DNA from: a virus
Direction: 5' to 3' (one strand)
IMG/VR virus record: IMGVR_UViG_3300025652_000057
Coordinates: 1-64,000 of that record
Length of the DNA stretch: 64,000 bases
Part shown: positions 1 to 64,000 of the stretch, piece after piece
How the letters are laid out: each line of letters begins with the position of its first letter
How positions within the stretch are numbered: the stretch's first letter is position 1
Notes under the pieces: model-generated
Database searches by the model: none
What the model was told of the DNA's origin: nothing
Seen by the model: only the letters and a program-made list of their open reading frames with translations
Translations under genes and position numbers: made by a program

Positions 1-268
1 TCCACTTCTCGATCACTGGCTCACCATTATCATCTTCATCGATCACAACATAGGCAACAGTTTTCTTGACAGTAGCATATCGATAACCACGATCATCACT
101 TGAAGCGTTGGTTACCCAGACTTTATGGGGAAACTCTTTACCGAAATAAGAAAGTAGGTCGTCATCATTATGTGAAAACTCAAAATAGTTTCCATACTCT
201 TTCTCATCAAAGATTCCAATGATGGTTGCTTTCTGATCAAAGTATGTTTCAGACGGGGCAAATGCCAT
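1..268 (-). CDS. Hypothetical protein, 3' end cut off by the window edge
   Basis: An open frame reads from an ATG at 268 to the left edge without a stop, giving 89 visible codons. The N-terminus begins MAFAPSETYF and continues with a mixed acidic and aromatic sequence (for example FEFSHNDDDL). I see no catalytic motif, signal peptide or membrane segment and do not recognise the family. A purine-rich GAGAGAGAAC lies upstream of the ATG, and a sigma70-type promoter at 301-328 points into the gene, so it is probably an early gene independent of the glycosyltransferase genes behind it. The C-terminus is outside the window. Confidence 0.75.
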   Translation of the reverse strand, partial: MAFAPSETYFDQKATIIGIFDEKEYGNYFEFSHNDDDLLSYFGKEFPHKVWVTNASSDDRGYRYATVKKTVAYVVIDEDDNGEPVIEKW

Positions 269-300
269 ATTAAAGTTCTCTCTCAATTCATTAAGTAGCT

Positions 301-328
301 ATTATAACATAGCTGGAACTAAAGTCAA
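301..328 (-). promoter_or_regulatory. sigma70-type promoter for the partial gene at 1-268
   Basis: On the minus strand the sequence reads TTGACT, 16 bases, TATAAT, about 33 bases upstream of the ATG at 268. It matches 11 of 12 consensus positions and sits in a true intergenic gap, which makes it credible. Confidence 0.7.
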
Positions 329-331
329 CCG

Positions 332-1834
332 TTATTTTGCATTTTTATAGTCGAAATCTCTATCTAGAGTCATTCCGTAATTATTCACATCAGAGGGCAT
401 ATCAAAGCCATCTTTCAGAATAGGAGTGTTAGTCTTGAATGGACCATAGTCTACCCAGTGATGCCATCTGCCATATCTCCAGACGAGTCGAGCAACATCT
501 GGATGCATATCAACCAGCATCTGAGATTTGTTTACAGTGCCTTCAGTATTATAACCAGTCTCTTTGAACTCGTCATTATCTGCATTTTCAGCATGATAGA
601 ACTCAGCAGTATTACCACCAGCAACAGTCTGAGTAGCACATTTACCCTGAAGAAAGGCATTGAACTGTAGACACACATCTCCATCTTTCATAACTCTTAA
701 GCAAATATCAGTGTCTTCGTTGTAACGACCACGCCATCTATGCTTACAATCATTACGAATTAGTAATGCAGAATAGATTCGAGTGTTTGCTACGAATGCA
801 GGATAGCTTTGATCTGGAGCAATAAAGAATCGATATTGTGGACCAGCAATATAGACATTATCGTATCGATTTACAAAGTCTTCCATGATCTTAAAGCCTA
901 CACCACTCTCGAATCGAATGCGCTCATTCTCATGAAGTCGATAGAAGTCGGAGATATTGTCATCGAATACCCAGTGACTAGTTGCACCAATAGTCATCGA
1001 ATGATCCCATGCCCAGTTTCTAGCACGACCAGGACCATCACCATGATTAGAGAATGGGGCAACTAGAAGTGTGACATACTGGCGAATACCAAAGTTATCC
1101 AGTGCTTCTTCATACGCAGATTCATCTTGCGGCTCAATTACGATATAATGAGGAATATGCATACGAGCAAACGATCTAGAAGTGATCATTGTATCAGCTC
1201 GACCTTTAGATACGATATACATTGGGTGCTTAGGATTTGTACGACGAGGCTCTTCTACCCATCTTAGCTTAAGATTCTTTGTAACATTCAACTTTGGATG
1301 CCAAATGCTCTTAGTCTTGTCAGTTACTTCTTGACCGATCTTGACGGCAAAGTTATCATAATCTTCTTTACTTCTAAACTTCATAGTTACACTGCGAAAG
1401 GCGTTAGCATTTTCCTGAGTGTAAGCAGGCATGCCCTTCCATTGAGATTCCCAGTACTTATCATCAGCAGTACTTTCAGCGACTTCTTTTCTTTTAGGGA
1501 CAAGTTTAGATGGATCGATAGCTACAGCAATATCATCGTCTGCAAATAGACAATTATTCACATCACTTAGAGGATGGTAGGTAGACTTCATCTTACCAGG
1601 AATCATCTGATTGATCTTAGTACAGAACTCTACCATATCGGCTTGAGTCTTAAAGTGAACGTAGATAGATTTCCAAACGTCAGACTCGACTACCTTCTTA
1701 GCTTTAGTCATATCTTGAAGAACGACAGGAAGAGGTTCATCAAAGAACTTATCTAAGCCAACGCTGTAAGAATCATTCTTACGGGCATCTTCTTCCATAT
1801 AATTGTCGTATTCAGAACTCTCTTTCACGCTCAT
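332..1834 (-). CDS. TET-associated glycosyltransferase (TAGT) with tandem N-terminal repeat domain
   Basis: The C-terminal two thirds (residues about 204 to the end) match the TET-associated glycosyltransferase family, GT-A fold enzymes that add sugars to hydroxymethylated bases in phage DNA. Visible landmarks are MYIVSKGR at the start of the domain, the metal-binding DDN at 291-293, RYNEDTDICLRV near 382, and GGNTAEFYH. The N-terminus holds two copies of a roughly 33-residue unit (56-88 and 148-180), each with a hydrophobic-F-x-S/T pattern and ending K-S-x-(Y/W)-H-P. I chose the ATG at 1834 because GGAG stands about 10 bases upstream; a start at 1879 would place the N-terminus inside the promoter at 1868-1896. 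The downstream gene order is gp46, a second glycosyltransferase, then this gene. No TET oxygenase or hydroxymethylase is in the window, so the modified base is inferred, not shown. Confidence 0.85.
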   Translation of the reverse strand: MSVKESSEYDNYMEEDARKNDSYSVGLDKFFDEPLPVVLQDMTKAKKVVESDVWKSIYVHFKTQADMVEFCTKINQMIPGKMKSTYHPLSDVNNCLFADDDIAVAIDPSKLVPKRKEVAESTADDKYWESQWKGMPAYTQENANAFRSVTMKFRSKEDYDNFAVKIGQEVTDKTKSIWHPKLNVTKNLKLRWVEEPRRTNPKHPMYIVSKGRADTMITSRSFARMHIPHYIVIEPQDESAYEEALDNFGIRQYVTLLVAPFSNHGDGPGRARNWAWDHSMTIGATSHWVFDDNISDFYRLHENERIRFESGVGFKIMEDFVNRYDNVYIAGPQYRFFIAPDQSYPAFVANTRIYSALLIRNDCKHRWRGRYNEDTDICLRVMKDGDVCLQFNAFLQGKCATQTVAGGNTAEFYHAENADNDEFKETGYNTEGTVNKSQMLVDMHPDVARLVWRYGRWHHWVDYGPFKTNTPILKDGFDMPSDVNNYGMTLDRDFDYKNAK

Positions 1835-1867
1835 CTCTAAGCTTCTCCGTTTTGTTGTATTTCGTAT

Positions 1868-1896
1868 ATTATACACCAAGTGAGACTGTTTGTCAA
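1868..1896 (-). promoter_or_regulatory. Exact sigma70 consensus promoter for the TAGT gene
   Basis: On the minus strand: TTGACA, 17 bases, TATAAT, a 12 of 12 match. It overlaps the stop codon of the upstream glycosyltransferase gene (ends 1893) and lies about 34 bases before the ATG at 1834, which supports that start and gives this gene its own host-polymerase transcript. Confidence 0.85.
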
Positions 1897-2741
1897 GACA
1901 TGAAATCTTCTAAGGTGTTTGCACATTTAGGAGTGTATATTTTACTCCAATTCTTTCTATTTTTCTTCTTGCCATCTTTTTCAAAGATATCAATCGCTAT
2001 TGGCCATAGCTTCTGTATACCTCTAAGTATATCATAATGCTCTTCAGATTGAAATATATTAGTCTCGCTCTTATCTTTAATAGTCTCTTCCCAGATAGGT
2101 CTTTTGCCCTCAAACTCTTTAGTCTGACTTCTATTTAGGAATAGAAATTCGTTAGATTTACGGGTATTAACTCCGCTAGACAGGCAATGAAACATAAACG
2201 CTAAATCTTCTGCTACACGAAACTCAGTGGTCAAATCCTGTGCAATAGGAGAAATCTTTTTACCGTCAAGAAACAACCAAGTGAAAACTCCAATAGTATC
2301 GATATACTCTTGAGGTCTCGGGAAGTCATCTCCACTAGATATTCCAACAACACCCATATTCTCTTCGTCTAACCACTTAGACGCACTATCGAACAACCTA
2401 TTGATCTCTTCTTCAGTCGAAGTCCTCTTAGATTTTTCCATGTTAGATTGGGCTGACCAATACTTACTATTTCTTGTTACTAGCTGGCAGTCGTCGTCGA
2501 CCATAGCGTACTTTATATCTCCAGCATGAAGGTGTATTAGCTTTCTCGTCTCTGCAAGTTGTGTCCAGCTTCCTACAATCTCTTCAGGCAACTCAAGAAA
2601 CTGACAAGGATAATCGTATGATTCCCTCTCGCCTGGCTCAACTACCATAACGACTTTTTCTTGCCACTTTTTAGGAAGATTGTCGTATGTGACCTGATGG
2701 TTAGGTCTACGAATAGTGGGTATATATATCCTCTCTATCAT
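1893..2741 (-). CDS. Second TAGT-like GT-A glycosyltransferase
   Basis: A 282-residue protein that starts IYIPTIRRPNHQVTYD, has a GT-A type acidic motif (VDDD at 81-84) and a later acidic segment (VAEDLAFMF, about 177-185) that lines up in position with RYNEDTDICL of the neighbouring TAGT. From these I infer a nucleotide-sugar-dependent transferase of the same superfamily, without the N-terminal repeats. It lies 10 bases behind gp46 and is followed by the larger TAGT gene. An AAAAGGA ribosome site precedes the ATG, and an exact sigma70 promoter lies inside the end of gp46 (2849-2877). The substrate is unknown; DNA is likely from context, but a protein or carbohydrate acceptor is not excluded. 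Confidence 0.65.
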   Translation of the reverse strand: MIERIYIPTIRRPNHQVTYDNLPKKWQEKVVMVVEPGERESYDYPCQFLELPEEIVGSWTQLAETRKLIHLHAGDIKYAMVDDDCQLVTRNSKYWSAQSNMEKSKRTSTEEEINRLFDSASKWLDEENMGVVGISSGDDFPRPQEYIDTIGVFTWLFLDGKKISPIAQDLTTEFRVAEDLAFMFHCLSSGVNTRKSNEFLFLNRSQTKEFEGKRPIWEETIKDKSETNIFQSEEHYDILRGIQKLWPIAIDIFEKDGKKKNRKNWSKIYTPKCANTLEDFMS

Positions 2742-2751
2742 AGGTATCCTT

Positions 2752-4476
2752 TTATGCCGCTTGTGGTGCTATGCGGCTGAAGTTCTTAACTTTCTCGAAT
2801 CTGATCACACTATGAAACTTGTCGAATAGTTGATCACCCTTGTGGCTTATTATAAAGATATTTGAGTCTGCTGTCAACTCTTCAATGATCTTTAGAAACT
2901 CTTCTGTACCAGATGTATCTAGAGAAGAGTCCATGATCTCATCCATAATCAAAAGATTGGTGGATACTGAGTTACGAAGTTTAGCAACTGAACGCCAAGT
3001 AAACAACAACGCTAGATCGATACGCAACTTCTCACCCTCAGAGAACGATGCATAGCTGAATACGTCACGAAATCTAGACTTGATAGTCTCATTGAAGTTT
3101 TCATCTAGCTCGAATTGTACAAAGAAGTCCATAGCCGCTAGGTACTTATTGATCAGCTTATTCATCACAGGCACATATTGTTTGATGATTCGAGTCTTGA
3201 TACCACCATCTTTAAGCATAGACGCAACTACAGCAAGGGTCTCTTTACTATCAAACAGCCCAGTCTGGTCAGCATGGTAATTTTTAAGCTCTTTCTCTAG
3301 GTCTTTAATCTGGTTGTTATCAACTTCAGTCGCCTCTTTTTCTGCACCGAGAAGATCCTGCTTGATAGCCTTACATGAAGTCATAGCCATCTTAGATGCC
3401 ATTCGATGCTCGCTCATCTTCATATTTTTTTCACTGATAACACTTTCGGTACCGTCAATCTCTTCGAGTCTACACTCTATAACTAAACCTTTGCTCTTAA
3501 GTTCTTCTCGTGCGGCTTCGATTTTTTCTGTTTTTGATGAGTGGCTGGTGATTGTTCCTTCTTTGAACTCATGTTCGATCCCTTGCTTACAGGTTGGACA
3601 GTTGTCATGGTCTTGATAGAATGCAACTTCTTTAGATAGGGATTTGTGTTTATTAGAAAGCTCACGATCTAACTCCTGTAGTTCTTGCAACTTCTTCTTA
3701 GTATCAGACTTGTCCTGTATGCCAGTATTTAGATCAGACACCTCTTGAATAAGAACATCGACACACTCTTGCTCAGACTCGATGAATGAAATCTGCTCTC
3801 TCAACTTCTCCTTTAACTTATCCACTTCCACTTCTCGCATCTTTCTAATAGAATCATTGTGCGTCTTAGATGTAGATATTTTACTGTTGAGTAACTCTAT
3901 ATTGTGCTTGATGTCATTAATATCAGCCTTATTCTCAGTTACTCGTTCCTTAAGTAGAGTGTTCATTACAGTGAATATTTGAATATCAAGTAGGTCTTCA
4001 ATAACTTCTCGTCTCTCGCCAGCCCTTAACTGCATAAAGGGTATGAACGTAGAGCTACCCAGAACAACTACTTGACCAAAGGACTTATAGTTTAGCTTTA
4101 GAATAGTCTCTTCTAAGTACGCTTGGTAATCTCTGGCTGCGGCATCTTGGTTAATCATCTCACCATTCTTCCATATCTCAAAGTAGTTTGGCTTGATGCC
4201 ACGCTTTATGATATACTTAGAGCCACTGATAGTAAACTTGGCTTCGACTTCCAAGTCTTTACCGTTGATAGAGTTTACCAGCTGTCCCTTCTTAATCTTA
4301 CGAAAGGGCTTACCGTATAGCGCAAAAGTCAATGCGTCAAGCATAGTAGACTTACCAGCACCATTGTCGCCAATGATCAAAGTAGACTTACTACGATTCA
4401 ACTGAACTTCTGTCCAAGTATTACCAGTAGATAAAATGTTCTTATAACGAACCGATTCAAATACGATATTTGCCAT
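2752..4476 (-). CDS. gp46: gp46 recombination endonuclease subunit (Rad50/SbcC-like ATPase)
   Basis: This is the ATPase half of the gp46/gp47 complex, which resects DNA ends for recombination-dependent replication. The 574 residues carry Walker A GDNGAGKST (36-44), a long coiled-coil split by the zinc hook CPTC (293-296), the ABC signature FSEGEK (478-483), Walker B LLIMDEI (508-514), the D-loop SSLD and a switch histidine in ISHKGD. Length is close to T4 gp46. Its ATG overlaps the stop codon of gp47 (TAATG), indicating translational coupling. The final 150 bases contain a sigma70 promoter for the gene behind it. Confidence 0.97.
   Translation of the reverse strand: MANIVFESVRYKNILSTGNTWTEVQLNRSKSTLIIGDNGAGKSTMLDALTFALYGKPFRKIKKGQLVNSINGKDLEVEAKFTISGSKYIIKRGIKPNYFEIWKNGEMINQDAAARDYQAYLEETILKLNYKSFGQVVVLGSSTFIPFMQLRAGERREVIEDLLDIQIFTVMNTLLKERVTENKADINDIKHNIELLNSKISTSKTHNDSIRKMREVEVDKLKEKLREQISFIESEQECVDVLIQEVSDLNTGIQDKSDTKKKLQELQELDRELSNKHKSLSKEVAFYQDHDNCPTCKQGIEHEFKEGTITSHSSKTEKIEAAREELKSKGLVIECRLEEIDGTESVISEKNMKMSEHRMASKMAMTSCKAIKQDLLGAEKEATEVDNNQIKDLEKELKNYHADQTGLFDSKETLAVVASMLKDGGIKTRIIKQYVPVMNKLINKYLAAMDFFVQFELDENFNETIKSRFRDVFSYASFSEGEKLRIDLALLFTWRSVAKLRNSVSTNLLIMDEIMDSSLDTSGTEEFLKIIEELTADSNIFIISHKGDQLFDKFHSVIRFEKVKNFSRIAPQAA
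2849..2877 (-). promoter_or_regulatory. Exact sigma70 consensus promoter inside the end of gp46
   Basis: On the minus strand: TTGACA, 17 bases, TATAAT, a 12 of 12 match, encoded within the codons for the last 60 residues or so of gp46. It would start a transcript roughly 100 bases ahead of the glycosyltransferase ATG at 2741. Confidence 0.75.
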
Positions 4477-5546
4477 TATAAACTAATTGCCTCTTCATAT
4501 AATTCATCTAATACAGCTTGGACTTTCTCTTTATCACTACTGATCTCTAGATTACTCACATACTGCTTCAAAATAGTCAATGTGTCTTGCGCTTCATCGA
4601 CCAGCTCACTTTCATCAATAACATCTAAATTCATATGATCTTCAACGACTTTAATGTCACAAGGTGAAGCCGCTTGTATCTTGTCTAAAAATAGATCAAA
4701 GATATATGGATTTGACTTATTCACTATTATAACTTTAATATGAGTGTTTGTCAAGCTCGAAGTGTCAAGGTGAGCTATATCCTCGATTGTCATATCAGTG
4801 TCATCATATTGAATCTTATGGAACATCTTCAGAGGATTCTCAACGTGGGTAACGCTTCTGTCGTCAGTGTTAAATATACTGAATCCACGCTTCTGATCGT
4901 AATCTGACCAATTCATCTCATATGGCGCACCGAGATATGATATATTACCAATAGTAGACGGATGATGAAAGTGACCAGAGTACACAGCATCGAACTTGTT
5001 GAATACTTTCTTATCTAGTCCATGAGTACATAGTTGACCTTTCATCATCTCGAAACCCTGAAACTCAAAGTGACCGAATAAGGTTTGAGCATCGGTAGAC
5101 TTAAACATCTCAAAAGATTCTTCCCAGTTATCAGCACACAGCCAAGGTGCAAGCATAACCTTACAGTCATCGATCACTAGCTCTACTGGCTTCTCCCAAT
5201 AGATGTGAATATTACCGTACTTCGAGTTACCGTAAAGCTGTCGTAGACAGTTCACCTCGTTAGTATTCTTATAGAACGTGTCGTGGTTACCAGCAATAAG
5301 ATGGATGTCTATACCTTCATCGGCACAGATTTTCATGAAGTTTTCTTCAAGATTCTTGGCTGTTACGAAGTTGATATACTTACGTCTATCGCACACGTCA
5401 CCAAGATGAAAGATGGTTGTTATACCCTCTTCTTTAAGCTTTGGAAAGAAAACTTCTTTATAGAACTTAATGAAGTACTCAGCAAAGGCTGCATTGTCTG
5501 ATCTAGCACCCCAATGCGTATCGTTTATCACTGCAATCTTAGCCAT
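4476..5546 (-). CDS. gp47: gp47 recombination endonuclease subunit (Mre11/SbcD-like nuclease)
   Basis: The nuclease half of the gp46/gp47 end-resection complex. The 356-residue protein has the calcineurin-type phosphoesterase motifs in order: NDTHWG (D9, H11), HLGDVCDRR (D50), AGNHD (N87, H88, D89) and GHFHHP near residue 193, which together bind the two catalytic metals. It starts three bases behind gp55, with GAGGAGAAG as ribosome site lying in the last gp55 codons, and ends overlapping the gp46 ATG. A sigma70 promoter inside its 3' third points into gp46. Confidence 0.97.
   Translation of the reverse strand: MAKIAVINDTHWGARSDNAAFAEYFIKFYKEVFFPKLKEEGITTIFHLGDVCDRRKYINFVTAKNLEENFMKICADEGIDIHLIAGNHDTFYKNTNEVNCLRQLYGNSKYGNIHIYWEKPVELVIDDCKVMLAPWLCADNWEESFEMFKSTDAQTLFGHFEFQGFEMMKGQLCTHGLDKKVFNKFDAVYSGHFHHPSTIGNISYLGAPYEMNWSDYDQKRGFSIFNTDDRSVTHVENPLKMFHKIQYDDTDMTIEDIAHLDTSSLTNTHIKVIIVNKSNPYIFDLFLDKIQAASPCDIKVVEDHMNLDVIDESELVDEAQDTLTILKQYVSNLEISSDKEKVQAVLDELYEEAISL
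4726..4754 (-). promoter_or_regulatory. Exact sigma70 consensus promoter inside gp47
   Basis: On the minus strand: TTGACA, 17 bases, TATAAT, a 12 of 12 match inside gp47 coding sequence and about 250 bases before the gp46 ATG. A second TTGACA lies 14 bases further upstream. It would allow gp46 and the glycosyltransferase genes to be expressed independently of gp47. Confidence 0.7.
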
Positions 5547-5549
5547 GAA

Positions 5550-6104
5550 TTACTTCTCCTCATCGTCAATAAATTTCTCTAAACCCTTCTTCACTCTCTT
5601 TTGTTGTTGTTGCCTCTTATCTTCCATTTTCTTCTCATAGTTCTTGACGAAGGTATTCATGTAGTCGTTATCTAGGTCTATATAAGACGGCATACCATTA
5701 TCATCACCTTCGCTTTCTACTGCTGTACCAGAGGTGACAGAATTCTCAGTTACTTTGTGTTTGATATATAACTGCTTCTTCTCTTTATCAATACGTCTCA
5801 GAAATGCGTACCAGATGATTTGAGTGAAGTAAGCGAATGGATTGCTAGACTTGTCTGGGTCAAAGTTACCTAGTGCTTGAATTGCATTTTCTAGACCATC
5901 ACTAATCATCTCGTCTTTATATGAGTAACCCGAGAAGTTAGGTTTAGATGCGAGTCGAGTAGATATCTGATAGACACACTCACCTAGATAGTTGGGTATC
6001 TGTGGTACAGGATCACCAGAGTCTTCTGCTTCTACACATAGCTTCTTATATGCTACGATAGCTGCCAGAAACTCAGGGTTGTTTACGTAATTCTTCTTAG
6101 CCAT
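5550..6104 (-). CDS. gp55: gp55 late-transcription sigma factor
   Basis: A small divergent sigma factor that, with gp33 and the clamp gp45 in T4, directs host RNA polymerase to TATAAATA late promoters, which are present throughout this window. The core FAYFTQIIWYAFLRRIDKEK resembles sigma region 2 and is typical of phage gp55; the C-terminus is highly charged (RQQQQKRVKK). I prefer the ATG at 6104 (184 residues) with GAGG nine bases upstream; an in-frame GTG at 6119 would add five residues. It heads the gp55-gp47-gp46 run and has its own sigma70 promoter at 6133-6161. Confidence 0.93.
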   Translation of the reverse strand: MAKKNYVNNPEFLAAIVAYKKLCVEAEDSGDPVPQIPNYLGECVYQISTRLASKPNFSGYSYKDEMISDGLENAIQALGNFDPDKSSNPFAYFTQIIWYAFLRRIDKEKKQLYIKHKVTENSVTSGTAVESEGDDNGMPSYIDLDNDYMNTFVKNYEKKMEDKRQQQQKRVKKGLEKFIDDEEK

Positions 6105-6132
6105 TCCATTAGTCCTCACTCAATTTACATAT

Positions 6133-6161
6133 AGTATAATACATTTGACGGCGTATGTCAA
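6133..6161 (-). promoter_or_regulatory. sigma70-type promoter for gp55
   Basis: On the minus strand: TTGACA, 17 bases, TATACT, 11 of 12 consensus positions, ending about 30 bases before the gp55 ATG. It would allow gp55 to be made by host polymerase before late transcription begins. Confidence 0.75.
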
Positions 6162-6190
6162 GTAAAAGTTTATTTTATTTAATTTGATGA

Positions 6191-6258
6191 AATGTCTTGA
6201 CATGGTACCAAGAGTCGTGTATAATAGCGTTATCGCTTGTTGAATAATACTAATGTTT
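6191..6258 (+). promoter_or_regulatory. Orphan sigma70 promoter, first copy of a tandem repeat
   Basis: TTGACA at 6197-6202, 17 bases, TATAAT at 6220-6225: an exact consensus match on the plus strand, opposite to every neighbouring gene. The hexamers sit in a repeat unit that includes a short dyad (AGCG TTAT CGCT) and the tail GTTGAATAATACTAATG. A second copy follows 76-77 bases later. No plus-strand gene follows. Confidence 0.7.
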
Positions 6259-6266
6259 TACTGATC

Positions 6267-6335
6267 AATGTCTTGACATAATGTGGTTATGTGTGTATAA
6301 TAGAGTTATTGCTCTGTTGAATAATACTAATGCTT
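6267..6335 (+). promoter_or_regulatory. Orphan sigma70 promoter, second copy of the tandem repeat
   Basis: TTGACA at 6273-6278, 17 bases, TATAAT at 6296-6301: again an exact match on the plus strand. It shares with the first copy the flanks AATGTC before the -35 box and GTTGAATAATACTAATG after the -10 box, while the spacer has diverged. The dyad is changed to AGAG ... CTCT. Transcription would run antisense into the 3' end of the 117-residue gene at 6327-6680. Confidence 0.7.
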
Positions 6336-6680
6336 AGTTGCTTCTTTCGAGTCAATTAGTGCCATTAGATGCTCTTCTGCTTCTTCGTCTGTTACATCAT
6401 CAAGTCTGTCGATAAAGTCTCTCTCTTTAACTTCTTCGAAGAACGATTGGTATATCTCTTCTGCTCTCTTGTTGGCATCACTTTTAAGAACGATGTCGCT
6501 ATTATCTATTATAACACTATTCTCGACAGAAAACAAGAGATAGCTTTGAGCGTAGAAGCCCTTGGTTGGATGTATCTTCACTTGAACAGGATTCATAAGA
6601 TTCACACAGCCCATGCCTTTACCTAAGTCTTCAGCAATCAAGTCAATACCATTCTTTAGTTTTATGTGTACAAGTTTCAT
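6327..6680 (-). CDS. Small conserved protein with Lsm/Hfq-like N-terminal half
   Basis: A 117-residue protein. The first 55 residues (KLVHIKLKNGIDLIAEDLGK, then MNPVQVKIHP) have the alternating strands and the NG/GxxxxNP pattern of a small Sm-like beta barrel; the C-terminal half is acidic and helical. Sm-like is my inference from the pattern, not a firm family match. The gene sits between uvsW (4-base gap, ribosome site AAAGGA made from the uvsW stop region) and gp55, so it is co-transcribed with uvsW. A weak sigma70-like sequence (TTGTTT, 17, TATAAT) lies inside it at 6508-6536. Confidence 0.8.
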   Translation of the reverse strand: MKLVHIKLKNGIDLIAEDLGKGMGCVNLMNPVQVKIHPTKGFYAQSYLLFSVENSVIIDNSDIVLKSDANKRAEEIYQSFFEEVKERDFIDRLDDVTDEEAEEHLMALIDSKEATKH

Positions 6681-6684
6681 CTAA

Positions 6685-8145
6685 TTATCCTTTCATCTTA
6701 ATATTATATATACTATACTCAAACCCTTCATCATTATATATATCAACTCTCTCCAAGAAATGTTTGACTGCAAAGTTCTTCTTGGACTTCCATTGAAGGT
6801 CATCTACTATATCATACAGTGTCGCTTTATCTGATCCATTACCCTTACGAAGTACTCTACCTATCGATTGAAGATTTCGAATCTTTGACTTAGATGGAGA
6901 TGCAAAGATGATATTATCCAGACGCTTAATATTAACACCAGTGCTAAAAGTCCCATAACTAGCCAGAATGATGTTATTATCGCTAGACTCAGCAACACTA
7001 CGGACTTCTTCACGATCTTCTGCACTGATTGCGCCATGTATAAAATGAACAACTTTCCCCTCCTTTTGTAGCATTGGCTCTAATACTTTACCATGCTTCT
7101 CAACAAATTGAAATAATATAAGTGTGTTGCCCTTTAGTCCATGTGCAAGATTTCGTATATATTTGTTTCTTGCTTCGCTTCTAACTATCCAATCGATCTC
7201 TTCTTGATAGCTCATGTTCTTATTTAGCTTGCGTATTTCATCGGGGTATTGAAGCACTAACGCCTTGATATCAAACTCTGCTAGAGTGTTATCATCAATC
7301 AGATCCTTAGTTCTAGTTACTTCGAATACTGATCCAAACAGACCTTCGAGTACGAGTCTATGCGTCTGAGTTCCATCTAGTGTTCCAGTGAAGCCGTATC
7401 GATACTGACATTCAGGCATCTTCTCAAGAACAGAAGATACAGACTTAGCTTTAAATAGATGTGCCTCGTCACCAATAACAACACCGAACTTAGCGAACCA
7501 ATCTTTTCTTAGCTTATATATTGACTGCCAAGTGGATATGGTTATATCTGCTTCAATGTTCTTATCAATGCCACCACGTATCTTGTGTATGTCTAACTCT
7601 TGACCACCATTATATTCGATGAAGTCAGATGCCATTTGCTCGACAAGTGACGTTGTGGGTACTACGATTAGAACTTTCATATCTAACGTCTCTATGTAGA
7701 AACGTGTTAGTAGGTATATAATGAAAGACTTACCAGAAGCTGTTGGAGAGAGCAGTAACGCTCTCTCATGCTTTAGCGCATGAACTACTGCATCATTCTG
7801 ATACTCACGAGGTACGAATGCTGTCTCAAACTCTTTCGCTAAATCAAAGCCAGCAGTATCTTGCACTTGATTGTTTGGTATGATACCTTCATCAACAGTG
7901 ACTTCATACTCTCTTGAATTACAGAACTTTAGGATATAGGGTACAAGACCTCGATAGATTCTACCAGTCATTGCATTCAGCAATCTCACCTTCCCATCCC
8001 AAATTTTGTTCCGAACGGAAGGCATAAACTCGGCACCGGGTACCTTGAACGTAAAGTGATCAGACAACTCCATCTTAATGCCAGGTTCTGCTACGACCCT
8101 AACATAGACGTTATCGACTACTTCTATAATCACTTCATCAGTCAT
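6685..8145 (-). CDS. uvsW: UvsW DNA/RNA helicase
   Basis: A superfamily 2 helicase that in T4 unwinds R-loops and branched recombination intermediates and helps the switch from origin-dependent to recombination-dependent replication. The 486 residues show an N-terminal substrate-binding domain, Walker A SPTASGKS (133-140), DEAH (226-229), the TGTL motif III region and the motif VI segment SIGRVLRKG. Length matches T4 UvsW. It begins one base behind uvsY, whose final codons supply the CAGGAG ribosome site. Confidence 0.96.
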   Translation of the reverse strand: MTDEVIIEVVDNVYVRVVAEPGIKMELSDHFTFKVPGAEFMPSVRNKIWDGKVRLLNAMTGRIYRGLVPYILKFCNSREYEVTVDEGIIPNNQVQDTAGFDLAKEFETAFVPREYQNDAVVHALKHERALLLSPTASGKSFIIYLLTRFYIETLDMKVLIVVPTTSLVEQMASDFIEYNGGQELDIHKIRGGIDKNIEADITISTWQSIYKLRKDWFAKFGVVIGDEAHLFKAKSVSSVLEKMPECQYRYGFTGTLDGTQTHRLVLEGLFGSVFEVTRTKDLIDDNTLAEFDIKALVLQYPDEIRKLNKNMSYQEEIDWIVRSEARNKYIRNLAHGLKGNTLILFQFVEKHGKVLEPMLQKEGKVVHFIHGAISAEDREEVRSVAESSDNNIILASYGTFSTGVNIKRLDNIIFASPSKSKIRNLQSIGRVLRKGNGSDKATLYDIVDDLQWKSKKNFAVKHFLERVDIYNDEGFEYSIYNIKMKG

Positions 8146-8146
8146 A

Positions 8147-8584
8147 TCACGATGCTCCTGTTCTGAACTTTTCCCAGTCTATAATCGCTCGGATTTGAAA
8201 TCCTCTGTTTCCTATTAGCTTTAAAATAGATTCAAGATACGCTACTTTCTGTTCTTGTGCGCCAATCTTTAGAGACGACTCAATAATATCGTCATCAGCT
8301 TCTAGATATGAGGGGATGTCTTGCTTGAGAATTTTAAGGGGTTGGGGTTGCCATCCAAACTGTGCTAACTCAGTGACATCGAGTTCGCCTCTGTAGTATT
8401 CAGTTTTTAGCTTGAATAACTTTTTGTAGTCAGCCTTCATCTTGCGAAGAATATATCCCTCGCCCATGTATATCTTGAAGTACTTGTTGTGAAGTTTTGG
8501 TGTGTTCGCAGACTCGTTCGTGATGTTTATCGTATCAACGGGACCGTCTTTCTCCCATGCTTCGCATATATCTTCTAGTTTCAT
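8147..8584 (-). CDS. uvsY: UvsY recombination mediator
   Basis: A 145-residue protein close in length to T4 UvsY (137), which loads the UvsX recombinase onto ssDNA coated with gp32. It has the lysine-rich stretch KMKADYKKLFKLKTEYYRG and a helical C-terminus ending DWEKFRTG. It lies directly ahead of uvsW, the usual arrangement in marine T4-like phages. A GGAGAAAG ribosome site precedes the ATG. Function is inferred from the family and from gene order; there is no catalytic site to confirm it. Confidence 0.9.
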   Translation of the reverse strand: MKLEDICEAWEKDGPVDTINITNESANTPKLHNKYFKIYMGEGYILRKMKADYKKLFKLKTEYYRGELDVTELAQFGWQPQPLKILKQDIPSYLEADDDIIESSLKIGAQEQKVAYLESILKLIGNRGFQIRAIIDWEKFRTGAS

Positions 8585-8615
8585 TCACTTTCTCCATAAT
8601 AAAATTGTTACTTAA

Positions 8616-9146
8616 TCAGACTACTATATCATACTTCTCATATTTAAAGGTTATATCAAATACTGGTGGTGTCACGTCTGCGCCAGATGTGTCAAGAGAG
8701 ATGGATCCTACCGAAATTGGAAACATATCAGAAAATTTAAGAGTGACATTGACATTCTTATTACTATTTAGTATGATTAGAGAGCCGTCTGATTTGACTC
8801 CAGTGCCATCACTGTTTAGTGTAGAGGTACCTGACCCAACCGTTTTTGGGTTTAGACTACCGTACTGTGCAAAGTTCTCAGGGTAAGTGATGGCTTCTAA
8901 CCAAGCAGATACTTCTCTAAACGCAACCATGTCTTCATCGCATATGACACTCACTGTAAATTCCTCATACTGAAGCTTATCGCCAGGCAAATGTAATGTC
9001 TTAAATGGAGTTGGTCTGTCTGTATGTCCAGATGAGAGACCAGGAACATTTGCCGACTTTACAAAAAACTCAACATTGGGTAACCTCTTGAGAACAAGCT
9101 TGAACTCAATTGGAGACAAAAAGTTTTGATTTGTTGTTAGTGCCAT
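8616..9146 (-). CDS. gp3: Tail-tube-fold protein in the gp3 (tail completion) position
   Basis: A 176-residue protein. FTVSVICDEDMVAFREVSAWLEAI aligns by eye with WTVTIINDEDFLIRNAMEEWMSAI of gp19 in this same window, and both end in an F-D-(I/V)-T-F-x-Y segment, so it has the tail-tube fold. Its length and place between gp23 and uvsY match gp3, the tail completion and sheath-stabiliser protein of T4-like phages, but a second tube-like terminator is also possible. I chose the ATG at 9146 (GAGGA nine bases upstream); the ATG at 9155 would sit on the ribosome site. A late promoter lies 26 bases upstream. Confidence 0.6.
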   Translation of the reverse strand: MALTTNQNFLSPIEFKLVLKRLPNVEFFVKSANVPGLSSGHTDRPTPFKTLHLPGDKLQYEEFTVSVICDEDMVAFREVSAWLEAITYPENFAQYGSLNPKTVGSGTSTLNSDGTGVKSDGSLIILNSNKNVNVTLKFSDMFPISVGSISLDTSGADVTPPVFDITFKYEKYDIVV

Positions 9147-9171
9147 ATGATTCATTCCTCTAGTATATATC

Positions 9172-9179
9172 TATTTATA
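9172..9179 (-). promoter_or_regulatory. T4-type late promoter for the gp3-position gene
   Basis: Exact TATAAATA on the minus strand, 26 bases before the ATG at 9146 and just behind the gp23 terminator, so this gene and perhaps uvsY/uvsW receive a separate late transcript. Confidence 0.8.
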
Positions 9180-9185
9180 CAGACC

Positions 9186-9213
9186 AAAAAAAGGGGATCT
9201 CGAAAGATCCCCT
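9186..9213 (-). terminator. Rho-independent terminator behind gp23
   Basis: On the minus strand a nine-base-pair stem (AGGGGATCT / AGATCCCCT) closed by TTCG is followed directly by a run of seven T. It stands about 45 bases after the gp23 stop. A second, smaller hairpin (TCGGG / CCCGA, 9222-9236) lies between gp23 and it. It is the only classic terminator I found, fitting high-level gp23 expression insulated from the recombination genes. Confidence 0.9.
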
Positions 9214-9255
9214 AATCATGCTCGGGTTAATCCCGAATCTTATTGTTATTAACTA

Positions 9256-10587
9256 TTATAGCAAGTTAGTAACGTGTACTCTGCGGTAGTAAGCATTTCC
9301 GTTTGCGCCAGCAGTAGTTAATGGGTTAGCAACCATGCCGTAGCGAGTCTTGAAACCAATCTTAGATTGGAAGCTGTTCTCGCCAATTGCACGAACCATT
9401 TGTAATGGAACGTATGGGCAGTAGAAGATACCAGCATCAAAAGCGTTAGAGCCTTTGTAGCCAACTACTAAGTACTGTGCACCAGCGAATGGATCGATAT
9501 ATACTTTGAATCGACCGTTAAGAATACCAGCAAAAGTATTGCCAGAATCGTCTACAGATAGCTTGTTACCAATAGCAGGAGCGTAGTCAAGAACACCAGC
9601 CATTTGAAGAGCAGAAGCTACGTCAGATGAACAGATGATGATGTTGCCTTTACCACGACGAGTAGCTTTAGCAATTGCATTAGCTTCACGCTCGATTTGG
9701 AACATCAAACCCTTGAACTTCTCTACTGACCAGCGACCGTTTGAATCAACGTCAAGGTTGAATACACCTTTAGCAGCAGTACCACTTTGAGCACCAGCAG
9801 AAGCGTTGTTGTATACAGTACGAACAACTTCACGGTTGATCTCAGCAAGCAATTCAGCAGAAAGCATATTAGCAAGCTCAGTTTCAGCATCTAGACCATG
9901 AATCGCTTTAAGATCCTGTGCTAATTCTGAAGTGTACTCAGCTTTCAATGCACGGCTACGAGCAGTAACAGATACTTTCTCGATTGCGAAAGACATTTCG
10001 TTAATGTCCTCAGAGCCATCAGTTGATTCTTGTTGAGCAGGTAAACGACCAGCGCCTGAAGTGAAACCACTTGCAATTGCTCCGTTAGCGTCTAATACTG
10101 CACCGCCAGTTGCACCAGCTTGATCAGTGTACTCAGCGCCAGTAGAGTTATCTACGTGACCCAAAACACCAGCATCGTCTTTATCAGCACCAGAGAAAGA
10201 AGTGTTAGCTTCATTAAACAATGCTTCGTCACCAGAAGTAACTCCACCATCAGTAGATGCATACTTAGACTTCATAGCGAAGATAAGACCAGTAGGTCCA
10301 GTCATTGGCTGAACACCAACGATATCATATGCTACCAAGTTAGGCATTGCACGGCGTACAAGACTGATTAATACAGGCTCGTAGTTAGCGGCAGAAGCAG
10401 TGCTGTTAGCAGGTGCGGCTTCAGATAGAACACCAGTTCCACCCATGCTTGAGCCTTCTTTGATAGATTGCTCAGTGTTTTCTAAAAGAGTTGCTGTAAC
10501 AGCTTCTCTGTGTCCGTCAGTGATAGTGGGAAGAGCGGAATGCTCTAGAATCGGTGCCCACTTCTTCATTAGTTCTTCATTTCTCAT
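9256..10587 (-). CDS. gp23: gp23 major capsid protein
   Basis: The precursor of the major capsid protein, assembled around the gp22 core and trimmed by protease gp21. The 443 residues are typical for marine T4-like gp23 (T4 is 521). Recognisable segments include the N-terminal NEELMKKWAPIL, the region YEPVLISLVRRAMPNLVAYD, GKGNIIICSSDVASAL and the C-terminal RVHVTNLL. The N-terminal helix region (first 50 residues or so) is the likely propeptide; ILE at 13-15 and LLE at 34-36 fit the gp21 recognition pattern (L/I-x-E), but the actual site cannot be read. GGAGAACC precedes the ATG and a late promoter lies 36 bases upstream. Confidence 0.97.
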   Translation of the reverse strand: MRNEELMKKWAPILEHSALPTITDGHREAVTATLLENTEQSIKEGSSMGGTGVLSEAAPANSTASAANYEPVLISLVRRAMPNLVAYDIVGVQPMTGPTGLIFAMKSKYASTDGGVTSGDEALFNEANTSFSGADKDDAGVLGHVDNSTGAEYTDQAGATGGAVLDANGAIASGFTSGAGRLPAQQESTDGSEDINEMSFAIEKVSVTARSRALKAEYTSELAQDLKAIHGLDAETELANMLSAELLAEINREVVRTVYNNASAGAQSGTAAKGVFNLDVDSNGRWSVEKFKGLMFQIEREANAIAKATRRGKGNIIICSSDVASALQMAGVLDYAPAIGNKLSVDDSGNTFAGILNGRFKVYIDPFAGAQYLVVGYKGSNAFDAGIFYCPYVPLQMVRAIGENSFQSKIGFKTRYGMVANPLTTAGANGNAYYRRVHVTNLL

Positions 10588-10622
10588 TATGGTTCTCCTT
10601 TAATTGAGATTTTACTTATTAC

Positions 10623-10630
10623 TATTTATA
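10623..10630 (-). promoter_or_regulatory. T4-type late promoter for gp23
   Basis: Exact TATAAATA on the minus strand, 36 bases ahead of the gp23 ATG, in the gap behind gp22. Confidence 0.85.
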
Positions 10631-10638
10631 AAAATTTG

Positions 10639-11574
10639 TTACTTGACAAAGCGGTTATGGCGATTAAGCGATTCAGCATAACTTGCAATAGATGCGTCAA
10701 CTACAGGCGCTACTTCTTCCGCAGTCTCTTCTTGTAGAAGATCAGTTTCTTGTTCTGTTACAACTGGTGCGCTTTCAGCGAAGTAGTTAGACTTAATTGC
10801 TTCTAGCTTCTTGCTGTAATCGTCAGTTGATTCAAAAGAAATACCTTCTGATAGAACACGCAGTTTTTCCGCTTGAGTGTCAGTTAATTCCTCAGAAACT
10901 GTTTTGAATGCAATCTCATTATCAGCTTGTAACTTAGCTTCCTTTGATTCAATCAATTGCTCAACTAGCTCATTGTACTTAATAGAAGCTTCTTCCAGCT
11001 TAACTTCTAATTCAGCGGCATGATCTACAGCCTCTTGATCGATTTCTAGGTTATGCTCAGATACAAGACCTTTAATGCTACTCAATAGAGACTCAGCTAC
11101 TTCGACTTTAATATTGCTTTCTACTGCAGGCTGGTTTTCAGACATCCAGTTTTCAACAACATAGTCTAGGTACTGATCCACTTTCTCTACTAACTCTTCA
11201 ACGGCAACATCAACTTGCTCTTGAAGATCACTTTCAAACTTTTCTTCGAGTACAGAGGTTTCGGCCAATACTTTTTCATGTACAGCGGCTTCGAATACTG
11301 CAACGGCAGATGTTTTGAAGTCTTCAGAGAATTCGGTGCCTTCAAACAAACGCTCTACAGCTTCGCTCAAACCCTTTTCGTCTTCAGATTCATCTTCTTC
11401 CTCTTCAGCCTCTTCTTTTTTATCTTTTTTAGCAGATTCAATTTTTTCTTTAGAATCGACTTTGCCTTTTTTGTCCTCTTCACCTTCGGGAGTTTCGGTA
11501 TCGGCTGATTTTACATCAGTATCGATTACTTTTGCTTCCTCAAGGTCTAGGTCTTTTCCTAATTCTTCACTCAT
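10639..11574 (-). CDS. gp22: gp22 major prohead scaffolding core protein
   Basis: The internal scaffold on which gp23 assembles, later degraded by gp21. The 311-residue protein is very acidic, with long Glu/Asp/Lys runs at the N-terminus (EEAEEEEDESEDEKG) and a long predicted coiled-coil through the middle. It ends in SYAESLNRHNRF, an ending recalled as typical of gp22 in marine T4-like phages. Several L/I/V-x-E triplets could be gp21 cuts. It lies between gp21 and gp23 and has its own ribosome site (AAAGGAGAAG) and late promoter. Confidence 0.93.
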   Translation of the reverse strand: MSEELGKDLDLEEAKVIDTDVKSADTETPEGEEDKKGKVDSKEKIESAKKDKKEEAEEEEDESEDEKGLSEAVERLFEGTEFSEDFKTSAVAVFEAAVHEKVLAETSVLEEKFESDLQEQVDVAVEELVEKVDQYLDYVVENWMSENQPAVESNIKVEVAESLLSSIKGLVSEHNLEIDQEAVDHAAELEVKLEEASIKYNELVEQLIESKEAKLQADNEIAFKTVSEELTDTQAEKLRVLSEGISFESTDDYSKKLEAIKSNYFAESAPVVTEQETDLLQEETAEEVAPVVDASIASYAESLNRHNRFVK

Positions 11575-11612
11575 TTAGACTTCTCCTTTAAAGTAATTAT
11601 CGTCAATATTAC

Positions 11613-11620
11613 TATTTATA
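11613..11620 (-). promoter_or_regulatory. T4-type late promoter for gp22
   Basis: Exact TATAAATA on the minus strand, 39 bases ahead of the gp22 ATG. The flanks (ACTATTTATAAAAAtTTGTTA on the plus strand) closely resemble those of the gp23 promoter. Confidence 0.82.
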
Positions 11621-11627
11621 AAAATTG

Positions 11628-12305
11628 TTATTTAGACAAAGAACGAATAAATCGCTCAAACAATGCGGCTGCTTTGATCTCTAATTCTGCTGTAGAGACT
11701 TTTGCAGTCTGTTTGATCTCTTCTTCGATTTCGTCAAATGTGTTCGCCACTTCCCATGAAGAAGAAGCTACATCGTAAATCCAATCTACACCTTCCATAA
11801 CTCCCTTAACGAAAGCGTCTGGTGCTGATGGATCGGCTACAATATCCCCTGCGGTAGCTAACATAAAGTCACTCTGGACTTCCATGATACCACTCTTATT
11901 CTGTTTGATTGAACCCATGCCACGAGATGAAATACCTAAAGTACCATCTGCATCCATGATGTTCTGAACGATCTTACCCATTGGCGTGTCCATTACTTTA
12001 GCACGACCAACGATGTTTGAACCGTCTTGTCTTAACTCTGTGAACATATGAGATACACGATCAAGATTAATCGTTGGACCTGCGGGGTGACCTAACTCAC
12101 CATATGCTCTGTTTTTTTCAACGTAAGTTTCGTTATATCTCTTAACTTCTTTAGCAAGGATCTCTTTAGGATACATACGACCATTACGGTTCTTGATGTC
12201 ACCTTGCATAATGATGCCTTCGATGAAGTACTGCTTAGTACCATCTTCTTTGGCTTCTGTGATATACTCTACGTCTTCAACGATTTCTTTGATTAATAAG
12301 CTCAT
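11628..12305 (-). CDS. gp21: gp21 prohead core protease
   Basis: The serine protease that matures the prohead by cutting gp23, gp22 and the core proteins after L/I-x-E. The 225 residues include NGRMYPKEIL, the candidate catalytic histidine in GELGHPAG (H73) and the candidate serine in GTLGISSRGMG (S126/S127), as in the herpes-assemblin-like phage proteases. T4 gp21 is of similar length. It is followed by gp22 and preceded by the gp68-like core gene with a 15-base gap; AGGAC upstream serves as ribosome site. Confidence 0.96.
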   Translation of the reverse strand: MSLLIKEIVEDVEYITEAKEDGTKQYFIEGIIMQGDIKNRNGRMYPKEILAKEVKRYNETYVEKNRAYGELGHPAGPTINLDRVSHMFTELRQDGSNIVGRAKVMDTPMGKIVQNIMDADGTLGISSRGMGSIKQNKSGIMEVQSDFMLATAGDIVADPSAPDAFVKGVMEGVDWIYDVASSSWEVANTFDEIEEEIKQTAKVSTAELEIKAAALFERFIRSLSK

Positions 12306-12320
12306 ATGTTTAGTCCTGTG

Positions 12321-12974
12321 TTAAGCCGCTTGCATTGCGAAAGATACGAATCGAGTAAACTGTTTCTTGTCAGATAACATACCTTCAACTTTTTTCTTGT
12401 TAACTGAATTTAACGATTTGTACGCATTAAGCACAGCAGATGCTGAGAAGAGATCGATCTTCTGCTTCTTGCCATCTTTGAACTTGACTTCGCCCATGCT
12501 CTTAGTTTTAACGATCTTCTCTAGATCAGCAATAACGCCTTCTGAGTAGTAGCCTTCTTTGTAAGACTCTTCGACTTCTTCTTCTTCGTCATCTTTCATT
12601 GCCATCTTAGTAGCAGTTGCATACATAACATCGACAGCACGATCACCGTAACGATCTTTGAACTCAGACATTTTCTTTTTGAGTTCTTTAACAATCTCTT
12701 CTTTCTTTGCTTTCTGAGCGTCAGTCATCTCTTCTTCAGTGAATTCCACTGCTTCATATACTTCTTGACCACCATCTTTCTCAAAATCGGCTAAACGATT
12801 TCCAGATAGATCAAGGGGTTCTGCCTGCTCATAGCCATCTGGAAGAGGTTTAATGTCTACAAGATGCTTGTCAATAAAACTCTTTTCTTTTTCTGGAGAA
12901 GAGTTGTCGCCTAAATCCTGCACTTGATCGAGGCGACTAGTTGCTTCTACTGTAAACTGCTTGAAAGATTTCAT
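12321..12974 (-). CDS. gp68: gp68-like prohead core protein
   Basis: A 217-residue, strongly charged protein with acidic middle (DDEEEEVEES) and a C-terminal block GVIADLEKIVKTKSMGEV ... LFSASAVLNAYKSLN that I recognise from prohead core proteins of marine T4-like phages. It starts MKSFKQF and occupies the place of gene 68, between gp67 and gp21. T4 gp68 is shorter (141). It is probably an internal core component cut by gp21 during maturation. Its ATG follows the gp67 stop by 13 bases with AAGGGA as ribosome site. Confidence 0.75.
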   Translation of the reverse strand: MKSFKQFTVEATSRLDQVQDLGDNSSPEKEKSFIDKHLVDIKPLPDGYEQAEPLDLSGNRLADFEKDGGQEVYEAVEFTEEEMTDAQKAKKEEIVKELKKKMSEFKDRYGDRAVDVMYATATKMAMKDDEEEEVEESYKEGYYSEGVIADLEKIVKTKSMGEVKFKDGKKQKIDLFSASAVLNAYKSLNSVNKKKVEGMLSDKKQFTRFVSFAMQAA

Positions 12975-12987
12975 TTTTATTCCCTTG

Positions 12988-13161
12988 TTATTCGGTATCT
13001 ACTTCTACATTTGCATTTGCTTCTGCTGAAGCTCCAAACATAGAGTCATATTTTGTTTCGATAGCTGTTGCCATTTTATCTGCCATAATGTTATTGAACG
13101 AGGACTCAAATGTACCTGCATCTTTATCCATCGCACTCTTAATCAAATCACTAACACTCAT
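12988..13161 (-). CDS. gp67: gp67-like small prohead core protein
   Basis: A 57-residue gene easily missed by length. It runs from ATG at 13161 to TAA at 12988 and starts MSVSDLIKSAMDKDAGTFES, followed by FNNIMADKMATAIETKY and an acidic tail. Position between portal gp20 and the gp68-like gene, the small size and the N-terminal pattern fit gp67, the core protein that influences head length and shape in T4. It has a strong ribosome site (AAGGAGA) and a late promoter 24 bases upstream, so it heads the gp67-gp68-gp21 unit. Confidence 0.85.
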   Translation of the reverse strand: MSVSDLIKSAMDKDAGTFESSFNNIMADKMATAIETKYDSMFGASAEANANVEVDTE

Positions 13162-13184
13162 GTCTATCTCCTTACTTATAGGTT

Positions 13185-13192
13185 TATTTATA
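13185..13192 (-). promoter_or_regulatory. T4-type late promoter for the gp67-gp68-gp21 unit
   Basis: Exact TATAAATA on the minus strand, 24 bases ahead of the gp67 ATG and just behind the gp20 stop. Confidence 0.83.
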
Positions 13193-13209
13193 TTTTATAT
13201 AATTGCTAC

Positions 13210-14754
13210 TTAGAACTCGTCATCCGCGATGTCGTCTTCTGCGTCTTCCGAGTCTTCGTCGTCTTGCTGAATCTGATCCCGCATATTCTCGATCTCGTCC
13301 TCGTTCATCATGAGAACATTCTTTCTTACCCATTCTGCGGAGTAGTACTTGCCAACGTAATCGTCAATGTCTCGTAAAAGATTTAATCTTTCCCTCAAGA
13401 CTTCACTTTCCTTTAACTCTTCAAAGTAGTTGTCTTGCATGAAATCATATCTGACAGAAGCTTGAATGTCCGCCCACTCTTCAGGTGTAATGATTCCTTT
13501 AAGTATCAATTGCTTCTCAAGAATTTTATCAAAAAGCGATGAGAATCGTGATCTCAGTCTGTTGATAAACTTACTAAACTTAATCTCATCTCTAGATATT
13601 TCTGTTGCTCTACCTAAAGAGAATCCTGCGTCTGATTCCATACGAGAGATGGGCACATTAAGAGACTTAAACAATCTCTTCTGGAAGTATAGTACGTCAT
13701 CTAGTTCACCTAGATTCTGTCCACCGGGCAATGTAGTGATCTCAGTACCCTTTCCACCCTCTCTTCTAGGTAACCAGAAATCGTCAGTCATACTCATATG
13801 TCTGCGATCATCTTTAACGTCACCTGTAGCGGCATCATAAACCAAGCGATTCTTATGCTTAGTCATCATATCTCGTAGATATTGCTCTGCTTTCATCTTA
13901 GGCAGATTACCCACATCGATATAGAAAATTCTTCGTTCTGGTGCTCTAGATATTCTATAGATAACTACAGCATCTTCCATCATTCTCAACTGATTCAAAG
14001 GCTTCATTGCCTTATGCAAGTTAGAGATGATAAGTGTGTTAGACTCATTCAGTAGACCGGAATTAGCGTGAACTATTGAGTCTGTTGCTATCTTAAGTCC
14101 TGCTAACTCTCCTTGCTGTGTAGACTGAGAACCACTAACGCTACTGAGGAATCCCTTTTCGCTATAGATATAGTACTCATTCTTGACCTGCTTTGTCAGA
14201 AATCTGTTGTCTTGACCGTTGCCAGTCTGGGACTTATCATCAAACTCTCTAACTTTGCGAATCTTTCTTGGATCAATATAGCGCAACTCTTGAATGCCTT
14301 TCTTGGGCTGCTTTACATCAATCATAACGTGATAGTTTATTCTTCCGTCAACATACCACTTTTGAAACGTATCATATCCAGTAGAAGAAAAGTCTAGAAG
14401 TCTAAGAACCGTATCAAACTCTTCTCTAATTCTTTTCTTAATATTATCTGGCTGATCAACGTCATCTGTAACACATTCGACTACTTTTTGATCAGACGCT
14501 ATGCTGATAGCCTCATTCACAATATCATCAACCGCTTGCGAAATCTCTGGTTGCTCTAGCATAGACCTATATTTCTGTACAATTTCTGCTTCTGATCGTG
14601 CTGTTCCTGCTAGGTCTAAATAGCTACTAGCAGCCGTACCGGTAGCTGCTATATCAATAGAGCCATCGTCAGTATTAGCTTGCACGAAAGAAGGAATATT
14701 AATATTCTCTTCCGAGCCTTTACGCTTTATAGAAAATCCAAATAATTCAGCCAT
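13210..14754 (-). CDS. gp20: gp20 portal protein
   Basis: The dodecameric portal at the unique vertex, which nucleates the prohead, docks terminase gp17 during packaging and later the neck. The 514 residues are the usual length. Recognisable segments are YRSMLEQPEISQAVDDIVNEAI, YRISRAPERRIFYIDVGNLP, the conserved DDFWLPRREGGKGTEITTLP and the acidic C-terminus. It is preceded by gp19 and a GC-rich hairpin, and followed by gp67. AAAGGATAA is the ribosome site. Confidence 0.97.
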   Translation of the reverse strand: MAELFGFSIKRKGSEENINIPSFVQANTDDGSIDIAATGTAASSYLDLAGTARSEAEIVQKYRSMLEQPEISQAVDDIVNEAISIASDQKVVECVTDDVDQPDNIKKRIREEFDTVLRLLDFSSTGYDTFQKWYVDGRINYHVMIDVKQPKKGIQELRYIDPRKIRKVREFDDKSQTGNGQDNRFLTKQVKNEYYIYSEKGFLSSVSGSQSTQQGELAGLKIATDSIVHANSGLLNESNTLIISNLHKAMKPLNQLRMMEDAVVIYRISRAPERRIFYIDVGNLPKMKAEQYLRDMMTKHKNRLVYDAATGDVKDDRRHMSMTDDFWLPRREGGKGTEITTLPGGQNLGELDDVLYFQKRLFKSLNVPISRMESDAGFSLGRATEISRDEIKFSKFINRLRSRFSSLFDKILEKQLILKGIITPEEWADIQASVRYDFMQDNYFEELKESEVLRERLNLLRDIDDYVGKYYSAEWVRKNVLMMNEDEIENMRDQIQQDDEDSEDAEDDIADDEF

Positions 14755-14771
14755 AGTTTATCCTTTAATTA

Positions 14772-14792
14772 GGGGAGAGGGGTACTCTCCCC
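14772..14792 (-). terminator. Stem-loop between gp19 and gp20
   Basis: An eight-base-pair stem (GGGGAGAG / CTCTCCCC) with a five-base loop lies between the gp19 stop and gp20 ATG. On the minus strand it is followed by TAATTAAA, not a true T run, so it may be a partial terminator or an mRNA 3'-end stabiliser that keeps tube and sheath messages more abundant than portal. Confidence 0.5.
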
Positions 14793-14810
14793 ATATTATA
14801 GTTATCAAGT

Positions 14811-15359
14811 TTATACGTTTGTGCCGCCGTCACCGGTGATACCACCAGAGACATTCCACCAATCGTACTGGAAAGTAACGTCGAATCGCTCGATGTCATC
14901 AGTTGTGCCCCAGTCTGTGGTGATTGCAGCTATGCTAGTTGGAAACAACCCGTTAAAGTTGTATGTTCTTAGTCCCGCACCAGACTTTGAGTACTGAGTA
15001 ATTTGCGCCTGAGCTTTATATTCAGATGCGGTTAGAGCTTGAGACACATTACCCTGATGAGAGTTGATTGCAGACATCCATTCTTCCATAGCATTACGAA
15101 TAAGGAAGTCTTCATCATTGATGATAGTTACAGTCCATTCAGCGAATGTTCTGTCACCTGCAACTTTAACCTTACGGCCAAAGTATGGAATCTCGATTGT
15201 TCCAATTGTCGCTTCTGGAATCGCTGCCGCTTGCACCATAAACGGTGTTTTAAGATCGCCTGCTCCATTAATAGGATTTGTAATCGCTACTTGGAACAGG
15301 GATGCTTTGGCACCCCCGAAGGTCAGTTGGCTTTTAATTTCATTGATGTTGAAAGCCAT
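14811..15359 (-). CDS. gp19: gp19 tail tube protein
   Basis: The protein whose hexameric rings form the inner tail tube through which DNA passes. The 182 residues match the family in length (T4 163). Diagnostic segments are the N-terminal hydrophobic strand, PYFGRKVKVAGDRTFAEW, TVTIINDEDFLIRNAMEEWM and the C-terminal RFDVTFQYDWW. It lies directly behind sheath gp18 with a strong AAGGAGAA ribosome site. A late-promoter variant (15386-15393) overlaps the gp18 stop. Confidence 0.96.
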   Translation of the reverse strand: MAFNINEIKSQLTFGGAKASLFQVAITNPINGAGDLKTPFMVQAAAIPEATIGTIEIPYFGRKVKVAGDRTFAEWTVTIINDEDFLIRNAMEEWMSAINSHQGNVSQALTASEYKAQAQITQYSKSGAGLRTYNFNGLFPTSIAAITTDWGTTDDIERFDVTFQYDWWNVSGGITGDGGTNV

Positions 15360-15385
15360 TGTTTATTTCTCCTTGTTTGTTGTAT

Positions 15386-15393
15386 TATTTATT
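15386..15393 (-). promoter_or_regulatory. Variant late promoter ahead of gp19
   Basis: AATAAATA on the minus strand, one mismatch to TATAAATA, overlapping the gp18 stop and 27 bases ahead of the gp19 ATG. Position is right for a late promoter, but the single-base change makes it less certain. Confidence 0.45.
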
Positions 15394-17662
15394 AAGCCGC
15401 ACCAACGATCTCAGAGAACTCTACGCCTGATCTAACAGCGACAAAGTTCAACTGGATGAAGTTGATAGAACGTGCTGGCTTGATATAAATATCGCCAACA
15501 AATTGGTTAGTGTCAATCACTTGACCTGTGTTGTTTGATGTATCACAAACTACTTTAAAGTCATATATGCCACGTCTACCTTGAACGTCTCTAAGGAACG
15601 GTTCAACTAAGTTAACAAATGTGGCTCTAGTGAACTCATCGTTAAACTCAAATAATGTTGATTTAGCTGCTTGACTGATAGTCTTCTCAAGAACGATGAA
15701 CAATCTACGAACATTGATTCTATCAAATGCGCTTGATATGCCCGAATAAGTCTTGTCGCCAAATAACACTGTACCTTGACCAGGCTGAGTGATAACTGGG
15801 TTAATCCCATTCTTGTACAACAAGTCTCTTTGAGCTTTGTTAGGATTGACTCGTAGCTTAACAACATTCTTAACGTTGCCTCGATTGTATCCAGCAGGAG
15901 AGAACCAAGGATCTCTTAGATCGTCTGTTCTAGCACATAGTCCAGCGATGTCGCCATTCAATGGAACCCAACGATATACATCACCATACTTGTCATATTG
16001 GTACTTGTAGCCGCTATCCAAGACAGCATAGCTGCTTGCGGTTACGGAAGCTGCCCAATCTACGATATCTTGTGGAGTTAGGTCAGTCAATTCAGGAGAT
16101 ACGAACGCTACACAGTCTCTACGGACTTCAGCGATATTATCGATAATGTAGTTTGCGAGAGCATGAGTTTTAGCTTTACCTTGTAATACAAACGAGATAT
16201 CTACATCTGACGCATCGCTGAATAGATCGTATGCTGTAGCCAGATCGCCTAGAGTAACATCGTCTTCGTCTGAACCGTCAGCGCCAGTTGTTAATACCTG
16301 CTGAGATTTATGTCCAGTTAGCGTAGAGTTAACGACACTCAATTTAATCCAATTAGAAGATGCCTCAAGTACGTCAGTGATGAAGCTGGATGTTCCATCA
16401 AAGCTCTTGGTGCCAGGCGTCATTGAAAGATCATCGAATTTTTCGATGATAGAGCCTACTGTGCCTGTGATTTTACCATCAGCGTCTTTGACTACAACGT
16501 GAGCTTTGCCTAAAGTAGGCTGAGCATCAAATAAGTCTGCATCGCCCCACTGAGTAGTGAATGCTCCATTAGAAGAAGTTAGAGAGGTGTGACCTGTATA
16601 TCTACTAGTGAAAGTAACGTTTAATAACACTTTATCGTATCGGTAAAGCTTATATACAGAATCATCAGCAGTAGGTTTACCAATAAACTTGATGTTTTTA
16701 GGTGCGTCATCAGTGTGATTAATCGCATCAGCATAAGTTAATGCTAATTTAATTGTTCCTGTAGTTCCGCCATCCAGTAGTTTACCCCTGTCGGCAAGAG
16801 TATCTGTACCGTCATTTACTCTGATTGCAAAGTAAGTTTGCTCGTCTACTAGTGATCCTGTAGTTGCATCTGCAAATGTTACTGTTGTTGTGCTAAAACC
16901 ATTAAGATCGATTTTAACAGCATCACCAGTTTCAATAGCGTTATCACTACCAAGTGAAATAACACTAGACTGTACTGATGTAACACCATCTTCTAATTCT
17001 GTGATGATACCTGAAGCACTGTAGGCCGCAGTTGCATCAAGATCAACATCTGCATCTAAATTGATAACTGCATCTGGTGTGCCGTCACCTCCACCAACCG
17101 ATACTGTGGAAATCGTAAGACGCTGCTTGTTTGATGTGGCATGAGTGGGAGTAATAGAATCTCCTACTAAAATTGCGTCTGCTTCCGCCTTAGTTAATCC
17201 GTTGATTACTCCTGATGCGCTACTGGAATCAATTGCTAATGTACCTACAGATGCCGCTGCATCAAATGATCCGTTAACACAGTGAGACACTGCTATTGAG
17301 TTACCTAGCTCGCCCTTATACTTCGCTGTAAAGTTTTCGAATGTTTCGGTAGCTGCTACTAAGCCGACGGCGTCTGCACGAACCACATAAAGTGCATCAC
17401 TATATCCTAAGAAGTTAGCGGCAGTTAAAAATGTTTCATGGTTTGTCCATGTTAGTGTGTTAGCTGGCGAGTTAGTGTACCTAGTTGATGGTGCACCAAA
17501 ACGACTAACTAGCTCTTGCTCTGAAGTGATTAAAACTCTCTCGTTTGTAGGACCCCATCGAAATACGCCTGCGATTGCGCCTTCGGTTGTTCCAACAGCT
17601 GGAGTGCTATTTGTAAGATCGATTTCGCTTACGTTAATACCTGGACTTGTTTGAAAGGCCAT
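15392..17662 (-). CDS. gp18: gp18 contractile tail sheath protein
   Basis: The contractile sheath around the gp19 tube. The 756 residues exceed T4 gp18 (659) slightly. The N-terminus SPGINVSEIDLTNSTPAVGT and the C-terminal domain (SAFDRINVRRLFIVLEK, then TFVNLVEPFLRDVQGRRGI and SGVEFSEIVGA) are typical of sheath proteins; the central part, rich in Ser/Thr/Asp/Gly, is the variable outward-facing domains. It lies between terminase gp17 and tube gp19, has AAGGAGAA as ribosome site and a late promoter 59 bases upstream. Confidence 0.97.
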   Translation of the reverse strand: MAFQTSPGINVSEIDLTNSTPAVGTTEGAIAGVFRWGPTNERVLITSEQELVSRFGAPSTRYTNSPANTLTWTNHETFLTAANFLGYSDALYVVRADAVGLVAATETFENFTAKYKGELGNSIAVSHCVNGSFDAAASVGTLAIDSSSASGVINGLTKAEADAILVGDSITPTHATSNKQRLTISTVSVGGGDGTPDAVINLDADVDLDATAAYSASGIITELEDGVTSVQSSVISLGSDNAIETGDAVKIDLNGFSTTTVTFADATTGSLVDEQTYFAIRVNDGTDTLADRGKLLDGGTTGTIKLALTYADAINHTDDAPKNIKFIGKPTADDSVYKLYRYDKVLLNVTFTSRYTGHTSLTSSNGAFTTQWGDADLFDAQPTLGKAHVVVKDADGKITGTVGSIIEKFDDLSMTPGTKSFDGTSSFITDVLEASSNWIKLSVVNSTLTGHKSQQVLTTGADGSDEDDVTLGDLATAYDLFSDASDVDISFVLQGKAKTHALANYIIDNIAEVRRDCVAFVSPELTDLTPQDIVDWAASVTASSYAVLDSGYKYQYDKYGDVYRWVPLNGDIAGLCARTDDLRDPWFSPAGYNRGNVKNVVKLRVNPNKAQRDLLYKNGINPVITQPGQGTVLFGDKTYSGISSAFDRINVRRLFIVLEKTISQAAKSTLFEFNDEFTRATFVNLVEPFLRDVQGRRGIYDFKVVCDTSNNTGQVIDTNQFVGDIYIKPARSINFIQLNFVAVRSGVEFSEIVGAA

Positions 17663-17720
17663 TGTTGATTTCTCCTTGTTAATTTTGTAAGTTACAAACT
17701 TGTTTTATTTTCTATTTCTA

Positions 17721-17728
17721 TATTTATA
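17721..17728 (-). promoter_or_regulatory. T4-type late promoter for gp18-gp19
   Basis: Exact TATAAATA on the minus strand in the gap behind gp17, 59 bases upstream of the gp18 ATG. Confidence 0.8.
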
Positions 17729-17743
17729 ATAAACAGAACTTAG

Positions 17744-19369
17744 CTATTGAAGCCAGCTATTATCGTCATCCGATACCGAGGTCAGTGTAGGAGAGGCTGT
17801 ATCTGTGTCATATGCGTTGAATCCGATGGGCATCATACTTTCAGCCAGCTCCTCTTCATTTCTCTGTCTGAGCGCATTTACTGTGTTTATGTTAGTGATT
17901 TCTTTGAAGAACATTTGATCTGTCATCCAAGCAAATAGCACTAATCCCATAACTAAATCGTCATGGCAACCAGATTCTGCTTCATAAGAATTAGCTTTTC
18001 TAGAAAATGTAGATAGTTCGTTTATTGTGTCAAAGTCATTCAATATCAGTTGATCTTGTTCAACTAACATCTTGAGCATATTGCATCCGACTGCCTTGAC
18101 TGCCTTTGTTGTTCGAATACCTTTATCTGCTTTCTTTGAGAATCCTGTAGATATTCTTTTACCTGATCTACCTGCGGACTCTGTGAACATGAGTGTCTCT
18201 ACCTCAAATTCGTAATGCAATACTTCTGAGACTTGCTCACCTATATCATTGACTTCCACTAATGTGTAAGCCTCATTATAACTCTTTATACTTCTATATA
18301 TGATTTCAGCGTAGTCGATAGGCGTTATCATATTATCTTTAAATACACAAACCTGTCTATACGGCATCTCTGTAACATCGATAATCTGAAATGCTGAGTA
18401 ATCTAATCCTTTGCCTCTGGCGACATCCACGATACAGCAGTATGTGTGATCTTTCACTGGTCTTTCATACACTTTCATATGCTGTGTTTGAGCAAGAGGA
18501 TTTCTAGCTACTAAGCTCTTTAGCTTTCCTCCCTCGATAAGTGTACCTGATGATCCTAGAAATCCACACTCAAATTCTTGTGAGAACTTCTGTGTATCGC
18601 CTTCCATTGCGGCAAGTGTGTCTTTTCTCCACTTCTCGTCACGACCAGGCACTCTTTGCCAAGGCACTTCAACATACTCAAAGCCATTAGTATCTTCTTT
18701 CGCACCTATGCAAGTCTTATAGAAATGATTCAGTCCGTTTGGTGTAGATGTGTACAACATCTTTGTAGTTTTACCAGATGATATTGTTGGGAATACTGAA
18801 GCAAAGAACTCGTCCCAGTTCTCAACAAAAGCTGTTTCATCTATGTATAGGAATGATATAGATTTACCACGAATAGCACTTGATGAAGTTGAGCCAGCAA
18901 TAATCTTACATCCGTTTTCAAACTCAACAGAACCTTTGTTCCATTCGATCACGCCCTGTTGTAGCCACTTAGGTAATGCTTCATATGCTATCTTGATTCG
19001 ATCTAGAATCTCACGAGCAGCATCGCCTTTGTTGGCGAGTAGAGCACAAGTCTTGTGGTCGTTGAATAATACGTAGTGTAATATAACTGCAACCGCAGTT
19101 GTAGTCTTACCTGCTTGTCGTGAGGTTACTACAGCTACTCTTCGATTATTGGTTATCTTTTCGACAATCTCTTTCTGATAATCGTACATCTTGATTGGAA
19201 TAAGACCGTGGTCAACGTGTACAATTTGAATGTATTTCTCTGAGAAGTATACTGGATCTTGAGCGCATTTAATGAACTCTCCAACCATATCCTGAGTAAA
19301 CTCAATAGGAGTACCCTTTCTCTTTAGGTTGGCGTTACCATTATAGCCTCGTTCTAGCAACTTAGACAT
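17744..19369 (-). CDS. gp17: gp17 terminase large subunit
   Basis: The packaging motor: an N-terminal ATPase drives DNA into the prohead through gp20 and a C-terminal RNase-H-fold nuclease cuts headful lengths. The 541 residues show Walker A SRQAGKTT (83-90), Walker B FLYIDE (173-178), the coupling motif LYTSTPNG, and nuclease acidic residues in IVDVARGKGLDYSAF and HDDLVMGLVLFAW. Its ATG lies inside the end of gp16 (eight-base overlap), pointing to coupled synthesis of the two subunits. Confidence 0.98.
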   Translation of the reverse strand: MSKLLERGYNGNANLKRKGTPIEFTQDMVGEFIKCAQDPVYFSEKYIQIVHVDHGLIPIKMYDYQKEIVEKITNNRRVAVVTSRQAGKTTTAVAVILHYVLFNDHKTCALLANKGDAAREILDRIKIAYEALPKWLQQGVIEWNKGSVEFENGCKIIAGSTSSSAIRGKSISFLYIDETAFVENWDEFFASVFPTISSGKTTKMLYTSTPNGLNHFYKTCIGAKEDTNGFEYVEVPWQRVPGRDEKWRKDTLAAMEGDTQKFSQEFECGFLGSSGTLIEGGKLKSLVARNPLAQTQHMKVYERPVKDHTYCCIVDVARGKGLDYSAFQIIDVTEMPYRQVCVFKDNMITPIDYAEIIYRSIKSYNEAYTLVEVNDIGEQVSEVLHYEFEVETLMFTESAGRSGKRISTGFSKKADKGIRTTKAVKAVGCNMLKMLVEQDQLILNDFDTINELSTFSRKANSYEAESGCHDDLVMGLVLFAWMTDQMFFKEITNINTVNALRQRNEEELAESMMPIGFNAYDTDTASPTLTSVSDDDNSWLQ

Positions 19370-19778
19370 CTTTAGTTTTCATGTCCTTTAGTAGTTGCTG
19401 TAGCTCGTTCGTGGAGCCTACGAATAGATTATTATTCGTCGTTAAGCCTTTAGGTACTTCTCCACCACCAATCTCAGATTCAGCTTTGATTTTATCTGTA
19501 GACATCTTAACGAGGTCTTTGTTTGCGTCAACAAGCGTCTTCATGATTGTTGAAACAACCTCATATGCTCTTGGGTGCTCGGATGCCTTTGCCACGTCGA
19601 GCATCTGCTCTAACGCCTCTGTTCCAGACTCGATTACATTATAAAAGTTGCTTCTAGCATATTCATAATCTTTGTCTATCTTGTTGTCAGTGGGAACTTC
19701 TACTCGTTCAATTACTTTCCCTTCAACTACATCATCCAGAGGCTCAAGTCCTAAACTTTTACCTATCTCATCAATCAT
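19362..19778 (-). CDS. gp16: gp16 terminase small subunit
   Basis: The DNA-recognition regulator of gp17. It is short (138 residues), mainly helical and highly charged (NVIESGTEALEQMLDVAKASEHPRAYEVVST), as in T4-like gp16. I chose the ATG at 19778, giving MIDEIGKSLGLEPLDD, because it begins four bases behind the gp15 stop with GAGGACG upstream. The alternative ATG at 19805 would overlap gp15 by 23 bases and has GGAG immediately abutting the ATG. It overlaps gp17 by eight bases. Confidence 0.88.
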   Translation of the reverse strand: MIDEIGKSLGLEPLDDVVEGKVIERVEVPTDNKIDKDYEYARSNFYNVIESGTEALEQMLDVAKASEHPRAYEVVSTIMKTLVDANKDLVKMSTDKIKAESEIGGGEVPKGLTTNNNLFVGSTNELQQLLKDMKTKDV

Positions 19779-19782
19779 AATA

Positions 19783-20745
19783 TTAACTTTCGTCCTCTGT
19801 TCCATCTCCGTCTACTATCTGCACAATATACTCCCACTCTTCTCCGTTGGTTGGAACCGGAGTTACTTGAGAAAAGGATGGTATGGAATTACCATTCGCT
19901 GTGAATATGTCACCAAGTTTATATACGTTTCCTGTAAGGGATGATCCAGTAAGATATGTATTCCAATCGGCTTGAGTACTGGTTCCAAAATCATATATCT
20001 TGTATTGTTTACCAGATTCCAGTACAGTAGAACTAGCAGTTGCTGTCACAGGTATAGTCTCAACCTGAACAGTTATTTGCTCCCCACCCTCACTATCTAC
20101 TAGTGACGGATATAAGTCAACGTCAACAAACTTGATTCTCTTCTTCTCTGTCACTGGCCCATAGAAGAATGCCTTCATTGTAAAGTTCAGTGTCCAGACC
20201 AATGCTCGTCTTGTCTGAAAGTCTGATTCATAGGTGTCTTCTTGAGATACGCTATTCAGGACAATAGGAATATCAACATACTTGTTAATAGCATCTATCG
20301 TCTTAACACTTACGGTACAATCTGGCTTAAAGTACGGTAGTATCTGTTCAAGAATCTTCATACCATCTTCATTGTACTTTGTCATGATATTAAGTTGAAA
20401 CTCGATATCATATGGAGCAGGTGAAAACATAGTCTGTAGTGTGCCTGATGAAGTCGTTCCTGAGACCGTTTTATTCAAGCTACCTAGCTTTCTCTCTGCA
20501 CTGTATGTCATGCCACTAATTTCAAATGACATTCTAGGTAGAGTCATAGCAGGAGCATCTAAGTTGGGATCTTGCTCTAGTTTAGCGAGCATCTTCTGCA
20601 TGGGTGCATAGTTAATAGGCACGACCATCTTCTGTATTGCTGTGCCTGCGTTGTCCTTTCTAGTGATCTCTATGTCGTTAAACATCGTGCCAAAAACAGC
20701 AACATATCGTCTAGTAGATTCGTTATAAAAATGATTACCGTACAT
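19783..20745 (-). CDS. gp15: gp15 tail terminator / sheath stabiliser with C-terminal module insertion
   Basis: gp15 caps the tail and joins it to the neck. The 320-residue protein starts GNHFYNESTRRYVAVFGTMFNDIEI and contains LVWTLNFTMKAFFYGPV, both typical of T4-like gp15. From residue 248 on it carries one copy of the module seen in other structural proteins of this phage (YKIYDFGTSTQADW ... GDIFTANG), which explains the extra length over T4 (272). The ATG overlaps the gp14 stop (TAATG). Confidence 0.92.
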   Translation of the reverse strand: MYGNHFYNESTRRYVAVFGTMFNDIEITRKDNAGTAIQKMVVPINYAPMQKMLAKLEQDPNLDAPAMTLPRMSFEISGMTYSAERKLGSLNKTVSGTTSSGTLQTMFSPAPYDIEFQLNIMTKYNEDGMKILEQILPYFKPDCTVSVKTIDAINKYVDIPIVLNSVSQEDTYESDFQTRRALVWTLNFTMKAFFYGPVTEKKRIKFVDVDLYPSLVDSEGGEQITVQVETIPVTATASSTVLESGKQYKIYDFGTSTQADWNTYLTGSSLTGNVYKLGDIFTANGNSIPSFSQVTPVPTNGEEWEYIVQIVDGDGTEDES

Positions 20746-22241
20746 TAGAATGTATCCTCACCGAATGGATTACTTTGACTGAAGTCGATTATGTTGTCAG
20801 ATGCAACACCTGTATTCTTATCGATAAAGCTTTCGAGTGCTGTGTTGTCTGATAGCGCATCTCTCGACACAATAACTTTCGCTTCACCACCAGTGATTCT
20901 AATATCAGTTGCGCTGAATGTGGAGCCGACTGGTTGATAGTTACCAAGTGCTTCTAATGTCCCGAGGGCACTTTGTAGCATAGCGCCCCATAATTGAACT
21001 GAAGTTATATTCTCTGTTCCTGATGTATTCACTATAGATACTCTAGGTGTTGAGATGTTAGCGCCGAATGATGCCTGGACAGAAACTCTCTGCCATTCAC
21101 TAGACTGAGGAATGTCAACTTCTGCTCCTAGAGCATCGTTAGCGGAGTTATCGATACGTAGCTTCATGCCCGCTGTAGCACTCTTAACATATATTGATGC
21201 GGTGAAGTATCGACCGCTCGGAGATATGGATACTGCTTGACTCAACGAGCCAGAGTTTGTTGCTTGGAATGTATATGTATTAGCATTATTGCCACCGATT
21301 GGATCAACATTAATGGCTGAACCAGCTACGGATGTTTGTTGCCAAGTATTACTGGGTATTCCGTCTGCTAGTCTGCTGGTAAAGAATAGATCATTCTGTC
21401 TACTTGCTCCATTTAGTGCTTTGTACTCATATGTACCACTCGCTACCGGCGTAAACTTCTTCGTAGTCTGATTATATCCATTCGCTAAAGTTGTAGTGCC
21501 GTTGTTGTATATTCCCAACTCTACAGCACTATCCAAGTAAATGTGATTAGATGCGTGAGACTGATCGAATGTATATTCTATGCCCTCATTAAGCTCTAAT
21601 GTGTAAGCTGGTAATACGTCACCAGATGCACTAGACTGCTTGATATAGAATGCATATCCATCATTGACTTGAACCGTGAATGAGTTGTCTGCAACCACAA
21701 GACTCTCGAATATATTAACATTCTTGAACTCGTCATCGATGAACTTATGACCGGTGGAGAATCTTTCACCACTGAACTCGAATAACTCAGCACGAAGATC
21801 GTATGTTTGCAGTGATCCCATCTGATAGAAGATAGACTCATGCTCGACGTGCTGAATCTCGAATATCTTCTTGTTCAAAGGAAGATAGATCAGATCGCCC
21901 TCAAGCGGTCTGGTGTTTTCTTCGTTTGATCCGATCTCTGATTCATATGTTCTTTGAGCAATCGTCATTGTAATCGAGTCACGAATCTGAAGTCCAAACT
22001 TAGATAGGAAGTCTCCCTCACCTTCAAATCCATCAACACTCTTCACATACATTTCTGCCATGTACGCATCATTGAATGTCGAGATATCGTCTTCGTTGAG
22101 AATATCATCTTTTCCAACTAGGGTTCTAGGTATGTACCAAACGTCCATGCCGTAGATTCGAATCGACTCGATGACCAGGTCCTCGACGAGGTTTTGCTCC
22201 ATCGAGTTTTCAAAGTTCTCAAAATAATAATTTTTAGCCAC
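20745..22241 (-). CDS. gp14: gp14 neck protein with large beta-sandwich-like insert
   Basis: A neck protein that with gp13 closes the filled head. The ends (NMEQNLVEDLVIESIRIYGM, DLIYLPLNKKIFEIQHVEHE, and the C-terminal DNIIDFSQSNPFGEDTF) are typical gp14. At 498 residues it is about twice T4 gp14 (256): residues roughly 190-440 are an insert rich in Ser, Thr, Gly and aromatic residues, with segments such as RYFTASIYVKSATAGMKLRI and SSEWQRVSVQASFG that look like a carbohydrate-binding or jelly-roll module. The start codon is GTG, with AGGA eight bases upstream and the gp13 stop four bases before it. Confidence 0.92.
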   Translation of the reverse strand: MAKNYYFENFENSMEQNLVEDLVIESIRIYGMDVWYIPRTLVGKDDILNEDDISTFNDAYMAEMYVKSVDGFEGEGDFLSKFGLQIRDSITMTIAQRTYESEIGSNEENTRPLEGDLIYLPLNKKIFEIQHVEHESIFYQMGSLQTYDLRAELFEFSGERFSTGHKFIDDEFKNVNIFESLVVADNSFTVQVNDGYAFYIKQSSASGDVLPAYTLELNEGIEYTFDQSHASNHIYLDSAVELGIYNNGTTTLANGYNQTTKKFTPVASGTYEYKALNGASRQNDLFFTSRLADGIPSNTWQQTSVAGSAINVDPIGGNNANTYTFQATNSGSLSQAVSISPSGRYFTASIYVKSATAGMKLRIDNSANDALGAEVDIPQSSEWQRVSVQASFGANISTPRVSIVNTSGTENITSVQLWGAMLQSALGTLEALGNYQPVGSTFSATDIRITGGEAKVIVSRDALSDNTALESFIDKNTGVASDNIIDFSQSNPFGEDTF

Positions 22242-22245
22242 TTTT

Positions 22246-23244
22246 TTATCCTATCATATCGACTGAGGGTAGAGAATAGCTGTTATACATCTCTTCTTCT
22301 AGCTTCTGTATCTCTTCTCTAGCATCGTTTAAAATTTGTTCACCATTGAACTGAACATTGCCGGGTAGGGTCATGCCGTTAAACTTGGTAAGGTTCGAAC
22401 CCCACTGATACTTGATTTTTGCTGTAGCATAATTCTGTAGAAAACGATCTTTCCAAACATCAGAGTATGTTGCAGGATCGACAATTGAGTATGCTTCAAT
22501 GACGATGTATTGGCCGACAACAAGTGTGTTCCAGTCCATATCTAAGTTTATTCTGTCTTGATGTCTATTATATCGCATGGGAACTGCACCAACGAGAAGC
22601 TCTTCCATTAGCTGTAGGTGTGACATTGCCATTTGAAAGGTTATTAACTCAGAGCTAACTATATTGTGAAGATTTTCTAGTATGAAATGATACTTCGCAT
22701 TAAATATGCCAGATCCTATCGATGTTGTAGAGTTTGGAGTGAATACGTTAACTGCTCCGATAATATTTTCAGGAACGGGAATATATTCAAGCTCAAACGA
22801 TCCTTGATGTATTGCTGTTACTTCTTTTACTGCACCATCACCGATTTTAGTCTGATACGTTTCACTTGTGACATTCTTTGCTACGGTAAATGTTCCAGAG
22901 CTAGGCTTTTTAAAGTATAGTCTGTTTGCAGTCAGGTCTATAGCACCGACAAGCATTTGAGCAGTAGCAGCCGCATTACCGTCCGCTGCGTCTACCTCAG
23001 ATACGACATCTCCTACTGCAAAGTCGCCTTCAGCGAGAGCTGCGAACTCTATGAAGGAGTTTGTTACCTGATGCTTAACGTAAGTCTTCTCGACGCCATC
23101 GAAGTGGTAGTCGTAGTAGAATTGAAGTGCTTCTTCAATACGATCATCAACTTGGTCTTGATCGACGTTTATCTCAATGACGGGCTTACCTAATTTTCTT
23201 AAGCACCATTCTTTGAATTGCGTTTTTGTTGTCGGCTGTGCCAT
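22246..23244 (-). CDS. gp13: gp13 neck protein (head completion)
   Basis: The partner of gp14 in the neck. The 332-residue sequence has the family opening KTQFKEWCLRKLGKPVIEINVDQDQVDDRIEEAL, then LQFYYDYHFDGVEKTYVKHQ, and the C-terminal WGSNLTKFNGMTLPGNVQFN. Length is close to T4 (309). It is followed directly by gp14. The ATG is preceded by AGGAAAGAG and a late promoter 32 bases upstream, so it heads the gp13-gp14-gp15-gp16-gp17 transcription unit. Confidence 0.95.
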   Translation of the reverse strand: MAQPTTKTQFKEWCLRKLGKPVIEINVDQDQVDDRIEEALQFYYDYHFDGVEKTYVKHQVTNSFIEFAALAEGDFAVGDVVSEVDAADGNAAATAQMLVGAIDLTANRLYFKKPSSGTFTVAKNVTSETYQTKIGDGAVKEVTAIHQGSFELEYIPVPENIIGAVNVFTPNSTTSIGSGIFNAKYHFILENLHNIVSSELITFQMAMSHLQLMEELLVGAVPMRYNRHQDRINLDMDWNTLVVGQYIVIEAYSIVDPATYSDVWKDRFLQNYATAKIKYQWGSNLTKFNGMTLPGNVQFNGEQILNDAREEIQKLEEEMYNSYSLPSVDMIG

Positions 23245-23275
23245 GTCTCTTTCCTAATTATAATATTGATTATAG

Positions 23276-23283
23276 TATTTATA
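23276..23283 (-). promoter_or_regulatory. T4-type late promoter for the gp13-gp17 unit
   Basis: Exact TATAAATA on the minus strand, 32 bases ahead of the gp13 ATG, in the gap behind the small gene ending at 23295. Confidence 0.83.
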
Positions 23284-23294
23284 AGCGACGATTA

Positions 23295-23594
23295 CTATCT
23301 AGTAGCTATAGTCTCAAGTGGCTTCAGGTCAACGACTATCCAATCTTCTGTTTTATATACGTAATAGCCTTCTGTTAGAGGATTAGGTATAGCTAGAGAG
23401 ATCATAGCAAATCTATAGGATGTATCGTCGGTTTGTAGTGTACCGTTATCTGCTATGTAGAAAGCTATCGTACTATTTATATGTGCTATGGCAGTATCTA
23501 GTGTAGTACTACCACCGCTTGTGGGGTAGCCACTGTCTATGACTTGAACTTCACCATTATTCTTCTCGTATTTAAGGTAGTATTTGTATGCCAT
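23295..23594 (-). CDS. Small unknown protein in the structural operon
   Basis: A 99-residue protein I do not recognise. It is beta-rich by appearance (YKYYLKYEKNNGEVQVIDSG; GYYVYKTEDWIVVDLKPLET) and has no signal or membrane segment. Its ATG overlaps the stop of the 357-residue structural gene (TAATG), so the two are translationally coupled and it is probably also a virion or assembly protein. It is the last gene before the late promoter of gp13. Confidence 0.75.
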   Translation of the reverse strand: MAYKYYLKYEKNNGEVQVIDSGYPTSGGSTTLDTAIAHINSTIAFYIADNGTLQTDDTSYRFAMISLAIPNPLTEGYYVYKTEDWIVVDLKPLETIATR

Positions 23595-24667
23595 TAGAAG
23601 TTCTCCACTGATCCGAAGATTTTTTGTATTTGTATATTCGAGCTTAACTGGCTATTTGGAGTTTCTTCCAGTTTCGTTCTAATCTGAATCTGTCTGGCTA
23701 ATGATGTTAGAGGTAGAGTTATATCGTAATGATGTTCAACGAATTCCTCTGTTGATATCGTTTGTGTGTATGCTCCATCTTGATTTTGTCCTAAGAAAGA
23801 TGAAAGAGTTGCTGATCTTGGCGTATTCTCGACAGTGACCAATGGCGATCCATTACCCGCTAAGAATGCAGAGTCACTATAATATATAGTGTCGCCAGAT
23901 ACAAACGTATTAGAGAAATCAAGATATGATATTATCGTCGTATCAGATCCTGCGTCATACCACACGGCATCTAAGGGAAACACTGTTGTTCCTGTGGCTG
24001 CTAGAGATATGCTGCCGTGCGGAGATATAAACTCTGTTTGATTGCCAGCAATGTTCGCTCTCTTTCCGAATGATGGAAAATATCCAGAGTCTGGATCTGC
24101 GTTTACGAGTGTAGTCACAAACTGTCTACTGGCCGTAGGGTTCGAAACATATCTGATCTGATCTCGTATCGTATATCTTGCAGTATTTCCGACACCGAGA
24201 GTACCAGTAACATTAACATAGAATCTTAGCGTTACTCTAACTCTTTGTCTTTTTGGGCCACCCTTTGGTGCAGGTATACCCAAGTACTGAAATGTAGATG
24301 TTCCGAAGCCTGTGTAGGTGCTTGTTAATGCTTTACCGCCACCAGGATAGTCTCCAAAACCGAACTCTCTCTTGAATGGATATATTTCAGGTGTTTGATT
24401 GTCTATTTTGTCGTCTAGTGAAGTTGCTGAGTTTTTCCAAGATGTTGTGGATAGATCATAGTAGAGATATGCGTCATCAACTGGACTAGTTATCGCAACA
24501 TTAGATAGGTTGCCTAGTGTGAAGTTAGCAGGATCTATCTGAAACTTTTCCACTACTAAACTGCCATCTGGATTCAGATTAGCGTTTAGATTCTGTGAGA
24601 AGCTACTGACAGAGACCGATAAAGAGTCATCGATGCTCAGGCTTGCTGTTAACTCTTCATCATTCAT
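23594..24667 (-). CDS. Putative fibre or virion structural protein
   Basis: A 357-residue protein without a recognisable enzymatic motif. Composition is that of a phage appendage protein: Ser/Thr/Asn-rich N-terminus (TASLSIDDSLSVSVSSFSQN), the sequence NFTLGNLSNVAI and VDDAYLYYDLSTTSWKNS, which resemble the short linker repeats common at the base of tail fibres, and a beta-rich C-terminus. It is coupled by TAATG overlaps to both neighbours. A role as a fibre or decoration protein is inference from context. Confidence 0.75.
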   Translation of the reverse strand: MNDEELTASLSIDDSLSVSVSSFSQNLNANLNPDGSLVVEKFQIDPANFTLGNLSNVAITSPVDDAYLYYDLSTTSWKNSATSLDDKIDNQTPEIYPFKREFGFGDYPGGGKALTSTYTGFGTSTFQYLGIPAPKGGPKRQRVRVTLRFYVNVTGTLGVGNTARYTIRDQIRYVSNPTASRQFVTTLVNADPDSGYFPSFGKRANIAGNQTEFISPHGSISLAATGTTVFPLDAVWYDAGSDTTIISYLDFSNTFVSGDTIYYSDSAFLAGNGSPLVTVENTPRSATLSSFLGQNQDGAYTQTISTEEFVEHHYDITLPLTSLARQIQIRTKLEETPNSQLSSNIQIQKIFGSVENF

Positions 24668-25041
24668 TATGCTCTAGTCATCCCTGCGGTCACTGTGACT
24701 GTGCCCTGCACAACACGAGTTATTATAGCAGGATCACCACTATCTGTGATTTCTATATCATATAGATATCTACCAGGCTCTAGGTCCGCTGTTCCAACTT
24801 GTGTAACTACGCCGTCTGTGAGAACGGATGCATTAGGTAGTTTGATCGTGATTTGACCTAAGGCTCCATTATCTGTGCATACGAAACTTGCGGCAGAAGT
24901 GGACGATGAGTAGTTCTTTCGCATTTGTCCTAGTGCTGTATGACTTGCCAGACTGAATACTGACCCGTCTGCGGCCTTTACGTCGATAGTAGCACTAAAG
25001 TCTGCTCCTTGATCGATTGTTATATTTGCTTTAATTGCCAT
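24667..25041 (-). CDS. Small beta-sandwich structural protein
   Basis: A 124-residue protein beginning MAIKANITIDQGADFSATID, followed by alternating strands and LEPGRYLYDIEITDSG. This layout is that of the N-terminal beta-sandwich of phage baseplate upper / fibre-attachment proteins and similar proteins recur in marine T4-like phages. I set the start at 25041, where GGAG precedes the ATG; the longer open frame to 25389 would run past the late promoter and under the divergent plus-strand gene. A late promoter lies 27 bases upstream. Confidence 0.8.
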   Translation of the reverse strand: MAIKANITIDQGADFSATIDVKAADGSVFSLASHTALGQMRKNYSSSTSAASFVCTDNGALGQITIKLPNASVLTDGVVTQVGTADLEPGRYLYDIEITDSGDPAIITRVVQGTVTVTAGMTRA

Positions 25042-25066
25042 CTTTTTTCTCCAATAGATACTACAG

Positions 25067-25080
25067 TTATTTATAAATAA
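25067..25080. promoter_or_regulatory. Palindromic bidirectional late promoter
   Basis: TTATTTATAAATAA is a perfect inverted repeat that contains TATAAATA on the plus strand (25072-25079) and on the minus strand (25068-25075). The plus copy lies 36 bases before the ATG at 25115 and the minus copy 27 bases before the ATG at 25041, so two divergent late transcripts can start from one overlapping site. Confidence 0.85.
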
Positions 25081-25114
25081 TAGAACAACCCTATATGAAC
25101 TAATTGGAAGAATT

Positions 25115-27877
25115 ATGTCAACAACAAAGTACTTAAAATTTGGTGCAAGAGCAGACAAGAATCTATCTGATCTTTCAGATCCATCGGCTGCATTAGATAA
25201 CATACTTAACGATATATCTGCCCAGGTAGATAGTGACGGTAACCCTTTGGGATTCACATCATCAGATTTGTTTCCCTTAATAGGACTCGCAGAGACCGGA
25301 TTGGCTAATAATCTAACTGTATCCGGACAATCTTCGGAATTATTGAATCTTGCTGGAAATACTCTACGGGCTACCTCGACTAGCGGCACACTGATAGATG
25401 TTGAGCCTCGTGTGACTATTCAAGATTATATTACCAACTTTAAGACAATCCTTGGAGATCCGCCTTGGGTTGACGGCGGCACTGGTCCCGATGCTACATT
25501 CATTCCATCAGATAGATTAAATGCAAATACTACTGACAATGTAGGCAGCATTATAGCTTGTGATCCAGGCGACACCCAGGGTGGTGGCGCACAGGATTTA
25601 ACTGTAGGAAACAGATATAGAATAGAAGTGCTGGCGAACATTAACCAAAACGGGTGGAACGATATAGCTGGTACTACTAATGTGACATACGCTATAGGCA
25701 GCATATTCACTTGTGCGGTCACTGTTTCTGATGCTGTTGGTGATGGAAATCACAACGCTGCGGCGTGTAGAAATGTCACATTGCCTAATGGTAACTCGGG
25801 CACAGCAAACGCAAATGCTCTAACCTCGAATCAGTTGTTCACCACAAAGGTAGACGCTTCACTAACTTCGATAGTGGGTCCTGAGGAATTCTGGACAAAC
25901 GGAAAATTCAACCTATCTGGAAAGATTCATCCAAGCTTCACTAACACTTTTGGTGGAATTCAGTGGACAGGATATCTGAGCGGGCAATGGGATATACAGG
26001 TCGAGTCTACAGGTTTCTATATTATAGAAGAGGATCGGGTAGACGACGGAAGTGAGAATAACTGGTCCCTATTGAAAGCTGTTACCACAGAGACTATTAA
26101 GACGTTTAGCGAAATCAAGTGGACACTGAGCGACCAAAATACTCTAATCGAATTTACCGATGAAGATGATTATAAGAGGGTTTGTAATGGAATGGATATC
26201 GTTATAAATGATATACGGGCTGAGGTGACACGAGTCTATAGGACTTCTAATGGTGATGGAACGTTCACTTACTATGCGGAGTTAGATCAGGACGTAGGCA
26301 CCGAAGACACTAGCGGATCGATCCAAACTTTTGAGTATGATCTATTCGATGAGAGAATTAACTCAGAGATTTTTTACTTCACCAGAACTGCTTTATCTGA
26401 AAGGAGAAGAGTTAGAATTAGTACATATTGGCCTAGTTTGGGACAAGGTCTACAGTATCCCAGTAAGCTGTTCTCAGATATAGGGGGAGGCGAGAGTCTA
26501 GGATTTCAGTATTTTTATAAAAATGATGGCTCAACTGATGTATATGGCAAATACAGTTTTCCATACTTTAATGAAAATAGAGCGAATATATTAAAGCAAG
26601 AGTCCGGCGCAAAGTTGACTGTTGATGATGTGTTATCTCTTGAGTACACTCCAAGTCAAAATACCCAAGATGTTATAACTGGTTATAACACAGCAAGTGA
26701 TACCGTGCCGGCAGACGATGTTAAGTTGGTTGAGGATGGTGTTCTAGATGATGTACTAGACGGCAGCACGTTTAGTGGATCACAAAAGGGCGACTGGATT
26801 GTTGCTGTTCCTGCGTTTACCACAAACTGGGCAAATGCGGCATCGAAGGCATATGCGTTTCAGATAGAATACCTTCCTGCTGGCAGTAAAGCTTACGTCT
26901 CAAAGAATTATGGCACATTAATGGGCTTAGCTCTTGAACAAACACACTATCTAATACTGGTAAAAAATCGTGGACTAATAGGTATCTATAAGAAAGATGC
27001 TCCTACAGCCACTAATGAGTGTCTGCTTCGTAAACTAGACACTGGAACTGGCGCAATGGACAAGGATACGTCTCTAGTTTCTGTGGGCGATCTGGTCCAT
27101 ACTGTCACGTTTACGGGAGCGGCGGGCAGCCTACCAGCACATAATTATCCACTCAAAGTGAATTCGATAAGTTCTACTAGTACACAGGCTTCAGTTGTCG
27201 TAGCCGTTCATCCCAAAGATAGTGCGGATATGATATCTGGCGATGGTATTGCGATTGTGTATGCCTCTAGAGGACTGAACGACATATCTGCTAAAAGTGA
27301 GTGTGAGGGCGCATATGGACTAGAGGTTAATGTAGCCTCTCCGATAGCGACACCACAGAAAATATATGTTAGCGATATTAGCCGAGGTGCCGATATGGTT
27401 AATGATGTCGCATACTATGTTGGTTCGAATTCGGCTTCACCCGTGATAGACCAATCTTCGAATAATTCCTCTACGAATGCTACACTCGTGACTGGTTCTG
27501 GCACCGATGCTACTGGTACATATATAACTCTTGATAGAAATATAACTGCACCGATTGAGACGGGAACCACTGTAGTTCTTATGTCTGATACAAACGCTGG
27601 TAAATATAAGAATAGAGAGTATTGTATTATTCCATTAAACACTGCTCCTCCTTGGACAAGTACAAGTGAAGGTCTAGCTACTCCTAGTGGAAACCCAGAT
27701 TTGATTACAGAGGGTCTAATATTTCGAGAACTGGGCGCTGATGTGGCTACATCTAATGTGGTAAGTCTAGCTACTAATCCATTCAGTGATCCGAATTCTG
27801 TTTCAGATAAGTATGTTCCTATAACATTTAACGGAAATACTTATAAGATTCTGGTCAATGATAATACATTAACTTAA
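25115..27877 (+). CDS. Large virion/fibre protein, the only plus-strand gene
   Basis: A 920-residue protein starting MSTTKYLKFGARADKNLSDL with GGAAGA upstream of the ATG. The N-terminal motif (ADKNLSDLSDPSAALDNIL, residues 13-31) is of the kind found at the base of phage fibres and resembles the N-termini of the genes at 29291 and 27874. Near residue 165 is one copy of the dispersed aromatic/glycine module (YRIEVLANINQNGW ... GSIFTC). The rest is beta-rich with no enzymatic motif. It is divergent from the neck operon and convergent with the next fibre gene, whose stop overlaps its own. Expression is expected to be late. Receptor binding is plausible but not shown. Confidence 0.88.
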   Translation: MSTTKYLKFGARADKNLSDLSDPSAALDNILNDISAQVDSDGNPLGFTSSDLFPLIGLAETGLANNLTVSGQSSELLNLAGNTLRATSTSGTLIDVEPRVTIQDYITNFKTILGDPPWVDGGTGPDATFIPSDRLNANTTDNVGSIIACDPGDTQGGGAQDLTVGNRYRIEVLANINQNGWNDIAGTTNVTYAIGSIFTCAVTVSDAVGDGNHNAAACRNVTLPNGNSGTANANALTSNQLFTTKVDASLTSIVGPEEFWTNGKFNLSGKIHPSFTNTFGGIQWTGYLSGQWDIQVESTGFYIIEEDRVDDGSENNWSLLKAVTTETIKTFSEIKWTLSDQNTLIEFTDEDDYKRVCNGMDIVINDIRAEVTRVYRTSNGDGTFTYYAELDQDVGTEDTSGSIQTFEYDLFDERINSEIFYFTRTALSERRRVRISTYWPSLGQGLQYPSKLFSDIGGGESLGFQYFYKNDGSTDVYGKYSFPYFNENRANILKQESGAKLTVDDVLSLEYTPSQNTQDVITGYNTASDTVPADDVKLVEDGVLDDVLDGSTFSGSQKGDWIVAVPAFTTNWANAASKAYAFQIEYLPAGSKAYVSKNYGTLMGLALEQTHYLILVKNRGLIGIYKKDAPTATNECLLRKLDTGTGAMDKDTSLVSVGDLVHTVTFTGAAGSLPAHNYPLKVNSISSTSTQASVVVAVHPKDSADMISGDGIAIVYASRGLNDISAKSECEGAYGLEVNVASPIATPQKIYVSDISRGADMVNDVAYYVGSNSASPVIDQSSNNSSTNATLVTGSGTDATGTYITLDRNITAPIETGTTVVLMSDTNAGKYKNREYCIIPLNTAPPWTSTSEGLATPSGNPDLITEGLIFRELGADVATSNVVSLATNPFSDPNSVSDKYVPITFNGNTYKILVNDNTLT

Positions 27878-29280
27878 TCTTTAACTAGTAAGTAGAACTG
27901 TTCTCCGTTAACTAGTATGGGTAACTTATGTGTATACGTGGGATTCGACTCACTTACTACTAGATCGACAATATCAAGAGTTGCTGCTCCGTCCGTTTTA
28001 ATTAGGACAGGGGTTGCGCCAGTAGAGCTGATTGTGAGTTTAGATATCTGAGCATTATTTGATGTTGTTCTTAGTGCGGCAGAACCGGTTATACTATCTC
28101 CAGCAGCAACTTCCTCCCAAGGATTATCAGATCCAGAGAACGCTCGAACTTCCTGACCAGTTGCGCCGTTTAATATGAATAGTCCTGGCGGATTAACAGC
28201 TTTTACAGTACCAGAGCCTATACCAGATATAGCAGTACCGTCTGCTTGTGTAGTTGCTCCGTTGGCAGTGAAGATTTCTCCTACTGCGGGTGAAGCGTCT
28301 GCTCCAATGTGAGTCCAGTCAGCATCAATAGTGTCGCCTTTGTCAATTATCTTGTACTGCTCATTAGTGACTAGTGCGGTGGTTATCGTTCTAGGATAAC
28401 CTACCTCTAGATTATTGCTGTTTGTTATACTAACTTGACCTTTAATCCTAACAGGTTCAGTGAATGCACTGTCTAAGTATGTTAGAGGAACACGAGTTTT
28501 CTTGAAGGCAATCTTGGATATTATATTTGATATATATGCAGTTTGCTCAAACGTATCATATCCATTATCGACGACATCATCGGTGCCATCAACACTCTCA
28601 GGACTAACTAGTCCACCACCACCACTGTCGTCTGTTAGCAACAGCACTGGATTTAAGTTTTTTAAATTGTCAATGCTAACTACATCGTCTCTAGTTAGCG
28701 ATACGTTTGAGATGGTAGCAACACTAGCTAGATTAACAACATTGTTGCTCGAATCGAGCAACTGAAATCGGTCTAAGGCATTAGAGTTAGATACTATGTA
28801 TGGATAAGTGGTACCCTCGTCTATAGATATTGCTGTGCCGTTAGCGTACCCTACTTTATTTTGTCCTATGACAACTATGGTGTGTCCATCAACCGGATCG
28901 TCAATATTCTGAAAGTCTACTTGTGGCTGAATCTCTGTAGCCACACCATCAGTGCCCGTACTAATATCACCTTGGCCAGTCGCCTGAAACACCTCTCCTA
29001 CTGCGGGTGAAGCGTCTGCGCCTATTCCCGTCCAGTTTCTAGATGTTCCTAGATCAAATATCTTATAAGACTTAGTGGACACAAATGATCCGAATGCGGT
29101 ATTTGTAGCGGCAAGGGCGTTTGGATCATTCGCTAGTTCACTCTTAAAGTTGCCGTTTCCGTCAAACAACAGAATATCTTGGTGAATATTAGTTCCACCA
29201 AGATTGTCCAATATACTTCTGTCAGAAGATGCAGAGCCACTCTCTACTAAATTTAAGTTTTTGACAAAGCCTTGTGCCAT
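27874..29280 (-). CDS. Modular virion/fibre protein with two copies of the dispersed module
   Basis: A 468-residue protein. The N-terminus contains SDRSILDNLGG, a short fibre-base motif. Two copies of the aromatic/glycine module follow, at residues 70-116 (YKIFDLGTSRNWTGIGADAS) and about 305-360 (YKIIDKGDTIDADWTHIGA), sharing a 26-base exact DNA identity (28277-28302 and 28994-29019), evidence of recent internal duplication. The C-terminus is beta-rich (THKLPILVNGEQFYLLVKD). No enzyme motif. AAGGAAA precedes the ATG. It ends tail-to-tail with the plus-strand gene. Confidence 0.85.
   Translation of the reverse strand: MAQGFVKNLNLVESGSASSDRSILDNLGGTNIHQDILLFDGNGNFKSELANDPNALAATNTAFGSFVSTKSYKIFDLGTSRNWTGIGADASPAVGEVFQATGQGDISTGTDGVATEIQPQVDFQNIDDPVDGHTIVVIGQNKVGYANGTAISIDEGTTYPYIVSNSNALDRFQLLDSSNNVVNLASVATISNVSLTRDDVVSIDNLKNLNPVLLLTDDSGGGGLVSPESVDGTDDVVDNGYDTFEQTAYISNIISKIAFKKTRVPLTYLDSAFTEPVRIKGQVSITNSNNLEVGYPRTITTALVTNEQYKIIDKGDTIDADWTHIGADASPAVGEIFTANGATTQADGTAISGIGSGTVKAVNPPGLFILNGATGQEVRAFSGSDNPWEEVAAGDSITGSAALRTTSNNAQISKLTISSTGATPVLIKTDGAATLDIVDLVVSESNPTYTHKLPILVNGEQFYLLVKD
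28277..28302 (-). repeat. 26-base direct repeat, downstream copy
   Basis: Exact copy of 28994-29019 within the same gene, coding the GADASPAVGE core of the dispersed module. Perfect DNA identity between module copies that differ elsewhere points to gene conversion or recent duplication. Confidence 0.85.
28994..29019 (-). repeat. 26-base direct repeat, upstream copy
   Basis: Exact copy of 28277-28302; codes the GADASPAVGE core of the first module copy. Confidence 0.85.
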
Positions 29281-29290
29281 GCTAGTTTCC

Positions 29291-32200
29291 TTAGTCTAAA
29301 AGTATTGTCCAGCCGTTTGATCTGAGAGCGGCTAGCTTGTTTGAGGATGAAGCTATGCCATCTGTGTCGTCATCATCTACAGCAGCTTGAGATAATGTAT
29401 CTAAGCCATCTGAGCGGCTCTGTCCCAAGAAATTCAATGTTACGCCACCTCTAGGTCTAGCTTGGTAGTTTTCATATAGATCGTATATCAACTCTGTTGC
29501 AGTCGAGGCACGAAGATTGTTATTGCTGAAGTCTAAATCCCTCATTACTAAACAGTATCTAAGAGAGCCTGCGCTATATCCATTTAATTTATTATTTTGC
29601 ATTCTCAGGTTTTTCAGCGATGGCGTATTAGAGAAATCTGGAATTAATTCGCTGAATTCATTATCGTTTAGCCATAACGTTTGAAGCTTGGGCAATTCCT
29701 GCGCAGGAAATTGACCGCTAAATGAATTAACATTCATCTTTATTGTCTTAAGCTTTGGATGAGTAAGTATGGGGAATGTCCCCGTTAGACCTCTACTCAA
29801 AATTCTGTCTTTTGCGTATGGCATAACCTCAGCGCCTGAGTTAGAGCCACCTATAACAGCAGCGGCGTTGGCAGTAAAGGTTCTGCCTGGATATATGCTA
29901 GGACTGCCATTCATTATGGCATGCCATTCAGACTCAGTGTGTGTGCCTACCTTTCTTATCATATATCTCTTACTAGCGTCGAGCTGTACTGTTTTAGGAT
30001 TGATGGCTTGTGCAACAAACGAATCTCCCACTGTAGGATTCGCACCGTGATTTACACCTGTTATTGGATCAGTTCCCCCGTCTACCCAACCAATTTGTTC
30101 CCACTGAAGTTTGGATGCTGTATTAGTGGTAGCGTCTCCATAAAGGCTTATTATAGTGTATGTCTGCTCTGCCTGTACCCATATTAAATCCTTTAATCTA
30201 GCGTTCTCTCTGAGGTCTAAGTATTCGAGTTTTTGATTGGCAGCAAAATCAGGTAAAGTGCCTCTGAGATCGTTAGCCGCTAGATATATCTGTTTGAGAT
30301 TTTTACAGTTAGTTAGGTTTAAATTATAGTCAGCGTTCGTAGGATGAACAATAGTTCCAGATGATCTCCAATGCTGGTATGAATATAGATACTGTAGTCT
30401 TTGAGAGTTTGCGAAAGCCTGTCCTCGATGATTTACGGCACCACTAGTAGAGAAAATGTCATTACCGTATAATTCCTTATCACTTCCTGCGTTCAAATAA
30501 TGTGTTAAATTGTTAGACCCTAAGAATATATCATCTTGTATTGTTCCACGGACGCCATAGCCCCATCTAATGTCGATAAAATATAAGTTTGCCTTTCCTT
30601 GAAACATTCCATTAGTTTTAAAGTTGCCCCTCATATTTCTAGGGTTATACAAATTGAAGTATTCTAGAGAGGTACATCCATCAAACTTGCCGTCTATGGT
30701 CCTCTCGGCGGTTTGCCATCTACTGTCGGTTGAGTTGTGCTTCTGAGAATATCTCTTTAGATTTATCTTATTTGACATATCTATAACATTATGATATCCG
30801 TATTCTGATTGGAATTCGGTGATGTTGGAGCTTCTGAATGCTGGTATGGCCATATCAGTCGAGCTTTTCACTTTAGTGGCAGTATTCGTACCATCGTAAT
30901 TAGGATACTCTGAGTTAGTGAATGTGCCGTTCTGTCTAATATCAACATACGTTGTGTTTGGACTTCTATATACACCAGGCGACAGACCAGAGAATGGTTG
31001 TCGGTAAGTAGAGTAATATGATATGCCGTCAGTGCCATAATATTCGAGATTGCCGTCTACATCACATTTAACGAACGAGTGTCCTCCTACACTAGATCCA
31101 CTTGTAGACATTGTGACTGCGGCAGTATCTTCTTTATTTAGAACATTGACTATGTTACTTGACCCATCTCCAATCTTTTCGAATATGTAGACCTCTCCGT
31201 CTGTTAAGCCAGTTACGCCAGCGCCAAGTCTTGGGTAGAGATCAACTCTCTGATTATATTTGACGTAGATTTTAGTAGAACTTAACGATGAAGTCCCACC
31301 ATCGAACCAAATGTCTACATACCCTGAAGGTAGTGTCGCCAGAGATATTGTTGTGACTGAGCCGCTTACCGGCCATAGATCGGTTACACTTCTTAGACCA
31401 GTGTTCGCTTCTAAAGGATCATATGTCTGCGGAGATATCTTCGAACCGAGCATAGCTCTGACGAGGTCTCTTTGATATGTGGCGCCCATAGAGAGGTCAC
31501 GAAGAGCCTTATAATCTTTTAAATTCACAGGTGTGGCATCCCTAAAACATCCGTTAGCGAATATAGTTGTCATGGTTGTCGGAAGTCTGTTTAGCTGTGC
31601 CGATGCCGTACTTGCTGAGAGCGCCGATGATTCTGTGAATCCGTTTGTGCCTTCTATGTATTGTGCCGCTCTAGTTAAGCCTAAGTTGTTTCCTGTGATC
31701 GAAATCTCTTCTAGTGCTGTAGCAAGACCTGCGCCACCAGCGTAACCAGACTTTGCTACTGTAGCGTCACTTCTAAATTCTGGCATAATAGAGAAGTCGT
31801 TGCCCTCTATATTTAAAATCTTTAGTGCGGGTAAGCTTATGTTAGTCCAATCTATTAAATTGGTATTCTCTACATCTAGTCTCTGAACCTTAGATGGATC
31901 GTAGAAAAATTCAAGTCTTCTAGGCTTAGATGACGTGTCTCTGTATGCATAGATTGCGGGATTAGTTTCTGTTCCGATGCCTATGTTGCCCGGATTCGCA
32001 GCCGTGCCGTCACCAGAATTATACGATAAATCACTTCCGTCAGTATTCGTGATTCTCCATGTTATAGGGACTAAGCCTGCGGAGTCACTGACTCCTCCAG
32101 GCGTAATGACTGCGCCAAGATCAACATCTCTAAAATATGCATTCCATGTTATCGGTATGCCTTTCATTGCTAAGAATTGGTGTGTGTTTGTAGCATCAGC

Positions 32201-32779
32201 CGCATTCGTATTATTTATTTTTAAGACATGGGTTGCAACTTCAGCCCTGAACGTCTTAGGTATAGGAGCAACCGTTGTCTCTAGGTTCGTGAATGCTATA
32301 GTGTCGCCTATAACTTTAGCTTCACCGCCGTAAAGAATGTAATCGCTTGGAGTTGGCTCGTTGCCAACTGGTGACCATGAGGACTGTCTTGATGTAGATA
32401 TATCTGATGCCTTTAATGACCAGTAGTTCAATCCATCAACTTCACTAAAGTCTATATAATTAAACTTGATGGCACTGCCCGCTATACGGGAATTTATTGA
32501 CATATTGAAGTCCATAGGAACTCTAATATCACTTACAGACTCTAATACATCATTAGTAGTTTCTGCGGTTGAGGCCAGAGACTGTAGTGTTGTTTTTTGA
32601 GGCTCTATTAGTTTAGACACAGCATGAAAATCTGTTACGGTGACATCGGTACCGGGTTGAGTCAGTCCCCTGATTAAATCGAGATCGGCTCTATTTAATC
32701 CCAAGTTACGCAAAGCTATGCGAGGGTCGTCTACATCGATCATACCCTTTGCGATATTAAGACCTCTAAAAATTGCCAT
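29291..32779 (-). CDS. Leucine-rich-repeat adhesin / tail fibre protein
   Basis: A 1162-residue protein. The N-terminus GLNIAKGMIDVDDPRIALRNLGL is a fibre-base motif. Leucine-rich repeats occur at about 300-345 (LPALKILNIEGNDFSIMPEF), around 700-760 in BspA style (FDGCTSLEYFNLYN), at 820-870 (LKQIYLAANDLRGTLPDF; LEYLDLREN) and at 1000-1110 (LKTIKMNVNSFSGQFP; LQTLWLNDNEFSELIP; LKNLRMQNNKLNG). Two copies of the dispersed module (about 870-985) interrupt the repeat array. This points to a protein-binding surface on the virion, probably receptor recognition. It is coupled by TAATG to the upstream gene. Confidence 0.87.
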   Translation of the reverse strand: MAIFRGLNIAKGMIDVDDPRIALRNLGLNRADLDLIRGLTQPGTDVTVTDFHAVSKLIEPQKTTLQSLASTAETTNDVLESVSDIRVPMDFNMSINSRIAGSAIKFNYIDFSEVDGLNYWSLKASDISTSRQSSWSPVGNEPTPSDYILYGGEAKVIGDTIAFTNLETTVAPIPKTFRAEVATHVLKINNTNAADATNTHQFLAMKGIPITWNAYFRDVDLGAVITPGGVSDSAGLVPITWRITNTDGSDLSYNSGDGTAANPGNIGIGTETNPAIYAYRDTSSKPRRLEFFYDPSKVQRLDVENTNLIDWTNISLPALKILNIEGNDFSIMPEFRSDATVAKSGYAGGAGLATALEEISITGNNLGLTRAAQYIEGTNGFTESSALSASTASAQLNRLPTTMTTIFANGCFRDATPVNLKDYKALRDLSMGATYQRDLVRAMLGSKISPQTYDPLEANTGLRSVTDLWPVSGSVTTISLATLPSGYVDIWFDGGTSSLSSTKIYVKYNQRVDLYPRLGAGVTGLTDGEVYIFEKIGDGSSNIVNVLNKEDTAAVTMSTSGSSVGGHSFVKCDVDGNLEYYGTDGISYYSTYRQPFSGLSPGVYRSPNTTYVDIRQNGTFTNSEYPNYDGTNTATKVKSSTDMAIPAFRSSNITEFQSEYGYHNVIDMSNKINLKRYSQKHNSTDSRWQTAERTIDGKFDGCTSLEYFNLYNPRNMRGNFKTNGMFQGKANLYFIDIRWGYGVRGTIQDDIFLGSNNLTHYLNAGSDKELYGNDIFSTSGAVNHRGQAFANSQRLQYLYSYQHWRSSGTIVHPTNADYNLNLTNCKNLKQIYLAANDLRGTLPDFAANQKLEYLDLRENARLKDLIWVQAEQTYTIISLYGDATTNTASKLQWEQIGWVDGGTDPITGVNHGANPTVGDSFVAQAINPKTVQLDASKRYMIRKVGTHTESEWHAIMNGSPSIYPGRTFTANAAAVIGGSNSGAEVMPYAKDRILSRGLTGTFPILTHPKLKTIKMNVNSFSGQFPAQELPKLQTLWLNDNEFSELIPDFSNTPSLKNLRMQNNKLNGYSAGSLRYCLVMRDLDFSNNNLRASTATELIYDLYENYQARPRGGVTLNFLGQSRSDGLDTLSQAAVDDDDTDGIASSSNKLAALRSNGWTILLD

Positions 32780-35700
32780 TATTGTTCCCTGACTGTAAGA
32801 GTTGCTTCGACATTTCCTTGACTGCCATCTAAACTTGTGGCGGTGAAGTATATTGCCTTATTATTTAGTAGTCCTCTAGATACACCCTTTCTGTCCACAT
32901 TGAAGATGGAGGTTAGATCCATAAGTGTGGGCTTATTGGCATCAACGTAAAACGAGTATAGGTTACTACCTGATCTTAAAGGATTAAGTGCGGTTGAATC
33001 GTAACGACAACTAGCCAATTGCTCATCGGAATTGAATGCACACGGCGTCTCAGTTTTATTAGATCCCCCGCTATTGACTATAGATATATTCGTATTATAT
33101 GTATCTGCTTCTGTTATAAGTGATGGCGTATGTGTTCTAATCAATCCATCTTCGCCTATCTCTTCAATGACAATGCCGTTGATTTTCGCAAAGTCCTGTA
33201 GAGCAAATACTGGATATAGAGGTTGAGCGTTGAATGGTATTACCTGCGACTTAATGAACTTGTTGTCGGTAAATCTTTCTTGTCCATTCTTGTCATATGA
33301 AATTGCTTGCCAGTCATGCGATAGCTCTAATATCTTAGTTTGTATAAATGCTTGCCCATTAGAAATTAGTGCATCAATTGCGGTCTCAAGAGCGCCACTG
33401 TTATTATCAGTGACGTATACATACGCATTACTATCAGTAGGTTGCGTGATAGTTGTCGCAAAGAATTCACCTGTTCCCACGAATCCTATGCCTACTTCTG
33501 ATAAGCCAGCACCATTAGCGTCGAATTTAATTGTGTTGTTCGTTGGCCCTGATACCCCTGATGCAAAGGTGATTTTTACGAAGGCACTGAACTCGCCTGT
33601 GCCTTGTTCGACACCTATAACCTGATAATCGATAAGTGATACACTGCCGACCACCGTGGATATATCGCCAGAATCAGCACCCGCTGGATTTGTTAATCTG
33701 GGGTCTATTTCCATTTGATCGCCGTATGTAGGATCCCACTCCTCAAACTCTGCTCTCGATATCTGAGAGTAGTTTGTTGATACATGACAATACTCAACGA
33801 ATGGATGTGCGTTGATATCATAGTCTTTATAATCGGGAGCCCCTTCAATGAAACTATTATCAAACTGAAGTTTATTTTCATCGGCATCACCGCCGGGAGC
33901 GATAGGCTTATATGGAGTAACCGATACTGTAAATTCTGCCCAATGCTTACTTAGATATGAACCGTCTCTGCCCTGTGGGTTTAAAAAGTGTATTTTAAAC
34001 TTATTAGCGTTTATTGGAGTCTCTGAGGCTACAATAGTATTATAATTAGTCAGAACACCAGAGAATGTCGCACTATTACTAGGATCTAATATTGATCCAT
34101 TCACATTTAAGCTTCTTCTGACTGATTGTTCTGTTAAGTTATATGAGCTATTTCTTCTGAGCGTATTAGTGGATCGTCCGTTAGCTTGATACGAAGGATT
34201 AACGTAGACCCCATAAACTCCATCCGCAATAATGTGGCCGTATTGGTCATCGGAGTTCAGCCTCTTAACAACAGTCACTGTTAAACCTGTAGCAGTAGCG
34301 GCTATATATTCAGTGGCAAGAGTCAATGTGTTATCGTCGTCTATTAGTGCTACTTGATATTCAACACCAGCTATCGATATATTGTCTCCAATAACAAGAT
34401 CAGTCGTAAATGCTGTACTGACACCGATGACATTCTTCGAGCTTGCTTCTACGTTTATAGTGCCTTGAACAGTTGCGTCTGTCGGCTGCAATATGTCGAT
34501 TAGCGAGTCGCTCGTATAGCCAAAGTCTAATGATCTCGACTTAGGATGTCTACCATTCATGTGAATAGATGGTGAGAAGTTGAAGTGTACGCCTTGTGGA
34601 GATCCTACAATCTCTTCTACATCTATTCTACATAGCTTATCAGAGTTTATTGAAATGTTAACTGGATAAGCTTTCTTGTAATTTCTTACCGCTGCCCCTT
34701 TAGAGTTTAAAATGTGATTTTTTGGCAATACTCCTAGTATGGGAGTTCTACTTGTGAACGCCTTACTGTTGGCCGTTGTAGTAGACAGTCGTATAGTGCC
34801 CTCATCTCCACCATCAATATAATAACTACTACCATACTTGTATAGATAAACCGGTGCCCTAATGTTAGCGTTGTCACCAGAACTTAGTATATACTTAAAT
34901 TTAAAGTCTGGATTCGCCAATACGGGCTGACCTAATCCATTCTCTATTATAAATGTGTGTAGTTTTACCCATCTAGCATCCCCATTACCAACTGGGATAT
35001 ATGCGTAAAATCTAGCGCCTATGGCACCATACCAAGAGAATTCTATCTTATACATTGTCACATCTTCAAAGGACAATATGTAGCCAGATTCGCCTATACC
35101 TAAAAGTGCGTCTCCGTTCCACTTGGATCTCAGTATTGTAGTTTCCCAGAGTGCTTCAGAGTTACCTATGCCGTCAACATAGATTGCCGTATCGGACTGA
35201 TCCTCAATAGATAGTCCTTGTCTTAGAAGTAGTTCATCAGGCATCCTAATTGTACTTCTTCTAACTATATTGAACTGACTGCCTTTTAACTGAAACATAT
35301 ACTCGTCAGTGTCGTTAGAGCAGCCCCACTCTAGAGTTGTGTCTATACTGTTTGGAGAAGATGCTAGTCTAGCGCCGAATGTGAATCCGCTTGCTCTACC
35401 GGGCTGATATCTAAATGCTCTTTTACTCTCTAGGACAGCAACCTGGTTATTAAGTGATGATCCTCCTGGCACACAATCGGTTGATCTGGCGAACGATACA
35501 AGTTTACTATAGCCAGATGATCTGGTGTAATCTGTTTCAGCACTTCCGAGCAATGGAGGAAATTTGGCTATGCCATCCTTTATCTGTTCGAATAAAAATG
35601 TCCAGTTTTCTATGGCATCGAATGCTATCTGTATGTCGTCGCCGCCATACTCTACATCGTGCCAGTTGCCATTTTTATCAAAGACTGCCTTTGATCCATT

Positions 35701-36384
35701 AAGAAGCAGTTTATATTCAACCTGTTCCCCACTCTGATCGACAACGTATGCTATATCATCATTGATTAGAAATCTTTCTGCGAAATCTGGATCACTACTT
35801 TTAAAAATAGTGTATAGGTATTTCCCTAATCCTATGAAATTCATGTAAGCCCTAAACCCGTCAGTGGGACTAGTCCTTCTAGACTCTACTGTACCTCTAG
35901 GAAAGTTATACTGACTAGGAAAGGTTTTCAGATACAATGCTTGCTCTGTAGATCCCTCATTGAATGTTGGATTAGACCTACGTCCATATATTGGATGCTT
36001 TTTACGATACCACTGGCTAGGTGACTGTTGGTTGGCAAACGTGTACTGATTCCACTGCTCTTCGTCTAAGCCATATGTGGCGACATCTGAGAATAGCGAT
36101 TGCTGCTCTTCTGATCTTGGAACGCCGAGAATAGAAGAGCTTACGTCTGACGTATCGGGGAACTGTTCTTCAATAGGTATAGTTCGAATTTCATCATTAT
36201 TCACATATACAGATAGTGCGTTTTCGCTACTCGTGAACTTAAGTAGCGATACTTCCTCTTCTGTTACGAGAGGATTACCTGCGGCATCGAAGAGTTTAGT
36301 CCCCTCGATGTCTACCAGTTGCGTAAACTGCTTCGTGACTGGAGCTGGTACTTTGTCCAGTCCAATCTTTATCTGCTTTGCCAT
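32779..36384 (-). CDS. Very large virion structural protein, paralogue A
   Basis: A 1201-residue protein paralogous to the next gene. Shared landmarks are SILGVPRSEEQQSLFSDVATYGLDEEQW near residue 85, RAFRYQPGRASGFTFGAR, VTMYKIEFSWYGAIGARFYA, IPVGNGDARWVKLH and YGSSYYIDGGDEGTIRL. Further on is a segment STAFTTDLVIGDNISIAGVE typical of repeated beta domains in phage tail proteins. No enzyme motif. Such proteins are frequent in marine T4-like phages as structural proteins; a fibre or whisker role is inference. It starts three bases behind paralogue B. Confidence 0.85.
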   Translation of the reverse strand: MAKQIKIGLDKVPAPVTKQFTQLVDIEGTKLFDAAGNPLVTEEEVSLLKFTSSENALSVYVNNDEIRTIPIEEQFPDTSDVSSSILGVPRSEEQQSLFSDVATYGLDEEQWNQYTFANQQSPSQWYRKKHPIYGRRSNPTFNEGSTEQALYLKTFPSQYNFPRGTVESRRTSPTDGFRAYMNFIGLGKYLYTIFKSSDPDFAERFLINDDIAYVVDQSGEQVEYKLLLNGSKAVFDKNGNWHDVEYGGDDIQIAFDAIENWTFLFEQIKDGIAKFPPLLGSAETDYTRSSGYSKLVSFARSTDCVPGGSSLNNQVAVLESKRAFRYQPGRASGFTFGARLASSPNSIDTTLEWGCSNDTDEYMFQLKGSQFNIVRRSTIRMPDELLLRQGLSIEDQSDTAIYVDGIGNSEALWETTILRSKWNGDALLGIGESGYILSFEDVTMYKIEFSWYGAIGARFYAYIPVGNGDARWVKLHTFIIENGLGQPVLANPDFKFKYILSSGDNANIRAPVYLYKYGSSYYIDGGDEGTIRLSTTTANSKAFTSRTPILGVLPKNHILNSKGAAVRNYKKAYPVNISINSDKLCRIDVEEIVGSPQGVHFNFSPSIHMNGRHPKSRSLDFGYTSDSLIDILQPTDATVQGTINVEASSKNVIGVSTAFTTDLVIGDNISIAGVEYQVALIDDDNTLTLATEYIAATATGLTVTVVKRLNSDDQYGHIIADGVYGVYVNPSYQANGRSTNTLRRNSSYNLTEQSVRRSLNVNGSILDPSNSATFSGVLTNYNTIVASETPINANKFKIHFLNPQGRDGSYLSKHWAEFTVSVTPYKPIAPGGDADENKLQFDNSFIEGAPDYKDYDINAHPFVEYCHVSTNYSQISRAEFEEWDPTYGDQMEIDPRLTNPAGADSGDISTVVGSVSLIDYQVIGVEQGTGEFSAFVKITFASGVSGPTNNTIKFDANGAGLSEVGIGFVGTGEFFATTITQPTDSNAYVYVTDNNSGALETAIDALISNGQAFIQTKILELSHDWQAISYDKNGQERFTDNKFIKSQVIPFNAQPLYPVFALQDFAKINGIVIEEIGEDGLIRTHTPSLITEADTYNTNISIVNSGGSNKTETPCAFNSDEQLASCRYDSTALNPLRSGSNLYSFYVDANKPTLMDLTSIFNVDRKGVSRGLLNNKAIYFTATSLDGSQGNVEATLTVREQ

Positions 36385-36387
36385 AAA

Positions 36388-39300
36388 TTACTGCTCTTCC
36401 CATGTTACACCCAAGCTTATGTTATCGTCGGTCGTTGTACTGTCTGTATCTGAATCGACAGCGAAGTAAAGGCTGTCTGCTACATTTGTTAACGGAAACG
36501 ATAAATACTCTTTATTGTAGTCGAAATATGCACTTAAATCGAACTGTTCAGTTCCTTGCTGTAAGTATATAGTCGCTACGTTTGAGCCTGTGTTTGGAAT
36601 AGGAACTGTAGTGTCAGTTGCAATTTTCAATGAGCTAAGTCCTTCGATCTCGCTGGTACTCTTTGTCACATCTGTAACAGAAGCCACCTGGTCACCATCT
36701 GCTGTAAATCTCAAGTCTTTCAAGAAAAAATCATTAACGCCATTTTTCAGTACAACAGTGCCCTCGAATGACTGGAGCATCTCAAAGTAATATAGATCGG
36801 CTTCTTTATACAGTCTACCAAATACTGTAACATCATCAGCCTCTATTCTTCCTCTGAACCATCCATAAACGCTTGTTCCGTTTACCATATATGTTGAACT
36901 TTGAGTCATGGCAATAGGAGCATTTGTGTTATCGATTGTGTACTCAGCAGTCGGTCTAATCGTTCCAGTGGTTGCAACAAGAGTCTGGAAGATAGGAGTC
37001 TTCTTGAATCTTAATCTTACAGTGTTGTTACCAGTGTTAGCAGTTGAGAGTTTAGTAGGATATACTTGAACTCTGTTTCTTACTGCGTTACCTTCTCTTG
37101 TGCTAAGAATAACTTTCTTTGTTTCTAATCCGTATATAGTCTCAGCTCTGTCTGGTAATAGTGTGGCGGATGTGGTTGCGCCAGACAGCGGGCCAGATAG
37201 ATATACTTTAGTTGCATCTGTCCACACCACTTTAACATTTTGATCTAGTCTGCTGGCAGTCTTGACTGTAGCTCCAATATAGAACTCTGGAGAAATTATA
37301 GCACCAGCATCATCAAGAGCGTTGACTACAATTGACGGCATCGTAGATCCTGTGATAGTAGTATCTTCCGCAGTGTATAGGTAGGCAGTACCGGCTTTGG
37401 TGCTAGTCTGAATAAACTGCTTACCAACAGTAGGAACTTGAGCATCGTTATTGTAGCTGTATAATCTTACAGTACCTCTATCACCACCATCGATATAATA
37501 CGATGCACCATACTTAACGATGTTGTGTGAGATATTGCCATATCCCTGTGGTATTTGATTCTCAGTTACGTCACCAAGATCGCCTAGAGAGTATTGATCT
37601 CCACCACCATATGTTGTGTAGGTGATAGGCAGTGTTGCGTTACCTAGAGACGCAATCTTTAACTGATTAGAAGCTCTCAAGTGATGGACTCGCACCCATC
37701 TAGCTTCACCGTTACCAACAGGAACATATGCTAAGAATAATGCACCTACCGCACCGTACCACGAGAATTCAATCTTAAGCATAGTTACTTTAGTGAAGTC
37801 GAATGCGTATAAACTATCTTGCTTCTCTGCTACATTGTCGGTGATTACATAGTTCTCACCCGGTCTAGCGATACCTGAAGATCCTGTTGCTACATCGCTG
37901 TACACTCTATTTCTTGAGCCTGGAGCAGCGGAAGTCTTAGCATCATCTGTAGACTTAATGCCATCTAAAGCATCGTGAGTGAATCGTGATCTTGGAATTC
38001 TATACTCGTAAACGCCATAGTATTCAGGCTTAACATTGTTCTTGATCCAATTTACATATTCTGGATAGAAGTTCACGTTATCCACCTGTGAGCGAATTGT
38101 GTTCACATTAGCTAGGCTAACTGCGGGATCAATTGCGGTGTTGACAAAGCCAACATAATCGTTAATACCGTAGAATGTGGTCGATAGTAGATCATCTGTT
38201 TTTGAATACATATATGGGAAAGATGCGCCCTTAGGTATTAGACCTGTATCAAAGTCTGATGCCTTAGTGTTGAATACTCTAGCATCAGTTCCGTCCACCG
38301 CTGCCGCCGCATTATTGATCGTTGCAGGAGTAGTATCAATCTTAGATGCAAAGCTTTGGATATTTGAAGACGTGATGTCATAGTCTTTAGGGAATATGAA
38401 AGGTACAACAGTCTCTATGTAAATTTTCGTGAGACTATCACTCTCGGCTTGAGTAAATGTCACTGCTGTGCCATCTTCTTTTGATGCTGTAAATTCATTT
38501 CCTTTTGGTCCATATACTCTAGTGACCTTTAGGATTTCTCCTTTATTTATGCCGTCTTTTACAGACGCTGTATCTGTCCAACTGATTTTGATATGTTGTC
38601 CAAATGTTACAACTCCGCTAGTAAGTTTGAATCTGCAAGCATCAGTGCCATCATTAGTGCCAGCAGTAACTTTAGCTACAATCTTCTTAGAGTCTTTAAG
38701 CATGGACGGATCGTAAACACCAGCATGAACATGAACTAGACCGTCACGAAGAGTTATTAAGTTACCTGCAAATCCTCTGTTGCCGACCTCCATACCTTTG
38801 ACCTCTTCCGTGTCAAAGTTATCAACAATCAATTCTGCGAGAGTCTCTATTTTATCGTGTTCTGTTGATCCATCTGCATATCCAAACGCCTTTAGGTCGT
38901 TCAGTATTCTAGTCTTTAAATGTGCGTGACGCTCTGGCTCGCTTATGTTTCCGTCATTGTTTCCTGCGCCACCCTGCTGAGAGTATACAGATAATCCTGT
39001 TCCTCTGAGGAACATAGATGCGTTGTATATTGTCTCTGCGTCTCCACCACCAATAAGATCATTCTTGTAACCATCAATGATGTAGCCAACGTCACGTTGA
39101 CATTTATATTTGATATCTTCTGTCGTTATGATACTGCCATCGCCGTTTGCTTGACTAAGACCGCCAGCAGGAAGATAGTAATTTACCTTAGTGTTGGTAT
39201 CGTATGTCGCAGTACCGGCTAATGTCTTAATTGTTACCCAGTATGCCCAGAAGTTCTTCTTAACGTCGAAGAATGTGTCTAGCTTACTCTTAGTTCCGTA

Positions 39301-40722
39301 ATCGGCAGCACTTATGGCGCTAGGTGCAGTAATGCCATTATCATAGAAATCGTCATTAGCGAAAGCAACTTCTGTTACTGTTGTTAGTAGGCCATTGGTA
39401 TCATCCCCTAAGAATTCTCTACCGTCATCACTAAGACCAAGAGATGTTCCAGTCGGAACACCGATAGTGCCCACACTGGTGTCGCTGCCATCCGCAAGGT
39501 ATAATTTACCCTCTTTAAATATCTGTCGAAGTGCTAAGTGTACAGGCTTCTCAAATCTAGTGATTTTAGGAAATAGCCCTACTTTTATATCATACCAGTC
39601 GGACGCACCGTCTGATAGCGCAAAGTTAGATGTGTTAATTATAGTGTGTGCCTTACCATCATGCTTCATATCGAGTAGGAAGTTGTCAATCCAGTAATCT
39701 AAGTCACGTTTACACTTGTCTCTAACTTGTATAGGTGTGATGTCTGGGGCGCCACCGTTTTCTGCGTTGATGCCTGCGGCAAGATCGAGATAATATCTAT
39801 GTTCCGCTTCAGTAGCAAAGCCTGCGGCGACAAATGTGGTTGAAGCGTCATCATCGACAGTAATTGTGGCACCGGCTGCACCTGTAGTATCGTAGTCAGT
39901 CCCTGGCGCAGGATATTGATTGTATGCGGCTAATAGTGCGTTGTCGATAATCTCAAAACGATTGTCTGCTATAATCTGTCTATCTGATACTAGTTTCCCC
40001 TCGCTAACTTCAGTCTCGCCTGCGCCTTGGCCAACGATTCTATAGTCGTCTACCTGAGTAGTTGAGACTTCTCCTGTTGCTGTATTACCTCTTAGTAGAG
40101 TACCGGTGCCTGCACCAGTGCTACCAATGCCGTAAGGGCTTACAGGAGAATATGCAATAGACTGAGTTCTACGAACAACAGAGAAGTTATCTTCTTTACC
40201 GCTGTTTCTAGTTTCCCAGTAGTAGCCATCGTACTTATCGTAGATGCCATATTTGCGGATTGTTGGATTTTGAGAAAAGTCAGTTGATCCTACAGAGCTT
40301 CTTATACCAAATGTAGCGGCTGATACACGACCAGGCTGATATCTAAAGAAACGCTTAGATGTTAATACTGAAACTTTGTTTCTGGGTGCTTCAACAAGAG
40401 CGCCAGCTTCTGTTGGTAAATGTTTAACTCCATAGCCCGATACATGGTATGCGGGTGACATAGACCACTCTGATGGGTTAACATCATATGTGTTAACATC
40501 TGCGAAGATGCCCAATGCAACTTCTGCTCTAGGAATACCTAAGAGAGATAGTGCCACTTCAGATTGTACTTTATTCTGTTCTACTACAGGAATAGCAGTC
40601 TGATCGGATGACATTACTACAGGAATAGACTTTTCAGCAGTCTGTGGACCTGGCGACACTGGAGTGGTTCTGCCTACATTTACTACACTAGAGTTGTTGT
40701 TTACATTCGTTATACTTGACAT
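36388..40722 (-). CDS. Very large virion structural protein, paralogue B
   Basis: A 1444-residue protein sharing with paralogue A the segments SLLGIPRAEVALGIFADVNTY, RFFRYQPGRVSAATFGIR, VTMLKIEFSWYGAVGALFLA, VPVGNGEARWVRVH and YGASYYIDGGDRGTVRLY. The extra length comes from a middle part with two copies of a C-x-R-D repeat (CKRDLDYWIDNFLLDM and CQRDVGYIIDGYKNDL) followed by helical sequence. The N-terminus includes PVSPGPQTAEKSIPVVMSSD, a motif common in such proteins. AGGAAAAAG is the ribosome site. The tandem arrangement with A suggests duplication followed by domain gain or loss. Confidence 0.85.
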   Translation of the reverse strand: MSSITNVNNNSSVVNVGRTTPVSPGPQTAEKSIPVVMSSDQTAIPVVEQNKVQSEVALSLLGIPRAEVALGIFADVNTYDVNPSEWSMSPAYHVSGYGVKHLPTEAGALVEAPRNKVSVLTSKRFFRYQPGRVSAATFGIRSSVGSTDFSQNPTIRKYGIYDKYDGYYWETRNSGKEDNFSVVRRTQSIAYSPVSPYGIGSTGAGTGTLLRGNTATGEVSTTQVDDYRIVGQGAGETEVSEGKLVSDRQIIADNRFEIIDNALLAAYNQYPAPGTDYDTTGAAGATITVDDDASTTFVAAGFATEAEHRYYLDLAAGINAENGGAPDITPIQVRDKCKRDLDYWIDNFLLDMKHDGKAHTIINTSNFALSDGASDWYDIKVGLFPKITRFEKPVHLALRQIFKEGKLYLADGSDTSVGTIGVPTGTSLGLSDDGREFLGDDTNGLLTTVTEVAFANDDFYDNGITAPSAISAADYGTKSKLDTFFDVKKNFWAYWVTIKTLAGTATYDTNTKVNYYLPAGGLSQANGDGSIITTEDIKYKCQRDVGYIIDGYKNDLIGGGDAETIYNASMFLRGTGLSVYSQQGGAGNNDGNISEPERHAHLKTRILNDLKAFGYADGSTEHDKIETLAELIVDNFDTEEVKGMEVGNRGFAGNLITLRDGLVHVHAGVYDPSMLKDSKKIVAKVTAGTNDGTDACRFKLTSGVVTFGQHIKISWTDTASVKDGINKGEILKVTRVYGPKGNEFTASKEDGTAVTFTQAESDSLTKIYIETVVPFIFPKDYDITSSNIQSFASKIDTTPATINNAAAAVDGTDARVFNTKASDFDTGLIPKGASFPYMYSKTDDLLSTTFYGINDYVGFVNTAIDPAVSLANVNTIRSQVDNVNFYPEYVNWIKNNVKPEYYGVYEYRIPRSRFTHDALDGIKSTDDAKTSAAPGSRNRVYSDVATGSSGIARPGENYVITDNVAEKQDSLYAFDFTKVTMLKIEFSWYGAVGALFLAYVPVGNGEARWVRVHHLRASNQLKIASLGNATLPITYTTYGGGDQYSLGDLGDVTENQIPQGYGNISHNIVKYGASYYIDGGDRGTVRLYSYNNDAQVPTVGKQFIQTSTKAGTAYLYTAEDTTITGSTMPSIVVNALDDAGAIISPEFYIGATVKTASRLDQNVKVVWTDATKVYLSGPLSGATTSATLLPDRAETIYGLETKKVILSTREGNAVRNRVQVYPTKLSTANTGNNTVRLRFKKTPIFQTLVATTGTIRPTAEYTIDNTNAPIAMTQSSTYMVNGTSVYGWFRGRIEADDVTVFGRLYKEADLYYFEMLQSFEGTVVLKNGVNDFFLKDLRFTADGDQVASVTDVTKSTSEIEGLSSLKIATDTTVPIPNTGSNVATIYLQQGTEQFDLSAYFDYNKEYLSFPLTNVADSLYFAVDSDTDSTTTDDNISLGVTWEEQ

Positions 40723-40731
40723 TTCTTTTTC

Positions 40732-43719
40732 CTATTTAATGAGCCCTTGAGCCATTACGAAGTCGTCTATTATATTTATAGTGCCGTATGATGCTGGTGT
40801 GCCTGAAGCATTGCCTGGAGTAACACCAGCACCAGCATCACCTGAACCGCCTTTCCAATACTTGATTTCTAGTATCTTATTATCGCCACTGTCGGCTATG
40901 TTAGCTATTTGTCCATAATTAATGGCACTACCTAAAGCGAAAGTGCCGTGTCCATCAATTCTAATAACGTGACCAATAGCTAGAGGCACATTTAAAGAAG
41001 ACGGTGTTACAGTTACAGTATATGTAGGGTTTGTTGTATCTGTTGCATCCCAAGTGCCCGATGCGATTATTGAACCCGCATTAGCGTAACCTCTATAATT
41101 CGCTGTCCACGCTACGCCGACATGAGCAGAGCCAGCAGGATGATTCCCTGCTGTTATTTGCCCAGCGTACAGTGTCGCAAGCTGACCCTTAGAGTATATT
41201 CCACTAGTCAGATTTGTCCAGCTCGCAGTACTGCCTTCAGTGTCGTTTATCTCAAACTTAAATTGACCTAATGCTCTATTCATGCCTGAATCAATATCTT
41301 TAATGTAAATAGGCTTATTAGCACTATATCCAACAAACTCGTCGGGAGTTGCTGTGCCTGTGGTACCTGTCACAGCAACATTGTTCTTAACAAATGATGT
41401 GCCTACGTTGGCGTTAGGTGCACCAATTGCTGTCCAGTTTGTATCGCCTGGAGCGATTATTCTATATCGTTTACCTTGTATGAATCCATCATTAGCGATT
41501 GTCGACCAGTTAACTCCGTCAATGCCCTTTGCGCCTGCGCCAACTAGATTGCCGTATACTTCTTCATCTCCGTTAGAGAGCTTCCTTATTAATTTTACTC
41601 TATACTCAATCGTTGCCGGCTGAGCTTCTATGCTAGTTTGAGCCAGATTGAAAGCTGCGCCGTTTTCTTGATATACGTGCGCAGAGCTACCATATGGCGC
41701 AGTCGATTCGGCTATGCCTAGATTTATATTGATTGAATCGTACTCACTATTCAAGATGTCTGGACTAGATAGATACTCGTTAGCCGCACCGATCAATACG
41801 TTAGGAGAAGATACTAAGAATGATGATCCGTAAGTGAATATGCCAGCGCCACATGCCTTAACCACGTTATTTGCTATAACGCCTTGAGCTGTTACAGAAG
41901 CATCAACAGAGTCTGTGAAATTTTGAAATCTATTACCAGTAATGAGTGTGCTTGTTCCATTATCTACAATTAGAGGAGAGAATGACCATCTGTCTGTCAC
42001 GCCGCTATTTACAACTTCACTTGTAGTTAGTTTAAACTCAACAGGAGACGATGCGTAAACGCCACCGCCAATTATATTTTTAACTCTACACATATCCAAA
42101 AGAATCGACGATGGATTTAATCCAAAATCTAGTGCATAGTTTATAGTAACGTCTTCATCATCGTTATGTAAGAATTGACTTTTTATATTGCCGTCCATAT
42201 CTATGCCTACAAGAGATATTGCCGTTGCATTAGATGTTACTGTAGACCTAATGATCGAATTATCTGGCTCGTTAACAGCGTAAGACGCCCATGGCAGCTT
42301 CTTAATCTGTGTGATGTTAGCTGTTCCTATAAGACCAAAGTTACTGGGTACTGCGATATGAGATACGTTATACGTCTTAGCGTTCAACTCTACACTCTTT
42401 CTACCCTGTGTCGCCTTCGTCACAATAGCTTCATTTATCTTGTTTGTGTCGTTGTGTGCTACTTGAGCACCGCCAGAAGTGTCCACATAAACGTATGCTG
42501 TGTCGAAGTTTAAGTCGAAAGATGTAGCCTGACTGCTTATGCTAGATATAGTCACATCAGTCCAACCTCTAAGTGCGCCAGTGTGTACAGTTACAGGAAA
42601 GTGTGTGGTGCTAATGTACGTATTGTCGGTAGAGTTTTTTCCAGACCAACTAGTGTAGTCGAATGTGTGATAGTCTTTCCAAGCGACTAATAAATCTTTA
42701 GATCCCAATACGGCCAGTAGCTTAAACCCACCTGCACCTGCAACCTGTCTATACACCAAAATACCTTGGCTTCCTGATTGCCCTGTGAGTGCAAGACTGA
42801 TAAAATTATTAGTATTGAATTCGCCCAACACATCATTGCCTTCATTATATACTGTTACAGATGATGTGGCTGATGGTGGGCCTACTTCGCCTGTCTGAAG
42901 ATTAAAGAGTGCTACTCTATATTCAAAAAGTTTAGAATTTGTACCTGCGGCAGCCGTGAATCCGCCCCCATTCGAAACTGTCAGCGTTAATCCGGGCGAG
43001 GTTGTTATGTTATTGGCAGTGTTTGCCGATGCGCCATATATTCTTATCAGTTGGCCAGCTGAGAAGTTAGCTTCTACATTTTTATCTGATATTCTCAGAA
43101 CATTCGATTGATTGTCAGCAATGTTTTGAAATGTTCCTAGAACATCTTGCAAGCTATCTCGAACTTCACCGCCATCAAATGTGCTACTGTATGTGTTGAA
43201 CAGGTTACCAAAATTCAGGGCTTGTCTATCGTCAACTCGCTGATCTTGGTAGAATAGATTAACAGCGCCTTCATTCACATAATCGGATGTCATTACCTGT
43301 GTTGTCGATCCAGTGCCAGATACCACCATTTTTGGTGGGTTGGCAGTACTATCATGTGATACGAGATTGCCGTCGTTAGTGAATCCTTCTACAGTGCCGA
43401 ATGTAGAAGTATTTGTAGGTATCGTAGGCTTATTAGTCAGGTTCGAATAGTTTAAAAAGTATTCTCCTGGCTGATATGCGTCAGTGATCCACAATCGTTG
43501 AGCACCAAGATTATTACCGAGGGTGGGATTTATGAGATTAATCTTATCAACTATAGTGGCAGCTTTTGACGCTACGTTAACATCGGATAGAATAAAGTTA
43601 GTAACATTAGAAGCGACTATGTGCTTAGATGTGGTGGCGTCACTGTCCGTGACGGCGAACAAATCCGCATCCGCCAGGGCATCTAATTCCGGTAAATCTG
43701 TAAACTTCTTATTCGACAT
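40732..43719 (-). CDS. Beta-helix tail fibre / tailspike-like protein
   Basis: A 995-residue protein. The N-terminus (KKFTDLPELDALADADLFAV) is the short motif found at the base of many phage fibres. Residues about 420-640 read like a right-handed parallel beta-helix of the pectin-lyase fold: TNKINEAIVTKATQG, then SVELNAKTYNVSHIAVPSN, then FGLIGTANITQI and repeated strand-turn units (ISLVGIDMDGN, VITGNRFQNF, VIANNVVKACGAGIF). One dispersed module lies near residue 750 (YRIIAPGDTNWTAIGAPNA). A polysaccharide-binding or depolymerising role is possible; no catalytic residues can be assigned. A late promoter lies 31 bases upstream. Confidence 0.85.
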   Translation of the reverse strand: MSNKKFTDLPELDALADADLFAVTDSDATTSKHIVASNVTNFILSDVNVASKAATIVDKINLINPTLGNNLGAQRLWITDAYQPGEYFLNYSNLTNKPTIPTNTSTFGTVEGFTNDGNLVSHDSTANPPKMVVSGTGSTTQVMTSDYVNEGAVNLFYQDQRVDDRQALNFGNLFNTYSSTFDGGEVRDSLQDVLGTFQNIADNQSNVLRISDKNVEANFSAGQLIRIYGASANTANNITTSPGLTLTVSNGGGFTAAAGTNSKLFEYRVALFNLQTGEVGPPSATSSVTVYNEGNDVLGEFNTNNFISLALTGQSGSQGILVYRQVAGAGGFKLLAVLGSKDLLVAWKDYHTFDYTSWSGKNSTDNTYISTTHFPVTVHTGALRGWTDVTISSISSQATSFDLNFDTAYVYVDTSGGAQVAHNDTNKINEAIVTKATQGRKSVELNAKTYNVSHIAVPSNFGLIGTANITQIKKLPWASYAVNEPDNSIIRSTVTSNATAISLVGIDMDGNIKSQFLHNDDEDVTINYALDFGLNPSSILLDMCRVKNIIGGGVYASSPVEFKLTTSEVVNSGVTDRWSFSPLIVDNGTSTLITGNRFQNFTDSVDASVTAQGVIANNVVKACGAGIFTYGSSFLVSSPNVLIGAANEYLSSPDILNSEYDSININLGIAESTAPYGSSAHVYQENGAAFNLAQTSIEAQPATIEYRVKLIRKLSNGDEEVYGNLVGAGAKGIDGVNWSTIANDGFIQGKRYRIIAPGDTNWTAIGAPNANVGTSFVKNNVAVTGTTGTATPDEFVGYSANKPIYIKDIDSGMNRALGQFKFEINDTEGSTASWTNLTSGIYSKGQLATLYAGQITAGNHPAGSAHVGVAWTANYRGYANAGSIIASGTWDATDTTNPTYTVTVTPSSLNVPLAIGHVIRIDGHGTFALGSAINYGQIANIADSGDNKILEIKYWKGGSGDAGAGVTPGNASGTPASYGTINIIDDFVMAQGLIK

Positions 43720-43749
43720 TCCTATTTCCTTAGATTGGTAATTACTTTA

Positions 43750-43757
43750 TATTTATA
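43750..43757 (-). promoter_or_regulatory. T4-type late promoter for the fibre operon
   Basis: Exact TATAAATA on the minus strand, 31 bases ahead of the ATG at 43719; it heads the run of fibre genes from 43719 down to 27874. Confidence 0.83.
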
Positions 43758-43775
43758 ATGTTCGTGTGTAGATCA

Positions 43776-45530
43776 TTAAGCAGTTCGTATCCAGATAGAT
43801 ACAACTTTATATGGCATCCTATTGGTGTGGGAGTGGACGGCGTCTTGACCTTCAGCAAAGCCGACATTCCCTAACTGATTCCCTGTGTTGCTGCCGGGTT
43901 CTGCGCCTGAACTACCATTAAATCCGCCACCAAGCAAAGTATGTGTATGTCTAGGTAATCCAGACTGAGTATCCGTTAAGTAGACTTCACTGTAACCGTC
44001 AACATAACCCAAAGTATCATAGTAGTTACTGGAAATACTTCTGGTTTGTCCGTTTGCCGCTGACAAATTGGAAGTGGCAGGAATTCCCTGAATGTTTTTC
44101 AGTTCGATGTTGGTGGAGCGGTCACGATAAACTATGTAGTTACGATTCATATCCTGATTCGAAAATCCGGAAATATCGACGGAATCACCCCGGCGGTATG
44201 GGTGCGTGTCAGCGAGACCTAGTGTGATAATGCCTTCGCCGCCTGCAGCATAAGTACAGCTTGCAGAATTTATTGTAGTACCACTATCTTGGCTTACGAG
44301 GGTGCGACCTTCTGCATATCTTTGCCAAGTACCAAAACCTAGACCACCTGTATTATTAGTGGATCTATCAGTACTGGGATCTACACCAGTTGTTGTAGTA
44401 TATAATGAGCCAATAGGATATACTGCCTTCAATACTGCGACGAGGCCAGAGTCTGTCAACCCACCAGCAGTACCAGAACTACCTGATACATTTGCAGTAA
44501 GTGTTCCTCCAACGACAAGATTACCACTGATATCTGCGTTACCATTTATATCTAAGCTACCGCCACTCACTTGACCTGTTGCACTGAGGGTTAATCCTTG
44601 GACTGACAATGTAGCATTAACTGAACTGAATTTGCCTGTTGATCTTGAGCTGTTGCCAATAGGTGTACCATCGATAGCACCGCCATTGATATCTACAGTG
44701 GAGAATGTGCCAAGGCCAGTGGATGTAATATTGATCATGTTGATAGTAGACGCAGTAAGTGTTCCAAAAGTCGATGTACCACTACTTGTAACGTTACCAG
44801 CAAGGTTGCCATTGACATTACCTGTTAAGCTCCCGCTAAATGCATTTGCTGTGATTGTACCTGTAGCATTAACTGTACTGAATTTGCCTGTTGATCTTGA
44901 GCTGTTGCCAATAGGTGTACCATCGATAGCACCGCCATTAATGTCAACACTAGTTAATACCGAACTCACAATGGGACTACCCGATGTTCCAAGAGTACTC
45001 AATCCAGTAATATTGCCTGCGGCAATATCACAATCTGCAAAAGAAGATCCACTAGAGCCAGTGCCAGTATGTGTTATCCTTTTAGTGAGTGTTGCAGGTA
45101 ACACATCCTCATTCATAGTCATGCCGGGGGATGTCGTTATTGCGGTAGATGTGAACTGTATAAAGTTTCCACCAACATTCTTTATCTTCAATTCGCTGTG
45201 AGTATTATTAGTCTCGATTGTCCACTTATTGGAATCAGCTCTAGCTATCTGAATCTTAGCGACCTGCGCACCGTTATCTATTGTTAGATCGCCTTCGACT
45301 TTCGTGTCGCTTTTCAGAGATATGATCGAAGCTGTGGAACTCTTGATTATATTATCAACTGTGATTGTGTGACCAGTTTCTAAGGTAATATCACCATCGA
45401 GCGCAATGTTTCCTGCGTTAGCATCTCCCATAGTCACGGCTTTAGCAGCTACAGCGATGAGATCATTGGTCTTTGTTTTCCAAGTACCAAAAGTATCTGT
45501 ATTTGATATAGTAGTAATAATTACACTCAT
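43776..45530 (-). CDS. Tail-collar-domain short fibre protein
   Basis: A 584-residue fibre. The C-terminal third is a phage tail collar domain (AVYPIGSLYTTTTGVDPST, GFGTWQRYAEGRTLV) followed by a tip with HxH motifs (RHTHTLLGGG, HSHTNRMPYK) and the classic ending VVSIWIRTA; such His pairs bind iron in T4-type fibre tips. The middle contains two copies of VDINGGAIDGTPIGNSSRST in a beta-helical or repeat shaft. It corresponds in kind to gp12 or a long-fibre tip, but I cannot say which. ATGA overlap with the small gene upstream; likely receptor-binding protein. Confidence 0.88.
   Translation of the reverse strand: MSVIITTISNTDTFGTWKTKTNDLIAVAAKAVTMGDANAGNIALDGDITLETGHTITVDNIIKSSTASIISLKSDTKVEGDLTIDNGAQVAKIQIARADSNKWTIETNNTHSELKIKNVGGNFIQFTSTAITTSPGMTMNEDVLPATLTKRITHTGTGSSGSSFADCDIAAGNITGLSTLGTSGSPIVSSVLTSVDINGGAIDGTPIGNSSRSTGKFSTVNATGTITANAFSGSLTGNVNGNLAGNVTSSGTSTFGTLTASTINMINITSTGLGTFSTVDINGGAIDGTPIGNSSRSTGKFSSVNATLSVQGLTLSATGQVSGGSLDINGNADISGNLVVGGTLTANVSGSSGTAGGLTDSGLVAVLKAVYPIGSLYTTTTGVDPSTDRSTNNTGGLGFGTWQRYAEGRTLVSQDSGTTINSASCTYAAGGEGIITLGLADTHPYRRGDSVDISGFSNQDMNRNYIVYRDRSTNIELKNIQGIPATSNLSAANGQTRSISSNYYDTLGYVDGYSEVYLTDTQSGLPRHTHTLLGGGFNGSSGAEPGSNTGNQLGNVGFAEGQDAVHSHTNRMPYKVVSIWIRTA
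44611..44687 (-). repeat. 77-base direct repeat in the collar-fibre gene, copy 1
   Basis: Identical to 44863-44939 except one base; codes the shaft unit GAIDGTPIGNSSRSTGKF. Confidence 0.9.
44863..44939 (-). repeat. 77-base direct repeat in the collar-fibre gene, copy 2
   Basis: Identical to 44611-44687 except one base. The spacing of 252 bases is a multiple of three, so recombination between the copies would shorten or lengthen the shaft in frame by 84 residues. Confidence 0.9.
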
Positions 45531-45718
45531 TTCGTTATCTCTTTGACAGTTTTTTGTAATAGATCCATAGCAGACTCCAGTTTATCTATTCTCTGCTCTA
45601 GTCCGTTGATATATTTAGCTCGTTTCTTTTTTGCAAGAGCGTCCCTATATGCCGTGATGTCGGTATTCACTAACCCGACATCATTAGACGTTCTAGTGTA
45701 TTTATCCGTACTCATCAT
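45527..45718 (-). CDS. Small coiled-coil protein between giant structural protein and collar fibre
   Basis: A 63-residue protein with a basic middle (AKKKRAKYI) and a C-terminal heptad stretch (LEQRIDKLESAMDLLQKTV) that should form a coiled coil. It is joined by ATGA overlaps to both neighbours, so it is a real, translationally coupled gene. A start at 45718 or the adjacent ATG at 45715 is possible. A small trimeric connector or assembly factor for a fibre is likely from form and context; I do not recognise a named family. Confidence 0.8.
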   Translation of the reverse strand: MMSTDKYTRTSNDVGLVNTDITAYRDALAKKKRAKYINGLEQRIDKLESAMDLLQKTVKEITK

Positions 45719-48700
45719 GTTAACGCAATTGCTCGATAGTCGTATATGTGCGCAAACAAGTTGATATCAGGAGTTAACGTACCTAGCTCTGGCGTATCTA
45801 GCTCATTGCCTGATCCTGTAGTGCCGTGTCTCAAAACAAACTTTAATTGGAAAGACCTGAAAGAAGTGGTCTCATTGGTTAAATTGTATTCGAACTCTCT
45901 ATAGTCTTTAGTATTACTCGTGTTAGAGTATAGATCAGGATTAGCATTGTCGAGTTCAATCCAAGCACTCTTAGTCTCTATGTTTTCAGGATACACAAAT
46001 CTCGCATATACATCAACGAATGTTCCTGCAGGTCGATACGCTGATACTAACGCCTTCATTCCGTCAGCTTCAAGCCCGGCCTTCAACACTACTTCTTTTG
46101 ATATCCAACTAGAAGTGGATGACGCAGAATTTGTGATGTGATACTCGTAAGCGTTGATTTCAGATAGAGATTTATCGACGATAGGAGTAGCTGAAGAGTA
46201 GCTATTGTTTGCCATAGAGACTCTTACCTTGAAGTCTTCTGTGGTAGTATCTGCGGCATTCACTATACGACTCTTACTCATAATTGATCTTAAGCTATTA
46301 TGGGTGTACGTGTTAGCGTTCTTAGATATAGACTTATCTATCGTGTTTCCGTTATAGAGTGTCAGGTCGCTAGAAGTGTTCGTAGTGTCGCTAGTGTAAA
46401 TTTGTGCCTGAAAATATGAAATCTTCTTATTGTTTACGCTAGTGACTATAGCCGTGGCTCCACTATCTATTCCTTTTATCACTTGACTATTTTTTCTGGC
46501 AGTACCGTCACCTGGTGTACCAGCAATTAATGCTACGAATACTTGTCCGAGATAAGGAGAAGATCCTGCGCCAGCATCAGTCCAGTTTTGTTGTGTTGTG
46601 GATGATCCCAAGCTAGTAATCGTATAAGTCTGCTGAGGCGTGAACGCTCCGATAGTCGAGACTGCATTATCATCAATGAAGTTGGTTGGCGTAGCAGAAC
46701 TGCCTTTAATGTGTAACTCATCAGCTTTTCTGGAATTGTAGTGTGATACTCTACCCGCTACACAAACAAACGCAACAGCAGTAGTTGTAGCTTCAAAGAA
46801 AGGCGTGTCTAATGTTATTGTAGTCGATGCAGCAGTCGTCTGTAGATCCAGGATCTTAGCGACAATATCGTTTGTAGCTGTGCTATCTTGAAGGTACATA
46901 TAGTCGCCTACAGCGAATATCGTAGTGCCAGATATAGTCACAATATTCAATTGATCGCCAGATATGCCTGCTGTGTAAGAATCAGCCTTCTTAATATATG
47001 CATATTCGTCATCTATAAACGATAGTATATTCTCACGAACTGTCATAAACTCCATATCATTAGGTACTAAATCTATAGTACCAGATGCGTTGAAGTCATA
47101 CCTTTTCAATATAAATTTAATGTCTTCATCTTGATATGATTTCCAAGCACTATCGTTTGTTGATGTAAATAATACCCCATCACCCCAGTCATTAGTAACA
47201 GCAACTTGCGATGCCGCAGTTCCTTTAGATAGGCTAGTAGATCCAACTTTAGAAGTATAGATGAGATAGTCTGGAGAGTTAGCGTCTGGTATAACTACAA
47301 ATGCGTACTCGGCATTTGCACTCAATCTGACTGGATTGTCAAAGGTAAATGTCGTTGCAGTAATTCCATTAGGAGATATAAGAACTTGAGATGCATCTAG
47401 ATGCTTAGATGCAAACGGAAGAACTTTCTTCGATGGATATCCATTGACAACTTCTCTTATCTGTAGAGTCACACCAGTAGTGGCACTCTTCTGCTTGAAG
47501 TAAACGTCTATATCACTGATCATAGCAACATTTGCGTTATTGGTGCTAGATGACTTCACTCGGAAAGTCTGAGCAATAGGATCACCCACTTGTCGCTGAG
47601 TTTCTCTAGTTGTGATGCTAACTGAGGTGTCGAAGTCTGGAGTTCTGGTGGTAACGCTCAAGTCGGTCTTGTTTACAGCGAAGTTATATCCTCTGTAAGT
47701 TGCTCTGCTGTAAGACGTTGATGCAGAGTCTATAGAGCCATATGTGTCCACATCGACCACCTCTAAAACATTCTCTCCAACAAAGAATGTGCTTGCTGGT
47801 AGTACGAATACTGCACTTAGTACTCCGTTGCTATCAGTTCTTACTGCCTCTCCTGCATTTGATGCTAAGTATCCCACTCGTCTAACGTCTAGGTTAGAGC
47901 TATTTTGCCTACCGTATGTAATTCCCGTGCCAGGTGACACATGAGAATCGACAGACTTCTGATCAAAGAAAAAGTAATGTCTAGTGTTTGGTCTTAATCC
48001 AGTTACTAGAACTTTAATTTGTTGTCTTCTCAGATACGGCTTCATGTTTATATCTGTAATGAAGTTGCCTACCTCTTGATTGAGGGAGCTTGTAGAACTC
48101 GCAAGACGAGTTTGGCTGATGGTCTGGGTAAACTCTCCCATTATAACTCTACGTCTTGGTCGATTTGTTCCAGTACGCTCTTCGCCTATTATAGCCTCTG
48201 TGGTAAGAGGCATAAACTCTTGAAGATTGTCCACAAGATCCAACATAGGACCAGCGATATCTATTTCAATATTTACAGCAGGATTCTGAATCACATCATA
48301 CCCAGATGTGAACGGAGGATCGATAACTGCTTTACCCTCAAAGCTGTAGAAGTTTGATACACAGTTTCTAAAGTTTGTTGCGTACGGCTGTGAGATAACC
48401 TCTACCTTAGTGCCGGTGTCTGCTAGTGTTATGACATCCGGAAACGCAGTATTCACTCCACTGCCACTTCCTACTTTTAAGTCTACTGGAAACTGTGTTA
48501 CTGCAGGAGTAGCTACGGTTCTACCATTATCAATTGCAGCTCTAAATTCTGGATCTCGAATATCTGCAATATTTAAGTCACGAATAGAGTCTGCTAGAAT
48601 ACCGTTCTTGAATCTATTCAAGCCGTTGCCATCTCTAATTTCAAGATTGCTAGTTTCTTTCTCAAGTAGACTCAATGAAACTATGTCGATCAAGCCGTCT

Positions 48701-51108
48701 ATTTTCTGCTCGATCTGTCCAATATCTTTCATTGTATAGTTTTTAGTCGATACGCTACTGACGGTAATCTTGTCTTCCCCAGAGATTTCGCTAGTGTTAC
48801 CGGGAATTGTAATATTACCAATTGCATAAAGCTCTCTAGAGGTGGGCACACTAGGATTCTCATCTTCTCCACCCTTGAGTAGAGTTATGTTAGAATATTC
48901 GTCTAGTACCACACTGTCTATTCTAGACATATAGTATGTTTGATCGCCCATAATGGTTGCAGAATTAGCAGGCGCTATTCCTCTTGATATTGATAGTGCT
49001 AAAGGATTGGTAGACAGTACTGTGGGTGCACCAGCCGAACCCAAACTAGGATTAACGGCATCAGTCGCATATGGTCTGAAGTCGTAAGAATCAATTAAGT
49101 TATGCTCAACCAAAGACTTTGACGTGTAGTTGTGTACTAGATTTTTGCTAGTGACGTTGGCGTAACTGTTTGCAGTGAGATATCCACCGCTAACAGTAGA
49201 TGTTCTCTTCAGATATTTAAACTCGATAAGTAGATTGCTATTGGCTAGTGTCTCTCCCGCATAAAGAGTGATATAGGATCTGCCATAATACCCGTCTTTC
49301 TGATTTCTAACAAGTCTGAACTTAGACGTAACGTCTAGTGATCCTGCTGCGCCGAAATTATCTTTAACGCTTACGATCTCTACTGCATTAGAAACACCTA
49401 GATGTCCACCGTTAGCTGTATCATAAACAGTCTTAACGAAAGCTACAGTCTCGGCTAGAGTGTCGTGTGCCACGTTAGTCTCGACGACACTGTAATATAG
49501 CACTTCTCCGTCAGTGGCTGAGAGTGTTACATTGACATTATTGCCAGCGTACAAAGCAGTAGCCGTGATAATTTGACCACCACTGTCGAGCGCATAGATG
49601 TCTGTTATCAGAGGCTTCTCTGTAGCTGTGCCAGTGAGTGTGAGTGTGGATGAAGACAAGCTGATAGATGTGTCTCTAACTCTCTTAACTACTGAGACGT
49701 TATCGATAGAGCTGATTCCATTCTTGCCCGTATCGAAGATCATTGATCCTTGGGCAGCATCGAAAAGTTTTCCACTATTCGTCAACGTGGTTATTCCCAC
49801 TTTAGTGATAGCCGTGACTTCTTGGCCGACATTCTTAACTATGCCGTAAACATATATCTTGCCTGGTGTGACATTCGCCACTGAGCAAGTGCCTATGACC
49901 GTAGACCCATTCAATAGATTATATCTTGATCCGTCAAACTCATAATTATCTAGTACTGCTTCTGCATCTGAGTTGTATGTGAAGTATTGACCGTAGCTTA
50001 CTCCGGTGTGTTGTAAAGTCTTGCTCTGTGTTGCAGTCACAGGTGGGATAAGTAGTTTAGTAGGCGATACGCCGATAACTTCTTTACCGTAAACGTATGC
50101 CTTACCGGGTGACACTACCGCATATGCGCTATTGCCCTCTTTCTCAAGAGATACTTTAAGTCCGTTGACTACATAGTTTCCAGACTCCTCATATGTTCGT
50201 CTAGCCAACTCTTTGTTGACAGTGTTGAATTCGGTAACGTCACGAATACGAACAGGCTTACCTTCCACATATCTAATTAAAGCAAAGAACTCTGTTGGCT
50301 CTGAAGCCGTATTATATGATACAAGGGTAGGAACAAGCTGAAGTCTGTCGGCGCCTGGCGCATTCTCGTTGTTGAAGCCTGATGCATTATCTAGAAGTGT
50401 TGTATCAGCATCGGAGTCGATAATATTTTCTTTAACTGTAAAACCAACAGATACTGTACCAGGAGTATTAGTGTACTTCGACACAATAATAAATTGGTTA
50501 TCTACAAAGATGAAATGTCCTTTCTGATATATAACACCCTCTTCACACGACACACCGAAAGATTTACCGACATGATTAGAAACACTAGCTACGGTTACGT
50601 CACCAACTAGGTTTTCAATCGAATCTCTAATCTTAAGATTTTCTCCTTGAAGAAATTGCTTAACATCTGTTTGATTGTCCTGAGAGGTGTTCAAGTACTT
50701 AATGAAGAAAGTTTTTAGGTTAGGATCTTGAGTTTGGAATCCTGGTTCACCTTTCACAATCTCAGCTTTCAGTCCAGACGTTAAGCCAGTGATAGTGTAA
50801 GTACTTTTCGTCCCATCATTATTAGCGATCTGGTCATAAATTGAAGGATCGGTAAAGCCTGTTTGGTCATTCAGCTTCACGTAGAAAAGGTCGTCACGAG
50901 CAGTCATGTTAATGCCGCTTATGATAGTTCCTTCTTTGTATATGTTAGAACCAAACCTCTCTACCTGTTTTTGCAGAATTGTTTGAAGCTGAGTTAGCTC
51001 TCTAGCTTGAACAGCCTTTGCGGGCTTGAACAAAACACGGTTGAACTGCTTCTCTTCATTGAAGTCATCGTAATACGGATCTACGTTTAAATCTGTGTTA
51101 ATACCCAT
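45715..51108 (-). CDS. Giant virion protein, DUF4815 type
   Basis: A 1797-residue protein, the largest in the window. The N-terminal few hundred residues (NVDPYYDDFNEEKQFNRVLF, FKPAKAVQARELTQLQTIL, GSNIYKEGTIISG) match the DUF4815 family of T4-like marine phage structural proteins. Later parts include a beta-rich middle, one dispersed module near 1490-1535 (YTITSLGSSTTQQNW ... GQVFVA) and the C-terminal YENLxx-like segment FVYPENIETKSAWIEL. It lies between gp8 and the fibres, the place of gp9/gp10 in T4, suggesting a role connecting baseplate to fibres. That equivalence is inference. Confidence 0.85.
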   Translation of the reverse strand: MGINTDLNVDPYYDDFNEEKQFNRVLFKPAKAVQARELTQLQTILQKQVERFGSNIYKEGTIISGINMTARDDLFYVKLNDQTGFTDPSIYDQIANNDGTKSTYTITGLTSGLKAEIVKGEPGFQTQDPNLKTFFIKYLNTSQDNQTDVKQFLQGENLKIRDSIENLVGDVTVASVSNHVGKSFGVSCEEGVIYQKGHFIFVDNQFIIVSKYTNTPGTVSVGFTVKENIIDSDADTTLLDNASGFNNENAPGADRLQLVPTLVSYNTASEPTEFFALIRYVEGKPVRIRDVTEFNTVNKELARRTYEESGNYVVNGLKVSLEKEGNSAYAVVSPGKAYVYGKEVIGVSPTKLLIPPVTATQSKTLQHTGVSYGQYFTYNSDAEAVLDNYEFDGSRYNLLNGSTVIGTCSVANVTPGKIYVYGIVKNVGQEVTAITKVGITTLTNSGKLFDAAQGSMIFDTGKNGISSIDNVSVVKRVRDTSISLSSSTLTLTGTATEKPLITDIYALDSGGQIITATALYAGNNVNVTLSATDGEVLYYSVVETNVAHDTLAETVAFVKTVYDTANGGHLGVSNAVEIVSVKDNFGAAGSLDVTSKFRLVRNQKDGYYGRSYITLYAGETLANSNLLIEFKYLKRTSTVSGGYLTANSYANVTSKNLVHNYTSKSLVEHNLIDSYDFRPYATDAVNPSLGSAGAPTVLSTNPLALSISRGIAPANSATIMGDQTYYMSRIDSVVLDEYSNITLLKGGEDENPSVPTSRELYAIGNITIPGNTSEISGEDKITVSSVSTKNYTMKDIGQIEQKIDGLIDIVSLSLLEKETSNLEIRDGNGLNRFKNGILADSIRDLNIADIRDPEFRAAIDNGRTVATPAVTQFPVDLKVGSGSGVNTAFPDVITLADTGTKVEVISQPYATNFRNCVSNFYSFEGKAVIDPPFTSGYDVIQNPAVNIEIDIAGPMLDLVDNLQEFMPLTTEAIIGEERTGTNRPRRRVIMGEFTQTISQTRLASSTSSLNQEVGNFITDINMKPYLRRQQIKVLVTGLRPNTRHYFFFDQKSVDSHVSPGTGITYGRQNSSNLDVRRVGYLASNAGEAVRTDSNGVLSAVFVLPASTFFVGENVLEVVDVDTYGSIDSASTSYSRATYRGYNFAVNKTDLSVTTRTPDFDTSVSITTRETQRQVGDPIAQTFRVKSSSTNNANVAMISDIDVYFKQKSATTGVTLQIREVVNGYPSKKVLPFASKHLDASQVLISPNGITATTFTFDNPVRLSANAEYAFVVIPDANSPDYLIYTSKVGSTSLSKGTAASQVAVTNDWGDGVLFTSTNDSAWKSYQDEDIKFILKRYDFNASGTIDLVPNDMEFMTVRENILSFIDDEYAYIKKADSYTAGISGDQLNIVTISGTTIFAVGDYMYLQDSTATNDIVAKILDLQTTAASTTITLDTPFFEATTTAVAFVCVAGRVSHYNSRKADELHIKGSSATPTNFIDDNAVSTIGAFTPQQTYTITSLGSSTTQQNWTDAGAGSSPYLGQVFVALIAGTPGDGTARKNSQVIKGIDSGATAIVTSVNNKKISYFQAQIYTSDTTNTSSDLTLYNGNTIDKSISKNANTYTHNSLRSIMSKSRIVNAADTTTEDFKVRVSMANNSYSSATPIVDKSLSEINAYEYHITNSASSTSSWISKEVVLKAGLEADGMKALVSAYRPAGTFVDVYARFVYPENIETKSAWIELDNANPDLYSNTSNTKDYREFEYNLTNETTSFRSFQLKFVLRHGTTGSGNELDTPELGTLTPDINLFAHIYDYRAIALT

Positions 51109-51126
51109 GGGCTATATTCTCTTTCC

Positions 51127-53121
51127 TTAAAAGTCGAATGTGAACTTTACTTTTTCTATTGTGCTTGCATACCTTGGAATAGGAGCAAAGTCTATGAAGT
51201 GTAGTAGTTCTCCACTATACGGGTCATAGTCTCCGTATTCAATAGTATTTATACTGATCGTAGTGGCGTTGGATGAAGATGGGGTACTTTTTATTCTTAT
51301 ATTTCCTATCTGTACCTTACTCTCAAAGTCTCCATAATAGTCTACTAGATAAATTTTTGTGTTAGTTGTTCCATCGTACACACTATCATGCACTTTAGCC
51401 GTTATAATCTCTTCTTCTTCATCGGCCGATATAGTATCAACAGCATAAGAAACTTTGCCGATTTTATCTAGACCCACCGCAGGAGTCGATACAGATACAA
51501 ATGTTGTTCCCAGAGTAGCAGAGATAGTGCCAATCCCTAGAGCATCCCATTCGCTATTCGATAAGTTACCAACGTCAGTGATGACATAATTCTGACCACC
51601 AACAATATCTTTAACATCTATTGTTCTGATATATTGCTCGAACACAGTATCAGCAGGAGCTTCGGATGTCTTGTCACCCGATACTGTCAAGACTACACGG
51701 TTATCAAACGACTCTGGAATAGTGGAAGCTCCTGTATTGTCAGTAAACGTAGGATTCTTGATTAGTCCTACTTGAGTGTATGTGTTACTATTAGGAATAG
51801 ATTCAGACTCTCCGGAAAAGTTGGTTACGATAGATAGTCTACTCATAGCCATCTCGTCGATAGGATTAGAGCCGTGGCCGCCTCTAGGAGAAACTATAGC
51901 ACGTAAAATCGTTACGCCGGGTGTGGTCAGACTTTTAGGATAGATAACCTTTGCAGAAGCAAATTTATATTCAGTACCCTTAGTCTCAAATGCGACCCTA
52001 GTAAGTGTTCCGAACTGATCTATAACGCCGTAAGCTTTAGCTCTAGTTCCGCTTAATGTACTAGAACTAACTTCTATCTTAGGCACTAGTTGAGCTAGGC
52101 CTTGCTCGAAATTGTCAGTACCTTTTACAACAACACTTATCTCTTTTGATGAGTCGTTTGTTTTAGAGGATATAACGTCATAAAGTTTACCTGCTGTTTC
52201 GCCTGTGCCCGACCTGAAGTACATATATTTGTATGCATCGAGGTCTTGATATAAACTTCTACCGAGTTTGTCAGTAACACCCAACACTAAAGTCGTCGTG
52301 TTTTCTGTGACACTAGTACTCTTAAGAAGAACATTAGACGAATTCGCTTGGCTGTCTGCTTCGCCAAATAGATATTGGTTAAACAGTCCAGTAGGAGTAC
52401 TATTAATAATAATCTGAGATATATTCTCTCGGGCATTAGCGATGACATTTACGTCACCGTTTGTAGTAGGTAGGGGCAAGCTGTCCACATTTCTATATAC
52501 GGCTACCTCGTCGGAGCTTACTGTGAACATATATTGCCAAATATATTTATCTTCAGTCTCAACAGATTGATAGTTGGTTGTAGTGAATTGGACAATAACA
52601 GACTGTGGACTAACGGTAGACTCAGACCCATTATTATTTTCTATACACTTGAATACTAAATAGTCGCCTTCTGTGTTACGTATCGTGACTATCATGTTTA
52701 AGTTTTCGATATTCGCCGTATCGTCGAACGAGTCATATTTCGTTCCTGTAGTCCAATCGTTTTCGTAAAACATATATCTTGCGGATGATTCTTCAATCTT
52801 ATTGCCGAATATAACCTTTCTCTGAAAGCTTCTCTTAGATGTCTGCGTGTTTGTTATTGATGGCACTCCATCTATTGATGGTAGAGCGGTGGACGCCATA
52901 ATATAGTAGTTTGCTTCAGGTCTCAATAGAGTGAGCTGATCGTCTACCATAGTCTTTATAACGGTCTCGTTTTCAGACGACAGACCCAGAGACTGTTGAT
53001 TGTCATATGCCTGAAGCTGATTCAAGAAATTTGCGCCCAGAGTACTATTCTGATTCTTAAATGACCTGAACAACTCATTGGTCGTCTCAATCTTAAAATT
53101 TTCTGTAATTACCTTTGCCAT
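51127..53121 (-). CDS. gp8: gp8 baseplate wedge protein
   Basis: A wedge component located at the baseplate periphery. The 664 residues are about twice T4 gp8 (334). The N-terminal part (FRSFKNQNSTLGANFLNQL, ANYYIMASTALPSIDG, ARYMFYENDWTTGTKYDSFDD and DEDKYIWQYMFTVSS-like DKYIWQYMFTVSSDEV) is diagnostic for gp8 of marine T4-like phages. The C-terminal part carries one dispersed module (YVITDVGNLSNSEWDALG). It precedes the giant DUF4815-type gene. A variant late promoter lies just upstream. Confidence 0.9.
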   Translation of the reverse strand: MAKVITENFKIETTNELFRSFKNQNSTLGANFLNQLQAYDNQQSLGLSSENETVIKTMVDDQLTLLRPEANYYIMASTALPSIDGVPSITNTQTSKRSFQRKVIFGNKIEESSARYMFYENDWTTGTKYDSFDDTANIENLNMIVTIRNTEGDYLVFKCIENNNGSESTVSPQSVIVQFTTTNYQSVETEDKYIWQYMFTVSSDEVAVYRNVDSLPLPTTNGDVNVIANARENISQIIINSTPTGLFNQYLFGEADSQANSSNVLLKSTSVTENTTTLVLGVTDKLGRSLYQDLDAYKYMYFRSGTGETAGKLYDVISSKTNDSSKEISVVVKGTDNFEQGLAQLVPKIEVSSSTLSGTRAKAYGVIDQFGTLTRVAFETKGTEYKFASAKVIYPKSLTTPGVTILRAIVSPRGGHGSNPIDEMAMSRLSIVTNFSGESESIPNSNTYTQVGLIKNPTFTDNTGASTIPESFDNRVVLTVSGDKTSEAPADTVFEQYIRTIDVKDIVGGQNYVITDVGNLSNSEWDALGIGTISATLGTTFVSVSTPAVGLDKIGKVSYAVDTISADEEEEIITAKVHDSVYDGTTNTKIYLVDYYGDFESKVQIGNIRIKSTPSSSNATTISINTIEYGDYDPYSGELLHFIDFAPIPRYASTIEKVKFTFDF

Positions 53122-53133
53122 TATTCTTTTCCG

Positions 53134-53141
53134 TATTTATT
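53134..53141 (-). promoter_or_regulatory. Variant late promoter ahead of gp8
   Basis: AATAAATA on the minus strand (one mismatch), overlapping the stop codon of the YHYH gene and 13 bases before the gp8 ATG. That is closer to the start than the other late promoters (21-59 bases), so it is tentative. Confidence 0.3.
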
Positions 53142-53994
53142 AAACTGGGCGTTGCTCTCTAGTGCTAGGACCTATTATATATGGGTATACCGGAGTATTT
53201 AAGTTGCCAGGCGAGAACGTTAAGAAGTATGCATAAGTTCCTGTATCGTAATCAGGAGTCTTACAAAATCTTCCATTATATACATCTAGTGTGCCTAGAC
53301 TAGACACATATTCATAATCCTCTACAAATGACCCCGCTGGCAATTCAGCATATGTAAAGCCTCTTCCACCCTCTGCATTATACTTCGTTCTATATGAGCT
53401 TGTCATCTGAATAGCAGGATTTGAAACTGAGCCGACTTCAGTCGCACTCGTGTATCCATAGGGACCGTATATGGGATATCCGTCAAATGCAAATCCCAAT
53501 ATCTTTGAGTGTCCGTCAGGATGTCTCGTATTATCACCACCAAAAGCAGTTGCGCTAAGATATGTAGTAGACGCTATATACTGCGAATTATTCTGCATTC
53601 CATTCTTATAGAATGCTCCACTTCTATATCTATACTCTCCACCAGTTTCAGGTCTACCACCACAAGCATCAACTCGAAATTCAGTTGGATTGTCTACAGT
53701 GTTCCATGTGAAGTTACTGGGTGCCGCTGTAGAAGATACTGGTAAAGTGAGGCTACTAGATGCTGAGGTATATATCACTACTCCATTTGTAGTAATCCCC
53801 ACAGGACTAGTTAGTGATACAGCCTCGGGATCAACAGTGTTACTTCCTCCTCTATACTTAAACGAAAAGTCATTGACTTGATCCTGTATAGTCGAGCTAT
53901 CTGGAAATACTCTAGTGGTTCCGTTATTCAATAAAGGAACTCCTGCTTTCACAGGATATGGATCACCGTCACTTGTAATCTGTAATGTAGCCAT
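53140..53994 (-). CDS. YHYH-domain virion protein
   Basis: A 284-residue protein with a C-terminal YHYH-family domain: HSKILGFAFDGYPIYGPYGY, then LDVYNGRFCKTPDYDTGTYAYF. In the family the last segment usually reads Y-H-Y-F; here it is Y-A-Y-F, so the histidine is lost. The N-terminal half is Ser/Thr-rich. Proteins with this domain are known in marine phages and bacterial surface proteins, but its function is not established to my knowledge. It lies between two baseplate wedge genes, so it is likely a baseplate-associated decoration. Confidence 0.85.
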   Translation of the reverse strand: MATLQITSDGDPYPVKAGVPLLNNGTTRVFPDSSTIQDQVNDFSFKYRGGSNTVDPEAVSLTSPVGITTNGVVIYTSASSSLTLPVSSTAAPSNFTWNTVDNPTEFRVDACGGRPETGGEYRYRSGAFYKNGMQNNSQYIASTTYLSATAFGGDNTRHPDGHSKILGFAFDGYPIYGPYGYTSATEVGSVSNPAIQMTSSYRTKYNAEGGRGFTYAELPAGSFVEDYEYVSSLGTLDVYNGRFCKTPDYDTGTYAYFLTFSPGNLNTPVYPYIIGPSTREQRPV

Positions 53995-54040
53995 CTAGTT
54001 AATTCCCGTTAATATTGTCGATCTGCATTTTTAATCTCTG

Positions 54041-56923
54041 TTATATTTGAGCTACAGTAGTTGTTGCTACCATAATATTATTCCCGTCTTCGTCTACATA
54101 GAAATCTCCATCTGTAGTCAAAAGCTGACCTGATCGTATTTCATAAAATGTAAACTGAACACTTAGGTCACTATCTAAGTTATTATCACTATTTATCATA
54201 GGCGTACTGAACAGTTTCGTGCCCGCAACACCGACAGTGTCCTCAATCAACGGCTCATATTTTTTAGGATCTACGATTGAGGATATATCGTATGAATATT
54301 CTTGATAATAATTGTTGTCATGGAGTCGCTTGGTCTTGTCACTAAGAAATGATGTTTTTGTTTTCCATCTTCCTTCTGTCTTTCCTTGGCTCAGTGTTCG
54401 AATTGAAGCAGTCGCAACCGTCTTATTATAATATGCGCTGTCTTCGTCTATATTAACAATCTCAATAGATTCTTTATCATCATATCTATATCCAGTTTTG
54501 ATAATCGATATCTCATCTATCTGTCCCACTTCGTAAGATGCTACTCCACTGACAACAGCATTCGAGCCCATAGGCAAAGACGTTGGATCAGTTGACGCTG
54601 TAGCGATATTCTTATTAGTGTTTACTATTTTTACTGGAAGATTTTCGTCGAATCCGTGAAAGCTAAGGGGTCGAAAGTAGAATCCGTTATCGACCCTCTT
54701 AATATACTTAGCTTTCGCTGTATATGGAGATGTGCCACCTGTAGTGAGTGTGAAAGTAGTTGGAGAGTTAGTATATCCTGTACCTACAGTGCTTGCACCC
54801 AAAGCCTCTAGTCCAGATTCAGTGATGTTACCAGACTGGTTAATCTCTACGTCTTCTATTGTTCTATTCTGGGTGATTATATCACCAGCTTCTAAGAAGA
54901 AATCGACCGTATCGAAAGTCAGTATAATGTCTCTCTTACCGAACTTAGCAATGTTATCATGTATCACTAGAGACTTGACGTTATTCTCATAATCAGTACC
55001 GGTAGATAATATTTTCAAAGAGTCGATTGTGCCTATCTTTACTGTGATAGCGGCAAATGCGTCTCTGAATGCAGTATCATAGTTTTCGGCAGAAGGACCA
55101 GACATTCCATAATCTTCACCATTATCTCCAGTGCCGCTGTTGTTTTCATCGATAATCTCATCAACGAAGTCGCCGATCTGATCAATAACCAGAGTGACTG
55201 TCTCTACGTTAGATAATTCGCCAATCTCATATGAGGCTGACCCGTTGAAAGCGCCAAAGCTATCTACTGTCACTGAATAAGGAGAGTTTTCACTAAGCGG
55301 AGAGTCGCCTCTATGTCTATCAATAGTAAATCTTGGATTAGGCAAATTAGGTAGTGTCACTGTCGTGCCTGCCTGATTACCGCTACCAGGACTTATGAAT
55401 CCCGTGTTGCTGGGTAAGTAGTCTGGTGTGCTACTCACAACGAACTTCGGAAAGATATCGAACCTGGAATAAAGTGTAAACAGCCTATAAAGATATCTGC
55501 CCCATTCGGAGGCATCATATGCCGCTGGGTTCAATCCTACAAAGTCCGTCACTGGTGTTATCGCAGTTGAAGAATGTACTGTACTGTATGACGTTATAAC
55601 TTGAAAGTCGTCTGTCGTCACTGTACCAGTATTCATAAAGTCTGCAATGCTACCTGTACCATCTACTGCGTCAGTCTTTTTAAAGTTTCTAGTATAGTTA
55701 AAATACTCATTAGGTATATTGTAGCTGTTCGGCGTAATTAGATTCGCAAATGCCGCTGCGAGAAGATTGATATCATTGCCACCCTGTGGATAAGTCTTGC
55801 TATGAAACGCTTGAACTTCGCCTAATGTATTAGACTCTATAAACAAGAGGGGGTGAACATATTCGATTACTTTAGCAGATCCACTGACAGAGTACTGAGT
55901 TGCACCTGCGTCACTCGATCCTGTATAAGAGATACTGCTGCCTGAACAGACGATAACGTCACCCGGCAGAAAATCTACATAGTTGCTGTTTGTCGTTCCG
56001 TCAGCATTAGTAGGAGTATTTGATGAATCGATAATCATTACTTGATTACTGATTCCGACGTTGTTAGTTGCAGCCAATGAAGTAGGATCAACATAGCCGA
56101 ATCCACCATCTTCAATATCAAACTCAATCCTTCCGGTCTGAGTCTGAGAAGTCTTTGTAACTCTTCCCTCGCCATCAATACCAGTAAGACTAGATTTAAA
56201 CTTAACCGTATCGCCCACTCTCTGAGAAGGAAGTCTATTCAGTGGACTCACTGTTACCGAACTAATGGATCCAGATATTAGCTTACCAGCATTAAATACT
56301 GACTCGACACCGTTATTATCAACTGTCACGATAACGATAGAGTCATCAGACGAGAAGGTGCCTGCGATATTCGATAGATAAATGATAGGAGATAGTGAGC
56401 CCGAGAAGTTGACAAAGAGTACCTCATCAACAAAGGCTGTAGCAAGCGATATGTCGCCACGTATTCTATTCCCTTTCTTGATAGGATAATCATCTACAGT
56501 ATATACTGGCTTCATTTCTAGATATATGTCACCGCCCCAGATAGAGTCTGACGGCCGTAGAATAGCAGTACTAGGATAGAATATCTCAATTGATTCATCA
56601 AAGAAGAGTCTGAACATAAGCTCAAGAGACTGTTGAGTACCCTTCCTCTTGTACATATCTTGGATGTGCTTAATAATGAACCGTACATCAAGTGCTGTGT
56701 CAATAGGAAGATCAGCAAGATACTTCTTCTTATAGTAAACAAGAAACGTAGTGAGAGTCGTGTCAATGTCCTTTAACTTAGGAATATCACGATCATTCGT
56801 TGCATCATTATGCTGATAGTATGCCTTGACAAAATCTACAAGAAATTCGCCATTCTCCTTATAGAAGTCAGGAAACTGTTCTGCTATTCCCGAGTAGATA
56901 TCATCTCTTATAGTAACTGACAT
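54041..56923 (-). CDS. gp7: Baseplate wedge protein in the gp7 position
   Basis: A 960-residue protein. The N-terminus (MSVTIRDDIYSGIAEQFPDF, YYKKKYLADLPIDTALDVRF, YKRKGTQQSLELMFRLFF) is the conserved start of the large wedge-type proteins next to gp6 in marine T4-like phages. Length and order (gp25, gp6, this, gp8) match gp7 of T4 (1032), which forms the arm of the wedge; sequence similarity to T4 gp7 itself cannot be judged here. Long beta-rich regions with Asp/Gly/Ser repeats follow. It starts three bases behind gp6. Confidence 0.7.
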   Translation of the reverse strand: MSVTIRDDIYSGIAEQFPDFYKENGEFLVDFVKAYYQHNDATNDRDIPKLKDIDTTLTTFLVYYKKKYLADLPIDTALDVRFIIKHIQDMYKRKGTQQSLELMFRLFFDESIEIFYPSTAILRPSDSIWGGDIYLEMKPVYTVDDYPIKKGNRIRGDISLATAFVDEVLFVNFSGSLSPIIYLSNIAGTFSSDDSIVIVTVDNNGVESVFNAGKLISGSISSVTVSPLNRLPSQRVGDTVKFKSSLTGIDGEGRVTKTSQTQTGRIEFDIEDGGFGYVDPTSLAATNNVGISNQVMIIDSSNTPTNADGTTNSNYVDFLPGDVIVCSGSSISYTGSSDAGATQYSVSGSAKVIEYVHPLLFIESNTLGEVQAFHSKTYPQGGNDINLLAAAFANLITPNSYNIPNEYFNYTRNFKKTDAVDGTGSIADFMNTGTVTTDDFQVITSYSTVHSSTAITPVTDFVGLNPAAYDASEWGRYLYRLFTLYSRFDIFPKFVVSSTPDYLPSNTGFISPGSGNQAGTTVTLPNLPNPRFTIDRHRGDSPLSENSPYSVTVDSFGAFNGSASYEIGELSNVETVTLVIDQIGDFVDEIIDENNSGTGDNGEDYGMSGPSAENYDTAFRDAFAAITVKIGTIDSLKILSTGTDYENNVKSLVIHDNIAKFGKRDIILTFDTVDFFLEAGDIITQNRTIEDVEINQSGNITESGLEALGASTVGTGYTNSPTTFTLTTGGTSPYTAKAKYIKRVDNGFYFRPLSFHGFDENLPVKIVNTNKNIATASTDPTSLPMGSNAVVSGVASYEVGQIDEISIIKTGYRYDDKESIEIVNIDEDSAYYNKTVATASIRTLSQGKTEGRWKTKTSFLSDKTKRLHDNNYYQEYSYDISSIVDPKKYEPLIEDTVGVAGTKLFSTPMINSDNNLDSDLSVQFTFYEIRSGQLLTTDGDFYVDEDGNNIMVATTTVAQI

Positions 56924-56926
56924 ATA

Positions 56927-58687
56927 TTATGATTCCAATGGACTTACTGTTACCGTTACGTCTTCGCCACGAATAACTAATATTCTATCTTTAGGTGGTC
57001 GAATATCTTTATTCACGCTATTAGCTATGAACTTGATTGCCTTATTCTCGAAAGAACTTATATTTAGATTTGACAACTTGATAGCGCCTGTGCTATAATT
57101 GACAGTACCAACTGAAGACTTAAAGACACTTTCAACGTCAGTGTTAGCAGTCACAAGCATAATGTTACCGTTACCATCATCTTTCGCTGTAACAAGTGTT
57201 CCGTCTACAGTAAACTTAGTAGACTCTATAGCAGGCTTGAATGTAGAGAAGCCAGATATAGCATCAAACGGATATGGCTGTACTAGAGCAGACTCAAAAG
57301 AGAATGATGGGCTAGTAGCAAAGTTCAGAATTGGAACATATTCAATGATAGGCTTTGCTACGATATCAGTCGATACGATAGAGCCGTCAATAGCATCTAA
57401 GTATGCCGCTAGTCTTGATTGACGGAACGTCTTATTAAAGTCATTGAGATTAGTATTCTGATATGTTATAATACCAGCATTGACTTCGCTCTGTATCTGA
57501 GCAGGACTCTTGCTAGTTAGATTAGCATCATACACTACTTTAACAACAGAGCCAACATACATAAACTTAGCAACAACAAAGACAGGCTCAATAGTAAGAG
57601 GAGTCTTATCAGATAGATATGATCGGAAGTTGGCGATCTCGTAATCAGCCGCACCTTCACCACCACTAACATCAACTGAGATGATAACCTTTCCAAACTG
57701 AGGAGGTATTACTTCATCACCACCATATACACTAATCGCTTGAATGTTGGGAAATCTAGCACGAAGCAGAGTTTCATAGTCTCGTTTCGTTACTGCTCTC
57801 TCCTGCACTTGGAGAGCCTTAGGAGCGAACGTCCGAATAGACTCGATGTCTTCCGCCAGAGAGCCGCCAGAAGACAATGATGTTATCGTTACGTTGATCG
57901 AAGACGCACCGCCAAAGTTACCGATTGTAAGGGACCCGATTCCATTCGCACTAGGACCGTTAGTTACCCGATAGTTTGCTATAATAGAATCAGTGACCGT
58001 TGGCTCAAGACCAAACTTATTTCTACCAAATTGTACAGAGTACTTGCCATCATTCTCGGGCTGTAGATAGAACACTTTGTCATTTGATAAGACACCAAAG
58101 ATATCAGCTCGATATGTGTAGATTTCGCCATTCACGGTGAGTGTAAGACTTCGTGTGTCGATACCAGCATTAGACAGTACTGTATCAGTGGTAGACAATG
58201 TTTCATTAATCATACGACCTTCGTATAGATCAACATCTGTTACAGTGTATAGAGTATCATCGGCAGTAGACCGTACAGCATTATAGCTCTTGTCTGTGAG
58301 TAGATTGTATGTCTTGTTACCACATCTTCCTATAAACGCTTTGTTAGCGGGAATACTAAAATAGTTACTATCTAGACCAGGCGCTACAACTGTGATGGTT
58401 GCTTTAATAACAGACGATCTTCTACTTGTAGGAAGATAGTTAAGTTCCTTTGCATGACTCAATACGCTATTACGTTGTGTAGCACTATCAAGGAACATCT
58501 CTGAGATGGCCATGTTATAGTAGTAGTTATTGTAATATGTGTTATACGACAGCACATCTAACAGGACATTCATGTTAGAGCCTTCGTAATCAAAGTCTTT
58601 AAACTTGCTCTGATTCTTTAGAAACGTCTTGAGTGCTTCTTTAGTTTCAGCGAAGTCTAGATTTGTAATTGGTGACATATCGGCCAT
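56927..58687 (-). CDS. gp6: gp6 baseplate wedge protein (baseplate J family)
   Basis: The central wedge protein that forms the inner iris of the baseplate. The 586 residues (T4 660) begin with the conserved ITNLDFAETKEALKTFLKNQ, FDYEGSNMNVLLDVLSYNT and MFLDSATQRNSVLSHAKELNY, and contain the baseplate-J core AVTKRDYETLLRARFPNI. It is followed by the gp7-position protein and preceded by gp25 with a two-base gap. Confidence 0.96.
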   Translation of the reverse strand: MADMSPITNLDFAETKEALKTFLKNQSKFKDFDYEGSNMNVLLDVLSYNTYYNNYYYNMAISEMFLDSATQRNSVLSHAKELNYLPTSRRSSVIKATITVVAPGLDSNYFSIPANKAFIGRCGNKTYNLLTDKSYNAVRSTADDTLYTVTDVDLYEGRMINETLSTTDTVLSNAGIDTRSLTLTVNGEIYTYRADIFGVLSNDKVFYLQPENDGKYSVQFGRNKFGLEPTVTDSIIANYRVTNGPSANGIGSLTIGNFGGASSINVTITSLSSGGSLAEDIESIRTFAPKALQVQERAVTKRDYETLLRARFPNIQAISVYGGDEVIPPQFGKVIISVDVSGGEGAADYEIANFRSYLSDKTPLTIEPVFVVAKFMYVGSVVKVVYDANLTSKSPAQIQSEVNAGIITYQNTNLNDFNKTFRQSRLAAYLDAIDGSIVSTDIVAKPIIEYVPILNFATSPSFSFESALVQPYPFDAISGFSTFKPAIESTKFTVDGTLVTAKDDGNGNIMLVTANTDVESVFKSSVGTVNYSTGAIKLSNLNISSFENKAIKFIANSVNKDIRPPKDRILVIRGEDVTVTVSPLES

Positions 58688-58689
58688 TT

Positions 58690-59097
58690 CTATCTTACCC
58701 TATTAAGATCAATTGTAAGTGATGATGTATTGTTACTATTTATGACACTGAATACAATCTTCACTGAGAGTTCGTTTGTATCTAAGTTAGCTGATACTTC
58801 TACGTCTCGTAGATTACATCTTGGTTCGTAAGTCTTTATAGTAGATTTAATATTCTCTTTGAGTATGAGTATGCTACTAGGATCAATGTTCTCGAATAGC
58901 GATCCTCTTATATCACACCCTATGTTAGGTTGAAACAGTCGTTCACCACGATCAGTCATAACTAGATTAAAGATACTCTCTCGTACAGCATTCTCATTCA
59001 CTATACGAGATAGGTCTGTGCGGCCTGGTATCTGATCCAGATTCCTTGTGAAGTCCGAGAAGAACTCTTGTGATCTTGTACGTGGTGATAATAACAT
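58690..59097 (-). CDS. gp25: gp25 baseplate wedge protein
   Basis: A 135-residue wedge protein that clamps the wedge and starts the sheath; T4 gp25 is 132. Diagnostic segments are FSDFTRNLDQIPGRTDLSRI, NENAVRESIFNLVMTDRGE and RLFQPNIGCDIRGSLFE, plus the EPR motif (YEPRCNLRDVEV) typical of the gp25/GpW family. A late promoter lies 21 bases upstream and AAAGGG near the ATG acts as ribosome site. Confidence 0.97.
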   Translation of the reverse strand: MLLSPRTRSQEFFSDFTRNLDQIPGRTDLSRIVNENAVRESIFNLVMTDRGERLFQPNIGCDIRGSLFENIDPSSILILKENIKSTIKTYEPRCNLRDVEVSANLDTNELSVKIVFSVINSNNTSSLTIDLNRVR

Positions 59098-59117
59098 TTA
59101 TTTTACCCTTTATGGAG

Positions 59118-59125
59118 TATTTATA
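59118..59125 (-). promoter_or_regulatory. T4-type late promoter for the wedge operon
   Basis: Exact TATAAATA on the minus strand, 21 bases ahead of the gp25 ATG, in the gap behind the gene ending at 59145. Confidence 0.83.
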
Positions 59126-59144
59126 CGATGAGAATAGATAAGCA

Positions 59145-61289
59145 CTACCAACCTGGTCCTCTATCTCTATTAGTCAGAGTGCTGCCAGGCTGAAACGGTA
59201 CGATACCAGTTGGTGGCACAAACTTCTTCTTCGGTGCTACTTCGGGCTCTTCAGGTCTCAGCAAGCTAAACGGCACTTCAGTCTCTTCTACTTTACTCGT
59301 GATACTAGTATTGTCAACGATGTTTGGTATACCAGAACCATCATTAGTACTAGGCTCTTCTTTGAATGTAGACTTATCATAGAATCTAAACGATGCATCA
59401 GGCTCACGTCTCTTTCTATAACCATCTATACTATGAGTTCTCATCATAGCATTGTAGATAGGAGTTTCATTTGAAGCAAATCTTTCACTGGGAATCCATC
59501 GAACATTGTTCTCGTCAGCAACAGTACCATCTCTAGCACCAAGATGTAGACGAAGATATGATTTACCCACGGCAATACCAGAGAAGCCTACTCTACTAGC
59601 AGCTATGATAGTCTTCTCTCTTATATCTGCAGGCACAAATAACTCTACAGCGAATCCAGAGTACTTGTGATGATATGCAGACTGACCTTGTTGTCTGATC
59701 TTGCCGGCTGTTCTACTAGACGATCTGCTCGATGTTCTGGCTTGACCTTGCTTCAATACATACTTCTCGCCAGTGAGAGATGATAGACGTAGTAGTCTCA
59801 TCCATATAGAGCTATCAACACCCTTCCATTCTTCATCGCTTACTACTTTATCACTAAACGTAATCAATCCAGCTGGACCTACGCCATCTTCACTTCTCGT
59901 ATTAATATATTGAAGTTCGTCTTGACTAGGTACAGTAAGTGTGATATAATCTACGTTAGTAGGGATAGCAAGAGAACCAGTAGAGGGATCAATATATCCT
60001 AGCTCACCTGGTTGTCTATACTTGACTTCGTTTCTGAATGATGATACTTGACCACGAGCATTCTTGATACCAACTCGCACAACATATCTATTTGGGTTAT
60101 TATCAAGAGCAGCTTCATTGATCTTCTCGCTTGCAATCTCTTTCTTCTCTTCGGCAATGACCTTATCTACTCTTATAGCACCTGCATCAACAGCTTTCTT
60201 CTCTTCTACTTTATCCTGTGTGTCAAGCACCGCAGTCTCTTTATTAACTTCACTCACTATCTCATTAAGCTCATCAACTGGTCCTAATAGCATATCTTTT
60301 AGTATCTCGGTGAAGTTACATAGTTTGAACATAATAAGACCAACATTCTCTAGTGTAGGTCGTTCAAAGTTACTAACCATACCAGTGATGAATGCGCTTA
60401 CTTCATCTTTGATACGCTGTATATTCTCAGGCGAAAAGAACTCTACTATCTCAGTCTGAATCTTATCAATTATCTTACCAATCTTAGCACGAGCAGCCCC
60501 GATTATATTAGCCAGATTAGCGAGTGCGGCTTTGATAGCATCGTCGATCTTCTTGGTTATCTTCTTTACTAGTTCATCCACGGCCTCTAATAGCTTCTTC
60601 TTCATCTCTTCTAGAGTAATCTTCTGAGCTAAAGAGATGGCCAACTTAGTTATGTCGAGATCTGGAAATGTTAACCCGGCTAGATCAGCAATAGTGTTGT
60701 CAAGTAGAAGAAGTCCAGCTGATAGCAAGTCAAGTATCTTCTGATACTGTCCACATACACCTGCATTGATAGCAGACCCGAAATTGACATTAAGGAAGAA
60801 GTCAAGAGATTTTAGAAAATCAGTCAACGTTGACGATAGACCGTTAAGTACATTGAAGTTCTCAAGAGCAAAAAGAATATCGCTCATGTCAATATTGCTA
60901 TCTATTGCGAAGGCTGCTATCTCAGTGAATGTGATAGGTGATTGACTAAATCTGTCAAATAGTGTAGGATAGTCAGTTAATAGGATTGCGTTATTGTTAG
61001 CGCCGTTGTTGTTATTGTTAGTATTACCTGTAACAGTGTCAACGCCTGTGTCTGTGGCACCACCAGTACCATTGGCACCACCTGTACCACCTCCTGTACT
61101 AGAGCCAACAGCCTCATCTAGTATACCATTCAGTCTATTCGTGACATCAATAATCGTCGCTCGATCTACTCTGTCAAGAGGATCAGCTTGCGATGTTAAT
61201 GCTGATAAATCAATGATCTGCCCAGGCTTAGTAGTGAGATCAGAGAACTTACTAGTAATTGGCGTTGTGTTATTACATACTATCGACAT
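59145..61289 (-). CDS. Baseplate-hub-region protein with coiled coil and M15-like C-terminal domain
   Basis: A 714-residue protein. The N-terminal 60-110 region is Gly/Asn/Thr-rich, residues 200-380 are long amphipathic helices (KKLLEAVDELVKKITKKIDD), and the region about 540-640 has the layout of a peptidase M15A / D-Ala-D-Ala carboxypeptidase: YVLKQGQARTSSRSS, then SAYHHKYSGFAVELFVP, then GFSGIAVGKSYLRLHLGARD. The family motif S-x-H-x-x-G-x-A-x-D is changed (His one residue early, Asp replaced by Glu), so activity is uncertain. It lies between gp5 and gp25, where a tail-associated peptidoglycan enzyme or tape-measure-like hub protein would fit. No firm family name. Confidence 0.8.
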   Translation of the reverse strand: MSIVCNNTTPITSKFSDLTTKPGQIIDLSALTSQADPLDRVDRATIIDVTNRLNGILDEAVGSSTGGGTGGANGTGGATDTGVDTVTGNTNNNNNGANNNAILLTDYPTLFDRFSQSPITFTEIAAFAIDSNIDMSDILFALENFNVLNGLSSTLTDFLKSLDFFLNVNFGSAINAGVCGQYQKILDLLSAGLLLLDNTIADLAGLTFPDLDITKLAISLAQKITLEEMKKKLLEAVDELVKKITKKIDDAIKAALANLANIIGAARAKIGKIIDKIQTEIVEFFSPENIQRIKDEVSAFITGMVSNFERPTLENVGLIMFKLCNFTEILKDMLLGPVDELNEIVSEVNKETAVLDTQDKVEEKKAVDAGAIRVDKVIAEEKKEIASEKINEAALDNNPNRYVVRVGIKNARGQVSSFRNEVKYRQPGELGYIDPSTGSLAIPTNVDYITLTVPSQDELQYINTRSEDGVGPAGLITFSDKVVSDEEWKGVDSSIWMRLLRLSSLTGEKYVLKQGQARTSSRSSSRTAGKIRQQGQSAYHHKYSGFAVELFVPADIREKTIIAASRVGFSGIAVGKSYLRLHLGARDGTVADENNVRWIPSERFASNETPIYNAMMRTHSIDGYRKRREPDASFRFYDKSTFKEEPSTNDGSGIPNIVDNTSITSKVEETEVPFSLLRPEEPEVAPKKKFVPPTGIVPFQPGSTLTNRDRGPGW

Positions 61290-61306
61290 TTAGTTCACTC
61301 TTTTTG

Positions 61307-61334
61307 TTGACAATTGGCAGATTTGTGTTATAAT
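61307..61334 (+). promoter_or_regulatory. Exact sigma70 promoter on the plus strand, antisense to gp5
   Basis: TTGACA, 16 bases, TATAAT: all 12 positions match. It lies in the gap between gp5 and the preceding gene and points into gp5 from its 3' side. There is no convincing plus-strand gene, so it may drive an antisense or small RNA. Confidence 0.55.
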
Positions 61335-61357
61335 AGAAGTTGCATCTGTTGGTTCTG

Positions 61358-61365
61358 TATTTATT
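61358..61365 (-). promoter_or_regulatory. Variant late promoter behind gp5
   Basis: AATAAATA on the minus strand, overlapping the gp5 stop and 69 bases ahead of the ATG at 61289. One mismatch to the late consensus. Confidence 0.4.
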
Positions 61366-62926
61366 AATCATCGTCTGATCTCATGATGCTAGTAATACCA
61401 TGCCACCATCTCTTAGTGACAGCTGGCATCTCGGGCGTGACTACGTTTGTTATCTCTTGGGGCTTGACAACTTTCGCTATCTCTGCTAAACTTATATTAG
61501 GTACAGCTCCTGTTGCTTTCTGTATTAACTGTGGTGCTATAGATGCTGTGATAGATGTTGTTGCTAATGCGCCTGTTGCGGCTGCTGTACCATTACCGAT
61601 ATTAACTAGCGTTCCATCCATGCTCAATATGCCAGCAGTTCCTATTCCAAGCAGGCCTGTTGAGTGAATGTCAAGTGTTGCTGTAGATTTGATACCTATT
61701 GCAGCGACAGCACTAATGCCCATAATACCAGTTGAGTTGATGTTCATTGTAGCTAATGCGTCTAATCTCATAGATGTCTTACTACTGATGTCTATACCTA
61801 GATGTCCTACATCAGGAAAGGGTAACGTCTGCTTAGAGATAGCTGGTAACCCGGTGCTATGTATCTTCGTGTATGCTACACTATAGAGATTAGTCTTATA
61901 TGAGTCAACATGAAAGTCTCCTCCATCTCCTGCTATATTACCCGGCATTAAACACTTGAAGTACATGCCACCAAGTGTTGATAATGCTTTTAGATTCGTC
62001 TTAGCCACAAGATTGATATCATCAGCAGTCGCATACATCCCAACACCAGCACCAGAGATATTTACTTTCACCCCCGCATCTAGATTGATGTTACGAGCAG
62101 CCCGTACACTAAAGTCTGTACACTCGATATCTAATCGGCCATTCACACTGATCTTACCAGACTTCCCAACTTTCAGTGTATAGTCTTCGTCTATAGTACT
62201 ATGAGAAGAGCCTCTAACATAGGTTGACTCGATGCCCTGAGTTGTGTTATACTTGTCAGCAAATGCTTTAACAAAGATAGTACCATTCGCATCTATTTGA
62301 AAGACTGATCCTGAGCTATGAGAGATCAGAAAGTAATCACTATTCTCTCCATCTTCACCTGATCCTAGTACAATGAAGTTATCCCCATCCTTTGACTTCA
62401 CAACAGTGTTACTATAGTTGTTCTCTGGCATCATAATAGGTGGTTCGTCAAACGTCTCACCATCGGCTTGTGGTATCGCTGTGTTAGAGAATACTCGTTG
62501 TGCAAGAGTCTGACCCTGACTAGCTCCTTCACCCCCTTGATATCTGTGTAAGTCTGGCTTACCGAACTTGCTCACACTCTCTGGAGGTAACATACCATCT
62601 TCACCCTCTTGACCAGATCCACTAGGCATCTGCATATGCATACCTGGCAATCTACCCATTATCATAGGCTGCTGTGCTTCTCTTCCGTCTATAAAGAAAC
62701 CAAACACCCAATCACCAACAGAAGGTATGACTGGCGATACACCATAAGTACCATCTAATACAGTCGCCCATGGTAAGTGTGCAGTAGGAACACTATCAGC
62801 ATCGATTGCGCTTGATCTAGGAGGATGAATGCCAAATGCTCTCACTCTTACTCTACCACTATTAGTCTTATCATGTGCGTCTTCTACAACACCCACGAAA
62901 TGTAACATATTATTAAAGCCACTCAT
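61364..62926 (-). CDS. gp5: gp5 baseplate hub / central spike protein, lysozyme-less
   Basis: The central hub protein. The N-terminal OB-fold domain is clear (MLHFVGVVEDAHDKTNSGRV, VRVRAFGIHPPRSSA, VPTAHLPWATVLDGTYGVSP, SVGDWVFGFFIDGREAQQPM, IMGRLPG). The second half has alternating short strands (MRLDALATMNINSTGIMGIS; LDIHSTGLLGIGTAGIL) that form the trimeric beta-helical needle. There is no T4-lysozyme domain between them; the linker is Gly/Ser/Glu-rich. GGAGATAAG precedes the ATG. It is preceded by the hub protein at 63015. Confidence 0.95.
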   Translation of the reverse strand: MSGFNNMLHFVGVVEDAHDKTNSGRVRVRAFGIHPPRSSAIDADSVPTAHLPWATVLDGTYGVSPVIPSVGDWVFGFFIDGREAQQPMIMGRLPGMHMQMPSGSGQEGEDGMLPPESVSKFGKPDLHRYQGGEGASQGQTLAQRVFSNTAIPQADGETFDEPPIMMPENNYSNTVVKSKDGDNFIVLGSGEDGENSDYFLISHSSGSVFQIDANGTIFVKAFADKYNTTQGIESTYVRGSSHSTIDEDYTLKVGKSGKISVNGRLDIECTDFSVRAARNINLDAGVKVNISGAGVGMYATADDINLVAKTNLKALSTLGGMYFKCLMPGNIAGDGGDFHVDSYKTNLYSVAYTKIHSTGLPAISKQTLPFPDVGHLGIDISSKTSMRLDALATMNINSTGIMGISAVAAIGIKSTATLDIHSTGLLGIGTAGILSMDGTLVNIGNGTAAATGALATTSITASIAPQLIQKATGAVPNISLAEIAKVVKPQEITNVVTPEMPAVTKRWWHGITSIMRSDDD

Positions 62927-63014
62927 CTCTTATCTCCATAGGCATAGTAAGCTAGCCATGATATCGTTATAGTATGCAGTAGTAAGTAGTATACTTCATT
63001 AGTACTCAACTCAA

Positions 63015-64000
63015 TCATGCAGCTAGTCCACCCTTAGTAATGGCCAATGTCTGCTTGAATATGTCAGCATCAAACTTACTGGTCATACCCAATACAATAT
63101 ACTTGCCGCTTCTCTCTCTATCAACTTCTTTGGTACCCGCTAATGTATTACTGAACTTATACAACTCGACGTTAATGATCATGCCAGGATACAGCTCATG
63201 TCTACCATTGACCTCGATCTGAAACGAATTCTTATTCATATGATAGTCTACTACAGGCTTCGTGGTGTAGTTCTCATAGAAGTGTTGATAAGGCTTCAGC
63301 ATATTTTGAGTGCCTTCGTTCTGGCCTATCTGAGGAAAGTCAGTCACTAAGACAGTCTCAGGCGCTTCGTCGGGTCCCATATAAGCGTTGACAAACTCGG
63401 TCGAGTGTGTTAGCTTCAGTGGATCTGGTGCCTTGTAGTCTTTGTATTCAGTACTGTAATCATACTGGCGTGATATGCGTGTTCGATAGTTGATATCGAG
63501 TTCAGTAACGGTACGTCTATATGCACCCTGCTTTATATCGGCCATTGAGTCTACCTTATCACCATACTGGACATCATTGATCGATTGCTGTGCTATGATC
63601 TGGCCAAGGCCTGTGTTATCATCTACAGTGTTGTATATAAAAAATAACTGGTTTATTTCTTGCTCGCTTTTACCCTCAAAACCGCCGTATTTATTGATTA
63701 GATACTCATGCGTACAGAAGAAATACTTCTCTCTTGTCTCAAAGAATCTATATAAAGATGATTTATTATTAGAGGCGTATGCTCTTCTAGATAAAAACTG
63801 CATTGCTGCATCTGCTCTTAGATTAGGTATGACTAGAGTCTGTTCTCCATCTGTTTCTTCTACTTCTAGCTCTTTATCTATCTTATTATCACCAGTAGTG
63901 AAGTATTCATCATAGATAGTTTTTGCCATATCACTTATCTTTGTATTGCCAAATGACTTTCTTATCTCTTTAGTATCTGATATAAGCTTTTGATTAGTTG
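63015..64000 (-). CDS. gp27: Baseplate hub protein (gp27-like), N-terminus outside the window
   Basis: The frame is open from the right edge through an internal ATG at 63929 and ends at 63015. No ribosome site precedes that ATG, and upstream codons (KLISDTKEIRKSFGNTKISD) look like real protein, so the true start is probably beyond the window. IPNLRADAAMQFLSRRAYAS, LYRFFETREKYFFCTHEYL and the C-terminal GRHELYPGMIINVELYKF ... GKYIVLGMTSKFDAD have the layout of gp27/gpD-type hub proteins, which sit on top of gp5 as a trimer. Its place directly ahead of gp5 supports this, though sequence identity to T4 gp27 cannot be judged. Confidence 0.65.
   Translation of the reverse strand, partial: TNQKLISDTKEIRKSFGNTKISDMAKTIYDEYFTTGDNKIDKELEVEETDGEQTLVIPNLRADAAMQFLSRRAYASNNKSSLYRFFETREKYFFCTHEYLINKYGGFEGKSEQEINQLFFIYNTVDDNTGLGQIIAQQSINDVQYGDKVDSMADIKQGAYRRTVTELDINYRTRISRQYDYSTEYKDYKAPDPLKLTHSTEFVNAYMGPDEAPETVLVTDFPQIGQNEGTQNMLKPYQHFYENYTTKPVVDYHMNKNSFQIEVNGRHELYPGMIINVELYKFSNTLAGTKEVDRERSGKYIVLGMTSKFDADIFKQTLAITKGGLAA

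Follow-up and report, generated by a model that had tools for sequence, protein, structure and literature searches.

TAGT-family glycosyltransferase pairs with a WxxMPEF domain in a T4-like marine phage and its relatives, a candidate DNA glycosylation cassette

Described systems and the paired locus

The TET-associated glycosyltransferase (TAGT) family (PF20691, PHROG 842) is known, and one DNA activity has been described for it: in phages T2 and T6, TAGT adds a second glucose to DNA (PMC13216743). In the literature, the T6 enzyme acts after a GT-B alpha-glucosyltransferase (alpha-GT). PMC13216743 also counts solitary TAGT homologues lacking alpha-GT and beta-GT in 288 of 753 phage genomes and flags their role as unexplained in 2026. 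Two further systems are relevant. Arabinosylation in the Mosigvirus phages RB69 and NP uses two sequential transferases with a sugar-gene cluster and depends on a 5-hydroxy-dCMP synthase, a member of the thymidylate synthase superfamily (PMC13390438, PMC6024577), and Krischvirus SAP provides a precedent for glucosylated DNA with no recognised hydroxymethylase (PMC13390438).

We analysed a window of 64,000 nucleotides, positions 1 to 64,000 of the 66,623-base IMG/VR virus record IMGVR_UViG_3300025652_000057. The record covers only part of the genome of a T4-like marine phage and carries major head, portal, sheath, terminase and baseplate genes together with gp46, gp47, gp55 and UvsW. TAGT2 and then TAGT1 lie directly behind gp46, all on the minus strand within the replication module (Table 1). 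The first-pass annotation had described two adjoining GT-A proteins of 500 and 282 residues behind gp46, and both open reading frames (ORFs) are present as it placed them; TAGT1 is 500 residues long from its ATG and 515 with a TTG start. Elsewhere in the window, a 920-residue ORF (25115-27877), the sole large plus-strand ORF, overlaps a minus-strand ORF and has no PHROG or Pfam match, and the structural gene region encodes a 1162-residue protein with leucine-rich repeats near its C terminus (29291-32779).

Only one of the two proteins had been credited with TAGT signatures. The signatures are real, but this was an understatement, because both proteins match PHROG 842 ("beta-glucosyl-HMC-alpha-glucosyltransferase") and both pass the curated PF20691 cutoff of 27.5 bits in the profile search that the annotation had proposed, TAGT1 with 134.6 bits (E value in Table 1) and TAGT2 with 34.1 bits (E = 3.3e-8). 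Aligned with T6 TAGT, both retain the G-x4-R, DDx and ED motifs, the acidic ones being DDN at residues 291 to 293 and NED at 372 to 374 in TAGT1 and DDD at 82 to 84 and AED at 177 to 179 in TAGT2. The T2/T6 enzyme shares with this locus its GT-A family, its motifs, its place in a replication gene region and a length of about 280 residues, like that of TAGT2.

The AlphaFold2 model of TAGT2 (pLDDT 84) is a GT-A fold whose best PDB match is TarP (GT2). The model of TAGT1 is poorer (pLDDT 68), with structural matches that are likewise GT-A enzymes, and LH3 is among the top structural matches of both; the alignment rows behind the models came from the window and IMG/VR loci only. Searching the PDB with phmmer returned no matches for either protein. 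We found at least 422 TAGT1 and at least 137 TAGT2 relatives in IMG/VR with the catalytic motifs kept, so the TAGT pair is not a chance occurrence. A profile-profile comparison of TAGT1 with TAGT2 was not significant (0.7% probability), and their tie is therefore one of family, fold and motifs and not of close paralogy; they are divergent partners. Among named phages, tblastn found no relative of TAGT2 and none of the GT-B gene that neighbors TAGT1 in some relatives.

Table 1. Positions in the window of the TAGT genes, their domains and promoters, and neighboring landmarks
Feature	Position	Strand	Basis or remark
Small gene downstream of TAGT1	2..286	-	PHROG 23785; also beside TAGT1 in close relatives
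TAGT1, 500-residue TAGT-family GT-A glycosyltransferase carrying two WxxMPEF-type domains at its N terminus	332..1834	-	
TAGT1 catalytic domain (residues 204-407)	614..1225	-	PF20691, 5.7e-39; motifs aligned with T6 TAGT
WxxMPEF domain, main copy (TAGT1 residues 127-183)	1286..1456	-	Own HMM, 97.6 bits, the same sequence being in the HMM building set
WxxMPEF domain, second, degenerate copy (TAGT1 residues 51-88)	1571..1684	-	27.7 bits, 1.3e-10
Sigma-70 promoter before TAGT1, TTGACA-N17-TATAAT	1868..1896	-	Perfect consensus; overlaps TAGT2 stop
TAGT2, 282-residue TAGT-family GT-A glycosyltransferase	1893..2741	-	Pfam, model, motifs
gp46, SbcC-like recombination nuclease subunit	2752..4476	-	Landmark
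Sigma-70 promoter before TAGT2, TTGACA-N17-TATAAT	2849..2877	-	Perfect consensus; inside gp46 3' end
gp47	4476..5546	-	Landmark
gp55 late sigma factor	5550..6119	-	Landmark
UvsW helicase	6685..8145	-	Landmark

Linkage of the two transferases and the WxxMPEF domain

We measured linkage in newly fetched loci only, collapsing TAGT2 at 90% identity and keeping genes flanked on both sides by at least 1.5 kb. A TAGT1 gene lay within 1.5 kb of 19 of the 23 independent TAGT2 genes, and a domain of about 58 residues containing the motif WxxMPEF was present at 18 of the 23, in a sample that is not wholly unbiased because the search profile started from TAGT2 genes originally encountered next to TAGT1. 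Among the four exceptions, a 165-kb record has, at another place, a further TAGT match as strong as those of TAGT1, and one locus (L236) has TAGT1 slightly beyond 1.5 kb. Co-operation of TAGT1 and TAGT2 is well supported.

In the TAGT1 of the window, the WxxMPEF domain stands at the N terminus in two copies. In many relatives it forms a separate gene of 110 to 127 residues, and the order there is domain, TAGT2, TAGT1 catalytic part. This order recurs in unrelated backgrounds, both T4-like genomes and genomes in which the genes adjoin terminase and portal genes, which argues that the cassette moves as a unit. In one locus (L232) the domain is fused to ParB_N (PF02195, 4.6e-6). Two further proteins were labeled ParB-like by eye: a single protein combining TAGT2, a ParB-like part and the WxxMPEF domain, followed by TAGT1 (L248), and a ParB-like protein with the domain between TAGT2 and TAGT1 (L254). 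Pfam recognises ParB_N in the L232 fusion only. With the domain alone as query, tblastn matched only the TAGT1 proteins of PTm1/PTm5 and phiAS5, and a ParB-type copy of the domain gave no match. An expanded cassette with TAGT2 followed by two tandem domain-plus-TAGT1 pairs occurs at L256:8001-11251.

Both genes of the window are preceded by perfect sigma-70 promoters (Table 1). Most relatives have a sigma-70 site with zero to one mismatch upstream of TAGT1, and in a group whose TAGT1 has no such site, a one-mismatch site precedes TAGT2 instead. As predicted from sequence, perfect sigma-70 promoters in a T4-like phage may indicate early-type expression by the host polymerase. Five perfect matches, on both strands, lie within the 4.5 kb of window positions 1868-6301, and none lie elsewhere in the window.

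In different relatives, the slot that separates gp46 from TAGT1 is occupied by TAGT2, by phosphomannomutase (PMM)-like, cytidylyltransferase-like and GT-B genes, or by an FkbM methyltransferase. These look like sugar-making or sugar-tailoring genes, which would fit a decorated DNA sugar and a surface glycan alike. One clade has a PF13640 2OG-Fe(II) oxygenase directly 3' of TAGT1 and, next after it, an FkbM methyltransferase. Several relatives have a further GT-A-like gene before gp45 (L257:13897-14709), with a weak Anp1 match below the cutoff. In the 91-kb relative G001, bilin reductase, heme oxygenase and 5-aminolevulinate-synthase-like aminotransferase genes stand in a row (L111:1436-4947), with CsgG and NifU_N genes nearby; these three are the tetrapyrrole gene set described in PMC11480375. 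In a 152-kb record, TAGT1 is immediately followed by genes judged by eye to be heme-oxygenase-like and bilin-reductase-like (L216:8858-11034).

Source of the acceptor hydroxyl

The first-pass annotation had proposed that the sugars decorate a 5-hydroxymethyl base made by a TET/JBP oxygenase or a dCMP hydroxymethylase, and had suggested a genome search for such an enzyme. This part of the proposal is not supported: we found no base-hydroxylating enzyme in the 66.6-kb record, which is a fragment, and recognised none in longer relatives. No gp42-type dCMP hydroxymethylase was recognised in any cassette-bearing record examined, nor in the complete genomes of the very different phages that carry the TAGT1 subfamily; the PF00303 search behind these results detected both td and gp42 in its positive control, T4. 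The PF00303 enzymes of relatives keep the dUMP-type Asn, whereas T4 gp42 has Asp at this cytosine-specificity position, and in the nearest relatives the thymidylate synthase superfamily is represented by enzymes that resemble canonical ThyA. Scans for Tet_JBP (PF12851) were empty in 54 plus 15 phage records and 2 bacterial genomes, with no working positive control.

The closest long relative, G001, has most replication and metabolic genes, among them ThyA (dUMP type only), DHFR, SHMT and dCMP deaminase. An hmmscan of 49 of its proteins gave no match to Tet_JBP and none to the GT-B alpha-GT or beta-GT families (PF11440/PF09198). The 165- and 152-kb TAGT2 records have ThyX near the cassette or within 7 kb of it, and a PF00303 enzyme is absent from both. 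Two transferases, here presumed to act in sequence, and a sugar-gene cluster are features in common with Mosigvirus, but these relatives seem to differ from it in having dUMP-type ThyA or ThyX where Mosigvirus has its 5-hydroxy-dCMP synthase. When 13 TAGT1-bearing records and T4 were compared all against all, only TAGT1 and a UvsW-type helicase were common to all 13. TAGT1 therefore does not depend on any conserved phage hydroxylase visible to sequence comparison. We rejected the PF13640 enzyme as a universal hydroxylase partner, since it is missing from most records. Vibrio phage Kuja and Aeromonas phage 65 (L103, L106), whose genomes carry TAGT1, have divergent thymidylate synthase superfamily enzymes with the motifs LRPCM and FNMIQ/ANMLQ; these could be dUMP hydroxymethylases.

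Target of the cassette and its significance

A genome scan found the full TAGT2-TAGT1 pair in a cultured bacterium, Marivivens donghaensis (L270), and the two genes also occur in a Flavobacteriia metagenome-assembled contig (L269). Both sets lie in integrase-bearing islands with DNA methyltransferases (L270:3224-15815 and L269:228-9831) and have an extra domain of about 270 residues, which is fused to TAGT2 in L270; the L270 island also encodes a nuclease-like protein with an HNH-like motif seen by eye. TAGT1 was carried by 3 of 395 genomes of one bacterial family (that of G066); in one of these it lies near a C5-methylase-like gene (L274), and another shares genes of the L270 island (L275). 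The methyltransferases a few kilobases from the bacterial copies are of C5 type in L269, N6/N4 type in L270 and probable C5 type in L274. Homologues beside DNA methyltransferases in mobile or defence islands would make DNA the likeliest target. Defence genes tend to cluster in any case, and we therefore regard this neighborhood as supporting and not decisive.

We consider it about an even call that TAGT2, TAGT1 and the WxxMPEF domain form one DNA glycosylation cassette that protects the phage genome. The domain, which here is inside TAGT1, would bring both enzymes to phage DNA; one transferase would attach a sugar to the hydroxyl of a base, and its partner would extend that sugar or add a second kind. 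The glycosylation would then shield the genome from nucleases during infection, with the hydroxyl supplied by an unrecognised phage enzyme or by the host. The family and fold of the enzymes, their conserved catalytic acids, their linkage with each other and with the domain, the early-type promoters and the lack of a recognised hydroxymethylase or TET/JBP enzyme in the relatives examined are observed; we infer the DNA target, the order of action, the sugar donor, the protective role and the origin of the hydroxyl. The T6 precedent within the family, the ParB_N fusion, the methyltransferase neighbors and the position in the replication module make DNA our best single guess. The first-pass annotation's broader proposal of a glycosylated base thus survives in part: the two TAGT enzymes evidently co-operate, DNA is favored and a disaccharide could be built stepwise, while the proposed source of a 5-hydroxymethyl acceptor is not supported by the relatives, the record itself being a fragment. 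Four findings count against the cassette reading: Pfam recognises ParB_N in one fusion only, UvsW is the only gene that accompanies TAGT1 in all 13 compared records, the slot genes are of kinds found in surface-glycan clusters, and no hydroxymethylase or TET/JBP enzyme was recognised in relatives, the Tet_JBP scans being uncontrolled.

Those slot genes (PMM-like, CTP_transf-like of RfaE/TagD type, GT-B and FkbM) are what would be expected under the main rival explanation, that the enzymes alter the lipopolysaccharide or O-chain of the infected cell and exclude superinfecting phages. Pelagimyophage glycosyltransferases in general have been argued to alter surface glycans, restriction-modification being nearly absent in SAR11 (PMC7029224). 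We judge this role unlikely here, since the WxxMPEF domain is shared with ParB-type proteins, the bacterial copies adjoin DNA methyltransferases and the TAGT genes sit in the replication module. The TAGT family is also not known to act on surface glycans. A classical T-even system, in which a hydroxymethylase or TET/JBP gene lies outside the fragment and a disaccharide is built on a 5-hydroxymethyl-pyrimidine, is favored by the incompleteness of the record, by the gp42 gene that adjoins T6 TAGT and by the missing positive control of the Tet_JBP genome scans. It is nevertheless improbable given the dUMP-type ThyA of G001 and its 49 scanned proteins without Tet_JBP, the ThyX-bearing 165- and 152-kb records without a PF00303 enzyme, and the absence of a gp42-type enzyme from every cassette-bearing record examined.

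Lysyl hydroxylase LH3 hydroxylates and glycosylates collagen, and its place near the top of the structural matches for both models, together with the clade in which a PF13640 oxygenase and FkbM directly follow TAGT1, would suit a scheme in which the oxygenase hydroxylates a phage protein that the TAGTs then glycosylate. The window's record and its nearest long relatives, G001 and G009, have no PF13640 enzyme, however, and the GT-A structural matches are at fold level only, so that we rate this scheme as slightly less probable still than the T-even one. Glycosylation of RNA or of nucleotides, for example of a modified tRNA, has nothing specific in its favor, and the ParB-type fusions and methyltransferase neighbors point to DNA; we hold it to be very unlikely.

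Set against the described systems, the cassette differs from T6 TAGT, which is single, adjoins the gp42 hydroxymethylase gene and has no WxxMPEF domain, in having two paired TAGTs and no gp42 that we could find. Like the solitary TAGTs, it has no T-even first transferase that we recognised, but the accessible part of PMC13216743 mentions no TAGT pair, third domain, ParB fusion or bacterial island. Krischvirus SAP differs in that no glycosyltransferase gene was detected there (PMC13390438). In a limited literature search we did not find a paired cassette with a ParB-associated domain, and within that search the two-TAGT arrangement with its domain is new.

It is possible, though on balance doubtful, that TAGT1, TAGT2 and a ParB-associated targeting domain make up a widespread modular system of diverse phages and bacterial methyltransferase islands, with a hydroxyl made by neither a T4-type hydroxymethylase nor a TET/JBP enzyme but by an undescribed route. 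The cassette genes occur in cultured phages (TAGT1 in phiAS5 and 1.124.O, and twice in Kuja) as well as in a cultured bacterium, which makes the question of the solitary TAGTs answerable by nucleoside mass spectrometry. If DNA is the target, the cassette would point to a route to sugar-bearing bases that has yet to be described.

Follow-up and report, generated by a model that had tools for sequence, protein, structure and literature searches.

Does a short aromatic and glycine motif that recurs in seven structural genes of one phage represent a single protein domain, and if so, what might such a domain do for the virion? The question is raised by a 64,000-nucleotide stretch of IMG/VR viral DNA (the window), in which a preliminary description had picked out the pattern Y-x-I-x-x-x-G, W and G-x-x-F-(T/V), separated by spacers, and had proposed a portable, surface-exposed domain such as a glycan-binding unit. 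All nine copies that it listed are present where it placed them, within a T4-like structural cluster of which seven genes carry them (Table 1). A strict regular expression of the pattern gave 6 matches, in six genes, among the 40 translated window proteins, whereas 300 residue shuffles averaged 0.003 matches and never exceeded 1. The literal pattern therefore describes six of the nine copies; of the other three, the first copy in gene 27874 (27874a) ends in F-Q, the first copy in gene 29291 (29291a) has long spacers, and the copy in gene 25115 lacks the first glycine. A loosened expression gave 14 matches where shuffles averaged 5.5 and reached 13, and the 25115 copy still escaped it; it was abandoned in favour of a profile.

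Table 1. Module copies, associated DNA repeats and the gp15 gene in the window
Feature	Position	Strand	Details
gp15, T4-like tail terminator / sheath stabiliser	19783..20745	-	one module on C-terminal tail
gp15 module copy	19855..20016	-	residues 244-297; strict pattern; leave-one-out E 9.3e-10
Gene 25115 module copy	25601..25762	+	residues 163-216; weak by leave-one-out, E 0.0096
Gene 27874 second copy	28207..28371	-	residues 304-358; strict pattern; leave-one-out E 1.1e-12
DNA repeat, 43 nt, in 27874 second module	28277..28319	-	partner 28994-29036
Gene 27874 first copy (27874a)	28939..29082	-	residues 67-114; leave-one-out E 1.9e-10
DNA repeat partner in 27874 first module	28994..29036	-	pairs with 28277-28319
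Gene 29291 second copy	29819..29977	-	residues 935-987; strict pattern; leave-one-out E 2.1e-6
Gene 29291 first copy (29291a)	30005..30175	-	residues 869-925; divergent, long spacers
Gene 40732 module copy	41344..41481	-	residues 747-792; strict pattern; leave-one-out E 5.4e-6
Gene 45715 module copy	46489..46641	-	residues 1490-1540; strict pattern; leave-one-out E 5.1e-10
gp8 (baseplate wedge) module copy	51442..51603	-	residues 507-560; strict pattern; leave-one-out E 3.4e-7

The nine-copy profile recovered 9/9 window copies, all of them its own members, including those in 25115 (E 1.3e-20) and 29291a (E 6.4e-12); the next window protein, from gene 43776, scored a whole-protein E of 0.11 and a domain E of 1. 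None of 11,238 reversed and 11,238 shuffled ORFs reached E < 1e-3, and the lowest E in these controls was not under 0.43. With leave-one-out profiles, seven of the nine copies were found at E ≤ 5.4e-6. The 25115 copy was weak and 29291a was matched only in part, through a 15-residue fragment (E 0.039), while the best matches in proteins without a copy had E values of 0.16 to 2.7. Similarly placed genes of five related loci carry 25115-like copies (E 2.7e-15 to 2.9e-7), and one related locus (L009) carries a 29291a-like copy (E 3.5e-4); the genes were paired by position, and the profile behind these scores is the nine-copy one, of which the window copies are themselves members. A profile enlarged with canonical copies from IMG/VR phages (see below) found 8/9 window copies at E < 1e-3 and lost 29291a. 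These results show that the nine copies form one domain family. A handful of its residues (Y, I, G, W/F, F and a later G) hardly vary, and these look as if they serve the fold, not a binding site.

The hosts of the module had been called virion proteins. gp15 (PF16724, 1.6e-74; phrog_227) and gp8 belong to named virion families; the other five lack one, so they count as virion proteins by position. Gene 45715 encodes a DUF4815 protein and adjoins gp8, gene 29291 has Pfam leucine-rich repeats, and genes 25115, 27874 and 40732 gave no convincing family in Pfam and PHROG scans. The observation that the module sometimes interrupts another repeat fits gene 29291, in which both copies (869-987) lie directly upstream of the leucine-rich repeats (1008-1089) and residues ~821-866 resemble, by eye, the same repeat. 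At the DNA level, the repeat pair within the two 27874 modules is 86% identical and includes 26 consecutive identical nt. The DNA of eight of the nine copies was compared and is hardly more alike than shuffles (0.52 vs. 0.50); on this ground the idea of a DNA element recently inserted in the window was dropped. The module of 45715 is kept in 13/13 homologue loci (at least 42% identity and reaching the site) and that of gp8 in 11/11 close homologue loci, representing 7 distinct proteins, so that both positions are retained among relatives at 42-87% identity. In gp8 homologues of named phages the module was present in 0/5 examined.

In IMG/VR phages the module has the canonical form GSFVvGxxYtIxxvGtTDFTxIGAxxNtVGxxFTATGxGxGTGTA, which the 40732 copy approaches. 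Canonical copies were collected with the patterns TDWTxIGA and TDFTxIGA, and their central motif is therefore alike by selection. Of 120 pattern loci, 72 (43/80 and 29/40) had canonical copies that the nine-copy profile recognised without iteration, and a 40-locus set unused in profile building gave a profile match in 39. The module search left 2 of 19 records without a match. Altogether, 213 copies were found in 164 host proteins that fall into 40 groups without similarity beyond the module, which bears out the earlier remark that the copies occur in otherwise unrelated proteins. PHROG names were sought for 74 host ORFs (23 of 97 were excluded for length); among the first 25 of 96 families listed they include tail fibre, central tail fibre J, tail spike, baseplate wedge and head closure, and most of the named phage hosts among the matches listed belong to tails, fibres, baseplates or connectors. 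Other domains in host proteins include Mtd_N, collagen and LRR. At least 2 of the 74 match phrog_511, named internal virion protein, as does the host ORF of locus L231; these matches sit poorly with surface attachment, unless that name is wrong.

Deposited phages rarely carry the module. A single-sequence tblastn search found it in 3 of 50,697 records, one of them from a cultured phage; a window copy had no match in phage records by tblastn, and one canonical copy had none in plasmids. Cyanophage S-TIM54 carries a single module, at residues 461-502 of protein UYE97271.1. The module is also rare in bacterial genomes, where a scan yielded at least 15 loci. Its rarity in both suggests that it is dispensable for most, and the fact that deposited phage genomes almost lack it could be the reason for the want of a curated family. 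A search of the open literature found no description of the module; the family is large and, within that search and the Pfam, PHROG and NCBIfam scans given below, undescribed.

In 15 bacterial genomes, with 1 to 7 matches each, 35/35 matches lie within stop-free open frames of 183 to 9,861 residues. The host ORFs of 6 of the 15 loci were scanned for families. Three PilY1 proteins from Rhodoferax and Polaromonas MAGs carry 2 to 4 copies, placed before the beta-propeller, and some of these copies appear as module-length gaps in PilY1 orthologues. Other bacterial hosts are FG-GAP and fn3/GEVED proteins. Some module-bearing bacterial contigs may be phage DNA.

Structure prediction, which the preliminary description had suggested for isolated copies, was run on one window copy, 27874a, and gave a confident fold (AlphaFold2 pLDDT 92.9, pTM 0.78). 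The model, 64 residues long, contains four strands of at least 3 residues together with a short helical turn. A similar fold recurs in predicted viral proteins, with 13 at probability 0.97 or more (best match E 2.7e-3, TMq 0.80, 30% identity), one of them named Tip attachment protein J. Against the PDB, Foldseek returned nothing below E 2.9 for this model, a result that excludes no family; with VIA-align, 8 chains out of 156 reached a Z of at least 2, the best 2.6 (cyclic-nucleotide-binding and E1-type proteins among the seven listed), which was read as noise and likewise excludes no fold family. A PDB sequence search with the profile gave chance-level matches only (E 0.46 and above). Among 36 members there was no convincing match in PHROG, Pfam or NCBIfam (best E 0.0088, 0.0083 and 0.058), and 4 canonical copies had none in Pfam or PHROG. 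Weak Pfam matches (BRCA2 OB2 in 3/36 members, YjbE, NfeD and others) were inconsistent among copies and fell under the curated cut-off where one was given. For the same 36 members and 4 canonical copies, neither Ig-type profiles nor CBM families in Pfam gave a match, and BACON gave none in the Pfam scans.

The behaviour of the module within a conserved protein can be followed in gp15. Foldseek matches the gp15 model to T4 gp15 in PDB entries 9mkb (E 2.6e-15) and 4huh (E 7.1e-13) and, in a whole-protein model of only moderate quality (pLDDT 69.8, pTM 0.51), the module forms a separate block (pLDDT 71-84) with flanks of 40-58 before and 37-38 after it. Close relatives have the gp15 site with or without a module: at the first site it is present in loci L036 and L037 and missing in L025 and L038. 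The gp15 tree requires two changes per module site, in a tree with most forks poorly supported (4/24 branches well supported) and with long branches that meet. Modules at the second site may have a single origin; those of L038 (E 0.17), L036 (0.0052) and L024 (0.0037) score weakly with the nine-copy profile, and L038 was scored as module-bearing because an iterated profile gave E 1e-6.

Where present, the gp15 module is more divergent than the core of its carrier. Module identity lies under core identity in 136/136 gp15 pairs, and the module is less conserved than most of the host protein in gp15, gp8 and 45715 (for gp8, six pairs were compared, comprising the window and ORFs starting at 1483 or 1486). 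In the most pronounced case, L014 and L021, the core is 99% identical and the module 61%, so that 39% of its residues differ. Within gp15 the DNA identity of this pair falls at nt 721-840 only, through two replaced segments with the intervening stretch retained, and there is another dip, to 0.62, at nt 1261-1320, beyond the end of gp15. We infer recombination as the cause. Such module-confined divergence was seen in 1 of 4 pairs compared; in the other three it spans the entire C-terminal tail. For dN/dS, 22 of the 136 pairs were listed and 15 were computable for both module and core, many with dS values > 1, near saturation. The module ratio was below 1 in 14 of the 15, at 0.17-0.82 vs. 0.035-0.15 for the core; the remaining pair, L036/L038, gave 1.57 at 23% identity, where the alignment is doubtful. 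Ratios below 1 speak for selection to keep the module, while their being higher than in the core also fits relaxed constraint.

Taken together, one profile, one confident predicted fold, unrelated hosts (already among the seven structural-cluster genes of the window) and gp15 modules present or absent at set sites strongly support the proposal of a portable domain. Surface exposure has indirect support: the separate block between low-confidence stretches of gp15, the tail, fibre and baseplate host names, the bacterial PilY1, FG-GAP and fn3/GEVED hosts and the low conservation in three conserved proteins speak for it, while the host proteins that match an internal virion protein family speak against it. 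Glycan binding stays a candidate role: no carbohydrate-binding family matched, and the residues that hardly vary look like those of a fold. With moderate confidence, we read the module as a portable accessory domain for attachment, similar in its way of working to phage Ig-like domains or CBMs and matched to neither. What we infer for it is exposure on the particle, binding, avidity and the use of loops as contact surface. It would be an autonomously folding, beta-rich domain of ~45-50 residues, chiefly of uncultivated tailed phages, inserted into, or joined near the end of, many unrelated virion proteins and, now and then, surface proteins of bacteria. A single copy would touch the host surface or the surrounding matrix only weakly, and copies on tail terminator, baseplate and fibres would together provide avidity, or keep the particle close to the cell until the main receptor-binding proteins take over. 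The fold would be maintained by the core residues Y, I, G, W/F, G and F, with variation in the two loops that separate them; contact specificity could then be changed by exchange of loops or modules with the carrier protein undisturbed. A bolder version, which we offer tentatively and consider doubtful, is that a single 45-residue scaffold serves as an adhesive currency common to phages of many kinds and bacteria (in pilus-tip and giant surface proteins), its variable loops being exchanged between relatives on a fixed framework and attachment specificity thereby renewed piecemeal in half a dozen virion proteins at the same time.

A different role is conceivable, though we hold it unlikely: the module could be a ligand-free structural domain that spaces, stiffens or cross-links virion subunits, as decoration or cement domains do. 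Fold-like invariant residues, copies in connector and baseplate proteins and the two hosts matching an internal virion protein family would all suit such a filler, and there is a precedent in marine phage R4C, whose adaptor Ig-like domain is judged unlikely to act in adsorption in PMC10276861, which describes the attachment domains as interacting with the capsid. A subunit interface, however, would be expected to be at least as conserved as most of gp15, gp8 and 45715, and a filler accounts poorly for a gp15 module that is flanked by low-confidence stretches and missing in relatives, or for copies in bacterial PilY1, FG-GAP and fn3 proteins. It is improbable that the module is a passenger, comparable to Rickettsia palindromic elements, that spreads by in-frame insertion or recombination without benefit to the virion, its independent folding making it tolerable. 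In-frame presence or absence in gp15 and PilY1, the many unrelated hosts, the 26 identical nt common to both 27874 modules and a module dN/dS above that of the core (1.57 in the one doubtful alignment) fit such an element; yet dN/dS is below 1 in 14/15 computable listed pairs, all 35 bacterial matches sit in stop-free open frames, the DNA of eight window copies hardly exceeds shuffles, and the gp8 and 45715 positions persist at 42-87% identity.

We give little credence to a very divergent member of a known adhesion family (Ig-like Big_2, I-set or FN3, CBM or BACON) that profiles and fold search missed. Those families share its habits, being small, scattered over virion proteins and exchanged between phages, as far as described in PMC10276861, PMC10684548 and PMC6669499; against this stand the 36 members without a convincing PHROG, Pfam or NCBIfam match, a predicted structure whose 64 residues hold no more than four strands of at least 3 residues, and the lack of a PDB match below Foldseek E 2.9, though this last excludes nothing. 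That the copies are not one family at all, only convergent low-complexity Gly/Thr/aromatic stretches, is hardly credible. Three of nine copies miss the literal pattern and two are weak by leave-one-out, but reversed and shuffled controls gave nothing below E 0.43 and 39/40 loci unused in profile building matched, and on these grounds convergence was rejected; the confident predicted fold, recurring in viral models, also argues against it.

If the module is an accessory attachment domain, a frequent, unnamed domain of uncultivated phages gains an identity and a testable role, and many proteins at present labelled hypothetical could be annotated in part with its profile. It would mark outward-facing virion proteins, offer a small scaffold for ligand screening and connect phage particles with the tips of type IV pili by a common domain. 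Besides Ig-like domains and CBMs, virion decoration would then include a third family that is apparently unrelated to them.

An Ig-like domain is a seven-to-nine-strand beta sandwich of about 80-100 residues. Like it, the module is a small domain in many tailed-phage structural proteins; it has no Ig-type Pfam match and occurs also in PilY1, and going by the predicted model it would be shorter and have fewer strands. The Ig-like domains of tailed phages (Big_2, I-set, FN3; Fraser et al. 2006, cited in PMC10276861 and PMC10684548) are found in many structural proteins, possibly through horizontal transfer, and a part in adsorption or infectivity has been proposed for them (PMC10276861). In crAss-like phages, BACON tandem repeats, proposed to bind carbohydrate (PMC6949934), resemble the module in placing several copies of a repeated domain in one phage protein, whereas the module has no BACON match in Pfam scans. 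In 936 lactococcal siphophages, the neck passage structure, major tail protein and Dit carry accessory host-binding CBMs, two of which bound their host (PMC6669499). These too are accessory modules on several virion proteins of one phage group, but they are identified as CBMs with host binding seen, whereas our module has no CBM match and is a candidate binder. PilY1 is described in PMC8806160 as a pilus-tip-associated adhesin, and the three Rhodoferax and Polaromonas proteins carry the same module; its copies vary between orthologues as insertions, and it is therefore not a fixed part of PilY1.

All nine copies of the aromatic/glycine module that the preliminary description had placed in seven window genes were present. 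Its sequence pattern, taken strictly, gave six matches in 40 translated window proteins, against a mean of 0.003 over 300 shuffles, but the copy in gene 25115 and the first copies in genes 27874 and 29291 (27874a and 29291a; genes are named by window start position) miss the literal pattern. A profile built from the nine copies set them apart from the rest of the window proteins, of which the best scored a whole-protein E of 0.11. The proposal that such a profile would unite the copies held for seven of nine in leave-one-out searches (E 5.4e-6 or better), while 25115 was recovered only at 0.0096 and 29291a at 0.039, the latter over 15 residues. Reversed and shuffled controls of 11,238 ORFs yielded no match below E 0.43 with this profile or with that enlarged by iteration.

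Iteration over the window and 62 related gp15 loci produced 79 distinct module segments, near-copies counted. Scans of IMG/VR used two short DNA patterns that represent the central motif and returned 36 loci and at least 120 loci; since the patterns pick this motif, similarity there counts as no evidence. The module was found at E below 1e-3 in 20 of the 36 and, for the second pattern, in 115 of 120 listed loci (76/80 used in iteration, 39/40 kept out). The nine-copy profile, without iteration, found it in 43 of these 80 and 29 of these 40, so the link between window copies and the canonical form is independent of iteration. At least one match was present in 17 of the 19 records that were searched, five close to the window carried several each (L009, 8; L014, 11; L022, 7; L029, 9; L025, 9), and one frame of 4,254 residues held eight copies. 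Among deposited phages, one canonical query matched 3 of 50,697 records. Two are Caudoviricetes assemblies from a spring; the third is cyanophage S-TIM54, whose copy lies within a 1,334-residue protein annotated as virion structural.

The source virus record of the window is 66,623 bases long. Pfam and PHROGs identify a T4-like structural cluster in the window, with the tail terminator gp15, the neck protein gp14, the baseplate wedge gp8, a DUF4815 protein and other baseplate proteins; all long ORFs save gene 25115 lie on the minus strand. With modules masked, 164 host proteins fell into 40 groups (BLASTP single linkage), and some copies 84–89% identical were found in proteins without other detected similarity. 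Family scans covered 74 of 97 host ORFs. The PHROG names, among 25 of 96 listed, were virion structural, tail fibre, central tail fibre J, tail, tail spike, baseplate wedge, head closure and tail appendage, together with an internal virion protein PHROG matched by 2 of the 74. Because these names are mostly of tail, fibre and baseplate proteins, we infer exposure on the particle, with the internal virion protein as a known exception. Pfam matches included Mtd_N, collagen, LRR, pectate-lyase, beta-helix and SU10 adaptor families, among others. Mtd_N (major tropism determinant) occurred in 3 of the 74 module-bearing proteins (L064–L186 host ORFs).

Locations of window features and of matches in other loci
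Feature	Location	Strand	Observation
gp14	window 20745–22241	−	About 300 residues extend past the Pfam neck-protein match (4–174); phrog_460 covers the entire protein; no module detected
Listed 240-residue ORF	window 24667–25389	−	Overlaps gene 25115 on the opposite strand; the start of the true gene is probably near 25044 (125 aa; matches phrog_1084 as well as a PHROG for L-shaped tail fibre assembly)
Direct repeat in gene 43776	window 44610–44706 and 44862–44958		97 nt, 92% identical
Glycine-rich segment, phage locus L097	538–560		Pattern match without a module match at the threshold used; runs on into a second motif, GSLVAGRYISG, presumably of a kind found in other phage proteins and possibly a distant relative
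PilY1 beta-propeller profile, bacterial locus L241	910–1282		
Solved PilY1 (3hx6) alignment, L241	881–1423		E 2.6e-55

In gp15 the module occupies the C-terminal tail. Within a 28-row set it is missing from homologues L040, L041, L043, L044, L049, L054 and four distant ones; L036 has two modules, L037 carries the first and is truncated at its 3′ end by the contig edge, and L025 and L038 have no first module, although the L025 and L036 cores are 96% identical. The core tree requires two changes at each module site, with 4 of 24 inner branches well supported, and given this weak support the second-site module may have a single origin. For gp8, the module was found in every one of 11 close loci, which encode 7 different proteins, and in none of five homologues examined from named phages (best E 0.043). 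All 13 loci homologous to 45715 at 42% identity or more that extend to the site carry it; homologues at 40% or less do not, but few align as far as the site.

Across 17 gp15 rows, module identity was below core identity in 136 of 136 pairs (medians 47% vs 75%). In the sharpest case, L014/L021, the core is 99% identical (dN 0.008, dS 0.117) and the module 61% (dN 0.318, dS 0.84). DNA identity along this gp15 pair is 0.88–1.0, falls to 0.63–0.65 at nt 721–840 only and returns to 0.95–0.98 right after, with an additional dip to 0.62 beyond the gene end; two segments are replaced and the stretch between them is retained. The high module dS, a noisy estimate from 44 codons, suggests that the sequence was replaced through recombination and not by point mutation. 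In the other three gp15 pairs compared, the whole tail has diverged, from about nt 601–661 to 960. The modules of gp8 and 45715 rank among the least conserved 0–8% (six valid pairs) and 1–29% (15 pairs) of windows, respectively. The two modules of 27874 have 26 consecutive identical nt in common, consistent with exchange between them, and a third stretch, 63% similar, lies in the 45715 module; otherwise the window copies have almost no relationship at the DNA level.

A genome scan confirmed at least 15 bacterial loci, all in metagenome-type assemblies. PilY1 proteins account for three: L241, and L238 and L232, which align to it across most of their length (64% and 49%). They carry four, three and two modules, some of which show up as gaps, roughly one module long, when these orthologues are compared. 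Every L241 module lies downstream of a DDSGSM stretch, which we take to be the metal site of the vWA domain, and upstream of the propeller. In Pseudomonas, this domain is located at the pilus tip (PMC8806160). Other hosts are an FG-GAP protein (Planctomycetia MAG), an fn3/GEVED protein (Flavobacteriaceae MAG), a tail-fibre-like S74 protein encoded next to a phosphoglycerate mutase gene (Nomurabacteria MAG) and a phrog_511 match in L231, which is probably phage DNA. All 35 matches in 15 listed genomes sit in stop-free open frames, some over 9,000 residues. In L242, G024 and G031, the frames that carry one or several modules span 7,298 to 9,861 residues and apparently encode giant surface proteins from uncultured bacteria. 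Wider sampling shows the module to be rare in bacteria: at E 1e-8 it was found in 2 of 298 further genomes from one family and in 1 of another 287 from one phylum.

The main alternatives to a putative accessory attachment domain are an unrecognised member of some known family, a structural filler or a tolerated passenger. Regarding the known families, none in Pfam, PHROGs or NCBIfam matched convincingly. The predicted structure of the first 27874 copy, modelled from an alignment that included 69 more sequences, has pLDDT 92.9 and pTM 0.78 and shows four strands of at least three residues and one short helical turn; Foldseek found no PDB chain below E 2.9, and 13 predicted viral proteins matched with probability 0.97 or more, none reaching E 0.001 (best E 2.7e-3, TMq 0.80, 30% identity).

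In the gp15 model (28 sequences; overall pLDDT 69.8), whose core matches T4 gp15, block averages are 71–84 at residues 241–300, 40–58 at 201–240 and 37–38 at 301–320. Both parts were computable in 15 of the 22 gp15 pairs for which dN/dS was printed, giving 0.035–0.15 for the core and 0.17–0.82 for the module in 14 pairs (1.57 in one, of doubtful alignment). Values mostly below 1 yet above the core indicate a module under selection that is looser than that on the core.

The module is best explained as a putative accessory attachment domain, because it is autonomous and exchangeable and occurs in attachment-related proteins of phages and bacteria; the steps from exposure to binding are those we infer. 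In its way of working it may be likened to phage Ig-like domains. These occur in many phage structural proteins, to which horizontal transfer may have brought them, and have been proposed to act in adsorption or infectivity; one near the head was judged unlikely to act in adsorption (PMC10276861). Domain exchange is reported for phage receptor-binding and baseplate proteins (PMC10684548). In the same way of working, the module also resembles the CBMs decorating the virions of 936 phages; two of those CBMs bound their host (PMC6669499).
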